The notes beneath the pieces are model-generated. The model was not told the origin of the DNA, ran no database searches, and worked only from the letters and a program-made list of their open reading frames with translations. Below are positions 1 to 64,000 of a DNA stretch of 64,000 nucleotides, piece by piece. The translations under genes and the position numbers were made by a program. This DNA is from Bifidobacterium actinocoloniiforme DSM 22766 (GTDB taxonomy: Bacteria > Actinomycetota > Actinomycetes > Actinomycetales > Bifidobacteriaceae): contig NZ_CP011786.1 of the NCBI RefSeq assembly GCF_001263395.1, forward strand, positions 682,001-746,000, read 5' to 3'. Each line of letters starts with the position of its first letter. The first letter of the stretch is position 1.

Positions 1-1
1 G

Positions 2-2002
2 CACCTAATGACCCACCCGCAGGCCAGCTTGGATGAGCTGATGACCTACCTGCCTGGACCCGACCTGCCCGGCGGGGGCGTGATCGTGGGGCGCGAGGGC
101 ATCCGTCAGGCCTACGAGAGCGGCCGCGGCGCTTTCGTGACCCGCTCCGTGACCCATACCGAGAACGTGACCGCCCGCAAGAAGGCCATCGTCGTGACCG
201 AACTGCCGTTCATGGTGGGACCCGAGCGGGTTCTGGAGCGCATCTCCGAGGGGGTCAAGAACCACCGGATCGAGGGGATCTCCGGCGCGATTGACCTGAC
301 CGACCGGCACAACGGCACCCGGTTGGTCATTGAGCTCAAATCCGGTTTCGACCCAGCCAAGGTACTGGCCCAGCTCTTCAAGTACACCCCCTTGGAGGAC
401 TCCTTCACAATCAACAACGTGGCACTTGTGGATGGCCGCCCCCACACGATGGGTCTGAAGGAACTCCTTGAGGTCTGGATCAAGCACCGCCGTCAGGTCG
501 TGCACCGCCGATCCAAGTACCGTAAGCAGCGCGCCCAGGAGCGCCTGCATCTGGTGGAGGGCCTGCTCCTGGCCATGATCGACATTGATGAGGTCATCCA
601 GGTGATTCGCACCTCGGAGGATGCCGACACGGCCAAGACACGCCTGATGGCGGTCTTCGACCTGGACGAGGTCCAGGCCAAATACATCCTGGAGCTCCGT
701 TTGCGCCGACTGACCAAGATGAGCCGAATCGAGTTGGAGGGCGAGCGCGACGAACTCAAAGAGCAGCTGGAGGCCCTGGAGCTGATTCTGAGTTCCGCCG
801 CCGAACTCGACAAAGTGGTGGTAGACGAGATGGACCAGGCGGTCCAGGCCTGGGGCAGCCCACGGCGCACCGTCATCCTGGACGCGGAGCCTTCCGGCGA
901 TCTGGAGCCCGTGGCCCTTCAAGGCGGGTCCGATCCCAAGCTCACCCAGGGCGAACGAACCTCCGACCTGGGCTTGGCCACGGTCAGCGCAAAGGCCGCT
1001 TCGACCGCGGACCCGGTCGCAATGCAGGTCAAGGACGAGCCCTGCACCCTCCTGCTGAGCGCGTCCGGCTTGATCGCCCGCTCAGGCGAGGGGGCCCTTG
1101 ACCTATGGCGCGCCCGATCCGCAGCCGATGGACGGGCAGACGACGATCAAATCGTCTCCATCTTCGTCACCCACACGCTGGCCGACTATGCATTGGTCAC
1201 ATCAGCTGGCCGTCTGGTCACGGCACCGGTGGCCGACCTGCCCCAGGTGCCCATGACCACCTCGCTGAGCCTGGCAGGCGGAGTGCGCGCCGATGAGCTC
1301 ATTGGCGGCACTCATTCGACCAGCCCGGTCGAGGGTGAACGCACTGTGGCCGCGATTGACCTGTCCGACCAACGCCCGCTAGGGCTTGGCACCCGGCAAG
1401 GCGTGGTCAAGCGTTGGAACCGCGTCTCCCCCAGCACGATGGATTCCTGGTCGATTATCGACCTGAAGGAGGGCGACAGTCTCCTGTTCGCGGCTCCAGC
1501 GGCCGATGACGACCGCATGGTCCTCATCTCCTCCGACTCCTGCCTGCTCACTTACGAGGCCGCCAAGGTTCGCCCGCAAGGTAGGACTTCTGCTGGCATG
1601 ACCGGCATCCGTCTGGCCGAGGGCCGCAAGGTGGCCGCCTTCGCGGTCGTGCCCGCGGGGCAGGTCTCCTGGACCTATCGCGAGGGAGAGAACGGCTTAA
1701 CCAGCCAGTCCGGGGCCGTGGTCCTGACTGTGGCGGGTTCGGGCGAGGCCCTGCCGGGCACTGAGAACGGCGCCGCTAAAGTCACCCCCCTGCAGATGTA
1801 CCCGGTCAAGGGGCGCGGCACCGGCGGCGTGCGCTCCCAGCGTTTCCTCAAGGGGCAGGACCAGTTGATCCTGGCCTGCGTAGGCCCCTGGCCCCTGCGC
1901 GCTTCGACCGCCTCGGGCCGTCCGGTCGACCTACCTGACGTGGATATGCGCCGTGATGCTTCAGGACAGGACCTGGCGGCGCCAATCGCCTACGTCGCTT
2001 GA
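2..2002 (+). CDS. parC: DNA topoisomerase IV subunit A (ParC), 3' part
   Basis: The C-terminal ~666 residues of a type IIA topoisomerase A subunit; the reading frame is open to the window edge, so the true start and the catalytic Tyr region lie upstream. The visible part begins in the breakage-reunion domain (GRGAFVTRS, then ITVTELPF-like VVTELPFMVG) and continues through the coiled-coil/tower segment (LRLRRLTKMSRIELEGE) into the beta-pinwheel C-terminal domain. A degenerate box QGRTSAGMTG (about residue 525 of the visible part) replaces a clear GyrA box, which favours ParC over GyrA. Its likely partner, parE, lies on the opposite strand at 6.9-9.3 kb. ParC-ParE decatenates daughter chromosomes. 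The gene converges with lhr, with 24 bp between stops and no strong terminator. Confidence 0.9.
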   Translation, partial: HLMTHPQASLDELMTYLPGPDLPGGGVIVGREGIRQAYESGRGAFVTRSVTHTENVTARKKAIVVTELPFMVGPERVLERISEGVKNHRIEGISGAIDLTDRHNGTRLVIELKSGFDPAKVLAQLFKYTPLEDSFTINNVALVDGRPHTMGLKELLEVWIKHRRQVVHRRSKYRKQRAQERLHLVEGLLLAMIDIDEVIQVIRTSEDADTAKTRLMAVFDLDEVQAKYILELRLRRLTKMSRIELEGERDELKEQLEALELILSSAAELDKVVVDEMDQAVQAWGSPRRTVILDAEPSGDLEPVALQGGSDPKLTQGERTSDLGLATVSAKAASTADPVAMQVKDEPCTLLLSASGLIARSGEGALDLWRARSAADGRADDDQIVSIFVTHTLADYALVTSAGRLVTAPVADLPQVPMTTSLSLAGGVRADELIGGTHSTSPVEGERTVAAIDLSDQRPLGLGTRQGVVKRWNRVSPSTMDSWSIIDLKEGDSLLFAAPAADDDRMVLISSDSCLLTYEAAKVRPQGRTSAGMTGIRLAEGRKVAAFAVVPAGQVSWTYREGENGLTSQSGAVVLTVAGSGEALPGTENGAAKVTPLQMYPVKGRGTGGVRSQRFLKGQDQLILACVGPWPLRASTASGRPVDLPDVDMRRDASGQDLAAPIAYVA

Positions 2003-2026
2003 ATCGGCCGGCTCTGCCGCTTCCTT

Positions 2027-5000
2027 CTAGCGGTAGAGCTTCATGCCCTGCGGGCCGAAGGTGAATCCGGCATTTTGGAGGCTCCGGCTGATTGGCGAGG
2101 CGACCTGGAACGGCAGGCCATTGACGTCCTTGAATGAGGCGGGTCGTCGCTGGGAACGCAGGCAGACCGCCAGTTCTTCACAGGCCCGCTCCAGTCCGGG
2201 CTGGTTTACGCCTTCGAAAACGAGCAGGTGACGACCCTGCACCCCCGCGTAGAGGGCGGGTCGGCCCTGCCAGAAGGCGACCAGCGCGCCGGGCCTGCGG
2301 CTAGGGCGCACAACCTGGGAGCCTTTGGGCTCAGCCAGTGGCGGCCAGGGCAATACGCCACCATAGAGGTTTGCTGGATCGCGGGAATCAATCACCAGGG
2401 CCGTCCCAGCTTCCGTACCCGTCCGCGAGGAGGGTTCCCCCGCTTGGTCCCGAAGCGCGCTGACCACCTCGCGCTCAGCGAACTGGGTGGGTCCCAAGCC
2501 TTGCACGAACGCTCCCCGCAGCAGCTGTCCAGCATCCTCCATGCGCTTGAATACCGGATAGAGGTCAGTGAACCGCATGGGCGCGTCCTGCTGATTGACC
2601 GTCGGTGAGGTCGCAAGCCCGTCGCGGTCCAGGACCTGCTGAGCGGCCTCCAATGCCTGGCGGGTCAAGTCTTCGGTCGCCGCTGGCTGGGACGGGCCCA
2701 TCGCCACCGCCTGAGGCAGGGACCATAGGCCCTGTGAGGCCGCCTGGAGCAAACGCTGGTCGCGGTCCGCGCCAGCCAGGGACCGGCCCCCCGCCAGCGT
2801 CCGAGGATTGACAGCCGCCCGGGCCCTGCGGCGCAGGCTGGCGCTCGGCCTGGGGTGACGCGCTGCTCGCTCGCCCAGAAGCTGTCGGATGGGAGCCAAA
2901 GTGGAGTTGGTCAGCCTCCCCTGCCAGACCAAGCGCCAGAGGGCCACCGCAAGCCGCTCGGGGTCCAGCGACTCAGGTCCACCCTGCTGGCAGATGGCTT
3001 CCAACTGCCTGAAATGGTAAGAGCCGCCAGCGGCGAGAGCTTTGAGGATAGGCTGGGAGGAATCCTGGCCCAGGTCCGTGGCAACGGCTGCCTCACCTTG
3101 CCCGTGCTTCGCTCCCCCGGTTCCCGTTACCGCCCGTGACATTGGGAGGGCCAGGAGGGGTGAATCGGACAGGTACCAAGCGAGGGAGCCGACCGACTCG
3201 CCTGCCTGCCTGCGACCCAACCAGATAAGGTCTCCAGCGGCTAGGAGCTCGTCGATCATCGCCGGCTCGTAATCAGCCACCCGCGTCGGCAGAAAACTGC
3301 TCTCCCACATGTCGGCCGGCAGGTAGACCCCCTCATAAACCTCTAACAAACTCAGAAGGCCTGAGGCACCCCGGTAGCGGCCTCGGCCCAGCGGACCCAC
3401 CCCCTGCCGTTTCAGTAGGAAACTGCTGTAAGCTGCGGGCTTCACCGGTCGCACAGCCCGACGTGCCTGCTTCAAGGAACGCGAACGTAGGGATTGGAAA
3501 ACCCTCTGGTGAAGCCATTGCCGTCCCGCTCCGCGCTCGTTGCCAGGTCCTCCATTGGAGCCTTGAGCGGCAGTGGACCGCCACTGCATAATCAGCCCCT
3601 CCCCCTCCAGGTCGGCCAAGAGCCGGCTCAGGGCCGAGGGGTCAAACCCGTAGCGTTCCACCAAATCTTGCCTGGTAAAGGGCCCGTGAGTGGCAGCGTA
3701 GACAAGGGTCAGCTCACGCATGGCCTTCGGGGCGTCCTCCCGCCCGTCTCGCAACGATTCCAGACGCACAGCGTCATCGGGGCTCGCCCAGTAGGTTTCA
3801 CCCCCGACCGTGACCGAACGCGCCCTGCCTTGCTCGTGCAACCGGTCCAGGAACCCAAGCGCCCTGCCGCGATCGTCCCCCGCACCGGGCGAGCCGGACT
3901 CGTCAGCGGGTTTGAGCCGGGCCGAGAGCTCCTTCAGGCTCAGAGGCCCTAGCGAACGCAGGAGGTCAGCCGCCCCTTCCGCGTCCTTCTTGCGCCTGTG
4001 CGGAGACAGGCATTGCAGGTCAGCCTCAAGGGTGGCAACCTGACTGGGATCAATCAGGTCCTGAACCTGTGAGCCGCCGATCAGCTTGGCCAGGAGAACG
4101 GAATCCAGGGAGAGCATGGCGGCGTCTTGTTCGGCCTGGGGCAAGTCGTATTGGTACATGTAAGCGCTGACATAGCCGAACAAGAGCCCGGTCGCGAATG
4201 GCGAGGGAGTACTGGTGCTCACATCACCCAGCCCCACCTGCCCGGACTCCAAGGCTTTCATCAGGGTCCGCAAGGAGGGCAGGTCGTAGACATCCTCCAG
4301 GCACTCGCGCATGGTCTCCGCGAGCAAGGGGAAGCTGCCTTGCTCGCGGGCGGCTTGGAGGAGCTGGGAGGACCGGAGTCGTTGAAGCCAGAGAGGCACC
4401 CTGCGCCCAGGTTGGGCCTTGGGCATGAAGAGGGAGCGGGCGGCCACCTGGCGGAAGCGCCCAGCGAAGAGGGCCGACTGGGTTACCGCCGTGCGGACTT
4501 CCTCCTCCAAACGGTCGGGGTCGAAGACGAATAAATCCTCGGCCGGCAAATCCCCATCCTCCTGAGCCAGGCGCATGACGATGCCGTCATCGGACGCGTA
4601 GACGGAACCGTCGTAGCCCCGCTCCCGCTTGAGCCTGGCGCTGATGGCGAGGGCCCAGGGCTCGTGGACCCGGGCGCCATAGGGGGAATGCAGGATGATC
4701 CGCCAGTCGCCTTCTTCGTCCTTGCAGCGCTCCACCAGGAGCTCCCGGTCGCTGGGCAGCAGGCCGGTAGACCCCTCCTGCTCGGCCAAGAGAGAGGCCA
4801 GATTACCTTGTCCGTTGGCGTCCACGCCAGCCCGGGACAACCGTCGGCTGGTCCTGGAATCGAATCCCGCCATCCCCCTTGGAGACTGGGATGCCGGAAT
4901 CAGTCCCGCCGCAAGGTCGCGCGTGAGCCGACCCAAACGACGGCCGAAACCAGCGTCGCGGCCCACACCCTCGCCGTGCCAGAAGGGCAGGCGGGCGGAA

Positions 5001-6874
5001 CGGCCAGGCGCCGGTTGGACGATGACCCGGTCGTTGGTGATTTGCTGGATGCGCCAGGAACTGGTGCCCAAGGTGATGATGTCGCCCACCCTCGACTCGT
5101 AAACCATCTCCTCATCCAGCTCCCCCACCCTCCGAGGAGCTCGGCCAGAGCCCGTCTCCTCCTGGGGCAAGACCACCGTGTAGCTGCCACGGTCTGGTAT
5201 CGTGCCGCCCGAAGTGACGGCCAAGCGCTGGGCGCCGGGCCTGGCCGACAGGACGCCGGATCGCTGGTCCCATGCCAAGGACGGACGGAAAGCGCGAAAG
5301 CGCTCATCGGCGCCAACACCGGCGAGCATGGCCAGGACGCTTTCGAATACAGCCCGGTCCAACTGGCTGTAGGGCGCAGCCTGCCTGACCACGTGGTACC
5401 AGTCATCAACCGCCATGTCATCCATCGAGACGGCTGCCACTGTCTGCTGGGCCAACACATCCAGCGGGTTGTCGGGCACCTTAGTGGGCTCAATCGCGCC
5501 CTCCAGCATGGCCTCGACGCTGGCGGCCGCACCAAGGATCTCCCGGCGGTTAAGCGGGTAAATCAAGGCGTGCGACTCGGCTCCCACCTGATGGTCCGCC
5601 CGTCCGACACGTTGCAAGCCGGAAGCTACGGATAGGGGCGGAGCCACTTGGATGACCAGGTCGATCGCTCCCATGTCTATGCCCAATTCCAGGGAAGACG
5701 TGGCTACGACGCAGCGCAGGTCACCTGCCTTCAGGGCTTCTTCAATCATCCTCCGGCGCTCCTTGGAGACTGATCCATGGTGGGCCATCGCAATGGGACT
5801 CGAGCTGGTGCACACACGCTGGGAGATGGATCCCCCTGTCGATGCGTAATGAACGCCGCTCCCGTCCTTGCCTTGGGAGCCCGCCAAACCTTCGCTTGCC
5901 GCAGAAGCGGGGGCGGGCGCCGGAGTGGCCAGCTCATTGAGGCGAGCGGTCAGCCTTTCCGCCTGCCCACGGGAGTTGACGAAGACCAAAGTCGTACGAT
6001 GGGCGAGCACCGCCTGGAATATGGAGCGCTCGACCGCCGACCAAATCGAGCGCTCACCCGCAGCGCTCCCCGCTTCCATGTCGCCCCCGCCCGAGGCGGG
6101 CGCACTGTCCAGGTCGGCCATGTCCTTCACAGGGTCGACCACCTGCAAGTCCAAACGGGATGGCGAAGCGGGTGCAACGACGTCGGCTGGCCGGCAGCCT
6201 CCCAGAAAAGCAGCCACCCGCTCTACTGGGCGGACCGTGGCCGACAGGCCGATCCTTTGAGCGGGCCGCCCGGTCAGCAGGTCCAGACGCTCCAGGCTCA
6301 AGGCCAAGTGGACTCCGCGCTTGGAAGCGGCAAGGGCGTGAATCTCGTCGATGATGACGGTTCTGACGCTGGTCAGGATCTTGCGGGCCTTGGAGGTGAG
6401 CAGCAGGTAGAGGGATTCGGGGGTGGTGACCAGGATGTCCGGCGGATGGGCCGCGATGGCTCGTCGTCCCTTGGTATCTGTGTCGCCTGAGCGCACAGCC
6501 ACGCTGACCGTAGGCGCCTCCAGACCCTCCTCCTGGTAGGCCGCGGCGATGCCGGCGAGCGGTGTCTCCAGATTGCGCGCCACATCCGCGCCCAGAGCTT
6601 TCAGAGGCGAGATGTAAAGGACGCTCACGCCCGGTTTGTCTTTGACCGCCGCCGCCTCGCCGGCTGGCGGCCGCCTCATGAGCTGGTCAATGGCCCAAAG
6701 GAAGGCGGCCAGGGTCTTCCCAGAACCGGTCGGCGCCACAATCAGCGAGTTCGCGCCCGAGCGGATGGCCGGCCAAGCAGCCTCCTGGGCGGGCGTGGGC
6801 TGGCCAAAGGCGTGGAGGAACCAGGATTGGGTCTGCGGTGAGAAAGCGGCCAGGGCCTTGTTCAACTCGCTCAT
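2027..6874 (-). CDS. lhr: Lhr family ATP-dependent DNA/RNA helicase
   Basis: A 1615-residue superfamily 2 helicase of the long Lhr type, a family linked to DNA repair in actinobacteria. Walker A APTGSGKT is at residues 47-54 and the DEIH box at about 176-179, followed by SATVRP (motif III). Motif VI-like QRVGRADHQ lies near residue 440. The Lhr core (winged helix, beta barrel) and a long C-terminal extension follow; full-length actinobacterial Lhr proteins are about 1500-1600 residues, so this one is complete. The start is supported by GGGAGGG 6-7 nt upstream of ATG. It reads in the same direction as the upstream parE, with a 65-bp gap. Confidence 0.93.
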   Translation of the reverse strand: MSELNKALAAFSPQTQSWFLHAFGQPTPAQEAAWPAIRSGANSLIVAPTGSGKTLAAFLWAIDQLMRRPPAGEAAAVKDKPGVSVLYISPLKALGADVARNLETPLAGIAAAYQEEGLEAPTVSVAVRSGDTDTKGRRAIAAHPPDILVTTPESLYLLLTSKARKILTSVRTVIIDEIHALAASKRGVHLALSLERLDLLTGRPAQRIGLSATVRPVERVAAFLGGCRPADVVAPASPSRLDLQVVDPVKDMADLDSAPASGGGDMEAGSAAGERSIWSAVERSIFQAVLAHRTTLVFVNSRGQAERLTARLNELATPAPAPASAASEGLAGSQGKDGSGVHYASTGGSISQRVCTSSSPIAMAHHGSVSKERRRMIEEALKAGDLRCVVATSSLELGIDMGAIDLVIQVAPPLSVASGLQRVGRADHQVGAESHALIYPLNRREILGAAASVEAMLEGAIEPTKVPDNPLDVLAQQTVAAVSMDDMAVDDWYHVVRQAAPYSQLDRAVFESVLAMLAGVGADERFRAFRPSLAWDQRSGVLSARPGAQRLAVTSGGTIPDRGSYTVVLPQEETGSGRAPRRVGELDEEMVYESRVGDIITLGTSSWRIQQITNDRVIVQPAPGRSARLPFWHGEGVGRDAGFGRRLGRLTRDLAAGLIPASQSPRGMAGFDSRTSRRLSRAGVDANGQGNLASLLAEQEGSTGLLPSDRELLVERCKDEEGDWRIILHSPYGARVHEPWALAISARLKRERGYDGSVYASDDGIVMRLAQEDGDLPAEDLFVFDPDRLEEEVRTAVTQSALFAGRFRQVAARSLFMPKAQPGRRVPLWLQRLRSSQLLQAAREQGSFPLLAETMRECLEDVYDLPSLRTLMKALESGQVGLGDVSTSTPSPFATGLLFGYVSAYMYQYDLPQAEQDAAMLSLDSVLLAKLIGGSQVQDLIDPSQVATLEADLQCLSPHRRKKDAEGAADLLRSLGPLSLKELSARLKPADESGSPGAGDDRGRALGFLDRLHEQGRARSVTVGGETYWASPDDAVRLESLRDGREDAPKAMRELTLVYAATHGPFTRQDLVERYGFDPSALSRLLADLEGEGLIMQWRSTAAQGSNGGPGNERGAGRQWLHQRVFQSLRSRSLKQARRAVRPVKPAAYSSFLLKRQGVGPLGRGRYRGASGLLSLLEVYEGVYLPADMWESSFLPTRVADYEPAMIDELLAAGDLIWLGRRQAGESVGSLAWYLSDSPLLALPMSRAVTGTGGAKHGQGEAAVATDLGQDSSQPILKALAAGGSYHFRQLEAICQQGGPESLDPERLAVALWRLVWQGRLTNSTLAPIRQLLGERAARHPRPSASLRRRARAAVNPRTLAGGRSLAGADRDQRLLQAASQGLWSLPQAVAMGPSQPAATEDLTRQALEAAQQVLDRDGLATSPTVNQQDAPMRFTDLYPVFKRMEDAGQLLRGAFVQGLGPTQFAEREVVSALRDQAGEPSSRTGTEAGTALVIDSRDPANLYGGVLPWPPLAEPKGSQVVRPSRRPGALVAFWQGRPALYAGVQGRHLLVFEGVNQPGLERACEELAVCLRSQRRPASFKDVNGLPFQVASPISRSLQNAGFTFGPQGMKLYR

Positions 6875-6939
6875 CTTTACCCTCCCCTCACGCTCGCACC
6901 CGGTAGCAGGCCAGCCGCGAGTGGTCCATGAGCCGACGG

Positions 6940-9330
6940 TCAGGTATCGATCTTGGTGCGATCGAAGTCGTCTGCGTTCTCGACGATGAAGCGCTTGCGC
7001 GGCGGCACTTCATCACCCATCAGCAGGGGGAAGATCCGGGCCGCCTGCTCGGCGTCCTCCATGCGGATGCGCCGCAGCATCCGGGTGCGCGGGTCCATGG
7101 TCGTGTCGGCCAGCTGGTCGGCGTCCATCTCCCCCAAGCCCTTATAACGCTGGATGTCTTCCTTGTAGGCGATCCCCTGGCGTTGCAGCTCGGCTAACTT
7201 GCCTTCCAACTCATCGTCCGAGTAAGTGTAGAGGTATTCCCCCTTGCGTTTGCCGGCCAGTGAGATGCGGTGCAGGGGCGGCACGGCGGCGTAGACGTGA
7301 CCCTCCTCGATCAGCGGGCGCATGTAGCGGTAGAAGAGGGTGAGCAGGAGGATGCGGATGTGGGCCCCATCCACGTCGGCGTCGGTCATCATGATCACCT
7401 TGTTGTACCGCGACTGGGAGATGTCGAAGTTCGCTCCCGAACCGGCGCCCACCACCTGGATGATCGAAGCGCATTCCTTGTTGCCCAGAATCTGTGAGAT
7501 CGATGCCTTCTGCACGTTCAAGATCTTGCCGCGGATAGGCAGCAGGGCTTGGAAGGCGGAGTTGCGGGCGGCCTTTGCCGTGCCCAGGGCCGAATCGCCC
7601 TCCACGATGAAAAGCTCGGCGATGTCGTCGTTGCCGGGCATGCAGTCCGAGAGCTTGGAAGGCATCGAGGCGGACTCCAGCGCGTTCTTGCGCCGGGTCA
7701 CTTCCTTGGTCTTCCTGGCCTGGATGCGGGCGTGCATCTCGCCGACGATCTTCTCCATGACCCGGCCGGCCTGCTCCTTGAACCCGCGCTTGGAGCCGGA
7801 GATCATCTGACCGAACTGGTCGTCGGTCATCCTGGTCACAACTGGCTTGACTTGGGCCGTGCCCAAGACATCCTTGGTCTGCCCCTGGAACTGCGGCTCG
7901 GCGATGCGCACGGTGACCACGGCGACCAGTCCGGCCAGCACGTCGTCTCGCTCGATCTTGGCGTGCGGGTCTTTCAGATTGACCTTGAGCTTGCGGGCGT
8001 TGGCCTCCATGACCTTGCGCACCTGCCGGGTCATCGCGTTCATGAAACCATCCACGTGCATGCCGCCGCCGGGGGTGGCGACCACGTTGACGAATGAGCG
8101 GATGGTGGAGTCGTAGTCGTTGACCCAGCGCAGGGCGATATCCACCCCGCAGGCCCGCTCGATCCGTTCGGCGTGGAGCTCCCCGTTCGGCCCGACCTTC
8201 TGGGTCTCCTCCTGGTATGAGCCCTCGCCATGGATGCGCCAAATGTCACTGACCGGCTCGCCGTTGGAAAGGTAGTCCACGAAATCGACCACGCCGCCTG
8301 TGTGGAGGAACTCCTCCACCCGCTTATGGCCTGCGGGGTTCACGGGTCGCAGCTCGACCCCGGCTTCCGGCAGGTCCCGCCCAAGCGGGGGCTCACCCGA
8401 CTCGTCCTGGTTCGGCGCAGGTTCAGCTCCAGCGAAGGTTGCGTCCTCAGCCTCATCAACTGATTCGGCCGCCTCGGCTTGAGGCCCAGCCGCCTGTTCC
8501 TGGACAGCCTGGGAGTCTTCGCCCGCTGGAGCCACAGGCTGGTCGACCTCCAGCAGCTCGTCCCTGCTAGGGTCCCCCGTCTCCTGGATGTTCTCATCGA
8601 TGACAGTGATCTTGAGCCCTGGCACCAGGAAGCTGGTCTGCCGCACACGGTCGATCAGCTGCTGGTAGCTGAATTCGGCGGTGCTGTTGAAAATCTCCGG
8701 GTCCGCCCAGTAGCGGATACGGGTTCCGGTCCGCTTGGGCGGTACCTTGCCCACGACGCGCAGCTGGGTGGGCCTGCCCTTTCGGGTGCGTTTGAAGGGG
8801 GAATCAGGCGAAGGGCGCTGGCCATCCTCCTCCGTGTACACCCCCGGATGTCCCTGGTGGAACTCCATCCGGTAGGTCTTGCCGCCGCGGTCGACTTCCA
8901 CATCCAGCCGGGAGCTTAGGGCGTTCACCACTGATGAGCCCACGCCATGCAAACCGCCAACCGCCGTGTAGGAGGCGTTGCCGAACTTGGCGCCGGCATG
9001 CAGTTTGGTCAGCACCACCTCCACTCCGGACAGACCGGTCTTACGCTCCACATCGACAGGGATGCCGCGGCCATTGTCGGCCACTTCGATCGACCCATCG
9101 TCGTGGAGCGTAACTGTGATCTCGTCGCAGGCCCCGGCCAGCGCCTCGTCCACCGAGTTGTCGATGATCTCCCAGAGACAATGCATGAGGCCTTGGCTGT
9201 CGGTCGTGCCGATGTACATACCCGGCCGTTTGCGTACCGCGTCCAAGCCCTCCAGCACGGTCAGAGAATCCGCGCTGTAGGCTTCTTCCTGCGCTTTCGC
9301 GGCTTTGGTGTCCCGTCCTGCCTGTGACAT
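6940..9330 (-). CDS. parE: DNA topoisomerase IV subunit B (ParE)
   Basis: A 796-residue type IIA topoisomerase B subunit. The GHKL ATPase domain starts at once (RKRPGMYIG near residue 35, NSVDEAL near 57), with the transducer next. TOPRIM motifs are EGDSALG and DADVDGAHIR, and the C-terminal PLxxR-containing tail (YKGLGEMDADQL) follows. Residues ~265-345 form an acidic Glu/Ala/Pro-rich insertion, compositionally unlike the rest and probably disordered. Choice of ParE rather than GyrB rests on the parC gene nearby and on the location next to sigA rather than dnaA. SD-like GAAGAGGG precedes the ATG. Confidence 0.9.
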   Translation of the reverse strand: MSQAGRDTKAAKAQEEAYSADSLTVLEGLDAVRKRPGMYIGTTDSQGLMHCLWEIIDNSVDEALAGACDEITVTLHDDGSIEVADNGRGIPVDVERKTGLSGVEVVLTKLHAGAKFGNASYTAVGGLHGVGSSVVNALSSRLDVEVDRGGKTYRMEFHQGHPGVYTEEDGQRPSPDSPFKRTRKGRPTQLRVVGKVPPKRTGTRIRYWADPEIFNSTAEFSYQQLIDRVRQTSFLVPGLKITVIDENIQETGDPSRDELLEVDQPVAPAGEDSQAVQEQAAGPQAEAAESVDEAEDATFAGAEPAPNQDESGEPPLGRDLPEAGVELRPVNPAGHKRVEEFLHTGGVVDFVDYLSNGEPVSDIWRIHGEGSYQEETQKVGPNGELHAERIERACGVDIALRWVNDYDSTIRSFVNVVATPGGGMHVDGFMNAMTRQVRKVMEANARKLKVNLKDPHAKIERDDVLAGLVAVVTVRIAEPQFQGQTKDVLGTAQVKPVVTRMTDDQFGQMISGSKRGFKEQAGRVMEKIVGEMHARIQARKTKEVTRRKNALESASMPSKLSDCMPGNDDIAELFIVEGDSALGTAKAARNSAFQALLPIRGKILNVQKASISQILGNKECASIIQVVGAGSGANFDISQSRYNKVIMMTDADVDGAHIRILLLTLFYRYMRPLIEEGHVYAAVPPLHRISLAGKRKGEYLYTYSDDELEGKLAELQRQGIAYKEDIQRYKGLGEMDADQLADTTMDPRTRMLRRIRMEDAEQAARIFPLLMGDEVPPRKRFIVENADDFDRTKIDT

Positions 9331-9380
9331 AACCCTCTTCGCTGTAATCCCTGTCCTCTCCTATACGCCGACCGCCTAGA

Positions 9381-10808
9381 TCACTGGTCCAGGAAGTCAC
9401 GCAAGGTCTGCGAACGCGAGGGGTGGCGCAGTTTGGACATGGTCTTGGATTCGATCTGACGGATGCGTTCGCGCGTGACCCCGTAGACCCGGCCGATATC
9501 ATCCAGGGTCTTAGGCTGACCGTCCTCCAGGCCGTAGCGCATTTTAATCACGCCGGCCTCACGCGGGCTCAAGGTCTCCAGCACCTGTTTGAACTGCTCC
9601 TGGAGCAAAGAGAAGGCCACGGCGTCCGAAGGCGCGATGGCGTCCGTATCCTCAATCAGGTCGCCGAACTCGGAATCACCGTCCTCGCCCAGAGGGGTGT
9701 GCAGGGAGATGGGCTCACGGCCGTACTTCTGGACCTCTTGGACCTTTTCGACCGGCATGTCCAACTCACGGGCCAACTCGTCGGGCGTGGGCTCACGGCC
9801 CAGGTCCTGCAGCATCTGCCGCTGGACCCGGGAAAGCTTGTTGATGACCTCGACCATGTGGACGGGCACGCGGATGGTGCGCGCCTGGTCCGCCATGGCT
9901 CGGGTGATGGCCTGGCGAATCCACCAGGTGGCGTAGGTGGAGAACTTGTATCCCTTGGTGTAGTCGAACTTCTCCACGGCGCGGATCAGTCCTAAGTTGC
10001 CCTCCTGAATCAGGTCCAGGAAGAGCATTCCACGGCCTGTGTAGCGCTTGGCCAGGGAGACCACCAGACGCAGGTTGGCCTCCAACAGGTGGTCCTTGGC
10101 CTTCTTGCCGTCGTTGGCGGCCCACTTGAGCTCGCGCTTACGCTTGAAGGTCATATCCTCGCCTTCGGTGTCCAAGAGGTGCTGGGCGTACAGGCCAGCC
10201 TCGATCCGCTCGGAGAGGTCCACCTCCTGTTCGGCGTTCAGCAGCGAGACGCGGCCAATCTGCTTCAAGTAATCCTTGACTGGGTCCGCGGTGGCCCCGG
10301 CGGTGACAACGCGACGCTTGGGATTGCCGGAGGGGGTCACGTTCTCGTCATCGTCGGAGTCGGAGACCACGAAAGCGCCCTTGATGTCAGGAGGCGTGAC
10401 CACTGGCTTGGGGCTCTCCTCCTCGTCCTCATTGCCGTCAACTTCGCCGTCCGGCTCTTCGTCCTCGACCTGGTCCTCTTGGCCCTCTTCCAAATCGTCG
10501 ATGTCAAGCTCCTGGTCCTCTTCCAGCTCCTCTGGCGCCTTGTCCTCCAGGGCTTCGTCGTGTTCGCTGGATTTTGAGGCCTTGGTCTTAACCGTGGCTT
10601 TAGTGGTGGTCTTGGAGGATCGAGCCTTGCTGGAGGAGGCGGCTGATTTGGATGAGCCTTTGGCCTTCCGAGTGGAGGAGGACGAAGACTTGGCCCCACC
10701 CTTGCTAGGGACCTTGCGGGCCTTGGTCTTCGCGGGAGCAGCCACCTGACCGGACTCCTCCTGCCCGCTACGCTCGCTATCGCCGGATGTCGTGTCCTTC
10801 GTGGCCAA
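9381..10808 (-). CDS. sigA: Principal RNA polymerase sigma factor (SigA/RpoD, HrdB type)
   Basis: Group 1 sigma-70 factor, about 475 residues. A ~160-residue N-terminal region rich in Ser/Lys/Ala and then Glu/Asp comes before region 1.2 ([11 protein letters not shown]). Region 2 carries the -10 recognition and melting residues ([23 protein letters not shown]), and region 4 ends in the HTH ([10 protein letters not shown]) with the usual LRDFLDQ terminus. The start is taken as TTG at 10808: a perfect AGGAGG (10815-10820) sits 6 nt upstream, whereas the ATG six codons earlier would place that AGGAGG inside the coding sequence. The gene is probably cotranscribed towards parE (50-bp gap). Confidence 0.95.
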
Positions 10809-10814
10809 CTTATT

Positions 10815-10820
10815 CCTCCT
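10815..10820 (-). promoter_or_regulatory. Shine-Dalgarno that decides a TTG start for sigA
   Basis: AGGAGG read on the minus strand, 6 nt before TTG (10806-10808). It argues against the upstream in-frame ATG at 10826, where this element would fall inside codons 3-4. Confidence 0.6.
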
Positions 10821-10912
10821 GAACATTCCCGCTCATCCCACCGCCCGCGCTGAGGCGCACTTCAGGCAAGGGCAAATCGTCAACTACTACAGTGAACCAT
10901 TTCAACCGGACG

Positions 10913-10941
10913 ATTATTCCCGCCTCGCCAGGACTGTTCCA
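10913..10941 (-). promoter_or_regulatory. Possible sigA promoter
   Basis: On the minus strand, -10-like AATAAT (10913-10918) is 17 nt from TGGAAC (10936-10941), about 100 nt upstream of the sigA start. The -10 matches 5 of 6 consensus bases; the -35 match is weak. Confidence 0.3.
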
Positions 10942-10962
10942 CCATCCGGACTTTAACGACCC

Positions 10963-11601
10963 CTACCCTGCCCAAGCCGGACGCACTTGATGGCGGAGGG
11001 CCGCCAGGATGATCGAGGCCAGCGTGCAACCCTCGTCCAAGCTCAAGGCCCTCAGCGCGCAGTCCATGGCGTCGCCCCTCCCCATCCACCACATCACATA
11101 GGCCATGATCGCTAGGGGCTGCACTTGGAAGGCGCCCGGCAGCCCTCGCGCCATCTGATCAAGCATGACCAGCCCGGCCTGACAGCGGGGGCGGTCGGGA
11201 CGGACGGCTGGATCAGTGAAGGCTGAATCCAGGCAACGGCACAGGAAGCGCACGCTCTCATCCAGATCAGGCCTTGCGCACAGGTTAATCAAATCGGACC
11301 CCTCCAACCGGGAGCGAGGGCAGAGCATGGAGATGACGATAGCGTCGCGGATGGTCATGGTCTGCGCGATGGCGACCCCGATGTCCATCATCGAGGCAAC
11401 GTCCAGACTGGCTTTTTCGGGAGGAGCCTGCCCGAGCCCGTCCACCCAGACGCGCAGGGGCCGCTCCATCCAGCGCCGGTCAGCCTCCTGCACACCCCGT
11501 TCGCGCCGTTCACGCCGGTAACGCCCCAGGAGCTGGCTCATCCTCTCTTCCATCCCGCACTGGTCCGCGCTCGCCTGAATTCCCTGACTCGCTGCATCCA
11601 T
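10963..11601 (-). CDS. DUF4192-type protein
   Basis: A 212-residue cytoplasmic protein with no signal peptide or membrane segment. The layout (a region with a counted list of events, then a C-terminal stretch containing ALSLDEGCTLASI) resembles the actinobacterial DUF4192 family, whose function is unknown; the assignment rests on remembered family character, not on a search. It is rich in Arg, Met and Cys. It lies upstream of sigA in the same direction with a 154-bp gap, and diverges from the polyprenyl synthase gene. Confidence 0.55.
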   Translation of the reverse strand: MDAASQGIQASADQCGMEERMSQLLGRYRRERRERGVQEADRRWMERPLRVWVDGLGQAPPEKASLDVASMMDIGVAIAQTMTIRDAIVISMLCPRSRLEGSDLINLCARPDLDESVRFLCRCLDSAFTDPAVRPDRPRCQAGLVMLDQMARGLPGAFQVQPLAIMAYVMWWMGRGDAMDCALRALSLDEGCTLASIILAALRHQVRPAWAG

Positions 11602-11712
11602 AACTCGCCGCCTTTCATGACGCTAGCCACCGACTCGACCAGGCTCCATAGGCCCGGCCGTCCGCTCCGCCCAGCTTGGCACGCGGCGACATGTCCTCCC
11701 TAACCGCCAGAC

Positions 11713-11729
11713 CAATGTGGTCGAATGTG
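11713..11729. repeat. 17-nt element shared with the recA upstream region
   Basis: Two near-direct repeats, AATGTGG-TCG-AATGTGG, in the divergent region between the DUF4192 and polyprenyl synthase genes. Positions 23271-23287, upstream of recA, carry the same element with one substitution in this core and the same orientation on the minus strand. It could be a binding site or chance. Confidence 0.35.
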
Positions 11730-11771
11730 GCTAACCAGTCTCGTCCCTTCCCCTGGGGCCACCCTTGCCGT

Positions 11772-11777
11772 TAGGCT
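11772..11777 (+). promoter_or_regulatory. -10-like hexamer for a leaderless polyprenyl synthase transcript
   Basis: TAGGCT fits TAnnnT and ends 7 nt before ATG 11785, with no SD between. No convincing -35 is visible. Confidence 0.35.
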
Positions 11778-11784
11778 CAGTGGC

Positions 11785-12894
11785 ATGACAGACGAGCGAA
11801 TGGCGCGAAAAGTCACTGAACGTGCGCTAGACCTGGTCTCGGGCTTTCTTGACGCCTGGGCGGGGCGGAGTTCCGGCTTGCCCCGGCAGGCCATCGAGAG
11901 GGTGCGCCGCCAGGCTTTGCGCTCCAGCCATGGCGGCAAGCGTCTGCGGGCCTTGCTCCTCCTGGACACCTGCCAAGCTGTTGCGGCGTCCACAGCGGAT
12001 GCGGACCGCTTGGAGCGACCGGTCCTGGACCTAGCCTGCGCGCTGGAGCTCTTCCAGACCTCCGTCCTTGTCCACGACGATTTGATTGACCAAGCCGACC
12101 TGCGACGAGGTCAGCCATCCGCGCAGGTAGCGCTGAACGAGGACTGGTCGGGGCTGACCGGGGACATGGGCTCGAACGGGCGGCGCGCCGGCTCCTCCCT
12201 GGCCCTGCTCATGGGTGACCTGCTCGCGGCGGCCGCGAGCGCCAGCGCTGACCAAGCTTGCGAAAGTCTGCCCCACCCACACGCTTGCCGGCAAACTTTC
12301 CTCGCCATGGAGGGGCAGGTGGACCAAGGGCAGGTCATGGACCTGGCTATGGAGTCGCTGCCGTTGGAAGACCCGGGGAGCCTGCGTGAGGCCGCCCTGG
12401 CGACCATAGAGGCCAAGACCGCCTCCTACACAACGGTCGCCCCCCTCCAGCTAGGCCTCCTTGCCGCCGGCCGCGAGCCCGAATTGTCCCGGAGCTTGGC
12501 CCGGAAGCTGGGCGTCGGCCTGGGCGTGGCCTTCCAGTTGGCCGATGACCTGCTCGATGTGACCGAACCCTCCGCCGCTTCCGGCAAACCCGCCTGCGGG
12601 GACATCCGCGAGGGGAAGCGCACCGTTCTGCTGGCAGATGCCCTCGAATCGGCCAGCGACGGTGAGCGGTCCCGCCTGTGCGATATCTACCAGGCTCCGG
12701 CCCGAAGCCAGGAGGACGTGCGATGGGCGGCTGACCTCTTCCGCTCCAGCGGGGCGATCGACCGTGCCAGTGAGCGCATTGCCACGCTCAGGGCCGAGGC
12801 AGGGCAAGCCCTGAGCGATTTTAATGCGGTTTTGAACCTTGACGAGGCCAGCGGTCGGGTGCTGGCCAAGGCCTGTGACCGATTTTTGCCCTAA
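11785..12894 (+). CDS. Polyprenyl (geranylgeranyl-type) diphosphate synthase
   Basis: About 369 residues, the usual length for trans-isoprenyl diphosphate synthases that extend allylic diphosphates with isopentenyl diphosphate. The first Asp-rich motif DDLID (in VHDDLIDQADLRRG) and the second DDLLD (in LADDLLDVTE) bind Mg-diphosphate; GGKRLR binds isopentenyl diphosphate. Chain length cannot be read with confidence. The start is taken at ATG 11785 because TAGGCT (11772-11777) lies 7 nt before it, suggesting a leaderless transcript; an upstream ATG at 11725 would add 20 unconserved residues. A PASTA kinase gene follows, as with mycobacterial idsA2/pknL. Confidence 0.85.
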   Translation: MTDERMARKVTERALDLVSGFLDAWAGRSSGLPRQAIERVRRQALRSSHGGKRLRALLLLDTCQAVAASTADADRLERPVLDLACALELFQTSVLVHDDLIDQADLRRGQPSAQVALNEDWSGLTGDMGSNGRRAGSSLALLMGDLLAAAASASADQACESLPHPHACRQTFLAMEGQVDQGQVMDLAMESLPLEDPGSLREAALATIEAKTASYTTVAPLQLGLLAAGREPELSRSLARKLGVGLGVAFQLADDLLDVTEPSAASGKPACGDIREGKRTVLLADALESASDGERSRLCDIYQAPARSQEDVRWAADLFRSSGAIDRASERIATLRAEAGQALSDFNAVLNLDEASGRVLAKACDRFLP

Positions 12895-12924
12895 GCGCCC
12901 CTGGTCGCTGCCAAGACCAGGCGC
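12895..12924 (+). terminator. Hairpin directly after the polyprenyl synthase stop
   Basis: GCGCCCCTGGTC pairs with GACCAGGCGC (two extra C bulged), starting at the base after the stop codon. There is no U-tract. Confidence 0.55.
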
Positions 12925-13041
12925 TAGCATAAAGGACAGGGCCTGAACGCGGGCCTGGCCTCGTTCGGGGCCCAGGGCCGCCCAGGGTGGATTTTTCGCC
13001 AAGAAGAGGTCCTAGAACGCTCCACGCATCCAGGAAGGCCA

Positions 13042-13047
13042 TACGAT
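13042..13047 (+). promoter_or_regulatory. -10-like hexamer for a leaderless kinase transcript
   Basis: TACGAT ends 6 nt before ATG 13054; no SD is present. Confidence 0.4.
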
Positions 13048-13053
13048 ACGACT

Positions 13054-15210
13054 ATGAGTCAAGCGGCAGAGGCGAACACGGGTCGAATCATCGAAGGCCG
13101 ATACCGCATCATTGGCAAAATCGCCGAGGGCGGCATGGCCACGGTCTATGAGGCCCTGGACCAACGGCTGAACCGGCATGTAGCCGTCAAAATCATGCAT
13201 GCCCAGCTGGCTCAAGGCCTTCACCGGGCCCAGTTCGAGGAGCGCTTCCGCCGGGAGGCGACTTCGGCGGCAGCGATCGCCAACCCCCATATCGTCCAGG
13301 TTTACGACACCGGGCAAGTGGACGGCCTGGACTACCTGGTCATGGAGTACGTGCACGGGGTCAACCTGCGCTACGAGATGAACCAGCAAGGCACGTTCAC
13401 GCTGAAGGAGACCATCCGCATCGTCTCCGAGGTCTTGGATGGTCTGGCCTCCGCCCATGAGGCCGGGGTCGTGCACCGCGACATCAAGCCGGAGAACATT
13501 CTGATCAACGACCGGGGCCACGTGGAGATCACGGATTTCGGCCTGGCCAGGGCCGCCTCCCAGGCCACCCTTTCCTCCACCGGCATGCTCCTGGGCACCG
13601 CGGCCTACCTGCCGCCGGAGACGATCGAACAGAACCTGGCCACCCCGCAAGGCGACCTGTACGCGGTGGGGATCGTGGCTTGGGAGATGCTGACCGGATC
13701 GGTCCCCTTCGTCAGCGATAACCCGGTGACCGTGGTGTTCAAGCACGTCCACGAGGATGTGCCACCTCTATCCCAGGTCTGCCCCGGCATCGACCCGGCC
13801 GCGTCCGCTTTCGTCTCGAGGCTTTTGGCCCGCAAGCAGGAGGACCGGCCTGCGGAGGCCAGCGCGGCCCTGGCTGAGCTCAAACAGGATATGGCTGGTT
13901 TGGACCTGGAAGCCTGGCGTTACCGGTTGATGCCAGCCGATCCGACCGAATCAGCGGACAAACCTGCGCTCGCGGGCACGTCAGTCCGGGCGGCAGCGGC
14001 GGAGCCTGGCACCACCGGCGGAGAGGATCAGCAGGGCGATCAGGCCGATGACCTCTTCGCCGACGCGGACGAGCCCACGGTGGCCTTCGACGAAGGCTCA
14101 CTCAGGTCGGGTACGGATGAGGATCCCAGCGCAACCCGCCGGTACGCCGCGGCCTCGCCTTCAACCAAGCGGCAGACCGCGCCGATGACCGCGGTCCAGG
14201 AGCTGGGCGAGATGGACAGCAAACCCACCCATCGGCGCGGCCGTTGGGTCGCCATCGTCGTCATCGTCATCCTGGCCCTGTTGGCCGCCTGCGGTGGCGG
14301 CGGCGCATGGTGGTACTTCCGCGGCCCCGGGTCCTACTGGAAGCTCCCCCGCCCCAATGATGTCTCCTGCCAGGAGGGCCAGCCATGCTCGATCAAGGGC
14401 GCCGACGCCGCCCACTACGAGCAGACCCTTAAGGTAGCCGGCATCCCTTACACGATCAAGAATGATTTTTCGGACACTGTGCCTCAGGGCCATGTCATCG
14501 ATGCCAATCCGGGCCAGGCGGACGACAAGGTGAGCAAGCGCGGGGGCGAAGTCAGCCTGATCGTCTCGCGCGGGGTAAAGATGGCAACCATTCCCCAAGA
14601 CATCCTTGTCCCATCCTCACAGGTTGGCGCGCACCCTTTGGAAGCACTGAAACAGGCGGGCTTCAGCCAGATCAACCACCAGGATGCCAATGACGAGTAC
14701 TCGATGGACGTGCCCGAAGGCGCGGCCCTGAGGGTGGACCCGGCCCCTGGAAGCACGACCAAGCACAACGAAACCGTCAGCATCACGCTCTCCAAGGGAC
14801 GTATGCCGGTGACCATGCCCACCGTGGTCGGCAAGAACCGGGATGATGCCAGCCAGGCCCTGAACGAGCTCAGACTCAAGACGAACTATTCGGAGCAGTG
14901 GTCGGACACCATCGCCTCCGGGCAGATCATCTCCGCCTCCCACAACGCGGGTGACTTCCTGCACTGGGGCGATCAAGTTGACCTCGTGGTCTCGAAGGGC
15001 CCGCAGATGGTGACCCTGCCCGACTTGCGCGGCAAAAACGAGAATGATGCCAGCAAGGCCTTGAAAGATCTCGGGCTGGAGGTCAATATCTCGGCCCCCC
15101 TAGGCGACCTGTCGCACACGGTCCGACTGCAGAGTCCGGGGCCTGGCGAGCAGGTGCGCCTGCATGGCACTGACGGCAAGCCCACCGTCATCACCCTCAC
15201 CGTGGTCTGA
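13054..15210 (+). CDS. Membrane Ser/Thr protein kinase with PASTA domains (PknB/PknL type)
   Basis: A 718-residue receptor-like kinase. The N-terminal Hanks kinase domain (about residues 12-275) has the glycine-rich loop GKIAEGGMATVYEA, catalytic Lys in AVKIM, HRDIKPEN and DFGLA. An acidic, Thr-rich juxtamembrane linker follows (about 290-395), which may be phosphorylated. One transmembrane helix (about 400-425) leads to roughly four extracellular PASTA repeats (about 435-718), which bind cell-wall precursors in this family. Position after a polyprenyl diphosphate synthase matches mycobacterial pknL, but PknL itself lacks such PASTA repeats, so the subtype stays open. Confidence 0.93.
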   Translation: MSQAAEANTGRIIEGRYRIIGKIAEGGMATVYEALDQRLNRHVAVKIMHAQLAQGLHRAQFEERFRREATSAAAIANPHIVQVYDTGQVDGLDYLVMEYVHGVNLRYEMNQQGTFTLKETIRIVSEVLDGLASAHEAGVVHRDIKPENILINDRGHVEITDFGLARAASQATLSSTGMLLGTAAYLPPETIEQNLATPQGDLYAVGIVAWEMLTGSVPFVSDNPVTVVFKHVHEDVPPLSQVCPGIDPAASAFVSRLLARKQEDRPAEASAALAELKQDMAGLDLEAWRYRLMPADPTESADKPALAGTSVRAAAAEPGTTGGEDQQGDQADDLFADADEPTVAFDEGSLRSGTDEDPSATRRYAAASPSTKRQTAPMTAVQELGEMDSKPTHRRGRWVAIVVIVILALLAACGGGGAWWYFRGPGSYWKLPRPNDVSCQEGQPCSIKGADAAHYEQTLKVAGIPYTIKNDFSDTVPQGHVIDANPGQADDKVSKRGGEVSLIVSRGVKMATIPQDILVPSSQVGAHPLEALKQAGFSQINHQDANDEYSMDVPEGAALRVDPAPGSTTKHNETVSITLSKGRMPVTMPTVVGKNRDDASQALNELRLKTNYSEQWSDTIASGQIISASHNAGDFLHWGDQVDLVVSKGPQMVTLPDLRGKNENDASKALKDLGLEVNISAPLGDLSHTVRLQSPGPGEQVRLHGTDGKPTVITLTVV

Positions 15211-15239
15211 GGCACGCTCGTAGGCCAACCCCGGCCCCA

Positions 15240-15265
15240 GGCGAATGTGTCAGCGGACATGCGCC
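15240..15265. terminator. Hairpin between convergent kinase and plsC genes
   Basis: GGCGaATGT pairs with ACATgCGCC, in the 96-bp gap between two converging genes. Stem imperfect and no U-tract. Confidence 0.35.
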
Positions 15266-15306
15266 CGTGCGCGGCACCTCCCGCACTGGCAGGTGGCGGA
15301 GCGACC

Positions 15307-15987
15307 TCAGTTGGACGGAATCCTCTTCTTGACCACTTGGGCGTAGATGTCCACGTACTCCTGCCCACTCATCCGGTCGATCTCATGCATGACCTGGTCG
15401 GTCAGCCTCCTGATCTCCTCGTGGGTCAGCTGGTTGACCGATTCGCGAGGCACGCGGATGGGGCGTCCGAAAATCACCGTGGTCTTACCCCGGCTGGGCA
15501 GGGTCTTGCCGGGCCGTTGAAGCTCCCTAGTGCCGATCAGGGCGGCAGGCACAATCACGGCGCCGGTCTCGAAGGCCAGGCGCGCTACGCCGGTGTGCCC
15601 CCGGTAGAGGCGACCATCAGGGCTGCGGGTACCCTCAGGGTGGATGCCGAAAATATGCCCTTGCTCAAGGATCCCGCGCGCCCTCTCCAGTGCGCCCAAC
15701 GACTTGGAACCGCCCGAGCGGTCCACCGGGAAAACGCCCACCGAGCTGAACCACCACTTCTTGAAGCGGCCTTTCAGACCCCTGCCTGTAAAGTACTCGG
15801 ACTTGGCCATGAAGTGAATCATCCGTGGGCAAGCCACCGGCAGGAGGCCATCATCGATGACGGCCAGGTGGTTGGATGCGATGATGACCGGTCCTGACTT
15901 GGGAATGTTCTCCACACCGCGTACATCCGGATGGAGCCATGCGCGGGCCAGGGGACCTAAGAGCCTGACGAAGAACCAATAATGCAC
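15307..15987 (-). CDS. plsC: 1-acyl-sn-glycerol-3-phosphate acyltransferase (PlsC family)
   Basis: A 226-residue membrane-associated acyltransferase making phosphatidate from lysophosphatidate in phospholipid synthesis. The catalytic NHX4D motif (NHLAVID, residues ~39-45) and the EGTRS glycerol-phosphate site (about 118-122) are intact. GTG start, preceded by GGGAGG at 4-nt spacing. The gene diverges from the small membrane protein gene with a ~60-bp shared upstream region. Substrate preference within the PlsC family cannot be read. Confidence 0.85.
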   Translation of the reverse strand: MHYWFFVRLLGPLARAWLHPDVRGVENIPKSGPVIIASNHLAVIDDGLLPVACPRMIHFMAKSEYFTGRGLKGRFKKWWFSSVGVFPVDRSGGSKSLGALERARGILEQGHIFGIHPEGTRSPDGRLYRGHTGVARLAFETGAVIVPAALIGTRELQRPGKTLPSRGKTTVIFGRPIRVPRESVNQLTHEEIRRLTDQVMHEIDRMSGQEYVDIYAQVVKKRIPSN

Positions 15988-16037
15988 AAAGCCTCCCTTG
16001 TCGGCCAGTCAGGGTGGCGGATGACTTCCGCCGCGGT

Positions 16038-16043
16038 TACTCT
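16038..16043 (+). promoter_or_regulatory. -10-like hexamer for a leaderless transcript
   Basis: TACTCT ends 7 nt before ATG 16051; no SD is present. Confidence 0.35.
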
Positions 16044-16050
16044 TGGGTAT

Positions 16051-16605
16051 ATGACCCAGCACAAGGATAGCAACGGCGATGACAAGCCCAAAACGCCTTC
16101 CGGGATTCACCGCGGCGGTGACGGTCGAACCGGCGACGACTGGCAGGATTTCCTGGCGGCTCACAGCGAGGATTTGGGCGACGTGGAAGCTTCCTCAACG
16201 GCCCGCAAGTTCGAGCGCAAGGCGCGTAAGGCTGACAAGCAGGCAGCCCTGAAAGCCTCGGATTTGGACCGTTCGGCCTTTGTTGACAGTGGCCCAGGCG
16301 CAGGACGCGGCCCGCGCGACTTCTCCTCCAGCTGGCTGGATGTGGATGAGGTCATGGACCAGAGCTCCGATTTCATTCCGCCGAACCCGGACTTAGGCGC
16401 CCCCAAGGCGACTGGCATCCTTTACACGGTTCTCACCCTGATAGGGGTCCTGGGCCTGGCCGCCTCCCTCTTCCTGCCCCATCCGCCGTCCGTCCTAGGG
16501 CCTGTTTTCGGACTGTGCACCCTGATCGGCATAGCTGGGCTAATCGCGGGGCGTCGGGACTTCCGCCAGCGTCGCGCTCCGGATGATGACGGAGCCCGGG
16601 TCTGA
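16051..16605 (+). CDS. Small two-helix membrane protein, unknown function
   Basis: A 184-residue protein I do not recognise. The N-terminal ~115 residues are hydrophilic and highly charged with a Lys/Arg-rich patch (FERKARKADKQAA). Two hydrophobic helices follow (about 127-147 and 151-169), with a short basic tail ending in GRRDFRQRR. It probably sits in the membrane with both ends in the cytoplasm. The ATG at 16051 is preferred to the one at 15982, which would overlap the plsC start. Confidence 0.65.
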   Translation: MTQHKDSNGDDKPKTPSGIHRGGDGRTGDDWQDFLAAHSEDLGDVEASSTARKFERKARKADKQAALKASDLDRSAFVDSGPGAGRGPRDFSSSWLDVDEVMDQSSDFIPPNPDLGAPKATGILYTVLTLIGVLGLAASLFLPHPPSVLGPVFGLCTLIGIAGLIAGRRDFRQRRAPDDDGARV

Positions 16606-16627
16606 GCCCGATAAGGCGTACGAATAA

Positions 16628-16664
16628 AGCAGGTCCCCTCCGGTTTCGCTGGAGGGGACCTGCT
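16628..16664. terminator. Strong bidirectional terminator
   Basis: A perfect 14-bp stem, AGCAGGTCCCCTCC with its complement, and a 9-nt loop, between the converging membrane-protein and secA genes. Confidence 0.85.
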
Positions 16665-16692
16665 GGTATCGACCGCTAACTAGCGAGCTGCT

Positions 16693-19581
<2,889 letters not shown>

Positions 19582-19917
19582 GTTGCGCTCCCTATGGTTC
19601 TTCCCAACAATACCCAGGACCTGCCTGATTCACCCCAGGTCAGACCAAAGCCGTCCCCATCTTACGCGACGAGGCGGATTTTCTCGACTGGCCGGCGGTG
19701 GGTCCAGCTCTCGGCCCCGAACGCATGCGGCTTCCAACCAGACCATCCCGGGCTGACCCCGATGACGCCGAGGCCTTCATGACTATTCGGATGCCAGCCC
19801 GGTCGTGAGCTGGCCCATGCGCGATTGGCGCGTATGCGAAGCGCCCAAGCGGGCTTGCCCGCCTGGGCGCCGTGAATGCGAGGCCCAGCGGAATGCCCCG
19901 CTGATCCTGCTCAGTCG
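19582..19917. other. Intergenic region between secA and hpf
   Basis: 336 bp with no convincing gene. It holds the hpf terminator (19841-19870), a smaller inverted repeat (CAGCGG/CCGCTG, 19886-19903) and a possible secA -10, TAAGAT on the minus strand at 19658-19663. Short reading frames here lack any SD or recognisable content. Confidence 0.6.
19841..19870 (-). terminator. Terminator downstream of hpf
   Basis: GCGCCC-AA-GCGGGC tt GCCCGC-CT-GGGCGC, a long GC-rich stem with an internal mismatch, about 50 nt after the hpf stop. Confidence 0.7.
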
Positions 19918-20586
19918 TTACTTTTTGCCGCCGGCTACGTTCTCGGGGGTGTCAATCTCGAAGACGCCGTAGGACCAGCCGTGACGGTGGTAGACCACTG
20001 AGGGTCGGCCTGTCTCCTTGTTGACGAAGAGGAAGAAGTCATGACCAATCAACTCCATCTCGTACAGGGCCTCGTCAATCGACATGGGCTCGGCAATGTG
20101 GAGCTTGCGACGGATCACGATTGGAGTGTCGCCCACCTGGACTTCGACCGACTCCCCCGGGCCCAAGTCGGAAGCCATAGCGTCCTGTTGGGCTGAGTTA
20201 TCGGGGTTAGGGGCCTCGGCCGGCTCCTGGGGCTGCTCGACTTCAACCTCCATCGGCAGTGGCGCGTGTTCCAGGCCACGACGGTGGTCCTTGCGGCGAT
20301 CGCGGGTGCGGCGCAAGCGCAGGGTGAGCTTATCCAAGGCCCTGTCCAGGGCCGCGAATTCATCGGCTGAGGATGCTTCAGCCCTGACTACGGTCTTGCC
20401 GGCGATTACTGTCAGCTCCACGCGCTTGGCGGAATCAGCCTGCCGGGGGTTGCCCTCATGGGTCAGTACGACCTGGACGCGCTGGGCGTCGGGGGCGATA
20501 GCGGTCACACGATTCATCTTGCTTTCGACGACGTCACGGAACTTCTGCTTGATCTGCGTATGGCGTCCGGTAATGACGATGTCCAT
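19918..20586 (-). CDS. hpf: Long-form ribosome hibernation promoting factor
   Basis: 222 residues: an N-terminal HPF/YfiA ribosome-binding domain (MDIVITGRHTQ to about residue 110, with the basic LRRTRDRRKDHRRG) and a C-terminal dimerisation domain (about 160-222, EMELIGHDFFLFVNKETG). The long form makes 100S ribosome dimers by itself in stationary phase. An acidic linker separates the domains. A perfect AAGGAGG lies 6 nt before ATG. It is a single gene bounded by a terminator. Confidence 0.93.
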   Translation of the reverse strand: MDIVITGRHTQIKQKFRDVVESKMNRVTAIAPDAQRVQVVLTHEGNPRQADSAKRVELTVIAGKTVVRAEASSADEFAALDRALDKLTLRLRRTRDRRKDHRRGLEHAPLPMEVEVEQPQEPAEAPNPDNSAQQDAMASDLGPGESVEVQVGDTPIVIRRKLHIAEPMSIDEALYEMELIGHDFFLFVNKETGRPSVVYHRHGWSYGVFEIDTPENVAGGKK

Positions 20587-20665
20587 GTGGACCTCCTTGC
20601 ATCAAGGAACGGGACGGGCCCGTTGCGGGGACCGGTGATGCTGCCACACATCCCGGCTTACCCCG

Positions 20666-20671
20666 ATTGTA
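20666..20671 (-). promoter_or_regulatory. -10 element of hpf
   Basis: TACAAT on the minus strand, 80 nt upstream of the hpf ATG (5 of 6 consensus). A short inverted repeat CCTGCC/GGCAGG (20682-20700) lies just upstream. Confidence 0.4.
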
Positions 20672-20737
20672 GCCGATGAAACCTGCCGGCCGCAGGCAGG
20701 ACCCCCGCTTGATGACACGCGGTCACGCCCCATCGGC

Positions 20738-20743
20738 TATGCT
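20738..20743 (+). promoter_or_regulatory. -10 element of rnpB
   Basis: TATGCT, 6 nt before the base where the mature RNase P RNA should begin. It sits in the loop of an inverted repeat, CACGCCCCATC/GATGGGGCGTG (about 20724-20753), whose right arm overlaps P1 of the RNA. Confidence 0.5.
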
Positions 20744-20749
20744 GATGGG

Positions 20750-21107
20750 GCGTGAGGTCTCTCGATGGCCGCGGCGGCTTCCTGGCCGCTGAGGAACTTC
20801 CGGGCTCCACAGAGCACGATGGCGGATAACGTCCGCCCAGGGTGACCTGAGAGAGAGCGCAACAGAGAGCAGACCGCCCACCGCAAGGCGGGTAAGGGTG
20901 AAAGGGCGGTGTAAGAGACCACCGGGCTCCTGGTAACAGGAGTCGCATGGCAAGCCTCATCGGGAGCAAGGCCAAGCAGAAGGCATCAAGGGTTGCTCGC
21001 CCCGCCTTCGGGTAGGCCGCTGGAGCCTGGCGGCGACGTCAGGTCGAGATGGATGGCCATCCGTCCCTTCGGGGACGACAGAACCCGGGGTATGAGGGGC
21101 CTCACGC
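20750..21107 (+). ncRNA. rnpB: RNase P RNA, bacterial A type
   Basis: The catalytic RNA that trims tRNA 5' leaders, about 358 nt. Conserved segments appear in order: GAGGAACTTCCGGGCTCC near 20789, GGTGAAAGGGCGG near 20898, GGTAACAGGAGT near 20932 and the 3' universal ACAGAACCCGGGGTAT near 21078. Ends are set by the P1 helix: GCGTGAGG (20750-20757) pairs with CCTCACGC (21100-21107). It is the only stable RNA gene I found and is transcribed against its neighbours hpf and recX. Confidence 0.92.
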
Positions 21108-21134
21108 TTCATCTCCCCATGGGCAGCAAGCCCC

Positions 21135-21998
21135 TTACAGGTCTTCGTTGGTGAACAAATCCGCCGCCACCTGGCGGATGGCTTCCGGGCTATGGCCCTT
21201 GCGTCCGGCGGCAGCCCAAAGCCGACGCTTGCGTTTTTGCAAGTCCATGCCCTGGGTCTTGCAGGCCACTTTCCTCCCCAGCTCATAGGCCGAATCGATG
21301 AAGAGGCCCTGCCTGACGGCCTTCGCCACCACCTGCTCAGCCAGGGGGCGTTCCAGGCCTTTTCTGACCATCTCGCGTACCGCCCCGCGCTCGCCAAGGT
21401 TTCGTTTTAAGCAGTAGCGCAGGAAGCCCTCGGCGTAGGCCTCGTCATCGACCAGGCCCAGCTCTTCCAACCGACTGACCGTCGTCTCGATGACAAGCTC
21501 GTCGTACCCCTTGCCAGCCAGGCGTTGGGCCAACGCCTTACGAGGGCGCGCGGCGGCGTCCAAAAGCGTCAGAGCGGCCTCACGGCAGGCGTCGGCATCC
21601 GCAGGGTCACGGGGGCCATCACCGGCGGTCGCTGAGCCTCGGGCGCCGAACCCACCGCGTTTTGGCAAGCGTTGAGATCGCCGTCCATGCTTGCCTTTCA
21701 ATGAACGTCCGCCAGCATGGCCGCCCGCAGGCACACCTGCATTGCGGCCATCCTCAGCTGCACTGACGCCGAAATGCCCACCGCCCCTCGCCGGAGGCAA
21801 CTTGATTTCACCTGTCCCTGCACCCCTCTGGCTACCTGGGCCTGAAGCGTCCCGGCTGCGCGTGGAGGAAAGCCCGGAAATAGACGAATCAGTCGCGTCG
21901 TCATCGGGGGCGGCATCAGAACCGCCCTGGGTGGGATCCCCCTTCGGCTCCGTGATCAGTTGGGGATGCTCCTTAAGGAAGGCCGCCGCTTCAATCAC
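21135..21998 (-). CDS. recX: Regulatory protein RecX
   Basis: 287 residues. The C-terminal ~150 residues are a RecX fold (three-helix repeats: ARPRKALAQRLAGKGYDELVI..., then LVDDEAYAEGFLRYCLKRNLG); RecX curbs RecA filaments. The N-terminal ~125 residues are Gly/Ser/Asp/Arg-rich and low complexity, an extension beyond the common 150-210 residue RecX. GTG start 10 bp after the recA stop, so the pair is cotranscribed. Confidence 0.88.
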   Translation of the reverse strand: MIEAAAFLKEHPQLITEPKGDPTQGGSDAAPDDDATDSSISGLSSTRSRDASGPGSQRGAGTGEIKLPPARGGGHFGVSAAEDGRNAGVPAGGHAGGRSLKGKHGRRSQRLPKRGGFGARGSATAGDGPRDPADADACREAALTLLDAAARPRKALAQRLAGKGYDELVIETTVSRLEELGLVDDEAYAEGFLRYCLKRNLGERGAVREMVRKGLERPLAEQVVAKAVRQGLFIDSAYELGRKVACKTQGMDLQKRKRRLWAAAGRKGHSPEAIRQVAADLFTNEDL

Positions 21999-22008
21999 GA
22001 TTGAATCC

Positions 22009-23196
22009 TCAGACCGCCTGGGCCGTCAGAACAGGGGCACTGGGCGAGCCGGCCTCGGTCGGCGCTTTCTCAATCCCCGATGCATCGGCAACCGCAGCAG
22101 GCTGGTTTCCACCACCCTGAGCGTCGGCGCCCCCATCTTCCGCCTTGGGCTTCAAACCAAAGGCGATCTTGACCTTGTCTTCGATCTCCTGGGTCAGCCC
22201 TGGGTTGTCCTTCAGGAATTGGCGGACGTTCTCCCGGCCCTGCCCCAGTTGGTCGCCCTCGTAGGTAAACCAGGAACCGGATTTCTTGATCACATTGGCT
22301 TGGAGGGCCATGTCGATGACCGAGCCTTCCTTGGAGATGCCCTCCCCGTAGAGGATGTCGAACTCGGCGATCTTGAAGGGCGGAGCCATCTTATTCTTGA
22401 CCACCTTGACCTTGGTGCGGTTGCCCACGGCCTCGTCACCGTTCTTCAAGGTCTGAATCCGACGGATGTCCAGGCGAACCGAAGAGTAGAATTTCAGGGC
22501 CTTGCCACCGGTTGTGGTCTCGGGGCTGCCGAAGAAAACGCCGATTTTCTCGCGCAACTGGTTGATGAAGATGGCGGTGGTGTTGGCCTGGGAGAGCGCT
22601 CCGGTCATCTTGCGCAGGGCCTGGCTCATCAGTCGGGCTTGCAGGCCGACATGGCTGTCGCCCATATCGCCATCGATCTCGGCCTTGGGCACCAGGGCCG
22701 CCACCGAGTCAATCACGATCACGTCCAGGGCGCCGGAGCGGATCAACATGTCGGCGATTTCCAGTGCCTGCTCGCCGTTATCCGGTTGCGAGACGATCAG
22801 CGAGTCGGTGTCCACGCCGAGCTTGCGGGCGTACTCCGGGTCCAACGCGTGCTCGGCGTCGATGAAGGCCGCTACCCCGCCGTTCTTCTGGGCATTGGCC
22901 ACCGCATGCAAAGCCAGGGTTGTCTTACCGGAGGACTCCGGTCCGTAAATCTCGACAATCCTGCCCCTGGGCAGGCCACCGATGCCCAAAGCCATATCCA
23001 GAGCCAGGGAACCAGTGGGGATCACTTCCACGTCTTGGACCGGCTTGTCGCCCAGACGCATGGCTGATCCCTTGCCGAAATTCTTCTCCACCTGCGCCAG
23101 AGCCGTGTCCAGGGCCGCCTTGCGCCGCGGATCCATGCCGTCGACATCCTCGACTTTGGACTTGGACTTGGCTTTGCTGTTGGTCTGATGTGCCAT
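22009..23196 (-). CDS. recA: Recombinase RecA
   Basis: 395 residues. Walker [10 protein letters not shown], the MAW-adjacent [22 protein letters not shown], Walker [17 protein letters not shown] and the L2 loop [22 protein letters not shown] are all intact. The tail (after about residue 345) is Ala/Gly/Pro-rich, as in other bifidobacteria. The start is ATG 23196: AAGGAG lies 7 nt upstream, whereas the frame runs open to 23316 without support. Under SOS control (see the site at 23350) and followed by recX. Confidence 0.97.
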
Positions 23197-23270
23197 CTGG
23201 CTCTCCTTCATCAATCGTTTCGTCAGGCCCACCCTAAACGAAGGCTCGACCCCATGGCCAGCTGTTCGCG

Positions 23271-23287
23271 CAATGTGGTCGAACGTG
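23271..23287. repeat. Second copy of the AATGTGGTCGAAYGTG element
   Basis: Same element as at 11713-11729, here in the recA leader about 75 nt upstream of the start codon. Confidence 0.35.
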
Positions 23288-23333
23288 ATCAACCCCCGCC
23301 GCCGGCGCTTGGCCACCCCTCGTGACAGCTACC

Positions 23334-23339
23334 AGCATA
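23334..23339 (-). promoter_or_regulatory. -10 element of recA
   Basis: TATGCT on the minus strand; 17 nt upstream is the -35 region (23357-23362), which falls inside the LexA box. It predicts a leader of about 130 nt. Confidence 0.5.
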
Positions 23340-23349
23340 CCCGAAGATG

Positions 23350-23363
23350 CGAACAAATGTTCG
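23350..23363 (-). promoter_or_regulatory. SOS box (LexA operator) of recA
   Basis: CGAACAAATGTTCG is a perfect match to the Gram-positive LexA consensus CGAACRNRYGTTYG and is palindromic at its ends. It covers the predicted -35 of recA, so LexA binding should block RNA polymerase. Confidence 0.85.
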
Positions 23364-23371
23364 AAATGACC

Positions 23372-23605
23372 TCAGGCGGCCGGCAGGGGCGGCGCGTTAT
23401 GGTCCTTGCCCCAACGCTGGGGATCGGGGACCTCCATCTGGTCGCACAGGACGTTCCAGACGACCCGGGGTTCCACACCCGCCTCCAGGGCCTCGTAAAC
23501 CGTCATGGAATCCAACGCCGCCAGGCGCTGGTCCTCGGCTAAACTCCGCCCGTAGACGCGGCCGAAGACCTCCTCCAGCAAGGTCCAGAATTCACGTTCC
23601 CTCAC
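23372..23605 (-). CDS. DUF3046 family protein
   Basis: A 77-residue protein of the actinobacterial DUF3046 family, which is typically encoded beside recA; function unknown. Recognisable features are the REREFWTLLEEVFG opening and AALDSMTVYEALEAGVEPRVVW. GTG start with GGGAGG 4-5 nt upstream. The stop is only 9 bp from the SOS box, so the gene ends before the recA promoter. Confidence 0.8.
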   Translation of the reverse strand: MREREFWTLLEEVFGRVYGRSLAEDQRLAALDSMTVYEALEAGVEPRVVWNVLCDQMEVPDPQRWGKDHNAPPLPAA

Positions 23606-23636
23606 TGCACCTCCCTTTCACCCTTAAGCACGAACA

Positions 23637-23676
23637 CGGCGGGGCATCCGGCTCTCAAGAACCGCACGCCCCGCCG
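23637..23676 (-). terminator. Terminator downstream of clgR
   Basis: CGGCGGGGC pairs with GCCCCGCCG, with a second inner stem (CCGG..TCTcaaGA..CCG). It separates clgR from DUF3046. Confidence 0.75.
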
Positions 23677-23701
23677 CAGTCATCGGCGCCCGACCGCGCC
23701 A

Positions 23702-24220
23702 TCAGCCCTGATGGGTCTCCAGGTAATCGGCCACCAGACGCAAGGTCTGGGGCACACCCAACCCGAGGGCCTCAGCGATAGAGCTCAACAACTCCGAGCT
23801 GGCTTCCTTTTGCCCACGCTCGACCTCGGAGAGGTAGCCGAGCGAGACGCCGGCCTTCTCACTGACCTCACGCAGGGTCTTGTGGTCATTGGTACGCAGC
23901 TCGCGCAGCACATGGCCCAGAGCCTGCCGGAGCGAAACCCCCTGGCCCTCACGCTGATCATCCTGCCCCTGCGCTTCGTCCTGCTGGCTGGCGCTCACAC
24001 CATCTTCTTGCATCCACATCTTGCTCAGACTCGCCTGACGCTCTTCCTTTGCCTTCTTGGCCGCCTTGGCCCGCAGCACTTGCTGCTGAGCGAAGGCGAC
24101 GGCGCGCCGCTGCGCTGGCGTCAAATCCCGCACGCGAGCGTTCCTGTCCTGGGTGGGAGCCGTGGCACTCAGCTTGAACCTGTCCTCGGACCTGGTCAAC
24201 ACGGTCTCTGCCTTGTTCAT
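23702..24220 (-). CDS. clgR: ClgR-type XRE transcriptional regulator
   Basis: 172 residues. A helix-turn-helix of the Cro/XRE type occupies about residues 103-165 ([30 protein letters not shown]), the hallmark of ClgR, the actinobacterial activator of Clp protease genes. The N-terminal ~90 residues are charged and Gln-rich. ATG 24220 is chosen for its AAAGGGG; starts further upstream (24295) would cover the palindrome at 24278. Position between cinA and recA is the conserved actinobacterial one. Protease-sensitive C-terminal residues typical of ClgR cannot be judged. Confidence 0.85.
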
Positions 24221-24277
24221 AGCATCCCCTTTCGCCTGTGGTGTATTCATCATCACCAGGCACAAACGATAGGGACA

Positions 24278-24290
24278 GGGAATTATTCCC
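24278..24290. promoter_or_regulatory. Palindrome upstream of clgR
   Basis: GGGAATTATTCCC, arms GGGAA/TTCCC, 58-70 nt upstream of the clgR start. A candidate operator, perhaps for autoregulation. Confidence 0.35.
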
Positions 24291-24320
24291 AGCATGAAAC
24301 CCAGGGGCTTGCCCTGTGAC

Positions 24321-24878
24321 CTATCTCACGGATGCGCCCAAGGACTGCGCCAAACGAAAGAGCACTTGCGAAACGGTGCCTCGCCGGACCTCCTGCCGGG
24401 AGCCCGTCAAGCGCAGCTCGAAGGAGCGCAGGTGGTAGCCGTCCACAACCAGGCCAGCGGCCTGCGACTGGGGCAGGAAGCCAATGGGCAGGGCCAACGC
24501 TATGTAGACAAGGCCGGCGGGCTGGTCGCCATCGGGGCCAGGACCGGCCACGCCGGTCGTGGCCATGCCGACCACCCGTCCTTCACGCCCCGGCTGTGTG
24601 TAAACCTTGGCGGCGCCCAGGGCCATCTGCTCAGCGACCTTGGGGTGGACCGCACCGTGCGCAGCCAGCAAGGCCGAATCCACGCCCAGAATGGAGGCCT
24701 TGGCCTCTATGTCGTAAGTGACCGCCGAGCCCAAAAAGACATCCGAGGCGCCAGGCACACTCACAAAGGCATCGGCCAGCAAACCCCCGGTCAGCGACTC
24801 CGCGCCAGCCAGGAAGAGCCCGGCCCTCCTACAGGCATTGAGAACCTCGGTCGCCAAACCCTCCTGCTGCTCACTCAT
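24321..24878 (-). CDS. cinA: Nicotinamide-nucleotide amidohydrolase domain protein (CinA C-terminal/PncC)
   Basis: 185 residues consisting only of the CinA C-terminal domain, with [11 protein letters not shown] near residue 24 and [11 protein letters not shown] near 107, which form the active site that deamidates nicotinamide mononucleotide. The N-terminal MoCF-like domain of full CinA is absent, as is usual in actinobacteria. ATG overlaps the pgsA stop by 4 nt (ATGA), so the two are translationally coupled. Confidence 0.9.
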
Positions 24879-25492
24879 CGCCGACCTCCCGTCAGGACGC
24901 CATGCACATACTCGAAGCCCGAGTACAAGCACAGGGCCAGGGCCAGGAGAATCACTCCCCTGGCCGAAATCACATACCAGACGCCCAAGCGGCCCAGCGG
25001 GGCCAAGAGCAAGGCCAGTCCGACGCATTCGAACAAGGTCTTGAACTTCCCAACCTGGGAGGCGGCGATGACCTGGCCGCCTGCGTCAATGACAAAGAAA
25101 CGCATGATGGTGATGCCCAACTCCCGAATCAGGAAGAGGGCGGTGACCAGCCACCAGATCTCGCCGAAGACCGAAGCGACGACCAAGGCCGAACAGATGA
25201 GCAGCTTGTCGGCGATCGGGTCCATCAACTTGCCCAGCTCGGTGACTTGGTTGTACTTGCGAGCCAGGTACCCGTCGAGCTTATCGGTGGAAGCCGCCAC
25301 GATGAACAGGATGGTGGCCGCCCAGCGCCGGCCTACGCCGCGCTCCCCCCAAGGCCCGGCTTGGATGTCAACGATAATGAAGACGATTACAAGCGCGATG
25401 CGGGCATAAGTCACGATATTGGGAGGACTGCTCCACCCATCGAGCAGGCTATGCCTGCGCCCGTCCGTCTTGGACCGCGAATCATCCCGCAT
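24875..25492 (-). CDS. pgsA: CDP-diacylglycerol-glycerol-3-phosphate 3-phosphatidyltransferase
   Basis: 205-residue integral membrane CDP-alcohol phosphotransferase that makes phosphatidylglycerol phosphate. The family motif DG(x)2AR(x)8G(x)3D(x)3D is seen as DGYLARKYNQ...GKLMDPIADK (about residues 80-100). About five to six helices. Start ATG 25492 follows AAGGAG with 5-nt spacing; the frame extends to 25519 without support. Paralogous pgsA-like enzymes exist in actinobacteria, so substrate identity is by family. Confidence 0.88.
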   Translation of the reverse strand: MRDDSRSKTDGRRHSLLDGWSSPPNIVTYARIALVIVFIIVDIQAGPWGERGVGRRWAATILFIVAASTDKLDGYLARKYNQVTELGKLMDPIADKLLICSALVVASVFGEIWWLVTALFLIRELGITIMRFFVIDAGGQVIAASQVGKFKTLFECVGLALLLAPLGRLGVWYVISARGVILLALALCLYSGFEYVHGVLTGGRR

Positions 25493-25565
25493 TACCTCTC
25501 CTTGAGTGTCTACCAGCACATCCTACCCTAGGCGCCCGTCCAGAACGAAAGCCCCGAGCGAACAA

Positions 25566-28388
25566 TCAGCCGGCATCCACCCCCTGCGGCTGCGCTTGGT
25601 CGATTGACGCGCTGTCGCCGCGAATGAAAGCCAGGGCCTCTTGGAGCTGCGGCGGCTGAATGAGCACCTCCCGGGCCTTCGAACCCTCGGAGGGCCCCAC
25701 GATCCCCCGCGACTCCAGCAGATCCATCAGACGGCCGGCCCGGGCAAAGCCAACCCGCAGTTTGCGCTGAAGCATGGACGTGGATCCGAACTGGGTGGTG
25801 ATGACCAACTCCGCAGCCTGAAGGAGCTCATCCATATCATCGCCGATGTCCTCGGCTATCTCCTTCTTGCGCTCCTCGCCCTGGGCCATCTGCTCGATGT
25901 CTTGGCGGTACTTGGGCTTGCGCTGGGTGCGCACGAAGTCCACGGCCTTGCGGATCTCGGACTCGGAGACCCAGGCGCCCTGGACGCGGGTGGGCTTGGC
26001 TTGGCCCATCGGCAGGAAGAGCGCGTCGCCCTGTCCGATCAGGGTCTCGGCCCCCGTGGCGTCCAGAATCACGCGCGAGTCGGTCGAGGAGGATGTCGCG
26101 AAAGCCAACCGGGAGGGGATGTTGGCCTTGATCAAACCGGTCACCACATCAACCGACGGCCTCTGGGTAGCCAGGACCAGGTGGACGCCGGCGGCGCGGG
26201 CCAACTGGGTGATGCGCTGGATGGAGGACTCCACGTCGTTTTTCGCGACCATCATGAGGTCGGCCATCTCGTCCACCACCACCAGCAGGTAGGGGTAGGG
26301 CGCCACCTTGCGATTGGAACCGGCGGGGGCATGGACCTTGCCCGCACGAACAGCTTGGTTGAAGTCTTTGACGTGGCGGAAACCGAAGAATTGAAGGTCA
26401 TCGTAGCGGGCGTCCATCTCCTTGACCACCCATTCCAGGGCCTGCGCCGCCTTCTTGGGATCGGTGATGATGGGCGTGAGCAGGTGGGGAATGCCCGCGT
26501 AGGCCGAAAGCTCCACCCGCTTGGGGTCGACGAGGATCAGCCGCACCTGCTCGGGGGTGGCGCGCATGATCACGGAGGTGAGCATGGAGTTGACGAAGGA
26601 TGACTTACCTGACCCGGTTGCGCCGGCCACTAGTAGGTGGGGCATCTTGGTCAGATCGGCGGTCACGAAGTGGCCTTCCACATCCTTGCCCACGGCGGTC
26701 AGCATGGGGTTGTCGTCGCCCTGGGCCTCCTGGGAGCGCAGCACATCGCCCAGGTGGACGATCTCGCGGTCCACATTAGGGATTTCGATCCCGATGGCCG
26801 ACTTGCCAGGGATGGGCGAGAGGATGCGCACATCCGAGGAGGCCACCGCGTACGCGATGTTCCGTCGTAAATTGGTGACTTTCTCCACCTTCACGCCAGG
26901 CCCAAGCTCCACCTCGTACTGGGTGACCGAGGGACCGCGCAGGAAGCCGACCACCGTAGCGTCGATGTCGAACTGGCGGAAAGTGGACTGAAGGGCCTTG
27001 ATCACCGTGTCATTAGCCTGGGTCCGGGCCGCATGAGGCTTGCCCCGGACCAGCAGGTCGGTCGAAGGCAGGACATAGGGGGCCTGAGGTTCATCCTCCT
27101 CCTGACTTCCGCTCCCCGTGGCCCCAGACGGGCTGTCAGCCCGCTGGCCACCATCAACGCCCCCCGCGGCCGATTGGTCGAGCTCACGGACCGCTTGCGC
27201 CGCAGCGGCCCAAGGATCCGCTGCCCCTACTCCGGACAACTGGGCTGGCGTGACCGTAGGGGCCGCGGGCTCGGCCGGAAGGGAACTGGTGGCGGCGTCC
27301 TGGAATCCCGGGAAAGCGGGACCCGAGCCGGCCACAGACGCCGGCATGGCCTCGGCAGCAGTCGTGCTTACTGGCTCCATGCCGGCACTTGACCCAGGCT
27401 CCAGGCGGACCAGATCTGCCTGCCCTTGTACCTGTGCCGCCTTGTCGAAGGGATCGTCGGCCTCGTAGTGGTCCAGGCCGTCCTGCCCCTGGCCCTTACG
27501 ACCCCGGTGCAGGAGACGGGAGAGCCACCCCCGGCGCGGCGAAGGTCCCTGAGCCGGCGTGTCGCCCTTCTTCTCGCCTTCAAGGCGGCTGGGAACGCCC
27601 GGCGTGGAAGCCAGCGTCTCCTGCCCCACCCTCACCTCGTTGGGGAAGAGCTCCTGGTCACCCTCACTCTCCGCTTCCTTATCCGCCCGTCTGGCGCCGA
27701 AGCATGCGGACACCGGACGCAGGAAGGCATCAATGTGGACCTGGAAGATGAGCAGGAGGGAGAACAAACCCACCAGGGCGAAGATGATCGTCGCGAAAAC
27801 AGGGGAAAGCCCCCAGGCCAAAGGCGACCCGACAACGAATCCCAGCAGGCCCCCGGAGCGGCGAATCGCATCCAAGTCGAAGCCGCGAATCGACGAAATC
27901 ATAACGATGTCAAGGATTGAGCAGACCGACCAGAGCAGGAGGATCAAGCCACCCAGCGAGTGGACATTGCCCGAACCCTTACCAGAGTGGGCGATCAGCC
28001 TCCAGAAGGCCCAGATCAACGCGACCGGCAGGATGACCGAGGGCAGGCCCAGGGCGGCGGAGGCGACGAAATGCAGCCCACGGCCCAGGGCGCCATCCAC
28101 CCTGAACCATTCGGAGGCGCAGAAGAGGATGGCTGCGATCAGGATCAGGAAGCACAGACCATCCCTGCTGTAGGCGGGGTCGTACCGTGTATCGCCGGTC
28201 AGGGCCCGCACCGCCTTGCCCAAAGCTCGGGGCAACCACAGGATGGCTTTGGTCCAGCCGGATTCCGCCTCCTCGTCCTCCTCTTGGGATGACGAGGGAC
28301 GACGGTTCCGGCCTTGGGCCGAACCCTTGGTCTTGGGATGCGATTGGGTCTGTTCCCTGCGCTTGTCTGAGGCGTTCATTCGTGTCAT
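25566..28388 (-). CDS. ftsK: DNA translocase FtsK/SpoIIIE
   Basis: A 940-residue septal DNA pump that clears chromosome ends and activates Xer recombination. About four N-terminal transmembrane helices (residues ~85-230), an acidic/Pro/Ala linker (~230-465), then the motor: Walker [10 protein letters not shown] near 605, Walker [12 protein letters not shown] near 715, and the C-terminal gamma winged helix ([23 protein letters not shown], ~880-905) that reads KOPS sites. Its partner recombinase XerC is encoded at 58.5 kb. Confidence 0.95.
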
Positions 28389-28418
28389 AGCCTTCCCAGA
28401 CTACCCGCGATGGGTCCT

Positions 28419-28434
28419 CCATGGCGTGCCATGG
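28419..28434 (-). terminator. Small hairpin between merR and ftsK
   Basis: CCATGG-CGTG-CCATGG, within a 67-bp gap after the MerR gene stop. Short and without U-tract. Confidence 0.25.
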
Positions 28435-28455
28435 GCCCTGCTTGCACAAAGAATC

Positions 28456-29022
28456 CTAACGAGGCTGGGCCGCCGTGGCCCCCTGAGCACGCGACTTCGC
28501 TGGCTCGTCGCAAACCGGGGCCTGGCGCAGGGCACCCTTGCGCTGGCGGGCGAAGGAACGAATGGCGTTCACGACATCGGTCCCACGGTCCAGGACCTCC
28601 TGGGCGCCTTGCGGGTCGCCTTGGCCCAGAGCCTGCCAATAGTGGGTTTTGACCTGTACATAACGGCGCCTGAGTTCGAGCTCTGCCATCTCCTGGTCCA
28701 ACTGGCGGGCCTGCTCGGCCAGGAGCTCGACTTGCTCGCCGGCACGTTGAGCCCCCTGGCTCCGGTTCGCCAGGTACTCGCGCATCCGGCTCAGGGGCAT
28801 CCCCGTCACGTTCAGGCAGGAGATTGCCAGCAGCAGGTCCAGGTCCTCGTCGGAGTACACGCGGTGCCCGCTGCTCGGATCGCGCTCGATCGGTCCCACA
28901 ATGCCAATCGACTCGTAGTAGCGCAGGGTCGATTCAGGCAGGCCCGACATCAGCGAAGCCTCACGGATGGTATGAGAGGTCGGCGCCCCGGCAGGCGCTT
29001 CAGCGGCGGCGAAAGAGGTCAT
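28456..29022 (-). CDS. MerR family transcriptional regulator
   Basis: 188 residues. The N-terminal MerR winged helix (about 17-87) has TIREASLMSGLPESTLRYYESIGIV; a coiled coil follows (~95-140) for dimerisation. No Cys cluster for metal binding is visible; the C-terminal region is short and Ala/Arg-rich, so the inducer is unknown. YYESIG-type regulators like this often sense stress or carbonyl compounds. Its own promoter carries a typical MerR-style spacer palindrome (29040-29053), implying autoregulation. The transcript appears leaderless. Confidence 0.85.
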   Translation of the reverse strand: MTSFAAAEAPAGAPTSHTIREASLMSGLPESTLRYYESIGIVGPIERDPSSGHRVYSDEDLDLLLAISCLNVTGMPLSRMREYLANRSQGAQRAGEQVELLAEQARQLDQEMAELELRRRYVQVKTHYWQALGQGDPQGAQEVLDRGTDVVNAIRSFARQRKGALRQAPVCDEPAKSRAQGATAAQPR

Positions 29023-29028
29023 AATCGG

Positions 29029-29058
29029 AGTCTATAAAATTCAAGCACTTGAAGTCAA
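29029..29058 (-). promoter_or_regulatory. merR promoter with spacer operator
   Basis: Minus strand: -35 TTGACT (29053-29058) and -10 TATAGA (29031-29036) or TAGACT (29029-29034), spacing 16 or 18. The perfect palindrome TTCAAGCACTTGAA (29040-29053) fills the spacer, the place where MerR proteins bind. The -10 ends 6-8 nt before the ATG. Confidence 0.65.
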
Positions 29059-29121
29059 ACGATGAAATCAGGGAACGCCGGCCGCCAAGGGCCCAAGCCC
29101 GGGACTCGCGCCTCGCAGGGT

Positions 29122-30147
29122 TCAAGCGCCGTCGTGCGCTACCAGCGAACCTAAGGGGTGTCTGATGACCGAATCGTCGGACCCATCACGCTTCGATCCA
29201 TCATCCTTGTCGGCTGCCGCGACCACAGCCAGGGCCCGCTCAAGCAGGTCGGGAGCCAAAGCGTCCAACCAGTGGACGCGCGGGTCGCGGCCGAACCAAC
29301 CCATCTGCTTACGCGCCAGGCGACGGGTCTTGCGCGCGATCAAGTCGAAGGCATCATCCTCGTTGATCGCCCCATCCAGGAAGTCCTCCACCTGCTGGTA
29401 GCCCAAAGCCCGTGAGGCCGTCGCGCCCAAGCGGGGGCGGAGGGCGCGGACCTCTTCGATCAGCCCGCCTTGGCGCATTTGTTCCGTGCGCTGGCCAATC
29501 CTTCGGTCCAGAGCCTCCCGGTCCACGTCCAGACCCAGCTGGACCGCCGCCAGCAGGTAACGGTACTGGGGCAAGCCGGCCGAGTAGGGGCGGCCCGTGA
29601 TCTCCATAACTTCCAGAGCACGAATCGTGCGCCGAGCGTTACGCGAGTCCATCCGGGCGGCTGCCGCTGGGTCACGCTCCTCCAACTCCTTGAAAAGGAC
29701 GCCCGGCCCCTCCTTCCGAGCCCGTTCCTCCAGCTTGCCGCGCACAACCGGATCGGTGCCAGGAAAAGCGATGTCATCAATCGCGGCCCGCGCGTACAGA
29801 CCGGAGCCGCCTACCAAAATCGGGCGGATCCCACGGGCGCGAAAATCGGCGATGGCAGCCCGGGCCAGGGTCTGGAAGCGGGCGGCGGACATGGCTTCCT
29901 CAGGCTCGATGATGTCAATCAGATGGTGGGGCACAGCCGCCCGTTCAGCGGCGCTCGGCTTGGCGGTTCCCACATCCATCCCGCGGTACATCTGATAGGG
30001 GTCGGCGTTGATGATCTCCGCCCGTTCCCCCTGCTCGCCCAGGGCCTGGGCCAGCCGCACGGCCAAGGACGTTTTGCCTGAAGCCGTCGGCCCGACGATC
30101 GAGATGATGGGTGGCGCCCCGCCCTTTTCGTCAATGGCTGAGCGCAT
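29122..30147 (-). CDS. miaA: tRNA dimethylallyltransferase MiaA
   Basis: 341 residues, slightly above the usual ~310. Adds the isopentenyl group to A37 of UNN-reading tRNAs. P-loop [11 protein letters not shown] at about 19-29; [17 protein letters not shown] near 49-65; [11 protein letters not shown] near 115. The C-terminus is a polar Asp/Ser-rich tail. The start overlaps the miaB end by 17 nt, so the two modification enzymes acting in sequence on the same base are cotranscribed. Confidence 0.95.
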
Positions 30148-31576
30148 AGGCCTGCCCCTGGCTCGGATCTGGGTCAGCGGTCAAATAGTGCTTGCCGGCA
30201 CCGGTGATCGTGCAAGCCACCAAATCGCCCACTTCCGGGACCGGTTGCCCTTCAGGCACGCCCACGTGGACCAAGACCCCACCGCGCTCACGCCCGGTCA
30301 CCCGGTGGGTCATACCATCACGGCGGCCTTGACGCTGGGCGATCATCACCTCCGCGCGCCGGCCAACGAACGAGTCGAGGTTCCCCTGGGTGATGCGCTC
30401 CTGCAGGGCCAGGAGCCGGTCGAAACGTTCCTGGACCACCGGCTTGGGCACCTGCTCCATAGCAGCCGCCGGCGTACCCGGTCTGGGCGAATACTCGAAG
30501 ATGAAGGCCGAGGAGAACCTGGCCCGGCCCATCAGGTCCATCGTCGCTTGGAAATCCTCCTCGCTCTCACCTGGGAAACCGACGATCACATCGGTCGAAA
30601 TCTGAGCGTCCGGCATGGCTCGCCGAACCTTGTCCAAAATCGATAGGAAGCGTTCGCTGCGGTAGGAGCGGCGCATGGCCCGCAAAATCCTGTCGGAGCC
30701 GGACTGCAGGGGCATGTGCAGCTGGTGCATCACATTGGGCGTTTCGGCCATCGCGGCAATCACCTCGTCGGTGAACGCAGCCGGATGAGGGGAGGTGAAA
30801 CGCACGCGCTCCAAGCCTTCGACCCCTCCACAGGCGCGCAGGAGCCGGGAAAAGGCATCGCGCTGGCCCATCGAGTATCCATAGGAATTAACGTTCTGCC
30901 CCAGGAGGGTGACCTCCTTGGCCCCTGCCGCCACGCAACGCTCCACTTCGGCGAGGACGTCGCCGAGCGGGCGGTCCCTCTCCCGCCCGCGCACCTGCGG
31001 CACGATGCAGAACGTGCAGGTGTTGTTGCAGCCCACCGAAATCGCCACCCAGGCCGAAGACTTGGACCCGCGGACCGCAGGCAGGTCGGCGGGAAATGCG
31101 GATAAGCGATCGGACACCTGGACCTGTGGACGGTGCTGCCCCCGGGCTCGGTCCAAGAGCCCGGGGAGGTCGCCGATGTTCTTGGTGCCGAAGACCGCAT
31201 CGACCCAAGGCGCCCTCCGGGCGATACGCTCGCGGTCCTTCTGCGCCATGCAACCGCCGACAGCGATCTGCGCCTGCGGGTTGGCTTGCTTCAGACGGGC
31301 CCACTTGCCGATCGTGCCATACATGCGTTTGCTGGCATTCTCCCTGACCGCGCACGTGTTGAGCACCAGGAGGTCCAAGTCCAAGGCCCGCGCCTGTTCC
31401 AGACTGGCTGGACGGTAGCCCTGGGCTTCGAGCACGCCGGCGATTCGCTCGGAATCGTGAACGTTCATCTGACAGCCTAATGTGCGCACGTAGTAGAGCC
31501 CCTTGCCACGCGGACCGTCGGGTTCCTCAGCGAGCGCCATCCCACGCTCGGCCGGCGTCATCATGCCTTCATCCAT
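30131..31576 (-). CDS. miaB: tRNA-2-methylthio-N6-dimethylallyladenosine synthase MiaB
   Basis: About 481 residues. An N-terminal UPF0004 domain ([14 protein letters not shown], with further Cys in NTCAVREN and GGCMAQ), radical SAM CxxxCxxC in [16 protein letters not shown], and a TRAM domain at the end. Two Fe-S clusters are implied. ATG 31576 is chosen because TAGAAT (31585-31590) lies 8 nt upstream; ATGs at 31564 and 31561 are possible. Acts after MiaA. Confidence 0.95.
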
Positions 31577-31584
31577 AGTGGCCG

Positions 31585-31590
31585 ATTCTA
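31585..31590 (-). promoter_or_regulatory. -10-like hexamer for a leaderless miaB transcript
   Basis: TAGAAT on the minus strand ends 8 nt before ATG 31576; 5 of 6 consensus. It lies in the divergent region shared with the alarmone synthetase gene. Confidence 0.45.
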
Positions 31591-31639
31591 CAGCCAGACC
31601 TTTGCCAGCTGATTCGCAGGCTAAGACGTGGGCCGGTTG

Positions 31640-31645
31640 CATAAT
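31640..31645 (+). promoter_or_regulatory. -10-like hexamer for the alarmone synthetase
   Basis: CATAAT (5 of 6), about 66 nt upstream of the GTG start used here. No good -35. Confidence 0.35.
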
Positions 31646-31711
31646 GGGATGAGCTGGTCCACGGTCGCCGTCGGCGAGCCGGGCCGGCCCCGCACGATCT
31701 GGGAGGCGAAT

Positions 31712-32494
31712 GTGATACTTGAACGCGGCAGCGCGATCAACACATCCGAACTACGGCAGCGTCTGGCTGCGCTCGACGAGGAGCATAAAGCGCAGCTAAC
31801 GACTGACGACATCATCGAATTCGTGGACCTGATGCAGGTCTACGAGGGCGCCATGCGGGAGATTTCCACCAAGTTGGAGGTCCTGGACTCGGAGTTCCAA
31901 GTCCAGTTCTCCCACAACCCGATCCACCACATGGAGCGCCGTCTGAAGTCCCCCAACTCGCTGATCGGCAAGTTGGAGCGCCGGCAGCTGCCCATCACCG
32001 TGGAATCGGTGCGCGACCATATTTTCGACGTGGCAGGCGTACGCGTCATCTGCAACTACCGGGACGATGTGTACTCCGTCTCGCGCTACCTGTCCGATCA
32101 GTCCGACATCCAGGTCCTCAGGGTCAAGGACTACATTCGCGGCCCCAAGCAGAACGGCTACCGAAGCCTGCATATTATTTACGCGGTCCCGGTCTTTCTG
32201 ACCTCAGGCCCCCACTACACGCCGGTCGAAGTGCAATTCCGCACGATCGCGATGGACTACTGGGCCAGTTTGGAGCACCAGCTACGCTATAAGTCCGACC
32301 TGCCCGACTCCCGTCTGGCCGAGCACTCGCAGACCCTGCTGGACTGCGCCCGCTCCCTGCAGAACATCGAAGTGCAGATGCAGTCCATCCACCGCGACAT
32401 ATCCGGTTCCCCCCAGGAGCAGGAGGGCGATGACGAGCGCCTGGAGCGTTTGCGGTCAGAGGGGAAGGAACAGCGCCGGGCCGCAACGGAGTGA
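31712..32494 (+). CDS. Small alarmone synthetase ((p)ppGpp synthetase, GTP pyrophosphokinase family)
   Basis: About 260 residues: a stand-alone RelA/SpoT synthetase domain of the RelQ/YjbM kind, with no HD hydrolase, TGS or ACT domains. Catalytic features: [35 protein letters not shown] and [21 protein letters not shown]. Flanking coiled helices fit a tetramer. The start is set at GTG 31712 because GGGAGG (31701-31706) is 5 nt upstream; ATGs at 31628/31649 have no SD. Makes (p)ppGpp from GTP/GDP in stress. Confidence 0.85.
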
Positions 32495-32537
32495 GGGCCT
32501 GACGCGATAACCGGGATCAGCCCCATACCGAGACCAA

Positions 32538-32587
32538 GTCGGGCCGGCCTCACGAAGCGCGGTGGGGCGCGGGGAGACCGGCCCGAC
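32538..32587. terminator. Terminator between converging genes
   Basis: GTCGGGCCGG pairs perfectly with CCGGCCCGAC, 10 bp, 30-nt loop, between the alarmone synthetase and the aldo/keto reductase. Confidence 0.75.
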
Positions 32588-32602
32588 CCCGTCCTGCATG
32601 AA

Positions 32603-33442
32603 TCAGAAGTCGAAGTGGTCCGGGTCCGCGCCTACGCGCTGACCGGTGTCCATGCTTGACACGGCCTGCATGTCCTCATCGGAGAGCTGGAAATCGAAGA
32701 CATCGAAGTTGCTCTCGATCCGCTCTTGGTGAACGGACTTGGGGATGACGATGACACCCCGCTGCAGGTGCCACCGGATGACCACCTGGGCCGGGGACTT
32801 GCTGTATTTCGCCGCAATCGAAACCAGCCTCGGGTCCTCCAGCAGGTGGGTGCCGGTGCCGCCTAGCGGGCTCCACGCCTCAACGTCAACGCGCCATTCA
32901 CCGTTCGCGTAGTCGATCAGCTCCTGGTTGACGAATATCGGCGAGGACTCGATCTGGTCGACCGCTGGTTTGACATCGCTGATTGAGCGAAGCTCCTCCA
33001 AATGGTGCTGTTGGAAGTTGCATACGCCGATGGCCCGCACGCGCCGCTGCAGGTAGAGCTCCTGCATGTCCTCCCATGCCTGCTGCCAACCTTCGGCCGG
33101 CCAATGAATCAGGTAGAGGTCGATCATGTCGACCCCTAAACGGTCCAGGCTCTCCTCATAGGCCTGCTTGGCCCGGCCCGCCCGCACGTCCTCGTTCCAC
33201 AGCTTAGTGGTCAGGAAGACCTCGCGCCGTTTAAGTCCGGATTCGCGCAGCCCTTGGCCCACCGAAGCCTCATTCCCGTAGATTTTCGCCGTGTCGATAT
33301 GCCGGTAGCCGGCCTGGAGGGCCCAGCGCACGGCGTTGGCGGTCTGCTCCCCCTCGGGCGTCTGGAAGACCCCCAACCCAAGCTGCGGAATCGGCACCCC
33401 ATTGTTCAGCGTTATCATTGGCTGTTCGTTGCTTTCGCTCAT
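32603..33442 (-). CDS. Aldo/keto reductase (2,5-diketo-D-gluconate reductase type)
   Basis: About 279 residues, a TIM-barrel NADPH-dependent carbonyl reductase. The tetrad is intact: Asp in RHIDTA, Tyr in AKIYGNE, Lys in LTTKLW, His in LIHWP. The cofactor loop is VIPKSVHQERIESN. Substrate unknown; this AKR5-like subgroup reduces small ketones, keto sugars and aldehydes. ATG 33442 has GGAG at 7-nt spacing; 33448 is the alternative. Terminated together with its convergent neighbour. Confidence 0.9.
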   Translation of the reverse strand: MSESNEQPMITLNNGVPIPQLGLGVFQTPEGEQTANAVRWALQAGYRHIDTAKIYGNEASVGQGLRESGLKRREVFLTTKLWNEDVRAGRAKQAYEESLDRLGVDMIDLYLIHWPAEGWQQAWEDMQELYLQRRVRAIGVCNFQQHHLEELRSISDVKPAVDQIESSPIFVNQELIDYANGEWRVDVEAWSPLGGTGTHLLEDPRLVSIAAKYSKSPAQVVIRWHLQRGVIVIPKSVHQERIESNFDVFDFQLSDEDMQAVSSMDTGQRVGADPDHFDF

Positions 33443-33637
33443 CGCCATGCTCCTCGTCTTCCTCGCTGTCGACGCCGGTATCGGCCTTCCCTGCCATCGT
33501 ATGCCATGAGCCCGTACCCCGCCAGGGACCCGATGTTCGGTGGCAGCGCATTCCCAGGCGTCAGTAAGGATTCGCCACTAAGCTTGAGCTCGCAGGCGGC
33601 GCCCTCCGCGCCGCATCCGTTTTTGAAGGAGGAGCCC

Positions 33638-34504
33638 ATGACATTCGGTCGACAGCCTCAAAACTCTGATCAGGCCTATCAGGGCCAGCCCTACCCCACC
33701 CAAGAGCCCTACCAGAACCAGGGCCAGCAGCCATACTTCCAGCAAAACATGCAGGGTCAGCCTTACGGGTCCCAGTACGTACGCCAGCCGGACGGGAGCG
33801 CGGCCATCCTGACCGAGCCTACGTATTCATACGAGCGCGCGGAGCATAACTCGATGACCAAGGCATACGCGCAAATGGCCGTGGGCCTGCTGGTCACTGC
33901 GGCTGTGGCCTACCTGACCTACGCCTCAGGCCTGCTGTACAGCTTCGTATACGCCACCGGCAGTCTCGGCTGGGTGGCTTTGTGCGTCGCCCAGGTGGCG
34001 TTCGCCTGGGTTCTGTCCGCCCGTGTCATGCGGATGAAGCCATCGACCGGCAGGGTCATGTTCTACTCATACGCCGCCCTCATGGGGCTGACCCTGAGTT
34101 CCTTGTTCGCCACCTACTCGGTACCCACGCTTTTAGTCACCCTCGTGTCTTGCTCGGCTTTCTTCTTCGTCCTGACCATGCTGGGCCTGACCACCCGTAA
34201 GAACATGCTGGGTTGGGGGCCAGCCCTGTTCGCTGGGCTGATCTCCCTCCTGCTGGTGCAGGTCGTCCTGATGTTCATCGCGCCTTCGAACACGGCCTTG
34301 AAGGTGATCGCCGCCTTGGGCATCGCTCTATTCGCCGCGCTCACGATTCACGACGCCCAGCAGACACGGGCTATCTTCTCGGCCTATGAGAACCAAGGGA
34401 CGCAGATGGTGGAACGGGTATCGATCCTGTGCGCCCTGAACCTCTACCTGGACTTCGTCAACCTCTTCCTTTACATCCTCCAGCTCTTCAGCTCCAAGAA
34501 CTGA
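33638..34504 (+). CDS. Bax inhibitor-1/YccA family membrane protein
   Basis: 288 residues. The first ~65 are Gln/Pro/Tyr-rich (repeated QxQPYxxQ-like units) and presumably cytoplasmic and disordered; then seven hydrophobic helices (about 75-285) typical of the BI-1 family, a pH-sensitive Ca leak in bacterial homologues. The start is set by GAAGGAGGAG (33625-33634) three nt before ATG 33638; the open frame upstream has no support. A Ca-type P-ATPase gene converges on it, an interesting but unproven pairing. Confidence 0.88.
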   Translation: MTFGRQPQNSDQAYQGQPYPTQEPYQNQGQQPYFQQNMQGQPYGSQYVRQPDGSAAILTEPTYSYERAEHNSMTKAYAQMAVGLLVTAAVAYLTYASGLLYSFVYATGSLGWVALCVAQVAFAWVLSARVMRMKPSTGRVMFYSYAALMGLTLSSLFATYSVPTLLVTLVSCSAFFFVLTMLGLTTRKNMLGWGPALFAGLISLLLVQVVLMFIAPSNTALKVIAALGIALFAALTIHDAQQTRAIFSAYENQGTQMVERVSILCALNLYLDFVNLFLYILQLFSSKN

Positions 34505-34528
34505 GCGCTGCACAAACAGAGGATATAA

Positions 34529-34575
34529 GGCTGAGCCCGTAACCCAGGCATCCCGCTAGGGATACGGGCTCAGCC
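34529..34575. terminator. Bidirectional terminator
   Basis: GGCTGAGCCCGTA pairs perfectly with TACGGGCTCAGCC (13 bp); the loop holds a smaller ATCCC/GGGAT stem. Lies between the BI-1 and P-type ATPase genes. Confidence 0.85.
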
Positions 34576-34599
34576 GTTACCTGGGCTGGTTTGCCGGGA

Positions 34600-37083
34600 T
34601 CACAATTTGAGTACTTTATCCAGGTATTTAGGCAGGAACCCTACGGACAGGGCCATAGCGGCGCACCCCACGATCAACCCCACGAGCGTAGCGGCCGCCG
34701 ACCGGCCCGAGGGGATCACGATCGCGAAGAAGCGTGCCACCAGGGAGATGAAGGCGCCGATGACGCCTGCTGCCGCGAAGAGGGCGACCAGGACCCCCCT
34801 CCAGGAGTTGAGCGGCTGGGCCACCCTGGCCAGCACAAGGATGCCCATCGCGAACAGGACAATCGCGCAGACCGTACGCAGTTGGGAGAGGTCGCTCGGG
34901 ATGGACAGACTCCAACCCATCGCAGGGGGCAAGGACCAGGCCATAGCCAGCACTACGAGCGCCGTGGCGATGCCGCCGGGCAGGGCGAAGGCGACCACCC
35001 GCTTGAGAAAGCCCGGCTTATAGCGACGGGTGTTGGGTGCCAGAGCCAAGAAGAAGGCCGGCATGCCAATGGTCAAGGCGCCGATGTACGTAATGTGCCT
35101 GGGCAGGTAGGGGAAGGGGATGGCGGTCAGTACCACGCCCAGTGAAATCAGGGCAGAGTAGACGGTCTTGACCAGGAACAGCCCGGCAACCCGCTCCATA
35201 TTGGCCATGACCTGCCGGCCCCGGGCCACTACATCGGGCAGGTGGGAGAACTTGGAATCCACCAGCACCACCTGCGCCACGGCTTTAGTGGCAGGGGCCG
35301 CATTGCCCATGGCTATCCCCAGGTCCGCCTCCTTCAGGGCCAGGGAATCGTTCACCCCGTCGCCGGTCATGGCCACGGTGCGCCCACCCAGGTGCAGGGC
35401 CTGGACGATGGCCTTCTTCTGGTCGGGCAGCACCCGGCCCAGCACGTCCACATCCTCCAAGACCCGGGCCAGCTGGGCCGTATCGGAGGGCAGCTCACGG
35501 GCGTCCATGGCCTTAGGCGGGCGATCTCCAGTCAGTTTCACCTTGCCTGCGATCGCTGCGACCGTGGCGGGGTTGTCACCGGAGATGATCCGGCAGCGCA
35601 CCCCCTGCTCACGGAACCAGGTCAAGGTAGGCTCAGCGTCCTCACGAATGCTTTCGGAACAGGTGATCAGGGCCGCTGGCCGCAGGTCCTGCGGCAGGCC
35701 CGAGTCCTCCAAGGAGGGGGTTGGCTCCTGCGCCCCACTCTCGCGTGAAGCCAGCATCAGCACCCGCAACCCTTGATCGGCCAGCGCCCGAACCGCCGCC
35801 TCCACCAGTGGGTATTCGCCCTTCTGTGAGGCCAACAAGACTTCAGGCGCGCCGAAGTACCAGCTTGGCCCTTCCTTCCAGGCCACCGCCGACCACTTGC
35901 GGGCTGAGGAGAAAGGCACCCGCTCCCCCACCTGGTCCGAGAGCCGGTACGACGAAAGGCCCTGGAGAATGGCCGAACCGGTGGCGTTGGGATTCTCCTC
36001 CTGGGCCACGTCCACGAGGGCTTGCTCCAACTCCTGCTGACGCCCCATCGGCGGTGCTTGCAACCCTTGGTCCTCGCCCAGCACGGTCAGGGAATCGTAC
36101 ACGATACCGCCGTCGGTGATTGTGCCTGTCTTGTCAAGGTTGAGCGCATCAACCCGAGCTAGGGTCTCGACTGATTCCAGCTCCTGGACCAGGGTGTTCT
36201 GACGGGCCAGGCGGATGGCGGCCAGGGCGAAGTTCAGGGAAGTCAGCAGGACGAGCCCTTCGGGGATCATGCCGACCACGCCCGCCACGGCTGAGACCAC
36301 GGCCCCTCGCCAGGCGCCGGTCGTCATGGCCTCTTGGAAGCCTCCGACCGTGCGCATCTGGGTCCAGACCAAGAGGATGCACAGGGGCACCACGACGACG
36401 GTCATGGCCTTGAGGATTGTGTTGATTCCTTCATTCAGGTCGGAATGGGTCTTCTTGTAAACCTTGGCCTGAGCGGTCAGTTTAGCCGCATACGATGAGG
36501 TTCCGACCGCACTGACTTCTGTCAGGGCCAAGCCGGAGACGGCCGTCGAACCCGAATAGGCCTGCTCTCCCTCCGATTTGCGCACGGTGCGCGACTCGCC
36601 AGTCAGCATCGACTCGTCAAGCTCCAGGCCCCATGTCTTCACGATCCGGGTGTCGGCGGGCACCTGATCGCCGGAGCGCACCCACAGAAGGTCGCCGACC
36701 ACCAGTGAGTCGTGCGGCACGCTCACATTCCGGCCGCCCCGATGAGCGTAGTAGTCGGAAGCCACCAAAATGGAGAGCTTGTCCAAGGTCCGCTTGGCCT
36801 TGAGCTCTGTGGCCACACCGATGCCAGTGTTGATGATGATCACGACCCCAAAGACCGCGTCCCTCCACTGTCCGGTCGCCAGGACCACGATCATGGCCGC
36901 CAGGATGATCCCATTGAAGAGGGTGAATACGTTGGAGCGTATGATTTGCCCGAGCGTCCGCGACGAATGGTCTTCGGAGACGTTAACTTGTCCTGCAGCG
37001 GTTCGTTCGTCAACCTCGCTCTGGCTCAGGCCAGGCAGGTCCACCTGAGGGAAAGAGGGTGTGGGTCCTTGCGCTACGCTCAC
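34600..37083 (-). CDS. P-type cation-transporting ATPase (CtpE-like, probable Ca)
   Basis: 827 residues. Phosphorylation motif DKTGT (in LNLDKTGTITDGG, near residue 320), TGES actuator motif (LTGESRTVRK), hinge GDGVNDSLALKEADLGIAMG near 600, about ten helices. The M4 motif reads PEGLVLL, with no CPC (so not a heavy-metal pump) and without the full Ca/Mg signatures, which fits the actinobacterial CtpE group, reported as Ca uptake. GTG start shares GTGA with the stop of the lipoprotein gene upstream: translational coupling. Confidence 0.85.
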   Translation of the reverse strand: MSVAQGPTPSFPQVDLPGLSQSEVDERTAAGQVNVSEDHSSRTLGQIIRSNVFTLFNGIILAAMIVVLATGQWRDAVFGVVIIINTGIGVATELKAKRTLDKLSILVASDYYAHRGGRNVSVPHDSLVVGDLLWVRSGDQVPADTRIVKTWGLELDESMLTGESRTVRKSEGEQAYSGSTAVSGLALTEVSAVGTSSYAAKLTAQAKVYKKTHSDLNEGINTILKAMTVVVVPLCILLVWTQMRTVGGFQEAMTTGAWRGAVVSAVAGVVGMIPEGLVLLTSLNFALAAIRLARQNTLVQELESVETLARVDALNLDKTGTITDGGIVYDSLTVLGEDQGLQAPPMGRQQELEQALVDVAQEENPNATGSAILQGLSSYRLSDQVGERVPFSSARKWSAVAWKEGPSWYFGAPEVLLASQKGEYPLVEAAVRALADQGLRVLMLASRESGAQEPTPSLEDSGLPQDLRPAALITCSESIREDAEPTLTWFREQGVRCRIISGDNPATVAAIAGKVKLTGDRPPKAMDARELPSDTAQLARVLEDVDVLGRVLPDQKKAIVQALHLGGRTVAMTGDGVNDSLALKEADLGIAMGNAAPATKAVAQVVLVDSKFSHLPDVVARGRQVMANMERVAGLFLVKTVYSALISLGVVLTAIPFPYLPRHITYIGALTIGMPAFFLALAPNTRRYKPGFLKRVVAFALPGGIATALVVLAMAWSLPPAMGWSLSIPSDLSQLRTVCAIVLFAMGILVLARVAQPLNSWRGVLVALFAAAGVIGAFISLVARFFAIVIPSGRSAAATLVGLIVGCAAMALSVGFLPKYLDKVLKL

Positions 37084-37721
37084 TGCTTCGCCTCCATCTG
37101 ATCCGGCGATGTGCGCTGGGTCGGTTCATCATTCAAGTTTGCCACAAGCCGACGGGCATGCTGGCGGTCATCCGCTATGGTCTGCAGGACGCTGGGCAGT
37201 GGCCGCGCGCTGGGTGAGCCCTCATCGATATCCACCCGCGCCGCGTATAGGGTGGTGTCCCCGGGCTCCTGTCCGCCGTCGAGGACGACGACCGGGACTC
37301 CTTTGTTTCTGGCCAGAATCAGGCTCCGGGACCAATCCCCCGCCCCTGGCCGCTCAACCGCAATCAGGGAGACCCTGCGAGCGACCGCATCGCGCACTCC
37401 CTGCTCCTGACCTGCCTGATCCCAGGCCGGTGCGTAGTATGCGTGCATCCCGGCCCTCTCCAGCGATTGGAAGAGCCTGCGGCTCAGGTCCTGCCAGCGC
37501 GAATCCCGCTCCGCGTTGGCAGGGCCGATTACGGCCACCAGCACGGCCGAACGATCCGGCCCGTCATGCTCAGCGCTCACCCCCTGCCGCCAGCTGTCGC
37601 CGACGGCTCGGTCACGCGGCGCGCAACCTGCGAGGCCCCCCAGCAGGGCTAAGGAGCAGAGGAGGGCCAGAGCTGGGCGAAAGAGCCCACTGAACCCATC
37701 CAACCTGTCGCGCTTGCTCAT
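37080..37721 (-). CDS. Lipoprotein with periplasmic-binding-protein-like fold, unknown function
   Basis: 213 residues with a lipoprotein signal (ALLCSLALLGGLAGC, lipobox LAGC, Cys at about 33). The mature part reads like a short LacI/sugar-binding-type domain: VLVAVIGPANAERDSRW, then VSLIAVERPGAG and KGVPVVVLDGG, alternating strands and helices. It is about half the length of a normal solute-binding protein, so one lobe may be missing. It is coupled to the P-type ATPase by a 4-nt overlap, so an accessory or sensing role for that pump is possible. The transcript may be leaderless. Confidence 0.65.
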   Translation of the reverse strand: MSKRDRLDGFSGLFRPALALLCSLALLGGLAGCAPRDRAVGDSWRQGVSAEHDGPDRSAVLVAVIGPANAERDSRWQDLSRRLFQSLERAGMHAYYAPAWDQAGQEQGVRDAVARRVSLIAVERPGAGDWSRSLILARNKGVPVVVLDGGQEPGDTTLYAARVDIDEGSPSARPLPSVLQTIADDRQHARRLVANLNDEPTQRTSPDQMEAKQ

Positions 37722-37729
37722 GAGCCGTC

Positions 37730-37735
37730 ATTTTA
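37730..37735 (-). promoter_or_regulatory. -10 hexamer for a leaderless lipoprotein-ATPase operon
   Basis: TAAAAT on the minus strand (5 of 6), 8 nt before ATG 37721, no SD between. Confidence 0.5.
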
Positions 37736-37760
37736 GCCAGGTCATGTAACGCTGGTGAGC

Positions 37761-39020
37761 TCACCGGGTGAAGACAGCCAGGGTCTCCACATGGTGGGTC
37801 ATCGGGTACAGGTCGTAAGCCTGGATGGAGGCGAGCTGGTAGCCCGCAGCGGTCAAGGTGGCCGTGTCCCTGGCCAGACTGGTCGGGTCGCAAGCCACGT
37901 AGACGACCAGAGGGGCGCCGCTGTCCGCGATGAGCCGGCAAACGGCCGCCTTGGCTCCAGCTCGCGGAGGATCGAGCACGACTGCATCCGGCCGCTCGAA
38001 CCCTTGGGGAATCCTGCCCGTGATCCTCTTGGCCACATCGCCGGCCAGGGCTTCGATTCGGCTGTCCAAGCCTGCCCGCTGCGCGTTATACCTGGCTTGG
38101 GCTACCGCCACACGTGATCCCTCGACCGCGAGAACGCGGCCATGTTCACCGGCCATGGTCGCCAGGGGCAGGCTGAAGAGCCCGGAACCCGAATACAGGT
38201 CCCAGATGACCTGGGCCGACTGAGCCTGCAACCCACCTTGCACAGCGCGCAGCACCGCGTCAGCCAGCAGGGCCGGCGCCTGTCGGTGAATCTGCCAGAA
38301 TCCAGCGGCATCCACCTCATAGGTGAAATCGCGGCCTTGAACTTCGACGTGCTCCTCAAGTTTGCGACGGCCTGCCTTGACCTTGTCATCCACCAGTAAA
38401 GCGTAGTTCCCGTCCTGACCGTCACGCTCATGCTGGGGCAAGGCCAGCCGAATCGACGAACCCGGTTCGAATCCGCCCCGCCATACGCCCAGCTGGGTGG
38501 CCAAATCGTTGAGCTCGATCCGTGCCAAAGGCATCGCGTCTATCGCCACGCGCTCATGGGATTCCCGCCGCCTCATGGAGGGCTTGCCCTGCTCATCGGC
38601 GATCAGGTCAATCCTGGTGCGCCAGTGCAGGCCGCCAGCCTCCTCATCTCCGGGTGCGCGGACCACTTCGACCGAGGCGTCCACATGACCCATCCGCTGC
38701 ATCTGCTGCTCAATCAAGCTTCGTTTCCAAGCCAATTGGGCAGGCAGGCCGGCGTGCACCAAGTCGGCACCGCCAACGCCCCCTTCCTGGGCCAGCGGCC
38801 CGGCGAGCGGCCAAGCGGGGGTCACGCGATCCGGGCTGGCCTCAATCACTCGGGTCACCTCGCCGGTCAGAAAGCGCGCCTTGGCTCTAACCGGTTGATC
38901 AACACTGACTTCAACCAGCTCACCCGGCAGGGCGAAGCGCAGGAAGATGACGCGCCCGTCCAGGTGGCCCACGCACCGACCCTGATCCGCGTAACGTTCG
39001 ACTCGAACGGTTTCCGGCAT
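37761..39020 (-). CDS. RNA (uracil-5-)-methyltransferase-like protein, TrmA/RlmD family
   Basis: About 419 residues. N-terminal TRAM domain (GRCVGHLDGRVIFLRFALPGE), central insertion, C-terminal SAM methyltransferase with DLYSGSGLFSLPLA, VVLDPPRAG and the nucleophile Cys in VYVACDPTSLARD. No CxxxxxCxxC iron-sulphur motif is seen. Target (tRNA U54 or 23S rRNA) cannot be decided. ATG 39020 has GGGGGAG 7 nt upstream. It follows DUF3159 in the same direction. Confidence 0.85.
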   Translation of the reverse strand: MPETVRVERYADQGRCVGHLDGRVIFLRFALPGELVEVSVDQPVRAKARFLTGEVTRVIEASPDRVTPAWPLAGPLAQEGGVGGADLVHAGLPAQLAWKRSLIEQQMQRMGHVDASVEVVRAPGDEEAGGLHWRTRIDLIADEQGKPSMRRRESHERVAIDAMPLARIELNDLATQLGVWRGGFEPGSSIRLALPQHERDGQDGNYALLVDDKVKAGRRKLEEHVEVQGRDFTYEVDAAGFWQIHRQAPALLADAVLRAVQGGLQAQSAQVIWDLYSGSGLFSLPLATMAGEHGRVLAVEGSRVAVAQARYNAQRAGLDSRIEALAGDVAKRITGRIPQGFERPDAVVLDPPRAGAKAAVCRLIADSGAPLVVYVACDPTSLARDTATLTAAGYQLASIQAYDLYPMTHHVETLAVFTR

Positions 39021-39097
39021 GAAAGCACTCCCCCACTGCAACCTATGGCTGCGTCCAAGCGGGCCTTCCGTCAGCCCGCTGCGATTATCGTTCAGCC

Positions 39098-39874
39098 TTA
39101 CCGGCTGACCTGATCCGGCTTCTCGGTCGATCCCGTCTGCCTCTCTTGCCCCGCTTGCCCTGTCCGTTCCGCTTCCTCAGCGAGTTTGCGCCGATGGAAG
39201 GGGCCGGCCAAGAGCAGCCAGGTCAGCCATATGCCCAAAGCGAACAAGGGCAGGCCCATGACCAATCTGGCCGTGCCCAGCCAAGCCAGTCGATGGCTCA
39301 GGTAGAGGGGCAGCTGCACTGCCAGGCGCGCCGCGAACAAGAGGAGCCACATGAGGCTGGCAAGCCAATAGCCCTTATAGAGCTCCGGGTCCCGCCGCCA
39401 AGCATTCAGCCACTCCCGCCAGCCGGCCAGGATCGGGCGACGGACGTATTCGACCAGCAAGCCCACTCCCGGTGCCCGGCATGCCATGGTCAAAGCCAGG
39501 GCCACGATCCAAGCGACATTAGTGATGAAACCGGGTAAATAATAGCTGCGGGCATCGCGGCTCAACCAGGCCCAGGCCAAGCAGATGCCCACGGCGAGCA
39601 GTCCGGTCAGGGCGCCCAGCCAGGATTGGCGAAAAATCAGGCGCAGCGCCAGCTGGATCAGAGCAAGCAGGCCGGAGACCAGGACGGTGACTTTGAGGTC
39701 ACCGCTGGTGATGAACAGCAGCAGGAAAACCAGACCAGGCAGGACCGATTCTACGGCTCCCCGCCAACCGCCAATCGCCCGATAGACGCTGAAGTCGTCC
39801 GAGGCCACCGCCGCCAAACCCGTCCGCCCAGGCTCCTTCACTGTGTCAGCGCACCTCCGAGAACATAGGTCCAC
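39098..39874 (-). CDS. DUF3159 family membrane protein
   Basis: 258 residues with six or so transmembrane helices (about residues 42-225), GGWRGAVESVLPGLVF at the start of the family domain and RDPELYKGYWLASLMWL before the last helices. Function unknown; conserved across actinobacteria downstream of DUF3710. The ATG start overlaps DUF3710 by 29 nt; a GTG at 39841 preceded by GGAGG (12 nt away) would remove the overlap. Confidence 0.82.
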   Translation of the reverse strand: MDLCSRRCADTVKEPGRTGLAAVASDDFSVYRAIGGWRGAVESVLPGLVFLLLFITSGDLKVTVLVSGLLALIQLALRLIFRQSWLGALTGLLAVGICLAWAWLSRDARSYYLPGFITNVAWIVALALTMACRAPGVGLLVEYVRRPILAGWREWLNAWRRDPELYKGYWLASLMWLLLFAARLAVQLPLYLSHRLAWLGTARLVMGLPLFALGIWLTWLLLAGPFHRRKLAEEAERTGQAGQERQTGSTEKPDQVSR

Positions 39875-40634
39875 GTGAGAGCGTGGTTTTCACTTCCGTC
39901 TGCTGGTCCGAGTCGAAAGGTCCCGTCGGCTTATCAGGAATCTTCGCCTCGCCTTCGCCGGCACCTTCATCCTCAGCCTTCGCCGCGGCACGCTCGGCCG
40001 GTGAGACCGGAGCGTGCATGGGAATTCTGTCGCGCGGCGCCAGGGGCTCCTCGCCCCTGTCTACGACCACGTCCATGAAGTAACGGTCCAAGGTCTCCTT
40101 CTCCTTGCCGCCTTTAGTGGCCGGGCCGGAAAAGATGCCGCGCAGCATCCAGCGTGGCCCATCGACACCCACGAACCGGGTCATCATTCCCTTACCCTTG
40201 ACGGTCACTGGGAGGAGGAGCTCATGGCCGAAGACGCCTTCGACCTCCTTAGCCTGGGAATTCGCCTTCGCCAGGTCGGAACGCATCAAATCCCACAGGC
40301 CTAGGGTCTTGGGGGCGGCGAAGGCTTCCAGTTCAAGGCTTGACTTGCCGAAGGTCACCGTGGCGGCTAGGATCTCGCCGGACTCTCGGCTGCTTTTAAT
40401 CCGGAGCTGCACGCCTTGGAGGAAAGGCAAAAAGATCGAGCCGATGTCGAGATAATCGTCGTAGTCAATCACGTCCTCGTCGTTCACATCCCACGGGCCG
40501 CGGTCCACACCCCGCTCCTGGCCTGTCAGGCGTGCATCCTGCTCAGGGTCCTCAACGTCGGCCTTGCCTGCCGCTTCGCCGTGATCCTCGTCTTGAGCCG
40601 CCTTCCGCTTCCTGCCGAAACCGAACAATCCCAT
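39846..40634 (-). CDS. DUF3710 family protein
   Basis: 262-residue cytoplasmic protein of the actinobacterial DUF3710 family (Rv2696c-like), function unknown. Opens with MGLFGFGRKRK, then an acidic region, then the core GPWDVNDED...YLDIGSIFLPF, GVDGPRWMLRGIFSG and RYFMDVVVDRGEEPLAPRD. The last ~45 residues are Ala/Glu/Pro-rich. ATG 40634 has GAGGAAAG at good spacing. The DUF3710-DUF3159-methyltransferase row resembles the mycobacterial order around Rv2693c-Rv2696c. Confidence 0.85.
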   Translation of the reverse strand: MGLFGFGRKRKAAQDEDHGEAAGKADVEDPEQDARLTGQERGVDRGPWDVNDEDVIDYDDYLDIGSIFLPFLQGVQLRIKSSRESGEILAATVTFGKSSLELEAFAAPKTLGLWDLMRSDLAKANSQAKEVEGVFGHELLLPVTVKGKGMMTRFVGVDGPRWMLRGIFSGPATKGGKEKETLDRYFMDVVVDRGEEPLAPRDRIPMHAPVSPAERAAAKAEDEGAGEGEAKIPDKPTGPFDSDQQTEVKTTLSRGPMFSEVR

Positions 40635-40680
40635 GCTTTCCTCGTTTCTTTCCTGCCACAACCGTTACCAGCCTAGCAAA

Positions 40681-40716
40681 GAAGCGGGCCGACCCCGAAC
40701 AGGGCCAGCCCGCTTC
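40681..40716 (-). terminator. Terminator of the peptide ABC transporter genes
   Basis: GAAGCGGGC pairs with GCCCGCTTC; followed on the minus strand by TTTGC. About 15 nt after the ATPase stop. Confidence 0.8.
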
Positions 40717-40729
40717 CTCCGCTAACTAC

Positions 40730-42751
40730 CTAGTCGTCCAGACCAAGGCTCAACTTGCCGCCTGGAATGGCATCCAGCAGGTCCTTGGTGTATTGCTGCT
40801 GGGGGTGGTCGAAGACCTCGTCTGTCGTAGCGTGCTCAACCAACCGTCCGTGCTGCATGACAACCACCTCATCCGCAATCTGGCGGACCACGGCCAAGTC
40901 GTGAGTGATGAACAGATAGCTCAACCCACGCTCGGCTTGCAGGTCGTTCAGAAGCCGTAGGACCTGGTCCTGGACCAGCACGTCAAGGGCCGACACGGCT
41001 TCGTCGCAGATAATCACATCCGGGTTCAGCGCCATGGCCCTGGCGATCGCGATGCGCTGACGCTGGCCGCCGGACAGCTCATTGGGGTAACGCCCCATGA
41101 CTGAGGATGGCATCTCCACCATCTCCAGAAGCTCCTTGATTCGCTTCTCCCGGCTCTTCTTATCGCCGATGCCGTGGATGCGCAAGGGCTCCTCGATGGA
41201 GCGGTAGATGGAATACATGGGGTCCAGGGAACCGTACGGGTTCTGAAAGACCGGTTGTACATGCCTGCGGAAGTCCAGCATCTGGTGGGAGTTGAAGGAT
41301 GCGGTATCGCTGCCTTCGTAGATCACCTTACCGGAGGAGGGTTTGAGCAGGTGGAGGACCATGTTCGCCACGGTCGACTTGCCTGAGCCGGACTCGCCCA
41401 CAATGGCCAGCGTGGTGCCACGCTTGACCGAGAAGGACACATCGTCCACTGCCTTGAACATCTCCATGCGGCGGGGCAGCCTGAACTCACGGGTCAGGTG
41501 CTCCACTGTGATGATATGCTCGCTCTTCTCCAGGGTCTGCTCACCCTTGGCGTGGTGCTCCATGAAACTCTCAGCATCCTGGCCGCGCTCCTTAGCGGAG
41601 ATGATCCGCTGGGAGGCCAAGGAGGGAGCCGCATCGACCAAACGCTTGGTGTATGGGTGCTGGGGGTGCTGCAGCACTTCCAGGCTGGGTCCGGACTCGA
41701 CCACCCGCCCCTTGTACATCACCACGATGTGCTGGGCGCGCTCGGCGGCCAAGCCCAAATCGTGGGTGATGAAGAGCACTGCGGTGCCCAGGGAGTCCGT
41801 CAGACCCTGCAAGTGGTCCAGAATCTTCTTCTGAACAGTCACATCCAAGGCGGATGTGGGCTCGTCCGCGATCAGAAGGTCAGGCCGCGAGGCCAGGCCC
41901 ATCGCGATCAGGGCCCTTTGGCGCATACCGCCTGAGAACTCATGCGGGTACTGGCGGGCGCGTGTGGCGGCATCAGGCAGACCGGCCTCGGACAGGAGGC
42001 CTGCAATACGGTCGGCGGTATCGGAACCCTTGACGTACTGCTTGGCGATCGACCAGGCTTCCTCGTCGCTGACGCCAGCGCCGATCAAATCCTTAGCCAC
42101 GCCCCAGCGGGTCTCGGAGCCGGGATCCCACTCCGACTTGAAGTAATCCATAGCCTTATCGACGTCGGACTTGCCCGCGTTGATGACGGCCTCCCGAGCC
42201 GCCTTGAGCAGTTCCGGCAGGTCCTTCGAGGCGATGAAGAGCTCATCGTCCTGGTTTTTCAGGGTCACGTCCTCGGAGGACGCGAGCATCTTGGCCAGTT
42301 GTGAACGCTTCTCTCGGGTCACGTCCATATGGTTGGCGACCAGAGCCTCCTTGACCTGGGTCCCAATCCTCCAGACCGGGTTCAGGTTGCTCATAGGATC
42401 CTGAGGCACCAGGCCGATTTGCTGGCCGCGCACCTGCTCATAGTCCTTTTTGCTCAGCCCGACCAGCTCCTTGCCATGGAGCTTCATCGAGCCGCCGATC
42501 ACCTTGCCGGTGCCCGGCAGCAGGCCCAGGACCGCCATAGCGGAGGTGGACTTGCCTGAGCCGGACTCCCCCACAATCGCCACCCATTGACCGGGGTAGA
42601 CGTTGAAGGAGGCATCGGTGACCGCATGCACCGAGCGTCCGTCGGCGTTGAAGTCGACCTGGAGGTCCTTGACATCGAGAAGGGGGCCACCCTCCACCTG
42701 CGCCTGGGCCAATTTGGCTTTGATGCTGTCTGCTTGACTGTGTTCACTCAT
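40730..42751 (-). CDS. Fused peptide ABC transporter ATPase (DppD-DppF)
   Basis: 673 residues with two complete ABC domains in one chain; most systems use two genes. NBD1: Walker A GESGSGKST at about 61-69, Q-loop VPQDPMSNLNP, signature FSGGMRQRALIAMG, Walker B LLIADEP. NBD2: Walker A GESGSGKST at about 440, signature LSGGQRQRIAIARAM, Walker B VIICDEA (Ala in place of Pro). Each has the oligopeptide-type tail with ...HPYT and HPQQQYTKDLL. NBD1 carries an insertion of about 80-90 residues (around 125-230) between Q-loop and signature. Energises the permeases encoded next to it. Confidence 0.93.
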   Translation of the reverse strand: MSEHSQADSIKAKLAQAQVEGGPLLDVKDLQVDFNADGRSVHAVTDASFNVYPGQWVAIVGESGSGKSTSAMAVLGLLPGTGKVIGGSMKLHGKELVGLSKKDYEQVRGQQIGLVPQDPMSNLNPVWRIGTQVKEALVANHMDVTREKRSQLAKMLASSEDVTLKNQDDELFIASKDLPELLKAAREAVINAGKSDVDKAMDYFKSEWDPGSETRWGVAKDLIGAGVSDEEAWSIAKQYVKGSDTADRIAGLLSEAGLPDAATRARQYPHEFSGGMRQRALIAMGLASRPDLLIADEPTSALDVTVQKKILDHLQGLTDSLGTAVLFITHDLGLAAERAQHIVVMYKGRVVESGPSLEVLQHPQHPYTKRLVDAAPSLASQRIISAKERGQDAESFMEHHAKGEQTLEKSEHIITVEHLTREFRLPRRMEMFKAVDDVSFSVKRGTTLAIVGESGSGKSTVANMVLHLLKPSSGKVIYEGSDTASFNSHQMLDFRRHVQPVFQNPYGSLDPMYSIYRSIEEPLRIHGIGDKKSREKRIKELLEMVEMPSSVMGRYPNELSGGQRQRIAIARAMALNPDVIICDEAVSALDVLVQDQVLRLLNDLQAERGLSYLFITHDLAVVRQIADEVVVMQHGRLVEHATTDEVFDHPQQQYTKDLLDAIPGGKLSLGLDD

Positions 42752-42764
42752 GCTGTTCTCCAAC

Positions 42765-43763
42765 TCACGCCGTACGGCTCTTCGGATCCAGGGCGTCCTT
42801 GACCGCGTCGCCCATCATGATGAAGGCGAGGACGGTGATGGCCAGGGCGGCCGATGGATAGAAGAGCACGGAAGGATTGGTCCTCAGAAGGTTCTGCGCC
42901 GTCGAGATGTCGCCACCCCAGGAGACCACCGACGAAGGCAGACCGATGCCCAAGAAGGACAGGGTGGCCTCGGAGACGATGTAGGAGCCCAGGGACATGG
43001 TCGCCATCACGATGACCGGAGCCAGCGAGTTAGGGATGATGTGCCGGAAAAGGTTGCGTATAGGCGAGGAGCCCAAGGCCGTCGAAGCCGTGTTGAACTC
43101 CAGGTTCTTGGCTTCAAGGACCGCGCTTCTGGTGATGCGGGCCATGTTCACCCAGCCGAAGAGGGTGAGGGTGAAGACGATCTTCCAGATGGAGGTCGAG
43201 GTGCGGAACATCTGCAGGAGGACGATGGCGCCCAGGAGCATAGGAATCGCGAAGAAGATGTCGGTCACACGGCTCAGGACCGCGTCCACCCAGCCGCCGC
43301 AGAAGCCGGCGATGGCACCTACCAAGCCGCCCATGATGGTTACCAGAATCGTGGTCGCCACACCGATCGAGACCGAGGTGCGGGCGCCGTAAATCACGCG
43401 GGAGTACACATCGCAGCCCTGGAGGTCATATCCGAACGGATGACCGGAGCCACCGCCCTCCAATGAGTTCTGCAGGTTGCAGGAGACCGGGCTCTGCTTG
43501 GTGAAAAGCGCCGGGAAGAGCGCTACCAGTAGCACGAAAATTACCAAGACAGCGGAGATGATGAATATGGGGTTTCGCCTCAGGGTCTTCCAAGCGTCCG
43601 CCCACATGCTGGTGGCCGGAACCGCCTCGTTGATCGAGTCAACATCCTTGAGGGGGGTCTGGTCCAGGGGCGCTACGAAACGCTCCTGTCCTGGCAAGGG
43701 GTCTGGAAAGAAGACCTCAGCGTTTGAGTCGCGGCTTGCGCTGTTCATTGTCATGTCTGTCAT
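42765..43763 (-). CDS. dppC: Peptide ABC transporter permease (DppC type)
   Basis: 332 residues. N-terminal OppC-type domain (WKTLRRNPIFIISAVLVIFVLLVALFP), a periplasmic loop (CNLQNSLEGGGSGHPFGYDLQGCDVYSRVIYG, two Cys), then the BPD_transp_1 core of about five helices with the EAA loop (EAKNLEFNTASTALGSSPIRNLFRHIIPNSL). Pairs with the DppB-type subunit upstream (14-bp gap). ATG 43763 follows GAAGGA. Confidence 0.93.
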   Translation of the reverse strand: MTDMTMNSASRDSNAEVFFPDPLPGQERFVAPLDQTPLKDVDSINEAVPATSMWADAWKTLRRNPIFIISAVLVIFVLLVALFPALFTKQSPVSCNLQNSLEGGGSGHPFGYDLQGCDVYSRVIYGARTSVSIGVATTILVTIMGGLVGAIAGFCGGWVDAVLSRVTDIFFAIPMLLGAIVLLQMFRTSTSIWKIVFTLTLFGWVNMARITRSAVLEAKNLEFNTASTALGSSPIRNLFRHIIPNSLAPVIVMATMSLGSYIVSEATLSFLGIGLPSSVVSWGGDISTAQNLLRTNPSVLFYPSAALAITVLAFIMMGDAVKDALDPKSRTA

Positions 43764-43777
43764 CAATCCTTCACCCT

Positions 43778-44704
43778 TCACGCGTACCGGATGCGCGGAT
43801 CAAGCACCGCATAGAGCATGTCGACCACGAGGCTGCACAATACGAAGATCATCACCATGATCGTCACGATCGAGACCACCAAGGTGCCCTCGCCGCGCAA
43901 GATGGCCTGATAGAGCGTATTGCCCACGCCTTGGATGTTGAAGATGCGCTCGGTGATCATCGCGCCGCCCATCAGACCGCCGATGTCGGCCCCCAGGTAG
44001 GTGACCACAGGGATCAGCGAGTTGCGCAGGACGTGGCGAACGGTGACTTGGAAGTCGCTCATGCCCTTGGCTCGGGCGGTGCGCACGTAGTCCTCTGAGA
44101 TGTTTGTTGAAATCTCAGTGCGGGTCAGTCGGATTATCGATGCCATCGAGACCGATCCAAGCACTATGGCGGGCATCAACAGGTCGATGAAGCCAGGCGA
44201 CGCGCCGGCCGTAGCCGGCAGGAGGTGCCACTTCACGCCGAAGAGGTACTGCAGGATGAAGCCGGTGACGAAGGTAGGCACTGAAATCAGCAGGAGGGAG
44301 ATGATCAGGATGATCTGATCGGACCACTTGCCTTTGGTGAGGCCGGAGACGATGCCGAAGAGAATGCCGAAGATCCCCTCGAAGACAAAGGCCATCAGCG
44401 CCAGCTTGATTGTTACCGGGAAGGCTCGCCCGATCACGCTTATGACTGGCTGGCCTGCGAAGGTCTTGCCGAAGTTCAGGGTCAGCGCATTCTTCAGGAA
44501 GAGCAGGTACTGGACGAAGAATGGCTTGTCCAGGTTGTATTCCGATCGTATCTGGGCGGCTACGGCCTGATTGACCGGCTTGTCTCCGAACATCGCGGCG
44601 ACAGGGTCACCAGGCAACGCGAAAACCAGCGCGTAAATCAACAGAGTCGTACCGAGAACAACGGGAATCATCTGCAGAATTCGACGCAGAAGATATTTGC
44701 CCAT
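43778..44704 (-). CDS. dppB: Peptide ABC transporter permease (DppB type)
   Basis: 308 residues, six transmembrane helices. MGKYLLRRILQMIPVVLG is the standard DppB/OppB opening; EAA loop EDYVRTARAKGMSDFQVTVRHVLRN; GLMGGAMITERIFNIQGVG near the end. ATG 44704 has AAAGGAG at 7-9 nt; upstream codons in frame are not supported. First of the translocator genes, about 190 bp after the last binding protein, with its own upstream region and a TTTCGTAA motif. Confidence 0.94.
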   Translation of the reverse strand: MGKYLLRRILQMIPVVLGTTLLIYALVFALPGDPVAAMFGDKPVNQAVAAQIRSEYNLDKPFFVQYLLFLKNALTLNFGKTFAGQPVISVIGRAFPVTIKLALMAFVFEGIFGILFGIVSGLTKGKWSDQIILIISLLLISVPTFVTGFILQYLFGVKWHLLPATAGASPGFIDLLMPAIVLGSVSMASIIRLTRTEISTNISEDYVRTARAKGMSDFQVTVRHVLRNSLIPVVTYLGADIGGLMGGAMITERIFNIQGVGNTLYQAILRGEGTLVVSIVTIMVMIFVLCSLVVDMLYAVLDPRIRYA

Positions 44705-44804
44705 CGGCTTTTCTCCTTTGCAATTCGCGGGCAGGGTGTGCATGTAAGCTCCGCCCGCATGAAAATACTTTTTGCAGTGTAGCAGCAGCACTTAACCGGA
44801 AACA

Positions 44805-44812
44805 TTACGAAA
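44805..44812 (-). promoter_or_regulatory. TTTCGTAA motif upstream of dppB
   Basis: TTTCGTAATGTTT on the minus strand, 101 nt before dppB. Related motifs are upstream of SBP4 and SBP5. Role unknown. Confidence 0.35.
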
Positions 44813-44855
44813 TGGCGGAAACGCCGACCGGAAAGCTCGCTTGTCTCAGGCTGTC

Positions 44856-44890
44856 GGGGCTGGTCCAGGTCATGCGCGCTGGCCAGCCCC
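44856..44890 (-). terminator. Hairpin after SBP1
   Basis: GGGGCTGGTCCAG pairs with CTGGCCAGCCCC with one bulge, starting 7 nt after the SBP1 stop. It separates the binding proteins from the permeases. Confidence 0.65.
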
Positions 44891-44896
44891 TGCCTG

Positions 44897-46564
44897 TCAT
44901 TTCGTTAAATCAGGGTAGACCGGGGTCCCCTTCCAAGTGAAAGCGAAGCCGTGAATCCCTTTGGCGGCCACCCCTTTGGAGTTGGCGTAATAGAGGGGAA
45001 TCGTCGGGAGGTCCTTGAGTAGGATCTCCTCGGCTTGCTGGAAAACCTTGTTGGCCGCGTCTGTGCTTTTGGCTGCGGCGGCCTGGTTCAAAAGATCATC
45101 GACTTGCCGGTTTTTATAGTCCCCATGATTGGAGCCATGACCGCCGGCCGAGCTCGAAGCGAACTTGGGCTTCAAATAATCCTCCGGGGACGGGTAGTCC
45201 GGCTGCCAACCCGTGCGGAACGCCATGCCGTTGGCGGCGAAGGTGCGTCGGGTGATGTTGCCGTTGAACTCGGAGAAAGTCGGGATGGGCGAACCGGCCG
45301 CGTCGATGCCCAAGGAGTTCTTGATCGAATTGGCGATCGCGTCGTATATATCCTTGTGACCGCCGTCTGAGTTATAGGCCATCTTGAAGGAATCGTTGGG
45401 CGCCCAGGGCGATATGGCATTCGCCTTCGTCCAGAGCTCCTTGGCCTTCTTCGGATTGTACTTCAAGACGTCACCGCCCTTGAGCGAAGCGGAGTATCCA
45501 GGGATGGGCGGAGCGATGAAGTCCGTCGCGGGCTTGGCGGTGCCTGCCAGAACCTTGTCAATGATCTTCTGACGGTCAATAGACATGGAGATGGCCTGCC
45601 GACGAAGGCGACCTTCCTCGTCCTCCTTGAAGTGATTCATGGCCGAAGGGATGGTGATGTATTGGAAAACCGAACCCGGCTCAGACTTTGCCTGCACGCT
45701 CTGGTCAGACATGTAGGTTTTCAAAGCGGATGTAGGGATGGTGTCCATCACGTCCAGGTTGCCGGACTGTACGTCGGCATAGGCCGCGGTTGGATCGGTG
45801 TAGTTCCGGAATTCCAGACCACCGTTCTTGACTTTGATGTCTCCCTGGTAATCCGGGTTTTTGACCAGGACAATCGACTTGTTGTGCTCCCAGGACTTGA
45901 ATTTGTAAGGTCCTACCGAGACGGGCTTCTCGCCGAAGGCCTTCGTGTCTTTGTAAAAGACCTCGGGCAGAGGGGCATACGAGGTGTAGCCCACCAGGAT
46001 CGGGAAGGTCGAAGAAGGAGCGTTCAGCTCCACAGTGAACGTGTGATCGTCAAGTACTTTAAGGCCTGAGAGTTGTGCGGAAGGATCCACACCACTGGCT
46101 TGCAAGTCGTCGAAACCCTTGATTGGGTTGAAGAAACTGGAGCTCAACTGCCCATTGGCCGCGTTGGCGCCCCAGGACCAAGCCTTAGTGAAGGAGGAAG
46201 CGGTGACTGGAGTGCCGTCGGTGAACTTCCACCCATCCTTAATGGTGATCGTGTACTTGGTCATGTCGGCGTTGGGCTTGATTTCCTTGGCGATGTCGTT
46301 GACAGGTTTGCCTTTGTCATCGAAGCGCACGAGCTTGGAGAAAAGCATGTCCAGCGGGTTGCCGCCGCCCACCTCATTCGTGTTCGAAGGAATCAGGGGC
46401 TTGGCGGGCTCGGAACCAAAGACGCTGATTATCGCGTCCGTAGTGCTGCCGGCCTGTGGGTTGTTGTCATTATTAGCGTTATTCGAACTACCGCACCCGC
46501 TCAAAATCAATGCCAAAGAGCAGACGGAGGTCGTCAAGGCGGTCAGGCTGGTCTTCCTCATCAT
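44897..46564 (-). CDS. SBP1: peptide-binding lipoprotein (SBP family 5)
   Basis: 555-residue family-5 substrate-binding lipoprotein (DppA/OppA kind). Signal peptide with lipobox LSGC; then SVFGSEPAKPLIPSNTNEVGGGNP, the family segment DGWKFTDGTPVTASSF near 110, WEHNKSIVLVKNPDYQ near 230 and RRQAISMSIDRQKIIDKVL near 325. Closest in the array to SBP4 (both VGYT..APLPEVFYKDTKAFGEKPV). Nearest to the permeases, so perhaps the founding receptor. Start at ATG 46564 or the next ATG. Confidence 0.93.
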   Translation of the reverse strand: MMRKTSLTALTTSVCSLALILSGCGSSNNANNDNNPQAGSTTDAIISVFGSEPAKPLIPSNTNEVGGGNPLDMLFSKLVRFDDKGKPVNDIAKEIKPNADMTKYTITIKDGWKFTDGTPVTASSFTKAWSWGANAANGQLSSSFFNPIKGFDDLQASGVDPSAQLSGLKVLDDHTFTVELNAPSSTFPILVGYTSYAPLPEVFYKDTKAFGEKPVSVGPYKFKSWEHNKSIVLVKNPDYQGDIKVKNGGLEFRNYTDPTAAYADVQSGNLDVMDTIPTSALKTYMSDQSVQAKSEPGSVFQYITIPSAMNHFKEDEEGRLRRQAISMSIDRQKIIDKVLAGTAKPATDFIAPPIPGYSASLKGGDVLKYNPKKAKELWTKANAISPWAPNDSFKMAYNSDGGHKDIYDAIANSIKNSLGIDAAGSPIPTFSEFNGNITRRTFAANGMAFRTGWQPDYPSPEDYLKPKFASSSAGGHGSNHGDYKNRQVDDLLNQAAAAKSTDAANKVFQQAEEILLKDLPTIPLYYANSKGVAAKGIHGFAFTWKGTPVYPDLTK

Positions 46565-46607
46565 TGAATCATTCTTTCTCAATCAGGGATTTGGGTGGGA
46601 TGGTTCT

Positions 46608-46644
46608 CTGGATGGGAGGTGGCATTCGCCGCCCTCCCATCCAG
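46608..46644 (-). terminator. Hairpin after SBP2
   Basis: CTGGATGGGAGG pairs perfectly with CCTCCCATCCAG (12 bp), 10 nt after the SBP2 stop. Confidence 0.75.
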
Positions 46645-46653
46645 AGGCGGGGA

Positions 46654-48312
46654 CTACTTGGTCAGATTCGTGTAGTCGGGAGTGGCCTTCCAGGTGAAGG
46701 TGAAGCCGTGCACGTTCTTAGCGGCAACACCTTTGGAGTTAGCGTTGTAGAGCGGCACGACCGGCAGGTCCTCCAGGAGGATCTCCTCGGACTGCTGGAA
46801 GCACTTGTTGGCTTCATCCGCGGTCTTGGCCTGCGAACCCTTCTTGAGCAGGTCGTCGAACTTCGGGTTCTTGTAATCGCCGTCGTTCGAACCATTGCCA
46901 TCGGCCGCGGCCGTGGAGTAGATCGGCTGCAGATAGTTCTCCAACGAGGGGTAATCAGGCTGCCAGCCGGAACGGAAGGCCGAATCGGTGAACTTACGGG
47001 CCGACACGTTGTTGCGGAACTCGTTGAACGTGGGCTGGGGGTTGCCCTCGGCCTTGATGCCCAGCGAATTCTTGATCGAATTGGCGAGCGCGTCGTAAAT
47101 CTCCTTGTGACCACCATCGGAATTGTAGGCCATCTTGAACGTATCCGAATCGGACCAAGCCGAGATCTTGTTGGCCTCAGCCCACAACTCCTTAGCCTTC
47201 GTCGGGTTGTACTTCAACACATCCTCGCCCTTCAAGGTCTTGGAGGAACCCGGAATCGTAGGGGCCGAGAAGTCGGTGGCCACAGTGCCGGTGTCGCCCA
47301 ACACCTTGTCGAGCAGCTGCTTGCGGTCAATCGACATCGAGATCGCCTGACGGCGCAGCTTGCCTTCCTTGTCCTGACCGAAGTGCTTCATGTAGGTAGG
47401 AATCGTGAAATCCTGGAAGACGGGACCAGGTTCGTTTACGGCCTGGACTTGGGAATCGGTCTGGAAGGTCTTGATGTCCGCGGAGGGAATCGTGTCGAGC
47501 ACGTCAAGGTTGCCGGACTGCACATCCGCATAGGCAGCGGTCGGATCTGTGTATGAGCGGAACTCGATGCCGCCGTTCTTCACCTTCGTGTCGCCCTTGT
47601 AATCCTTGTTCTTCACAAGTTTGACCGACTTGTTGTGCTCCCAGGACTGGAACTTGTACGGCCCGTCAGAGACCGGCTTCTCGCCGAAGGCCTTGGGGTC
47701 CTTGAAGAAGGACTCAGGCAGCGGAGCGAAGTAGGACATGCCGAGCTGGGTCGGGAAGGTGGAAGAGGGAACGGATAGCTCAACCGTGAAGCTATGGTCG
47801 TTCTGAACCTTGAGGCCCTCCAGCTGCGCGTCCGCTGGCACGCCCTTGGCCTGCAAGGCGTCGAATCCCTTGATAACGCCGTAGAAACTGGAACCCAGCT
47901 GGGCGTTGTTCACGTTCGCGCCCCACGACCAGGCCTTAGTGAAGGAGGAAGCGGTGACCGGAGTGCCATCAGTGAACTTCCAACCTGGCTTCAGGGTAAT
48001 CGTGTACTGTGTCATATCCGCGTTGGGCTTGATCTCCTGAGCGACCTCGTTGTGAGTCTTGCCCTTGGAGTCGAAGCGAACCAGTCCTGAGAAAAGCAGG
48101 TCCATCGGGTTCCCGCCGCCCACCTCGGTGGTATCCGAGGGGATCAGCGGTTTGGCCGGCTCGGATCCGAAAACGCTGATCATCGCGTCCGTCGACCCTT
48201 CCGGCGATTCAGACGCCTTGCCGGAATCCGACGAACCGCCACAAGCGCTCAAGGCGATTGCGATTGAGCAGGCTGACGCCAGCAAAACCGCCGTGCGTGA
48301 TTTCCTTATCAT
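46654..48312 (-). CDS. SBP2: peptide-binding lipoprotein (SBP family 5)
   Basis: 552 residues; lipobox LSAC. Contains SVFGSEPAKPLIPSDTTEVGGG and WEHNKSVKLVKNKDY. From about residue 310 to 425 it is nearly identical to SBP3 (IDRKQLLDKVLGDTGTVATDF...), as is part of the last 50 residues, while the N-terminal half differs clearly. Ligand-pocket variation is therefore mostly N-terminal in this pair. AAGGAAGG precedes ATG; a perfect palindrome (48330-48346) sits just upstream. Confidence 0.93.
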   Translation of the reverse strand: MIRKSRTAVLLASACSIAIALSACGGSSDSGKASESPEGSTDAMISVFGSEPAKPLIPSDTTEVGGGNPMDLLFSGLVRFDSKGKTHNEVAQEIKPNADMTQYTITLKPGWKFTDGTPVTASSFTKAWSWGANVNNAQLGSSFYGVIKGFDALQAKGVPADAQLEGLKVQNDHSFTVELSVPSSTFPTQLGMSYFAPLPESFFKDPKAFGEKPVSDGPYKFQSWEHNKSVKLVKNKDYKGDTKVKNGGIEFRSYTDPTAAYADVQSGNLDVLDTIPSADIKTFQTDSQVQAVNEPGPVFQDFTIPTYMKHFGQDKEGKLRRQAISMSIDRKQLLDKVLGDTGTVATDFSAPTIPGSSKTLKGEDVLKYNPTKAKELWAEANKISAWSDSDTFKMAYNSDGGHKEIYDALANSIKNSLGIKAEGNPQPTFNEFRNNVSARKFTDSAFRSGWQPDYPSLENYLQPIYSTAAADGNGSNDGDYKNPKFDDLLKKGSQAKTADEANKCFQQSEEILLEDLPVVPLYNANSKGVAAKNVHGFTFTWKATPDYTNLTK

Positions 48313-48329
48313 GATTACCTTCCTTACTG

Positions 48330-48346
48330 CATGTGAACTTCACATG
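48330..48346 (-). promoter_or_regulatory. 17-nt palindrome upstream of SBP2
   Basis: CATGTGAA-C-TTCACATG, perfect arms, 17-34 nt before the SBP2 start. A candidate operator or RNA hairpin. Confidence 0.45.
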
Positions 48347-48412
48347 AACATGCGCGGCGTGGTTGTAATATGCGCCCCCGACGCCTGAACCGCGCCGCGC
48401 AAGAATTCAGTC

Positions 48413-48446
48413 TGGGAGGGAGGAGGTTTACCCCTCCCCCCTCCCA
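48413..48446 (-). terminator. Hairpin after SBP3
   Basis: TGGGAGGGAGGAGG with CCCCTCCCCCCTCCCA, 12 nt after the SBP3 stop. Confidence 0.65.
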
Positions 48447-48458
48447 CTCCATCCAGGG

Positions 48459-50123
48459 TTACTTAGTCATGCTCGGATAATCGGGGATGCCCTGCCAATT
48501 GAAGGTGAAGCCGTGCACGTTCTTAGCGGCAACACCTTTGGAGTTAGCGTTGTAGAGCGGCACGACCGGCAGGTCCTCCAGGAGGATCTCCTCGGACTGC
48601 TGGAAGAGCTTATTAGCGGAGTCCACGCTCCTAGCCGAAGCCGCTTTCTTCAAGAGCTCGTCGAACTTCGGGTTCTTGTAATCACCGTCGTTCGAACCAT
48701 TGCCATCGGCCGCGCCAGTCGAGTAGTTCGGCTTCAAGTAGTCTTCGGGCGAGGGGTAATCAGGCTGCCAGCCGGAACGGAAGGCCGAATCGGTGAACTT
48801 ACGCTGGGTAACGTTGTTGCGGAACTCACTGAACGTGGGCTGGGGGTTGCCCTCGGCCTTGATGCCCAGCGAATTCTTGATCGAATTGGCGAGCGCGTCG
48901 TAAATCTCCTTGTGACCACCATCCGAATTGTAGGCCATCTTGAACGTATCCGAATCGGACCAAGCCGAGATCTTGTTGGCCTCAGCCCACAACTCCTTAG
49001 CCTTCGTCGGGTTGTACTTCAACACATCCTCGCCCTTCAAGGTCTTGGAGGAACCCGGAATCGTAGGAGCGATGAAGTCCGTGGCCACAGTGCCGGTGTC
49101 GCCCAACACCTTGTCGAGCAGCTGCTTGCGGTCAATCGACATCGAAATCGCCTGACGGCGCAGCTTGCCTTCCTTGCCCTCGCCGAAGTGCTTCATGTAA
49201 GAGGGGATCGTGAACTGTTGAATGACGGCACCAGGGGTGTTCACTGCCTGGACCATGTTGTCGGTCTGGAAGGTCTTGACATCCGCGGAGGGAATCGTGT
49301 CGAGCACGTCAAGGTTGCCGGACTGCACATCCGCATAAGCAGCTGACGGGTCAGAGTAGACACGGAACTCGATGCCCGCGTTCTTCACCTTGATGCCACC
49401 CTTGTAGTAAGGGTTTTTGACCAGCCTAATGGACTTGTTGTGCTCCCAGGACTGGAACTTGTACGGCCCGTTGGAAACAGGCTTCTCGCCGAAGGCCTTG
49501 GGGTCCTTGTAGAAGCTATCAGGCAGAGGGGCGAACGGGCCGTTGCCTATCTTGACGGGGAAGGTGGAGGAAGGGGCGTTCAAATCGACCGTAAAGGTGT
49601 GGTCATCGACAACCTTGAGGCCGGAGAGCTGGGCATCAGCGGCAACACCCTTTTGCTGAAGTTCATCGAACCCCTTGATTTCGCTATAGCTATCGGAGGC
49701 TACCTGGGCATTGGCGGCATTAGCCGCCCAAGACCAAGCCCTGGTGAAGGAAGTCGCGGTGATCGAGGTGCCGTCCGAGAACTTCCAACCATCCTGAATC
49801 GTGATCCTGTATTGGGTCATATCAGCGTTTGGCTTGATTTCCTTGGCCACTTCGTTGACCATCTTGCCCTTGGTGTCGAAGCGGACCAGGGTCGAGAACA
49901 TCTGCCCGATTGGATGGCCGCCGCCCACCTCATTAGTGTCGGAGGGAATCAGCGGTTTTGCCGGCTCGGAACCAAAGACGCTGATTATCGCTTTGCTGTC
50001 CGACGCCTGGTTCGCATCCGTTGATTTATCGCTGGATTCATTCGAACCCCCGCAACCGCTGAGCACGAGAGCCAGCGAGCATGCGGAAGCAGCTACAAGT
50101 GAAAACGCTGAGGCTTTCTTCAT
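48459..50123 (-). CDS. SBP3: peptide-binding lipoprotein (SBP family 5)
   Basis: 554 residues; lipobox LSGC. SVFGSEPAKPLIPSDTNEVGGGHP, DGWKFSDGTSITATSF, WEHNKSIRLVKNPYY. Shares near-identical DNA with SBP2 over two tracts (48500-48605 and about 48828-49180), but not in the first half of the protein. The Lys/Asn/Gly content and length fit a functional gene. AAGGAAGAAG lies upstream of ATG. Confidence 0.93.
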   Translation of the reverse strand: MKKASAFSLVAASACSLALVLSGCGGSNESSDKSTDANQASDSKAIISVFGSEPAKPLIPSDTNEVGGGHPIGQMFSTLVRFDTKGKMVNEVAKEIKPNADMTQYRITIQDGWKFSDGTSITATSFTRAWSWAANAANAQVASDSYSEIKGFDELQQKGVAADAQLSGLKVVDDHTFTVDLNAPSSTFPVKIGNGPFAPLPDSFYKDPKAFGEKPVSNGPYKFQSWEHNKSIRLVKNPYYKGGIKVKNAGIEFRVYSDPSAAYADVQSGNLDVLDTIPSADVKTFQTDNMVQAVNTPGAVIQQFTIPSYMKHFGEGKEGKLRRQAISMSIDRKQLLDKVLGDTGTVATDFIAPTIPGSSKTLKGEDVLKYNPTKAKELWAEANKISAWSDSDTFKMAYNSDGGHKEIYDALANSIKNSLGIKAEGNPQPTFSEFRNNVTQRKFTDSAFRSGWQPDYPSPEDYLKPNYSTGAADGNGSNDGDYKNPKFDELLKKAASARSVDSANKLFQQSEEILLEDLPVVPLYNANSKGVAAKNVHGFTFNWQGIPDYPSMTK

Positions 50124-50198
50124 CTTGATCTTCTTCCTTTGTCAGGTACATCTTCTTTTGCTGCTGGCGAAAGCGGAGGTTACCGCCTTCTTATACGC

Positions 50199-50231
50199 GG
50201 CGCTTGGACCGCTCCCCGCGGACCAAGCGCC
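50199..50231 (-). terminator. Hairpin after SBP4
   Basis: GGCGCTTGGACCGC with GCGGACCAAGCGCC (one mismatch), 21 nt after the SBP4 stop. Confidence 0.75.
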
Positions 50232-50251
50232 ACCACCCGACTACTACGGAA

Positions 50252-51904
50252 TTATTTTGTTAGTTCCTCGTAGACAGGTAAGTTCTTCCAATTCATCGTG
50301 AACCCGTTCACGTTCTTGGCCGCTGCGCCCTTGGCGTTGGCGTAGTAAATCGGGACGGCCGGCAAATCCTCCATCAGGAGCCCTTCGGCCCGCTGATAAA
50401 TCTTGTTGGCTTCGTCCACGCTCTTGGCCTGAGCCGCCTGGGTGAGCATGTCATCGAACTTGGGGTTTTTGTAATCGCCGTCGTTGGACCCGTTGCCGTC
50501 CGCCGCCGAAGAGGCGTAGAGGGGCTTCAGGTAGTTCTCGGGCGAAGGATAGTCAGGCTGCCAGGAGGAGCGCAGGACGGCATCGTGGTACTTTCGGGCG
50601 GATACGTTGTTGCGGAACTCCGAGAAGGTGGGAACAGGGGTGCCTTCGGCCTTGATGCCTAAAGTGTTCTTGATGGAATTGGCGATTGCGTCGTAGGTGT
50701 CCTTGGCGCCGCCGTCCGAGTTGTAAGCCAGCTTGAAGGTCTGGTCAGCGGGCCATTTGGAGATGGCGTCCGCCTGGGCCCAAAGCTTCTTGGCTTCCTT
50801 GGGATTGTATTTCAGGACTTCGGAGCCCTTCAAATCCTTGGAGTAGCCGGGGATTGAAGGCGCGGTGAAATCGGTGGGCTGGGTACCCATGCCCCCCAAG
50901 ACCTTATCGATGATCTGCTTACGATCAATCGACATCGAGATGGCCTGCCGACGCAGACGGCCCTCTTGGTCCTCCTTGAAGTGGTCCATGAAGGAGGGGA
51001 TCGTGAAGCCTTGAGTCACCGAACCGGGCTCGTTGTAGGCCTGAACTGTGGAATCGGATTGGAAGGTCTTCTGAGCCGAAGTGGGAATCGAGTCAATGAC
51101 GTCCAAGTTGCCGGCCTGCACATCCGCATAGCCAGCGTCCACATCCGTGTAGATGCGGAATTCCAGGCCGCCGTTCTTGACCTGGGCCGTGCCCTTGTAG
51201 CCCTTGTTCTTGACCAGTTTGATGGCCTTGTTGTGTTCCCAGGACTGGAAGTTGTAAGGACCGACCGTCACAGGCTTCTCGCCGAAGGCTTTGGTGTCCT
51301 TGTAAAAGACTTCGGGCAGCGGGGCGAACGCGGTGTAACCCACCTGAATCGGGAAGGTGGATGAGGGGGACTTCAGATCGACCGTGAAAGTATGGTCGTC
51401 GAGGACCTTGAGGCCGGAGAGCTGGGCATTCGCCGGGGTGCCCTTGGCCTGCGCCTCGTCATAGCCCTGGATGTTGTCGAAGAAAGAGGCATCCAGCTGT
51501 GCGTTGTTGACGTTGGCGCCCCAGGACCAGGCCTTGGTGAAGGAGGAAGCGGTGACCGGCGTGCCGTCGGAGAACTTCCAGCCGTCGTTGATCGTGACCT
51601 TGTACTGGGTCATGTCCGCGTTGGCCTTGATTTCCTTGGCGATCTCATTGTGAGCCTTGCCGGACTTATCGAAGCGCACGAGCTTGGAGAACATCATATC
51701 GAGCGGGTTCCCACCACAAGCCTCCCCCGTATCGGAGGGAATCAACGGCTTCGCGGGCTCACAACCGTAAGCAGAAATGATGGCATCAACACTAGAGACC
51801 CTAGACTTGTCGTCCTGGCCTGACGTGCCGCCGCAACCTGCAAGCGCTAATGATAGCGCGCAAGCTGACGCTGCAACTATGGTGAGCTTCGGGCTCTTCT
51901 TCAT
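50252..51904 (-). CDS. SBP4: peptide-binding lipoprotein with an extra Cys pair
   Basis: 550 residues; lipobox LAGC. The conserved opening is altered to AYGCEPAKPLIPSDTGEACGG: Cys at about 48 and 63 replace residues that are Ser/Gly in the other members, and could form a disulphide on the cell surface. Otherwise closest to SBP1. DGWKFSDGTPVTASSF, WEHNKAIKLVKNKGY and RRQAISMSIDRKQIIDKVL are present. It has the second-longest upstream gap, so it probably has its own promoter. Confidence 0.93.
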   Translation of the reverse strand: MKKSPKLTIVAASACALSLALAGCGGTSGQDDKSRVSSVDAIISAYGCEPAKPLIPSDTGEACGGNPLDMMFSKLVRFDKSGKAHNEIAKEIKANADMTQYKVTINDGWKFSDGTPVTASSFTKAWSWGANVNNAQLDASFFDNIQGYDEAQAKGTPANAQLSGLKVLDDHTFTVDLKSPSSTFPIQVGYTAFAPLPEVFYKDTKAFGEKPVTVGPYNFQSWEHNKAIKLVKNKGYKGTAQVKNGGLEFRIYTDVDAGYADVQAGNLDVIDSIPTSAQKTFQSDSTVQAYNEPGSVTQGFTIPSFMDHFKEDQEGRLRRQAISMSIDRKQIIDKVLGGMGTQPTDFTAPSIPGYSKDLKGSEVLKYNPKEAKKLWAQADAISKWPADQTFKLAYNSDGGAKDTYDAIANSIKNTLGIKAEGTPVPTFSEFRNNVSARKYHDAVLRSSWQPDYPSPENYLKPLYASSAADGNGSNDGDYKNPKFDDMLTQAAQAKSVDEANKIYQRAEGLLMEDLPAVPIYYANAKGAAAKNVNGFTMNWKNLPVYEELTK

Positions 51905-52178
51905 AACTGTGCTTCTTCTCCTTCAGTCCAACACCCTGCGGCTTTGTGCGCCCAGGATGGAAACTTGGCCTCACCCCACGAATTAGGCTTGCACCTAGCC
52001 CATGAAGCTAATTCAACTATTCTCTTACGTAAATGTTTCGTTCGCAAGACATGTTCTCAGTGCTCTCGCAAGGGTTGGGCGAGAGGATCTGGTCCATAAA
52101 CCAAGGAACCACAGGCCGCCAGCGGACAAGCTGCGCCCGTGAGGTTTTCAAGGCTTTACACCCTCTTTGCCAGGAGCA

Positions 52179-52184
52179 TTTATA
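52179..52184 (-). promoter_or_regulatory. Possible -10 for SBP4
   Basis: TATAAA on the minus strand (5 of 6), about 275 nt before the SBP4 start; no clear -35. Confidence 0.3.
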
Positions 52185-52242
52185 GGACTCTCACAGCTCA
52201 CTTTCCGCTATCTGGGTTAAGGAGCGGCAGGATTCAGCAATG

Positions 52243-52250
52243 TTACGAAA
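52243..52250 (-). promoter_or_regulatory. TTTCGTAA motif upstream of SBP4
   Basis: TTTCGTAACATTG on the minus strand; the same core as at 44805 and 54185. Confidence 0.35.
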
Positions 52251-52342
52251 ACGTTTCTGCCGTGTTCTGGATTTCAGCTCACAGCCGTCATACTCAAGAC
52301 TTTGGAGCCGCTTCCGTCACTACAGGCAGCTCCACAGGCAAG

Positions 52343-52384
52343 CTGACCGGCCACTGGAGCCCCAGGGCCCAGGTGACCGGTCAG
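52343..52384 (-). terminator. Hairpin after SBP5
   Basis: CTGACCGGCCACTGG with CCAGGTGACCGGTCAG, 16 nt after the SBP5 stop, with an inner GCCC/GGGC stem. Confidence 0.7.
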
Positions 52385-52399
52385 ACTTGAGGAGAGAGT

Positions 52400-54061
52400 C
52401 TACTTGCTGGTGACGCTAGCCATCCAGTAGACCGGGTAGTTCTGCCAGCTCATGGTGAAGTCCTTCACCTGCTTGGAGGCAGCGCCAGTGCGGTTCAGGT
52501 AGTAGAGCGGAATACCGGGCATATCCCTCAAAAGGATGCCTTGAGCCTTGGCGTAGAGGGCGTTCTCCTCTTTGCTGTCAGCGGCCTTAGCGGACTGCTT
52601 GATCAAGTCATCGAATTCGGGGTTCTTGTAGTCGGTATCGTTTGCTCCCTTGCCATCAGCCGAGTCAGAGGCATAGATCGGGTGCAGGTAGTTCTCCACC
52701 GATGGGTAGTCTGGGGTCCAGCCAGCGTGGAAAGCACCAGTCATCTTACGAGCGGTCACGTTCTGACGGTACTCCTGGAAGGTTGCCACGGGCACATCTT
52801 CTGTGTCGATGCCCAGGTTGGACTTCACCATGTTCGCCACGGCCTTGTAGACCGACTTGTAGCTGGTCTCGTCGGCATTGTAGCTAAAGGTGAGCTTGTA
52901 GTCGGCAGGAATCTTGGAAATCTTGTTTGCCTGGTCCCACAGCTCCTTGGCCTTCTTCGGGTTGTACTTGATGTTGCCGGAGTTTTCCAGATCCGTCGTG
53001 TATCCGGGAATCGTGGGCGCCGAATAGGAGGCCGCTGGGGAAGCGGTGCCGTTGAGCACCTTCTTGCAGATGGACTCGCGGTCGATGGACATGGAGATGG
53101 CCTGGCGACGCAGGATGCCTTCCTGATCTTCCTTGAAGTGCTCCAAGTTAGAGGGCAGGGCCACGGCGGCGATACTGGAACCAGCCTTGTTGAAGGACTG
53201 CACGTTCGTATCAGAGGTGAAGGTCTTGCTGGCTGAGGCGGGCACGTTCTCCATTAAGTCCAGATTCCCAGCCTGAATATCGGCGTAAGCGGCGTCGGTG
53301 GACGTATATATTTTGAAGGTGATGCCGCCGTTGCGAGGCTTGAACTGACCCTTGTAATAAGGGTTCTTTACCAACTGAATGGACTTGTTGTGCTCCCAGG
53401 ATTGGAACTTGTAAGGACCATTACCCACCGGGTGCTCGCCAAAGCCCTTCGGGTCCTTGTAGAAGGACTCAGGTAGCGGGAAGAAGGCATCATAGCCCAC
53501 CTTGATTGGGAATACGGAATCAGGCTGGGTCAAATCAACGGTGAACGTCAGGTCATCAATAACCTTCAGACCGCTCAACTGGGCGTCAGATTTAATGTTG
53601 GTGTCCTGCAGCTCATCGTATCCCTTAATCAGGGAGAGGAAGCTGGAACCCTTCTGCGCATTGACCGCATTAGCCGTGTAGCTCCAGGCCTTGGTGAAGG
53701 AGGAAGCCTTGACTGGAGAGCCGTCGCTGAACTTCCAACCCGGCTTGAGCTTAACGGTGTACTGGGTCTTATCAGCGCTCGGGGTTATCGAGTCAGCCAC
53801 CTCATTGACCGACTTGCCGTCTGGAGTGACGCCCACCAGGCCAGAGAAAAGCATGGAGCTGGGCCTGCCGCCACCACGCTCGTTGGTATCCCCTGGAATC
53901 AGCCCGTTCTGAGGCTCAGTATCAAACGCGGTGATAATCGCGTTGGAATCGGATTTCGCCGAGGAGTCCGAACCTTCGGACGCACTTCCGCAGGCGCCCA
54001 GGGATAGGGCCACGATACAGGCTGCGGCGGTAATCGTTATCTTCTGTTTAGTGTTGTGCAC
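52400..54061 (-). CDS. SBP5: peptide-binding lipoprotein (second subfamily)
   Basis: 553 residues; lipobox LGAC. Belongs to the second subfamily with SBP6/7: AFDTEPQNGLIPGDTNERGGGRP, VTPDGKSVNEVADSI, FPLPESFYKDPKGFGEHPVGNGPYKFQSWEHNKSIQ, RESICKKVLNGTA and an ending in NYPVYW. Distinct from SBP1-4 in the SEPAKP region and the C-terminus. GTG start with GAGGA upstream. Flanked by the two longest gaps in the array. Confidence 0.93.
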   Translation of the reverse strand: MHNTKQKITITAAACIVALSLGACGSASEGSDSSAKSDSNAIITAFDTEPQNGLIPGDTNERGGGRPSSMLFSGLVGVTPDGKSVNEVADSITPSADKTQYTVKLKPGWKFSDGSPVKASSFTKAWSYTANAVNAQKGSSFLSLIKGYDELQDTNIKSDAQLSGLKVIDDLTFTVDLTQPDSVFPIKVGYDAFFPLPESFYKDPKGFGEHPVGNGPYKFQSWEHNKSIQLVKNPYYKGQFKPRNGGITFKIYTSTDAAYADIQAGNLDLMENVPASASKTFTSDTNVQSFNKAGSSIAAVALPSNLEHFKEDQEGILRRQAISMSIDRESICKKVLNGTASPAASYSAPTIPGYTTDLENSGNIKYNPKKAKELWDQANKISKIPADYKLTFSYNADETSYKSVYKAVANMVKSNLGIDTEDVPVATFQEYRQNVTARKMTGAFHAGWTPDYPSVENYLHPIYASDSADGKGANDTDYKNPEFDDLIKQSAKAADSKEENALYAKAQGILLRDMPGIPLYYLNRTGAASKQVKDFTMSWQNYPVYWMASVTSK

Positions 54062-54379
54062 GAAACCATCCTCTTCTTCTCAGGTGTGTGACTGCCGAAT
54101 ATGGCTGGTCTCCCCCAACCACCAACGAAAATGCAGAAAGAACTCTCCTGTTGTTTCGTTAGGGGTCACAGTAGACAATCATCGTTACGAAAGAGGGCAA
54201 AGTGTCCACCAGTTGGACAGTTTCTTTTCAAGAGTCGTCATCCCATGCTCATTCGCGGGCGGCTTTCGTGCGGCGAATGACCGTTCCCACCTATACGCGA
54301 CAGGCATTGAACGGGGAGACTTAAGCCCGCGAAAACACTCAGTCGTAACGCCCACGCATGCCCACTAATTGAAGGATGC
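54062..54379. other. Upstream region of SBP5
   Basis: No gene seen. Contains the TTTCGTAA motif at 54185-54192 and AT-rich stretches likely to hold the SBP5 promoter, before similarity to the tyrA-like gene begins. Confidence 0.45.
54185..54192 (-). promoter_or_regulatory. TTTCGTAA motif upstream of SBP5
   Basis: TTTCGTAACGATG on the minus strand, 124 nt before the SBP5 start. Confidence 0.35.
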
Positions 54380-54760
54380 GCATCACGCTGGCCCCTATCG
54401 TAAGTGCTGTCATCCAGGCGGATGAGGCGATTCCCTATGCCCTGAGCAGCCATATCGTTCACAGTCCGCGACGGCTCACATCGCCCTGGGCCCAGGGCGC
54501 TTCCTCCAAGGGATCCTGGTCACTGGCCGCACAGCTCGGGCGTTCGTTGCCGGTCGTAAGGTGAGTCCCGACGCATTGCTCCGCCAGGCCCACCCCGCTC
54601 GCTTCGGCACGCGCCTGAGACGGACATAACCCGCGTTGCCCATGGCAATGGTGGTGCCCCGCAGCAACCAGCCATTTTGGCGCTTTTACCTCACGAATGC
54701 TCCAGACGCGAGAACAGCCGGGGCGCGCGGAGCAAAGCCGAACTCCAGCATTTCCCTCCG
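54380..54760 (-). pseudogene. Decayed copy of the prephenate-dehydrogenase-like gene
   Basis: Read on the minus strand, one frame gives MAAQGIGNRLIRLDDSTYDRG, matching MITQGLGNPLICMDDSTHDR of the intact gene at 59.8-60.6 kb. The preceding part, DPLEEAPWA, matches DPFNDAVWA but is in another frame, and ARAVRP matching ENAVRP in yet another context, so frameshifts and stops break it. DNA similarity to about 60010-60360 can be followed by eye over most of the span (for example ATCGT.GTGCTGTC.TCCA.GC.GAT). It lies between SBP5 and SBP6. Ends are approximate. Confidence 0.7.
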
Positions 54761-54815
54761 CTCCTCACTGAATAGGCTACGGCCCTGGTTCTTTCAAGAC
54801 GGAACACACCACAGC

Positions 54816-54847
54816 GCCCGGCACCAAGCAGGTGCTTGGGGCCGGGC
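54816..54847 (-). terminator. Hairpin after SBP6
   Basis: GCCCGGCACCAAGCA with TGCTTGGGGCCGGGC, about 54 nt after the SBP6 stop. No U-tract. Confidence 0.65.
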
Positions 54848-54900
54848 GGAAAGGGGTTATGGCACGAGCGTACTACCTTTATGCTCTTTGCTGGGTCCGC

Positions 54901-56562
54901 TCATTTGGAGGACGGGACGCTCATCTGCCAGTAAACAGGGAAGTTCTGCCAGTTGATCGAGAAGCCCTTGACCTGCTTTGCCGCTGCGCCGTTGGCGTTG
55001 GCGTAGTAGACCGGGATGCCGGGCAGGTCGTGGAGAAGAACCCCCTGTGCCTGGTCGTAGAAGGACTCGACCTCAGACTGGGAAGTTGCCTTGGCCGCCT
55101 GGTTCATCAGGCTGTCGAACTGGCTGCTCTTGTAATCGCTGTCGTTGGCGCCCTTGCCGTCCGCTGCGGCGGAACCGTAGATCGGGTTCAGGTAGTTCTC
55201 CACCGACGGGTAGTCAGGCGACCATCCGGCGTGGTAAGCGCCCTGAATCTTACGCTCGGTCACGTTCTGCCGGAACTCCTGGAAGGTGGGGATGGGCACA
55301 TCCTCGCAGTTGATGCCAAGGTTGGTCCTAACCATGTTCGCCAAGGCCTTGTACACCGGCCCGAAGCCCTGATCGGCGTTGTAAGTGAAGTCCAACTTAG
55401 CGCTCGTGGGCCAGGGGGAGATCTTGTCGGCTTGTTGCCACAAGCTCTTGGCCTTCGCCGCGTTGTACTTGATGTTCTCGGAGTTCTTCAGCGAGGTGGA
55501 GTATCCGGGGATCGTGGGGGCCGAGTAGCTCTTAGCCGGCGTGGCGGTGCCGTTAAGCACCTTCTTGCAGATCGCGTCACGGTCAATCGACATGGAGACG
55601 GCCTGCCGGCGCAGGATGCCTTCCTCATCGTGCTTGAAGTGATCCAGGTTGCCCGAGATTCCAACGGATTCGATGACTGATCCGGGCTTGTTGTAGGCCT
55701 GAACCGAGGAATCGGTGGTGAAGGTCTTACTGGCTGAAGATGGCACGTTCTCCATCACATCCAGGTTCCCGGCTTGAATGTCCGAATAAGCGGAGTCGTT
55801 GGCTGTGTACATCATGAAGTTCACGCCCCCGTTACGCGGCCTGAACTGGCCCTTATAGTCGGGGTTCTTCACGAGCTGAATCGACTTGTTGTGCTCCCAG
55901 GACTTGAACTTGTATTGGCCGTTGCCCACTGGATGCTCACCGAAGCCCTTCGGATCCTTGTAGAAGGACTCAGGCAAGGGCGAGAAGGCGTTGTATCCCA
56001 CCTTGATCGGGAAAATCGAGTCAGGCTCGGACAGGTCGACGATGAAGGTCAAATCGTCCTGGACCTTCAGACCCGACAGCTGTTCATCGGACTTGACGCC
56101 AGACTTCTGCAGATCGTCATACCCCTTGATCGTGGAGAAATAGCTCGCGTTCTTCTGTGCGTTGGCCACGTTGGCCCCATAGCTCCAGGCCTTGGTGAAG
56201 GACTGCGCGGTCACTGGACTGCCATCGGAGAACTTCCAACCCGGCTTGAGCTTGACCGTGAACTGGGTGTTGCCGGAATTCGGTTTGATCGAATCGGCCA
56301 CTTCGTTGACGGCCTTACCGTCCGGGCTGAAGGCCACCAACCGGGCGAGAATCAGGGACAGGGGCTTGCTGCCTCCTCGCTCGTTGGTGTCAGCGGGAAT
56401 CAGCGGCCCCTGAGGCTCCGTGTCGTAAGCGGTAATGACAGCCGAGGCATCACCCTGGTCATCAGCTCCTGAAGACGCCGAAGAGCCGCCACAAGCAGCC
56501 AAGGACAGGGTTGCGATGCAAGCCGTCGCTGCGGCGGCGAGTTTGCGGATGGTATGGGTCAC
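54901..56562 (-). CDS. SBP6: peptide-binding lipoprotein (second subfamily)
   Basis: 553 residues; lipobox LAAC. AYDTEPQGPLIPADTNERGGSKP, FSPDGKAVNEVADSIKPN, DAICKKVLNGTATPAKSYSAPTIPG, GINCEDVPIPTFQEFRQNVTERK, ending NFPVYWQ. Shares the SKP and DPKGFGEHPVGNGQYKF segments with SBP7. GTG start following AAGGGAAG. Downstream of it lies the pseudogene region. Confidence 0.93.
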   Translation of the reverse strand: MTHTIRKLAAAATACIATLSLAACGGSSASSGADDQGDASAVITAYDTEPQGPLIPADTNERGGSKPLSLILARLVAFSPDGKAVNEVADSIKPNSGNTQFTVKLKPGWKFSDGSPVTAQSFTKAWSYGANVANAQKNASYFSTIKGYDDLQKSGVKSDEQLSGLKVQDDLTFIVDLSEPDSIFPIKVGYNAFSPLPESFYKDPKGFGEHPVGNGQYKFKSWEHNKSIQLVKNPDYKGQFRPRNGGVNFMMYTANDSAYSDIQAGNLDVMENVPSSASKTFTTDSSVQAYNKPGSVIESVGISGNLDHFKHDEEGILRRQAVSMSIDRDAICKKVLNGTATPAKSYSAPTIPGYSTSLKNSENIKYNAAKAKSLWQQADKISPWPTSAKLDFTYNADQGFGPVYKALANMVRTNLGINCEDVPIPTFQEFRQNVTERKIQGAYHAGWSPDYPSVENYLNPIYGSAAADGKGANDSDYKSSQFDSLMNQAAKATSQSEVESFYDQAQGVLLHDLPGIPVYYANANGAAAKQVKGFSINWQNFPVYWQMSVPSSK

Positions 56563-56619
56563 GAGGACTTCCCTTCATTCTTGTAATCACTAGACCTAGT
56601 ACGCATGATTCCTGCCGAT

Positions 56620-56650
56620 CCGGGGCCGCTCATGCGCGAAGCGGCCCCGG
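56620..56650 (-). terminator. Hairpin after SBP7
   Basis: CCGGGGCCGCT with AGCGGCCCCGG, perfect 11 bp, 14 nt after the SBP7 stop. Confidence 0.8.
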
Positions 56651-56663
56651 GACCTGCACCTGT

Positions 56664-58316
56664 CTACTTGGTGACTTGCCAGTAGACAGGTATGTTCTGC
56701 CAGCTTATCCGGAAGGACTTGACCTGCTTGGAGGCCACAGCATTAGCGTTGCGATTATGCAAGGGGATGCTGGGCAAGTCCCGCAGGAGCAGGCCTTGAG
56801 CCTGGGCGTACAAAGCATTGGCATCCTTGGCGGAACTCGCTTCTGCCGCCTTGTCGAGCAGGTCGTCGAACTCCGGGTTCTTATAGTCGCCATCGTTCGA
56901 GCCCTTGCCTTCGGCGGAAACCGAAGCGAAGTTGGGAGTCAGGTAGTCCTCCGGCGAGGGGTACGAGGGAGCCCAACCAGTGCGGAAGGCCCCCTGTATC
57001 TTGCGGCCCACCGCGTTCTGCCGCAGCTCTTGGAAGGTTGGTATCGGCGTGTCCTGCGCATCAATGCCGAGGTTGGTCTTGACCATGTTCGCCACGGCCT
57101 TGTAGATGGGGCCATGATCGCCATCCGCGTTATAGGTGAAGGAGAACTTATGGTCCGCCGGCCAGGGCGAAATGGCATCCGCCTTGGCCCAAAGCTCCTT
57201 GGCCTTCTTGGGGTTGAACTGGACGTTCCCCTCGTTCTTCAGGTCCTTGGTGAAGCCGGGAATCCTGGGCGAGGTAAAGTCGGCTGCAGGCGTGGCCGTG
57301 CCGTTGATCACTTTCTTGCAAATGGATTCACGGTCGATTGCCATTGAGATGGCCTGCCGACGCAGACGGCCCTCCTCCTGGTCCGTCCTGAAGTGCTCCA
57401 AGCCAGCGGGGATTGTGAACTTTTCGATGACCGCGCCCGGTTTGTTGTAGGACTGTACCGAGGAATCGGTGGTGAAGGTCTTACTGGCGGAGGTGGGAAC
57501 GTTCTCCACCAGGTCCAGATTGCCGGCCTGCACATCGGCGTAGGCCGAATCCCCTGAGGTGTAGACGACGAACTCGACTCCCCCGTTGCGCGGCTTGAAC
57601 TGACCCTTGTAGTCGGGGTTCTTCACCACCTGAATCGACTTGTTGTGCTCCCAGGACTTGAACTTGTACTGGCCGTTACCCACCGGATGCTCGCCGAACC
57701 CCTTCGGATCCTTGTAGAAGGACTCAGGCAAAGGCGCGTAAGCCAGGTAACCCACCTTGATCGCGAACGTGGAGTCAGGCTGGTTCAGGTCCACAGTGAA
57801 AGTGCGGTCATCTGTGACCTTAAGGCCTTCCAATTGCTCATCGCCCTTGTGGCCTGCGCCCTGCAGCTCCTTGTAACCCTTGATGGTGGCGAAGGAACTG
57901 GAATCCTTCATAGCGTTAGCCGAGTTCGCTACATAGCTCCAAGCCCTGGTGAAAGACCGCGAAGTCACAGGCGTGCCGTCGGTGAAGGTCCAGCCGGGCT
58001 TGATTTTGATGGTGTATGCGGTGTTGTCGGCGTTAGGCTTAATCGATTCGGCCACCTCATTGACGGCCTTCCCGTCAGGGTCGAAGGCCACCAGCTGGGA
58101 GAACATGAGGTTGCCAGGCTTGCTGCCGCCCACCTCATTGGTATCGCCTGGGATCAGTGGGCTCTGCGGCTCTGCCGAGAACACGCGAATCATCGCGTTA
58201 GGATCGCCAGCCTGAGGAGAGGAGCTGGAATTGGACGATCCTCCGCAAGCGCTAAAGGACATGGCTACGGCACAAGCCGAGGCCACAAGGGCCATTTTCT
58301 TTCCGCGAGGGGACAT
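56664..58316 (-). CDS. SBP7: peptide-binding lipoprotein (second subfamily)
   Basis: 550 residues; lipobox FSAC. VFSAEPQSPLIPGDTNEVGGSKP, DPDGKAVNEVAESIKPN, WEHNKSIQVVKNPDY, ESICKKVINGTATPAADF, ending NIPVYWQVTK. First gene of the array in the direction of transcription. ATG 58316 follows GGGAG at 8 nt; the frame is open to 58394 without support. About 200 bp of upstream sequence before xerC includes an ATGCAT-rich stretch near 58425-58452. Confidence 0.92.
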   Translation of the reverse strand: MSPRGKKMALVASACAVAMSFSACGGSSNSSSSPQAGDPNAMIRVFSAEPQSPLIPGDTNEVGGSKPGNLMFSQLVAFDPDGKAVNEVAESIKPNADNTAYTIKIKPGWTFTDGTPVTSRSFTRAWSYVANSANAMKDSSSFATIKGYKELQGAGHKGDEQLEGLKVTDDRTFTVDLNQPDSTFAIKVGYLAYAPLPESFYKDPKGFGEHPVGNGQYKFKSWEHNKSIQVVKNPDYKGQFKPRNGGVEFVVYTSGDSAYADVQAGNLDLVENVPTSASKTFTTDSSVQSYNKPGAVIEKFTIPAGLEHFRTDQEEGRLRRQAISMAIDRESICKKVINGTATPAADFTSPRIPGFTKDLKNEGNVQFNPKKAKELWAKADAISPWPADHKFSFTYNADGDHGPIYKAVANMVKTNLGIDAQDTPIPTFQELRQNAVGRKIQGAFRTGWAPSYPSPEDYLTPNFASVSAEGKGSNDGDYKNPEFDDLLDKAAEASSAKDANALYAQAQGLLLRDLPSIPLHNRNANAVASKQVKSFRISWQNIPVYWQVTK

Positions 58317-58518
58317 GATTGCGACTCCCGTTCGGTATGGGGGACGATGTCGAAAGGTTTCCGTGCGTGCAGAGGGTACTGCGACGCTTAACAACCGAAG
58401 ACGACGGGGGTATAGCCGCTTGGTGCATGAAAGTGTATGACATGCATGTTACGGGGACTGAATCCATCCACTATTCGGACGAACGACCTTGTCAAGCGCC
58501 AATCCTTACTGGCGGCGC

Positions 58519-59481
58519 TTAAGCGCGCGGGAAGGCCAAATCGTAGCGTTGGCGGAGCTGTCCGATGGAAACATGCGTGTAACGCTGGGTGGTGCGCAGA
58601 GAGGAATGGCCCAGCATCTCCTGAACCTCGCGCAGGTCCGCACCGCCATCCAGCAAGTGGGTGGCCGCTGAATGCCGCAAGGAGTGCGGGGAGATGGACG
58701 GTAACCCGGCTTGGACGGAAATACGATGAACCAGTTCCCGCACCTGGCGCTGGCCTATTCGACCGCCACGGGCCCCAAGGAAGAGGGGGCGGATCGCCAA
58801 CGGATCGTCCGCCTTCCGACCGCTCGCGGCCTCCAAGCTGGGCCTGCCCTGATCCAGCCAGGCGCGCAGGGCCTTAGCGGCGGGCAGACCGAAAGGCACA
58901 ACTCGTTCCTTGGAGCCTTTGCCCATGACCGTGACCGTGCGGGCCTCCCAGTTCACATCGCCCAGGTCCAGGCCGGTCAGCTCGGCTACTCTCATACCAG
59001 TGGCATAGAGGAGTTCGACGATGGCCTTATCCCTGACAGCCAGCGCTTGCCTGCGACGGTCTGCCTGGGATGCGCTGGCTGACTGGTCAGCCCGGTCTAT
59101 CCCGCTGCCCGCCTCATCCATCATGCGGGCGGCCTGGTCCTCGCTCAGGACCTGTGGCAGGCGCTCGGGAATCTTCGGGGTGGCGAGTGCCGAAGCCGGG
59201 TCGCTCCGCATGACGCCGCGGTCCGCTAGGAAAGCGAAAAAGCGGCGAATCGCCACGGATTTGCGGGCCATGGTCGAGCGCGAGTGGGTCCGATCCTCAT
59301 GAGCCATCCAGGAACGTAGCGTCTCGACGCTGACCTGGTCCAGGCTGGTCAAACCGCGCCGTTCAATCAGCGCAAGGAACTCCTGGACATCGGCGCGATA
59401 GGCCTTGATCGTGTTGGGGCTTTCACCCTCAACCTGGCGCAGGTAGGCCGTGAAAGCGGTTAGGTGCTCGTCGAAGCGCAT
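58519..59481 (-). CDS. xerC: Tyrosine recombinase XerC
   Basis: 320 residues. N-terminal SAM-like DNA-binding domain (AFTAYLRQVEGESPNTIKAYRADVQEF) and a C-terminal catalytic domain with Arg in ATGMRVAEL, Lys in GKGSKERVVP, HSLRH, the GH of EMLGHSSL and Tyr in TTQRYTHV. It resolves chromosome dimers at dif with FtsK (25.6 kb). The AGGAGG 6 nt before ATG 59481 fixes the start. XerC and XerD are hard to tell apart from one sequence. It is the array's upstream neighbour; no att-like repeats were found beside it. Confidence 0.88.
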   Translation of the reverse strand: MRFDEHLTAFTAYLRQVEGESPNTIKAYRADVQEFLALIERRGLTSLDQVSVETLRSWMAHEDRTHSRSTMARKSVAIRRFFAFLADRGVMRSDPASALATPKIPERLPQVLSEDQAARMMDEAGSGIDRADQSASASQADRRRQALAVRDKAIVELLYATGMRVAELTGLDLGDVNWEARTVTVMGKGSKERVVPFGLPAAKALRAWLDQGRPSLEAASGRKADDPLAIRPLFLGARGGRIGQRQVRELVHRISVQAGLPSISPHSLRHSAATHLLDGGADLREVQEMLGHSSLRTTQRYTHVSIGQLRQRYDLAFPRA

Positions 59482-59545
59482 AGTGGGCCTCCTGTTGCGC
59501 ATCCCATTGTAATCAGCCCGATAGAATAACGACGGAAGGAGCGAT

Positions 59546-59824
59546 ATGAGACTACCAGATCAGATACCCACCGGGGCCAGGCTCGTGGTCCGCGTCGCCG
59601 AAGCCCCCGACCAGCCGAACGGGCGCATGGCCTTCAGGGACTACATAGGTCACGTACGTTCCTGGAATGGGCGAACCCTCGCCGTGACGAGGGATGCGAC
59701 CGCGAACGGCAGACGGCCAGAGCAAGAGGTCTCGATCGACGCGAGCACCATCGTTGCCCTTAAGCCCATACCCGAGCGCCGGAAGGGCGCGATGGCCCCA
59801 GGAAGCGCCGAAGACCCTGCCTAA
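59546..59824 (+). CDS. Small SH3-like protein, unknown function
   Basis: 92 residues, good AAGGAG before ATG. The core GARLVVRVAEAP...FRDYIGHVRSWNGRTLAVTRD...EVSIDASTIVALKPIPERR resembles the small beta-barrel domain found in front of the acetyltransferase domain of actinobacterial Rv0428c-like proteins, but stands alone here. This is by eye. Diverges from xerC; its last 4 nt overlap the converging tyrA-like gene. Confidence 0.65.
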   Translation: MRLPDQIPTGARLVVRVAEAPDQPNGRMAFRDYIGHVRSWNGRTLAVTRDATANGRRPEQEVSIDASTIVALKPIPERRKGAMAPGSAEDPA

Positions 59825-60591
59825 GCTTGCGCAAGTCCGAGCGGGCACCGGGACAGCACAGCCTGGTGAACGCTGGTGAAAGCCGTTACCTGCCAACCTC
59901 GCCGGGCCGAATCCTGGAGCTGCCCCTGCCAGCCACGCTCGTCCAACTCCAGAATGGAGGTCTCTGCGGCAGGGGGCTCGGCCTGAGCCTGGCCAGGGAC
60001 CGTCAGCGGTTGCGAATCAACGGCTGTAAGCCGATCGTGGGTGCTGTCGTCCATGCAGATCAACGGATTGCCCAGGCCTTGGGTGATCATGTCGGCCACG
60101 GTCAGGAAACGGTTGTAATCCGTGCCCCGATCGACGCATAGGGCCCAGACCGCGTCGTTGAAGGGGTCAAGGGGCCGCACCGCGTTCTCCCTTATTATAG
60201 GGTGAGCGCCGACATACTGGTCCTGCAAACCGACAGCCATGACTCGCTTGCGCGCCTGAGTCTGATTACGGTTCAGGTCGATCAAGACACTGGCTTGAGC
60301 CAGGACGGGGGCCACATTTGTGAGGATCGAGGGCAGAAGCGTCGACTCGACAGCCAGGGCGAGGACATCTGGTTTACCCGAGGCCAGTTCCTCCAAAGAT
60401 CTCATCATGCGAATACCGTCGCTTGGCGCGGACTGTCCGGACTGGACGTCCGGGTCCCAGGCTACGACGAAACGGCCCCGGCCGGTCAGGCGCTGAGCCA
60501 AAGCCAAGCCAATAGGCCCCAGGCCCACGACACCGACCTTATGGGCCGAGGTAAGGATGGGCGAGGGTGCCATGCCTGGAAGCGGATGCAT
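59821..60591 (-). CDS. tyrA: Short prephenate/arogenate dehydrogenase-like protein
   Basis: 256 residues, against about 340-370 for complete prephenate dehydrogenases. The Rossmann motif GVVGLGPIGLALAQRL is clear (residues ~16-31). The family HPMAG motif is changed to GAHPIIRENAVRPL, and HDR of the substrate helix is kept (DDSTHDRLTAV). The helical dimerisation region after that is mostly missing and the C-terminus is short and odd. It may be degenerating or serve another oxidoreductase role. ATG 60591 follows GGGGGAG. A decayed copy exists at 54.4 kb. Confidence 0.6.
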   Translation of the reverse strand: MHPLPGMAPSPILTSAHKVGVVGLGPIGLALAQRLTGRGRFVVAWDPDVQSGQSAPSDGIRMMRSLEELASGKPDVLALAVESTLLPSILTNVAPVLAQASVLIDLNRNQTQARKRVMAVGLQDQYVGAHPIIRENAVRPLDPFNDAVWALCVDRGTDYNRFLTVADMITQGLGNPLICMDDSTHDRLTAVDSQPLTVPGQAQAEPPAAETSILELDERGWQGQLQDSARRGWQVTAFTSVHQAVLSRCPLGLAQA

Positions 60592-60725
60592 GTCGTAAAC
60601 TCCCCCGCCTGAAGCCGCCGCGCGATGGGCCGGACAAGCCACAGAGCGGGCGCCTGACGGCCCCTCTTCCCCTTGCAGCGCACCTTGTCGGCTCAGGCCG
60701 CTGTACGCATTGAAAGCATTCACGC

Positions 60726-61148
60726 TTACCGCCTGCCAGAAACGGGCGTAACCATGAACCAACGCCTGGGCGCGACGAGGACCGCCAGTTGGAGGACCAG
60801 GGAGCCGATCAGCCAAATCCTACCCGCATGACGGTCGAAGAAACCAATGAAAGCGGGGCTGCCGATTGGCACCAGGACGTCGCCGCCCGGACCGCGACCC
60901 ATCAGCAACCAAATCAGGCAGGAGGCGCCCACCAAGTGCAAGCCCAATCCGGTCGCGCCAGCCCAGGACCTCGCCCACCAGGAGGAAGCCGCCAAAATCA
61001 GGAAGGCAATCACCAGGCCGTAGGGCAGCGACCCCACGGCCCCGCTGCGGTGGGCCAAGGTGCCGACCAGACCGGATACGGCGCCCAAAGCCAGGGCTGC
61101 CAGATAGGTAAGCGCCATGGGCGTGGTCTTCTCTTGTGAATGACTCAT
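60726..61148 (-). CDS. Small four-helix membrane protein (DUF6113-like)
   Basis: 140 residues with about four hydrophobic helices and a GRGPGGDVLVP loop between the third and fourth. The position directly downstream of typA recalls an actinobacterial family of small membrane proteins (DUF6113), but I cannot confirm it. ATG 61148; a hairpin separates it from typA. Function unknown. Confidence 0.6.
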   Translation of the reverse strand: MSHSQEKTTPMALTYLAALALGAVSGLVGTLAHRSGAVGSLPYGLVIAFLILAASSWWARSWAGATGLGLHLVGASCLIWLLMGRGPGGDVLVPIGSPAFIGFFDRHAGRIWLIGSLVLQLAVLVAPRRWFMVTPVSGRR

Positions 61149-61199
61149 GTCCGCCAGCCTATCCCTAGAGGCCAACCAGGCCAAGGGTCCGTCAGGAGC

Positions 61200-61239
61200 G
61201 GGCGGTTACCAGTGGACGCCTGGACAGCGAAAACCGCCC
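61200..61239 (-). terminator. Terminator downstream of typA
   Basis: GGGCGGTT with AACCGCCC, inner CCAG/CTGG stem. A second hairpin CGGGGC/GCCCCG lies at 61249-61265. Confidence 0.65.
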
Positions 61240-61316
61240 CAGGTCGGACGGGGCTTGGAGCCCCGCCGTTTGGCGCGGTTCTAGGCGAACCTGCCGGACG
61301 GACCCGCCGGAAGCGC

Positions 61317-63242
61317 TTACTTCTGCTTCTGGTTGGCCCTGCGCTGGCGGGCGTTCCACTTGTACCAGGCGTCACGGTCCAGGATGATTTTGCGAACGCG
61401 AATCGCTTCGGGCGTCACTTCTACGCACTCGTCGTCGTTGGCGAAATCCAAAGATTCCTCCAAGCTCATCTGAATGGGAGGGGTCAGAGTCTCCAACACG
61501 TCGGCGGTGGAGGAGCGCATATTGGTCATATGCTTCTCCAGGGTGACGTTGATGTCCAAATCGCCGGGCTTGTTGGTCACGCCGACAATCTGCCCCTCGT
61601 AGACCGGGGACTGGGGCGAGACGAAGAAGTTGCCACGTGCCTGGAGCTTCTGCATGGCGTAGGGGCTGGCCTTGCCAGCACGATCCGCCACCATCGAGCC
61701 GTTTTGACGAGTGGAGATCTCACCGGCCCAGGGGGCGTACCCGGCTGAAATGGATGAAGAGATGCCGGTGCCACGGGTGGCGGAGAGCAAAGCGGTGCGG
61801 AAGCCTATCAGACCGCGGGAAGGAACCGTGAACTGCATACGCACCCAGCCCGAGCCGTGATTGGACATGGAGTCCATCCGACCCTTGCGGTCCGCCATCA
61901 GCTGGGTGACCGCACCCATGTACTCCTCGGGCACGTCAATCGTGTCGGACTCCATAGGTTCGTTGAGCTTGCCGTCAATCATCTGCGTGACCACCTGCGG
62001 GCGGCCCACGGTCAGCTCGAAGCCCTCGCGGCGCATCTGCTCTGCCAGGATGGCCAGGGCCAGCTCGCCGCGACCCTGCACCTCCCAAGCATCCGGTCGA
62101 TCGGTGGGCAGGACCTTAATCGAGACGTTGCCGATAAGCTCGCGGTCCAAGCGGTCCTTGAGCATACGTGCGGTCAGCTTGTGGTCCTTGCCCTCAGTTC
62201 CGACCAGCGGCGAATCGTTGGTGCCAAAAGTCATTGAAATGGCGGGGTCGTCCACATGAATGAGGGGCAGAGGCTTGGGGTCGTCGGGGTCGACGATGGT
62301 CTCGCCGATCATGATGTCGTCCACGCCTGCCACAGCCACGATGTCGCCGGGTCCAGCTTCCTCGTCAGGCACGCGATCCAGGCCCTGGGTGCGTAGGATC
62401 TCAGTGAGCTTAAAGCGCTCCACCGAGCCATCCACACGGGACAGGCCGTACTGGGCTCCCTTCTTGAGGGTGCCGTTATAGATTCGGACCAGGCCCAGGC
62501 GACCCAGGTAGTCCGAGGCGTCGATGTTGGTCACGTGCGCCTGCAGGGGGGCGCCTTCCTCGTACACGGGAGCTGGAATGTTCTTCAGGATGGCATCGAA
62601 CAAGGGCTCCAGGTCATCGTTGTCAGGCAGACCACCGTCGGCGGGCTGGTTGACCGAGGCCTTGCCGGCCTTAGCCGCGCAGTAGATGACCGGCAGGTCC
62701 AGCAAGGAGTCCAAATCCAGGTCCACGCCCTCCTCGGAGACATCCTGGGCCAGGCCCAGCAGAAGGTCGGTGGACTCGGAGACCACTTCGGAGATGCGGG
62801 CGTCGGGACGGTCCACCTTATTGACGCACAGGATGACCGGCAGCTTGGCCTCCAGGGCCTTGCGCAAGACGAAGCGGGTCTGGGGCAGCGGCCCTTCGGA
62901 GGCATCGACCAGCAGGACGACGCCGTCAACCATCGAGATGCCGCGCTCGACCTCGCCGCCGAAATCGGCGTGTCCAGGGGTGTCAACGACGTTGATCGTA
63001 ATGCCATTAGGCTCGTTCAACTCAGCCGCCAACGGGCCTGTGTACTTGACGGCCGTGTTCTTGGCCAGGATGGTGATGCCTTTCTCACGCTCCAAATCGT
63101 TGGAGTCCATGACACGGTCGGGCACCTCCTCGCGCTCGGAGAAGACGTGCGACTGCTGCAGCATGGCATTCACCAGAGTCGTCTTACCGTGATCGACGTG
63201 AGCCACGATTGCTACGTTACGAATATCTCCACGAACCGCCAT
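61317..63242 (-). CDS. typA: Ribosome-associated translational GTPase TypA/BipA
   Basis: 641 residues, usual length 600-640. GTPase motifs: AHVDHGKTTL (residues ~14-23), DTPGHADFGGEV, NKVD. Domains II and III follow, and the BipA C-terminal domain with the GxxF-type end (KWNARQRRANQKQK). Assists 50S assembly and growth under stress. ATG 63242 follows GAGG. Confidence 0.95.
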   Translation of the reverse strand: MAVRGDIRNVAIVAHVDHGKTTLVNAMLQQSHVFSEREEVPDRVMDSNDLEREKGITILAKNTAVKYTGPLAAELNEPNGITINVVDTPGHADFGGEVERGISMVDGVVLLVDASEGPLPQTRFVLRKALEAKLPVILCVNKVDRPDARISEVVSESTDLLLGLAQDVSEEGVDLDLDSLLDLPVIYCAAKAGKASVNQPADGGLPDNDDLEPLFDAILKNIPAPVYEEGAPLQAHVTNIDASDYLGRLGLVRIYNGTLKKGAQYGLSRVDGSVERFKLTEILRTQGLDRVPDEEAGPGDIVAVAGVDDIMIGETIVDPDDPKPLPLIHVDDPAISMTFGTNDSPLVGTEGKDHKLTARMLKDRLDRELIGNVSIKVLPTDRPDAWEVQGRGELALAILAEQMRREGFELTVGRPQVVTQMIDGKLNEPMESDTIDVPEEYMGAVTQLMADRKGRMDSMSNHGSGWVRMQFTVPSRGLIGFRTALLSATRGTGISSSISAGYAPWAGEISTRQNGSMVADRAGKASPYAMQKLQARGNFFVSPQSPVYEGQIVGVTNKPGDLDINVTLEKHMTNMRSSTADVLETLTPPIQMSLEESLDFANDDECVEVTPEAIRVRKIILDRDAWYKWNARQRRANQKQK

Positions 63243-63333
63243 CAAAACCTCATTCTCAAACGCTGCTCAACTCTTGGCAGACAAACCCTCGCAATGATAC
63301 GCGCATCAGGTGACAGAAAAGTACAGCATCGCT

Positions 63334-64000
63334 TCAAACCTGCCGCTGCCCATGATCAGGAACGACCCCAGGGCCGCTCCCCTGGTCCGGCCGAACCCCA
63401 CGCAAGGCCGCCATCTCCTGGACCGCCGTGCCCTCATCCGGCAGGAAAGGAGCCAGGGAAGGCAGCTCGTCGACCGAATCCACGCCCATAAGCTCTAAGA
63501 AAAGCCCCGTGGTCACCAGCAGGGCGGCACGGCTCTCAGGATCCAACCCTTCCTCCCTTACCAGGCCACGCACCAGCAAGGAACGGATGACCCCGTCCGA
63601 ATTGACCCCTCGGATGCCCGCCACCTGAGCTCGGGTGATGGGCTGCCTGTAGGCGATGATCGCCAAAGCCTCCAGCGCGGCCTGACTCAGGTGAGCGCTT
63701 TGCCCCTGGGTGGCGAAGGCAGCGACTACCGGTTGGTAGACAGGCAAAGTAGCGAAGCGCCAGCCACGGGCGGAACGCCGCAACTGGAAGCCATGCCCCT
63801 CCCGCTCCAAGCGGTGGCTCAACCCCTCCAGGCAGGATTCAACCTCTGCCGCCCCGGCTTGCAGGGCGCAAGCCAGATCCTGAGCCTGCTGGGGCTGGTC
63901 GACGGCCATTAAAACAGCCTCAAGGCAGGCGTCAAGGCCACCAGGGAAATCGGCTGGGTTCAGAGGCTTTGCCCTGTGATCCTCCGGGTCCTCCTGGGGC
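63334..64000 (-). CDS. scpB: Segregation and condensation protein B (ScpB), 5' end missing
   Basis: C-terminal ~222 residues of ScpB, the winged-helix kleisin partner of ScpA-SMC in chromosome condensation. The frame is open through the right edge: before the ATG at 63909 it reads DACLEAVLMAVDQP, the usual ScpB opening, so the start lies beyond 64000. HLSQAALEALAIIAYRQPITRAQVAGIRGVNSDGV (winged helix) is well conserved. The last 45 residues are Gly/Pro/Asp-rich. Confidence 0.9.
   Translation of the reverse strand, partial: PQEDPEDHRAKPLNPADFPGGLDACLEAVLMAVDQPQQAQDLACALQAGAAEVESCLEGLSHRLEREGHGFQLRRSARGWRFATLPVYQPVVAAFATQGQSAHLSQAALEALAIIAYRQPITRAQVAGIRGVNSDGVIRSLLVRGLVREEGLDPESRAALLVTTGLFLELMGVDSVDELPSLAPFLPDEGTAVQEMAALRGVRPDQGSGPGVVPDHGQRQV

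Follow-up and report, generated by a model that had tools for sequence, protein, structure and literature searches.

Work on how many receptors an ABC translocator can serve, and on how these share it, has usually dealt with two to five receptors that are scattered. Several OppA proteins of Borrelia serve one Opp translocator. The Dpp system of Mycobacterium tuberculosis has a single ATPase, which is a fused one. In Pseudomonas aeruginosa five DppA proteins with distinct ligand profiles operate on one DppBCDF (PMC4206461, PMC12728205), and one of them, DppA5, has no detectable peptide binding (PMC12728205). The peptide pocket of such receptors has been described in both M. tuberculosis, where D445 of DppA (MtDppA) sits together with W442 (PMC6751184), and E. 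coli, where the equivalent D436 touches the peptide amino group as well as the scoop loop of DppB, and where an R383D+D436R variant binds no dipeptide (PMC12136057). Here we describe a locus with seven old and distinct receptors in one row.

The bee-associated species Bifidobacterium actinocoloniiforme carries, on the minus strand of the 64,000-nucleotide window (the whole stretch of DNA that was analysed), seven ORFs for family-5 lipoproteins at 44897-58316 that are followed by dppB, dppC and a fused ATPase (Table 1). The receptors are named from S1, which adjoins dppB, to S7, which adjoins xerD, and are 550-555 residues long as counted from likely start codons. A profile search of the genome gave PF00496 (SBP_bac_5) scores of 214-237 bits for all seven loci against a cut-off of 32.4, and matches above 200 bits each are not due to chance; S1 and S7 were also domain-scanned one by one. 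A lipobox Cys is present in every receptor (LSGC, LSAC, LSGC, LAGC, LGAC, LAAC and FSAC). The ORFs, the PF00496 matches and two ABC_tran domains thus confirm the initial annotation, which had described seven lipobox-bearing family-5 lipoproteins ahead of single dppB, dppC and fused-ATPase genes. The two segments that it gave as common to all seven are each exact in six, as WEHNKS reads WEHNKA in S4 and RRQA(I/V)SMSIDR reads SMAIDR in S7. Pairwise identity is 51-78% over all seven receptors, with 64-78% inside S1-S4 and inside S5-S7 and 51-57% across these groups. The best solved relatives are MtDppA structures (sequence E 1e-116 to 1e-122), and MtDppA is also the best match in a fold search with a model of S7 (Z 43-45). 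Two permeases and a fused two-domain ATPase adjoining the receptors fit an actinobacterial DppABCD importer.

Table 1. Features of the receptor array, with positions in the window.
Feature	Position	Strand	Remarks
S7	56664..58316	-	SBP family 5 lipoprotein; Ser (TCG) at MtDppA D445 equivalent (peptide-amine Asp)
Hairpin after S7	56617..56654 (approximate ends)	-	z -2.1
S6	54901..56562	-	SBP family 5 lipoprotein; ortholog in B. xylocopae
Hairpin after S6	54815..54848 (approximate ends)	-	z -3.0
Palindrome TGTCCA-N5-TGGACA	54203..54219	.	S5 promoter region; conserved ahead of S5 in 4 relatives (5 species in all)
S5	52400..54061	-	SBP family 5 lipoprotein; orthologs in G007, G018 and Bombiscardovia coagulans, partial one in B. 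xylocopae
Hairpin after S5	52338..52389 (approximate ends)	-	z -2.9
Second GlnR-like box GAAACGTTTTCGTAAC	52242..52257	-	Upstream of S4
GlnR-like box GAAACATTTACGTAAG	52024..52039	-	Upstream of S4; same motif as in glnA promoter
S4	50252..51904	-	SBP family 5 lipoprotein; orthologs in 4 other species
Hairpin after S4	50197..50233 (approximate ends)	-	z -4.3; pairing also in G007, G018, G031
S3	48459..50123	-	SBP family 5 lipoprotein; gene-conversion tract shared with S2
Hairpin after S3	48413..48446 (approximate ends)	-	z -3.1
S2	46654..48312	-	SBP family 5 lipoprotein; gene-conversion tract shared with S3, codons about 351-397
Hairpin after S2	46606..46646 (approximate ends)	-	z -5.4
S1	44897..46564	-	SBP family 5 lipoprotein; orthologs in G007 and Bombiscardovia coagulans
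Hairpin between S1 and dppB	44856..44890 (approximate ends)	-	z -2.1
dppB permease	43778..44704	-	One ortholog per genome in 27/27 genus genomes
dppC permease	42765..43781	-	ORF overlaps end of dppB; start codon provisional
Fused DppD-type ATPase	40730..42763	-	Two ABC_tran domains in one ORF

The row is unevenly packed, with gaps of 839 bp ahead of S5 and 495 bp ahead of S4 that split it into the three blocks S7-S6, S5 and S4-S3-S2-S1-dppBCD. A search of both gaps for remnant SBP genes gave nothing convincing. In the larger gap (window 54062-54900) a palindrome and a promoter lie towards S5; a decayed xerD copy suspected there from an alignment was dropped, its best match being no better than shuffles.

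How this array compares with those of its relatives was followed in a genus sample of 27 genomes, this genome included. The number of receptors ahead of dppB is one in 6 genomes, two in 11, three in 6, four in 2, and six and seven in one genome each. One of the two four-receptor genomes is Bombiscardovia coagulans, the six belong to B. xylocopae and the seven of B. actinocoloniiforme make the largest array among relatives. The count for B. xylocopae comes from joining the order of three contigs (L122, L123, L149); this draft assembly breaks within receptor genes, probably owing to near-identical stretches. The view that a typical dpp/opp locus has one receptor holds for most other Bifidobacteriaceae and actinomycete loci, where a single SBP precedes dppB, but not for the genus relatives that carry two to six, and bee-clade species as a whole have two to seven. 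As judged from these genomes, the expansion is graded and clade-specific, and the seven-receptor array stands at its extreme. Tandem arrays of this size did not come up in a literature search, which is weak evidence given limited journal coverage. In two relatives (L127 5316-7088, L141 12235-14370) the extra receptor has diverged and is without the conserved Trp ahead of the peptide-site Asp.

Conserved promoter regions occur at two places inside the array, ahead of S4 and ahead of S5, and the elements of both are common to genomes G006, G007, G018 and G031. Five species share the box GAAAC-n6-GTAAG ahead of S4, and four of them have a further box upstream of it. The glnA genes of the same five all carry GAAAC-n6-GTAAC, 87-92 bases ahead of the gene start. 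The pattern GWAACNNNNNCGTAAS is found only three times genome-wide, twice ahead of S4 and once ahead of glnA. Published GlnR boxes share the form (5 bp-n6-5 bp) present in the S4 and glnA promoters of these five species, and B. longum glnA has been reported with GlnR sites (PMC10704036); additionally, glnR is encoded in the genome (PF21695, 137 bits). Because the S4 boxes are held in common with the glnA promoter and match the GlnR-box form, S4-S3-S2-S1-dppBCD is probably nitrogen-controlled through GlnR, and S5 and S6/S7 would be under control separate from this block. The proposal that receptors are switched onto the translocator can thus be refined to separate conserved promoter elements ahead of S5 and S4, with the latter GlnR-like. 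Genome-wide, the general box pattern is not enriched over its control in every genome. The Streptomyces pattern GTNAC-n6-GAAAC shows no enrichment, and a Sigma-70 scan was uninformative, with fewer matches than in shuffles. Opposite-strand matches to GAAAC-n6-GTAAC that precede the first receptor of the row (S7 in this genome and S5 in G007) were set aside as probably xerD coding sequence on the basis of their codons.

Hairpins lie 3' of all seven receptor genes, with z ranging from -2.1 to -5.4. Those that follow the S4 orthologs of G007, G018 and G031 keep the pairing with a sequence that is wholly different between species. The hairpins likely terminate or shield the individual receptor messages, which would keep receptors above the translocator level. 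No U-run was found at the array hairpins, and a scan for U-tract terminators gave fewer matches than shuffles. An Rfam search of the window matched only RNase P, whose RNA lies at window 20753-21108.

The surroundings of the array also differ from those in relatives, where pheA and tyrA are found a short way upstream; in B. xylocopae the two genes are flanked by typA and xerD. Here the interval from typA to xerD has no pheA, this being the only genome of the 27 without a match to the PDT (pheA) domain, and tyrA (window 59821-60816) is decayed, scoring under the PF02153 cut-off. With pheA missing and tyrA decayed, the organism is predicted to be auxotrophic for Phe and Tyr and would likely need to import both. 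The coincidence of the largest array with this predicted auxotrophy is one case and a correlation only.

We propose that this locus encodes an actinobacterial DppABCD-type peptide importer in which a single receptor gene has multiplied to seven. Each lipoprotein, anchored at the cell surface, would catch a particular range of short peptides, and all seven, differing in that range, would dock on the same DppB-DppC translocator with the fused ATPase driving import. GlnR would switch on S4-S3-S2-S1-dppBCD under nitrogen limitation, S5 and S6/S7 would respond to other signals, and the hairpins, by ending or protecting receptor messages, would let receptors outnumber translocators. Taken as a whole, from seven receptors with differing ranges on one translocator to the GlnR-controlled S4 block and a hairpin-set receptor excess, we hold this account to be fairly probable.

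The copies might instead bind much the same peptides and be kept to raise the receptor total, and part of S2 and S3 is indeed still homogenised by gene conversion, with an unbroken run of 94 variable sites at which the two agree, where shuffles reach 34 at most. However, the recent near-identical copies that such a dosage effect leads one to expect are absent from receptors that are only 51-78% identical. In a tree none of the receptors of this genome are sister to one another; for six of the seven (S1-S6) an ortholog or a closer relative exists in another species, and S7 is confined to this genome. Values of dN/dS between orthologs are 0.03-0.13, which indicates purifying selection but is only rough because ortholog dS is near saturation. 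Closer relatives elsewhere for six copies, together with purifying selection, argue that the copies are old lineages with different ligands, and dosage is an unlikely explanation. A wider peptide range from seven receptors, as had been suggested, gains indirect support since the paralogs are old and kept under purifying selection. Whether these receptors all use the adjacent permeases was addressed by a census of the whole genome (1.83 Mb, one contig). This yielded ten SBP_5 genes; the seven of the array, one at 923-926 kb with its own complete permease set, one at 18 kb and a lone one at 1.036 Mb. Among 32 permease domains the only Dpp/Opp-like ones are the array pair and a pair at 923-924 kb, and the other permeases examined against DppB and DppC gave no convincing match. 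The second translocator, being complete, could accept some array receptors. A division of the receptors between the two translocators is nevertheless very unlikely, as the second set includes an SBP of its own that shares only 24% identity with the array receptors, its permeases are 28-29% identical to DppBC, and receptor genes adjoin dppB in all 27 genus genomes. With that set accounted for by its own SBP, and with no orphan permease sets paired with individual receptors found in the genome, S1-S7 most likely share one DppBCD, and the one-translocator reading of the initial annotation is well supported. As for the remaining two SBP_5 genes, the protein at about 18 kb (L012 8024-9553) has an N-terminal membrane segment, lacks a lipobox and is encoded two genes from glnR. 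The lone gene at about 1,035,265-1,036,936 (L013 7266-8937) is 46% identical to S1 and has a frameshift in its C-terminal third; likely relatives of it are intact in four other genus genomes, at 42-44% identity to S6.

A further question is whether every receptor serves in peptide uptake. S1-S6 keep both the Trp and the Asp of the peptide site (W442 and D445 in MtDppA), the Asp being the residue to which the peptide amino group binds. In S7 the Trp is kept and a Ser, codon TCG, replaces the Asp. S7 alone has Ser among 158 motif matches in the sampled loci, a figure that counts some genes more than once where loci overlap; the other 157 have Asp. Since the peptide-amine Asp is missing, we file S7 as an SBP of the family-5 fold and only as a candidate peptide binder. 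With Ser at the amine site it may accept ligands that have no free amine, show weak binding or act as a competitor; it may also bind no peptide whatever. Some receptors, such as S7, would on a different explanation be binders of signals or other ligands that share only the fold, possibly without delivery to DppBCD. The singular Ser fits such a role, as do the failure of the E. coli R383D+D436R variant to bind dipeptide (PMC12136057), the example of P. aeruginosa DppA5 (PMC12728205) and MtDppA D445A, which yielded no protein in E. coli (PMC6751184), yet is present in a DppABCD cryo-EM structure on record (8xfc). Against it stand the Trp and Asp of S1-S6 and, for S7 itself, its place inside the array, its retained Trp and a model with a confident SBP fold (pLDDT 92), so that we regard non-nutrient binding as possible but doubtful. 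Heme uptake also comes to mind, as the closest solved relative, MtDppA, has been reported to bind heme (PMC6751184). In alignments of the seven receptors, His131 corresponds to Ser or Asp and Arg179 to Lys, Leu or Gln, and because the heme residues of MtDppA (PMC6751184) are not kept, this function is not supported and is extremely improbable.

For the seven-receptor peptide importer that we favour, the role of S7 is the least certain and the most interesting part. One speculative elaboration, somewhat unlikely as it stands, is a two-layer receptor bank on one translocator. Its first layer would be the nitrogen-controlled S4-S1 with the translocator, and its second the separately controlled S5 and S6/S7, with S7 either amine-independent (e.g. 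for blocked peptides) or an empty competitor. The S4/glnA boxes, the hairpin after every receptor, the Asp-to-Ser change in S7 and the loss of pheA with decay of tyrA are new relative to the initial annotation. Receptor competition, specialisation and amino-acid dependence become testable within one genus, where relatives have one to four or six receptors and where the promoters of the seven-receptor row hint at which of its members are co-regulated with the translocator. Additionally, the naturally occurring Asp-to-Ser change of S7 offers a ready-made way to test whether this family needs the amine clamp.

Compared with this array, the OppA family of Borrelia has fewer adjacent copies, and some are plasmid-borne. 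The M. tuberculosis DppABCD (Rv3666c-Rv3663c) resembles it in having two permeases, one ATPase gene and the Trp-x-x-Asp peptide site of S1-S6, but has one receptor in place of seven and differs in its heme residues, which are not kept here, and in the Asp that S7 lacks. The arrays of B. asteroides, Bombiscardovia and B. xylocopae have related receptors at the same xerD-dppB locus (checked for B. xylocopae and this genome); these have two to six receptors, and none contains S7. The DppBCDF system of P. aeruginosa likewise has paralogous receptors on one translocator, four of them encoded nearby, with distinct ligand profiles and one non-binder, but it is a Gram-negative system with five receptors, a broken row and two separate ATPases. 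In Streptococcus pneumoniae the Ami permease is shared by AmiA and AliA-D, SBP_bac_5 lipoproteins that are 52-60% identical and differ in peptide preference, whereas the Ali genes have separate locus numbers rather than forming one row and the receptors are larger, at about 650 aa (PMC11192437). The B. actinocoloniiforme locus is made of ordinary parts in an extreme but well-documented arrangement, a variant of the known design of many receptors on one translocator, with a plausible nitrogen switch and one natural binding-site outlier.
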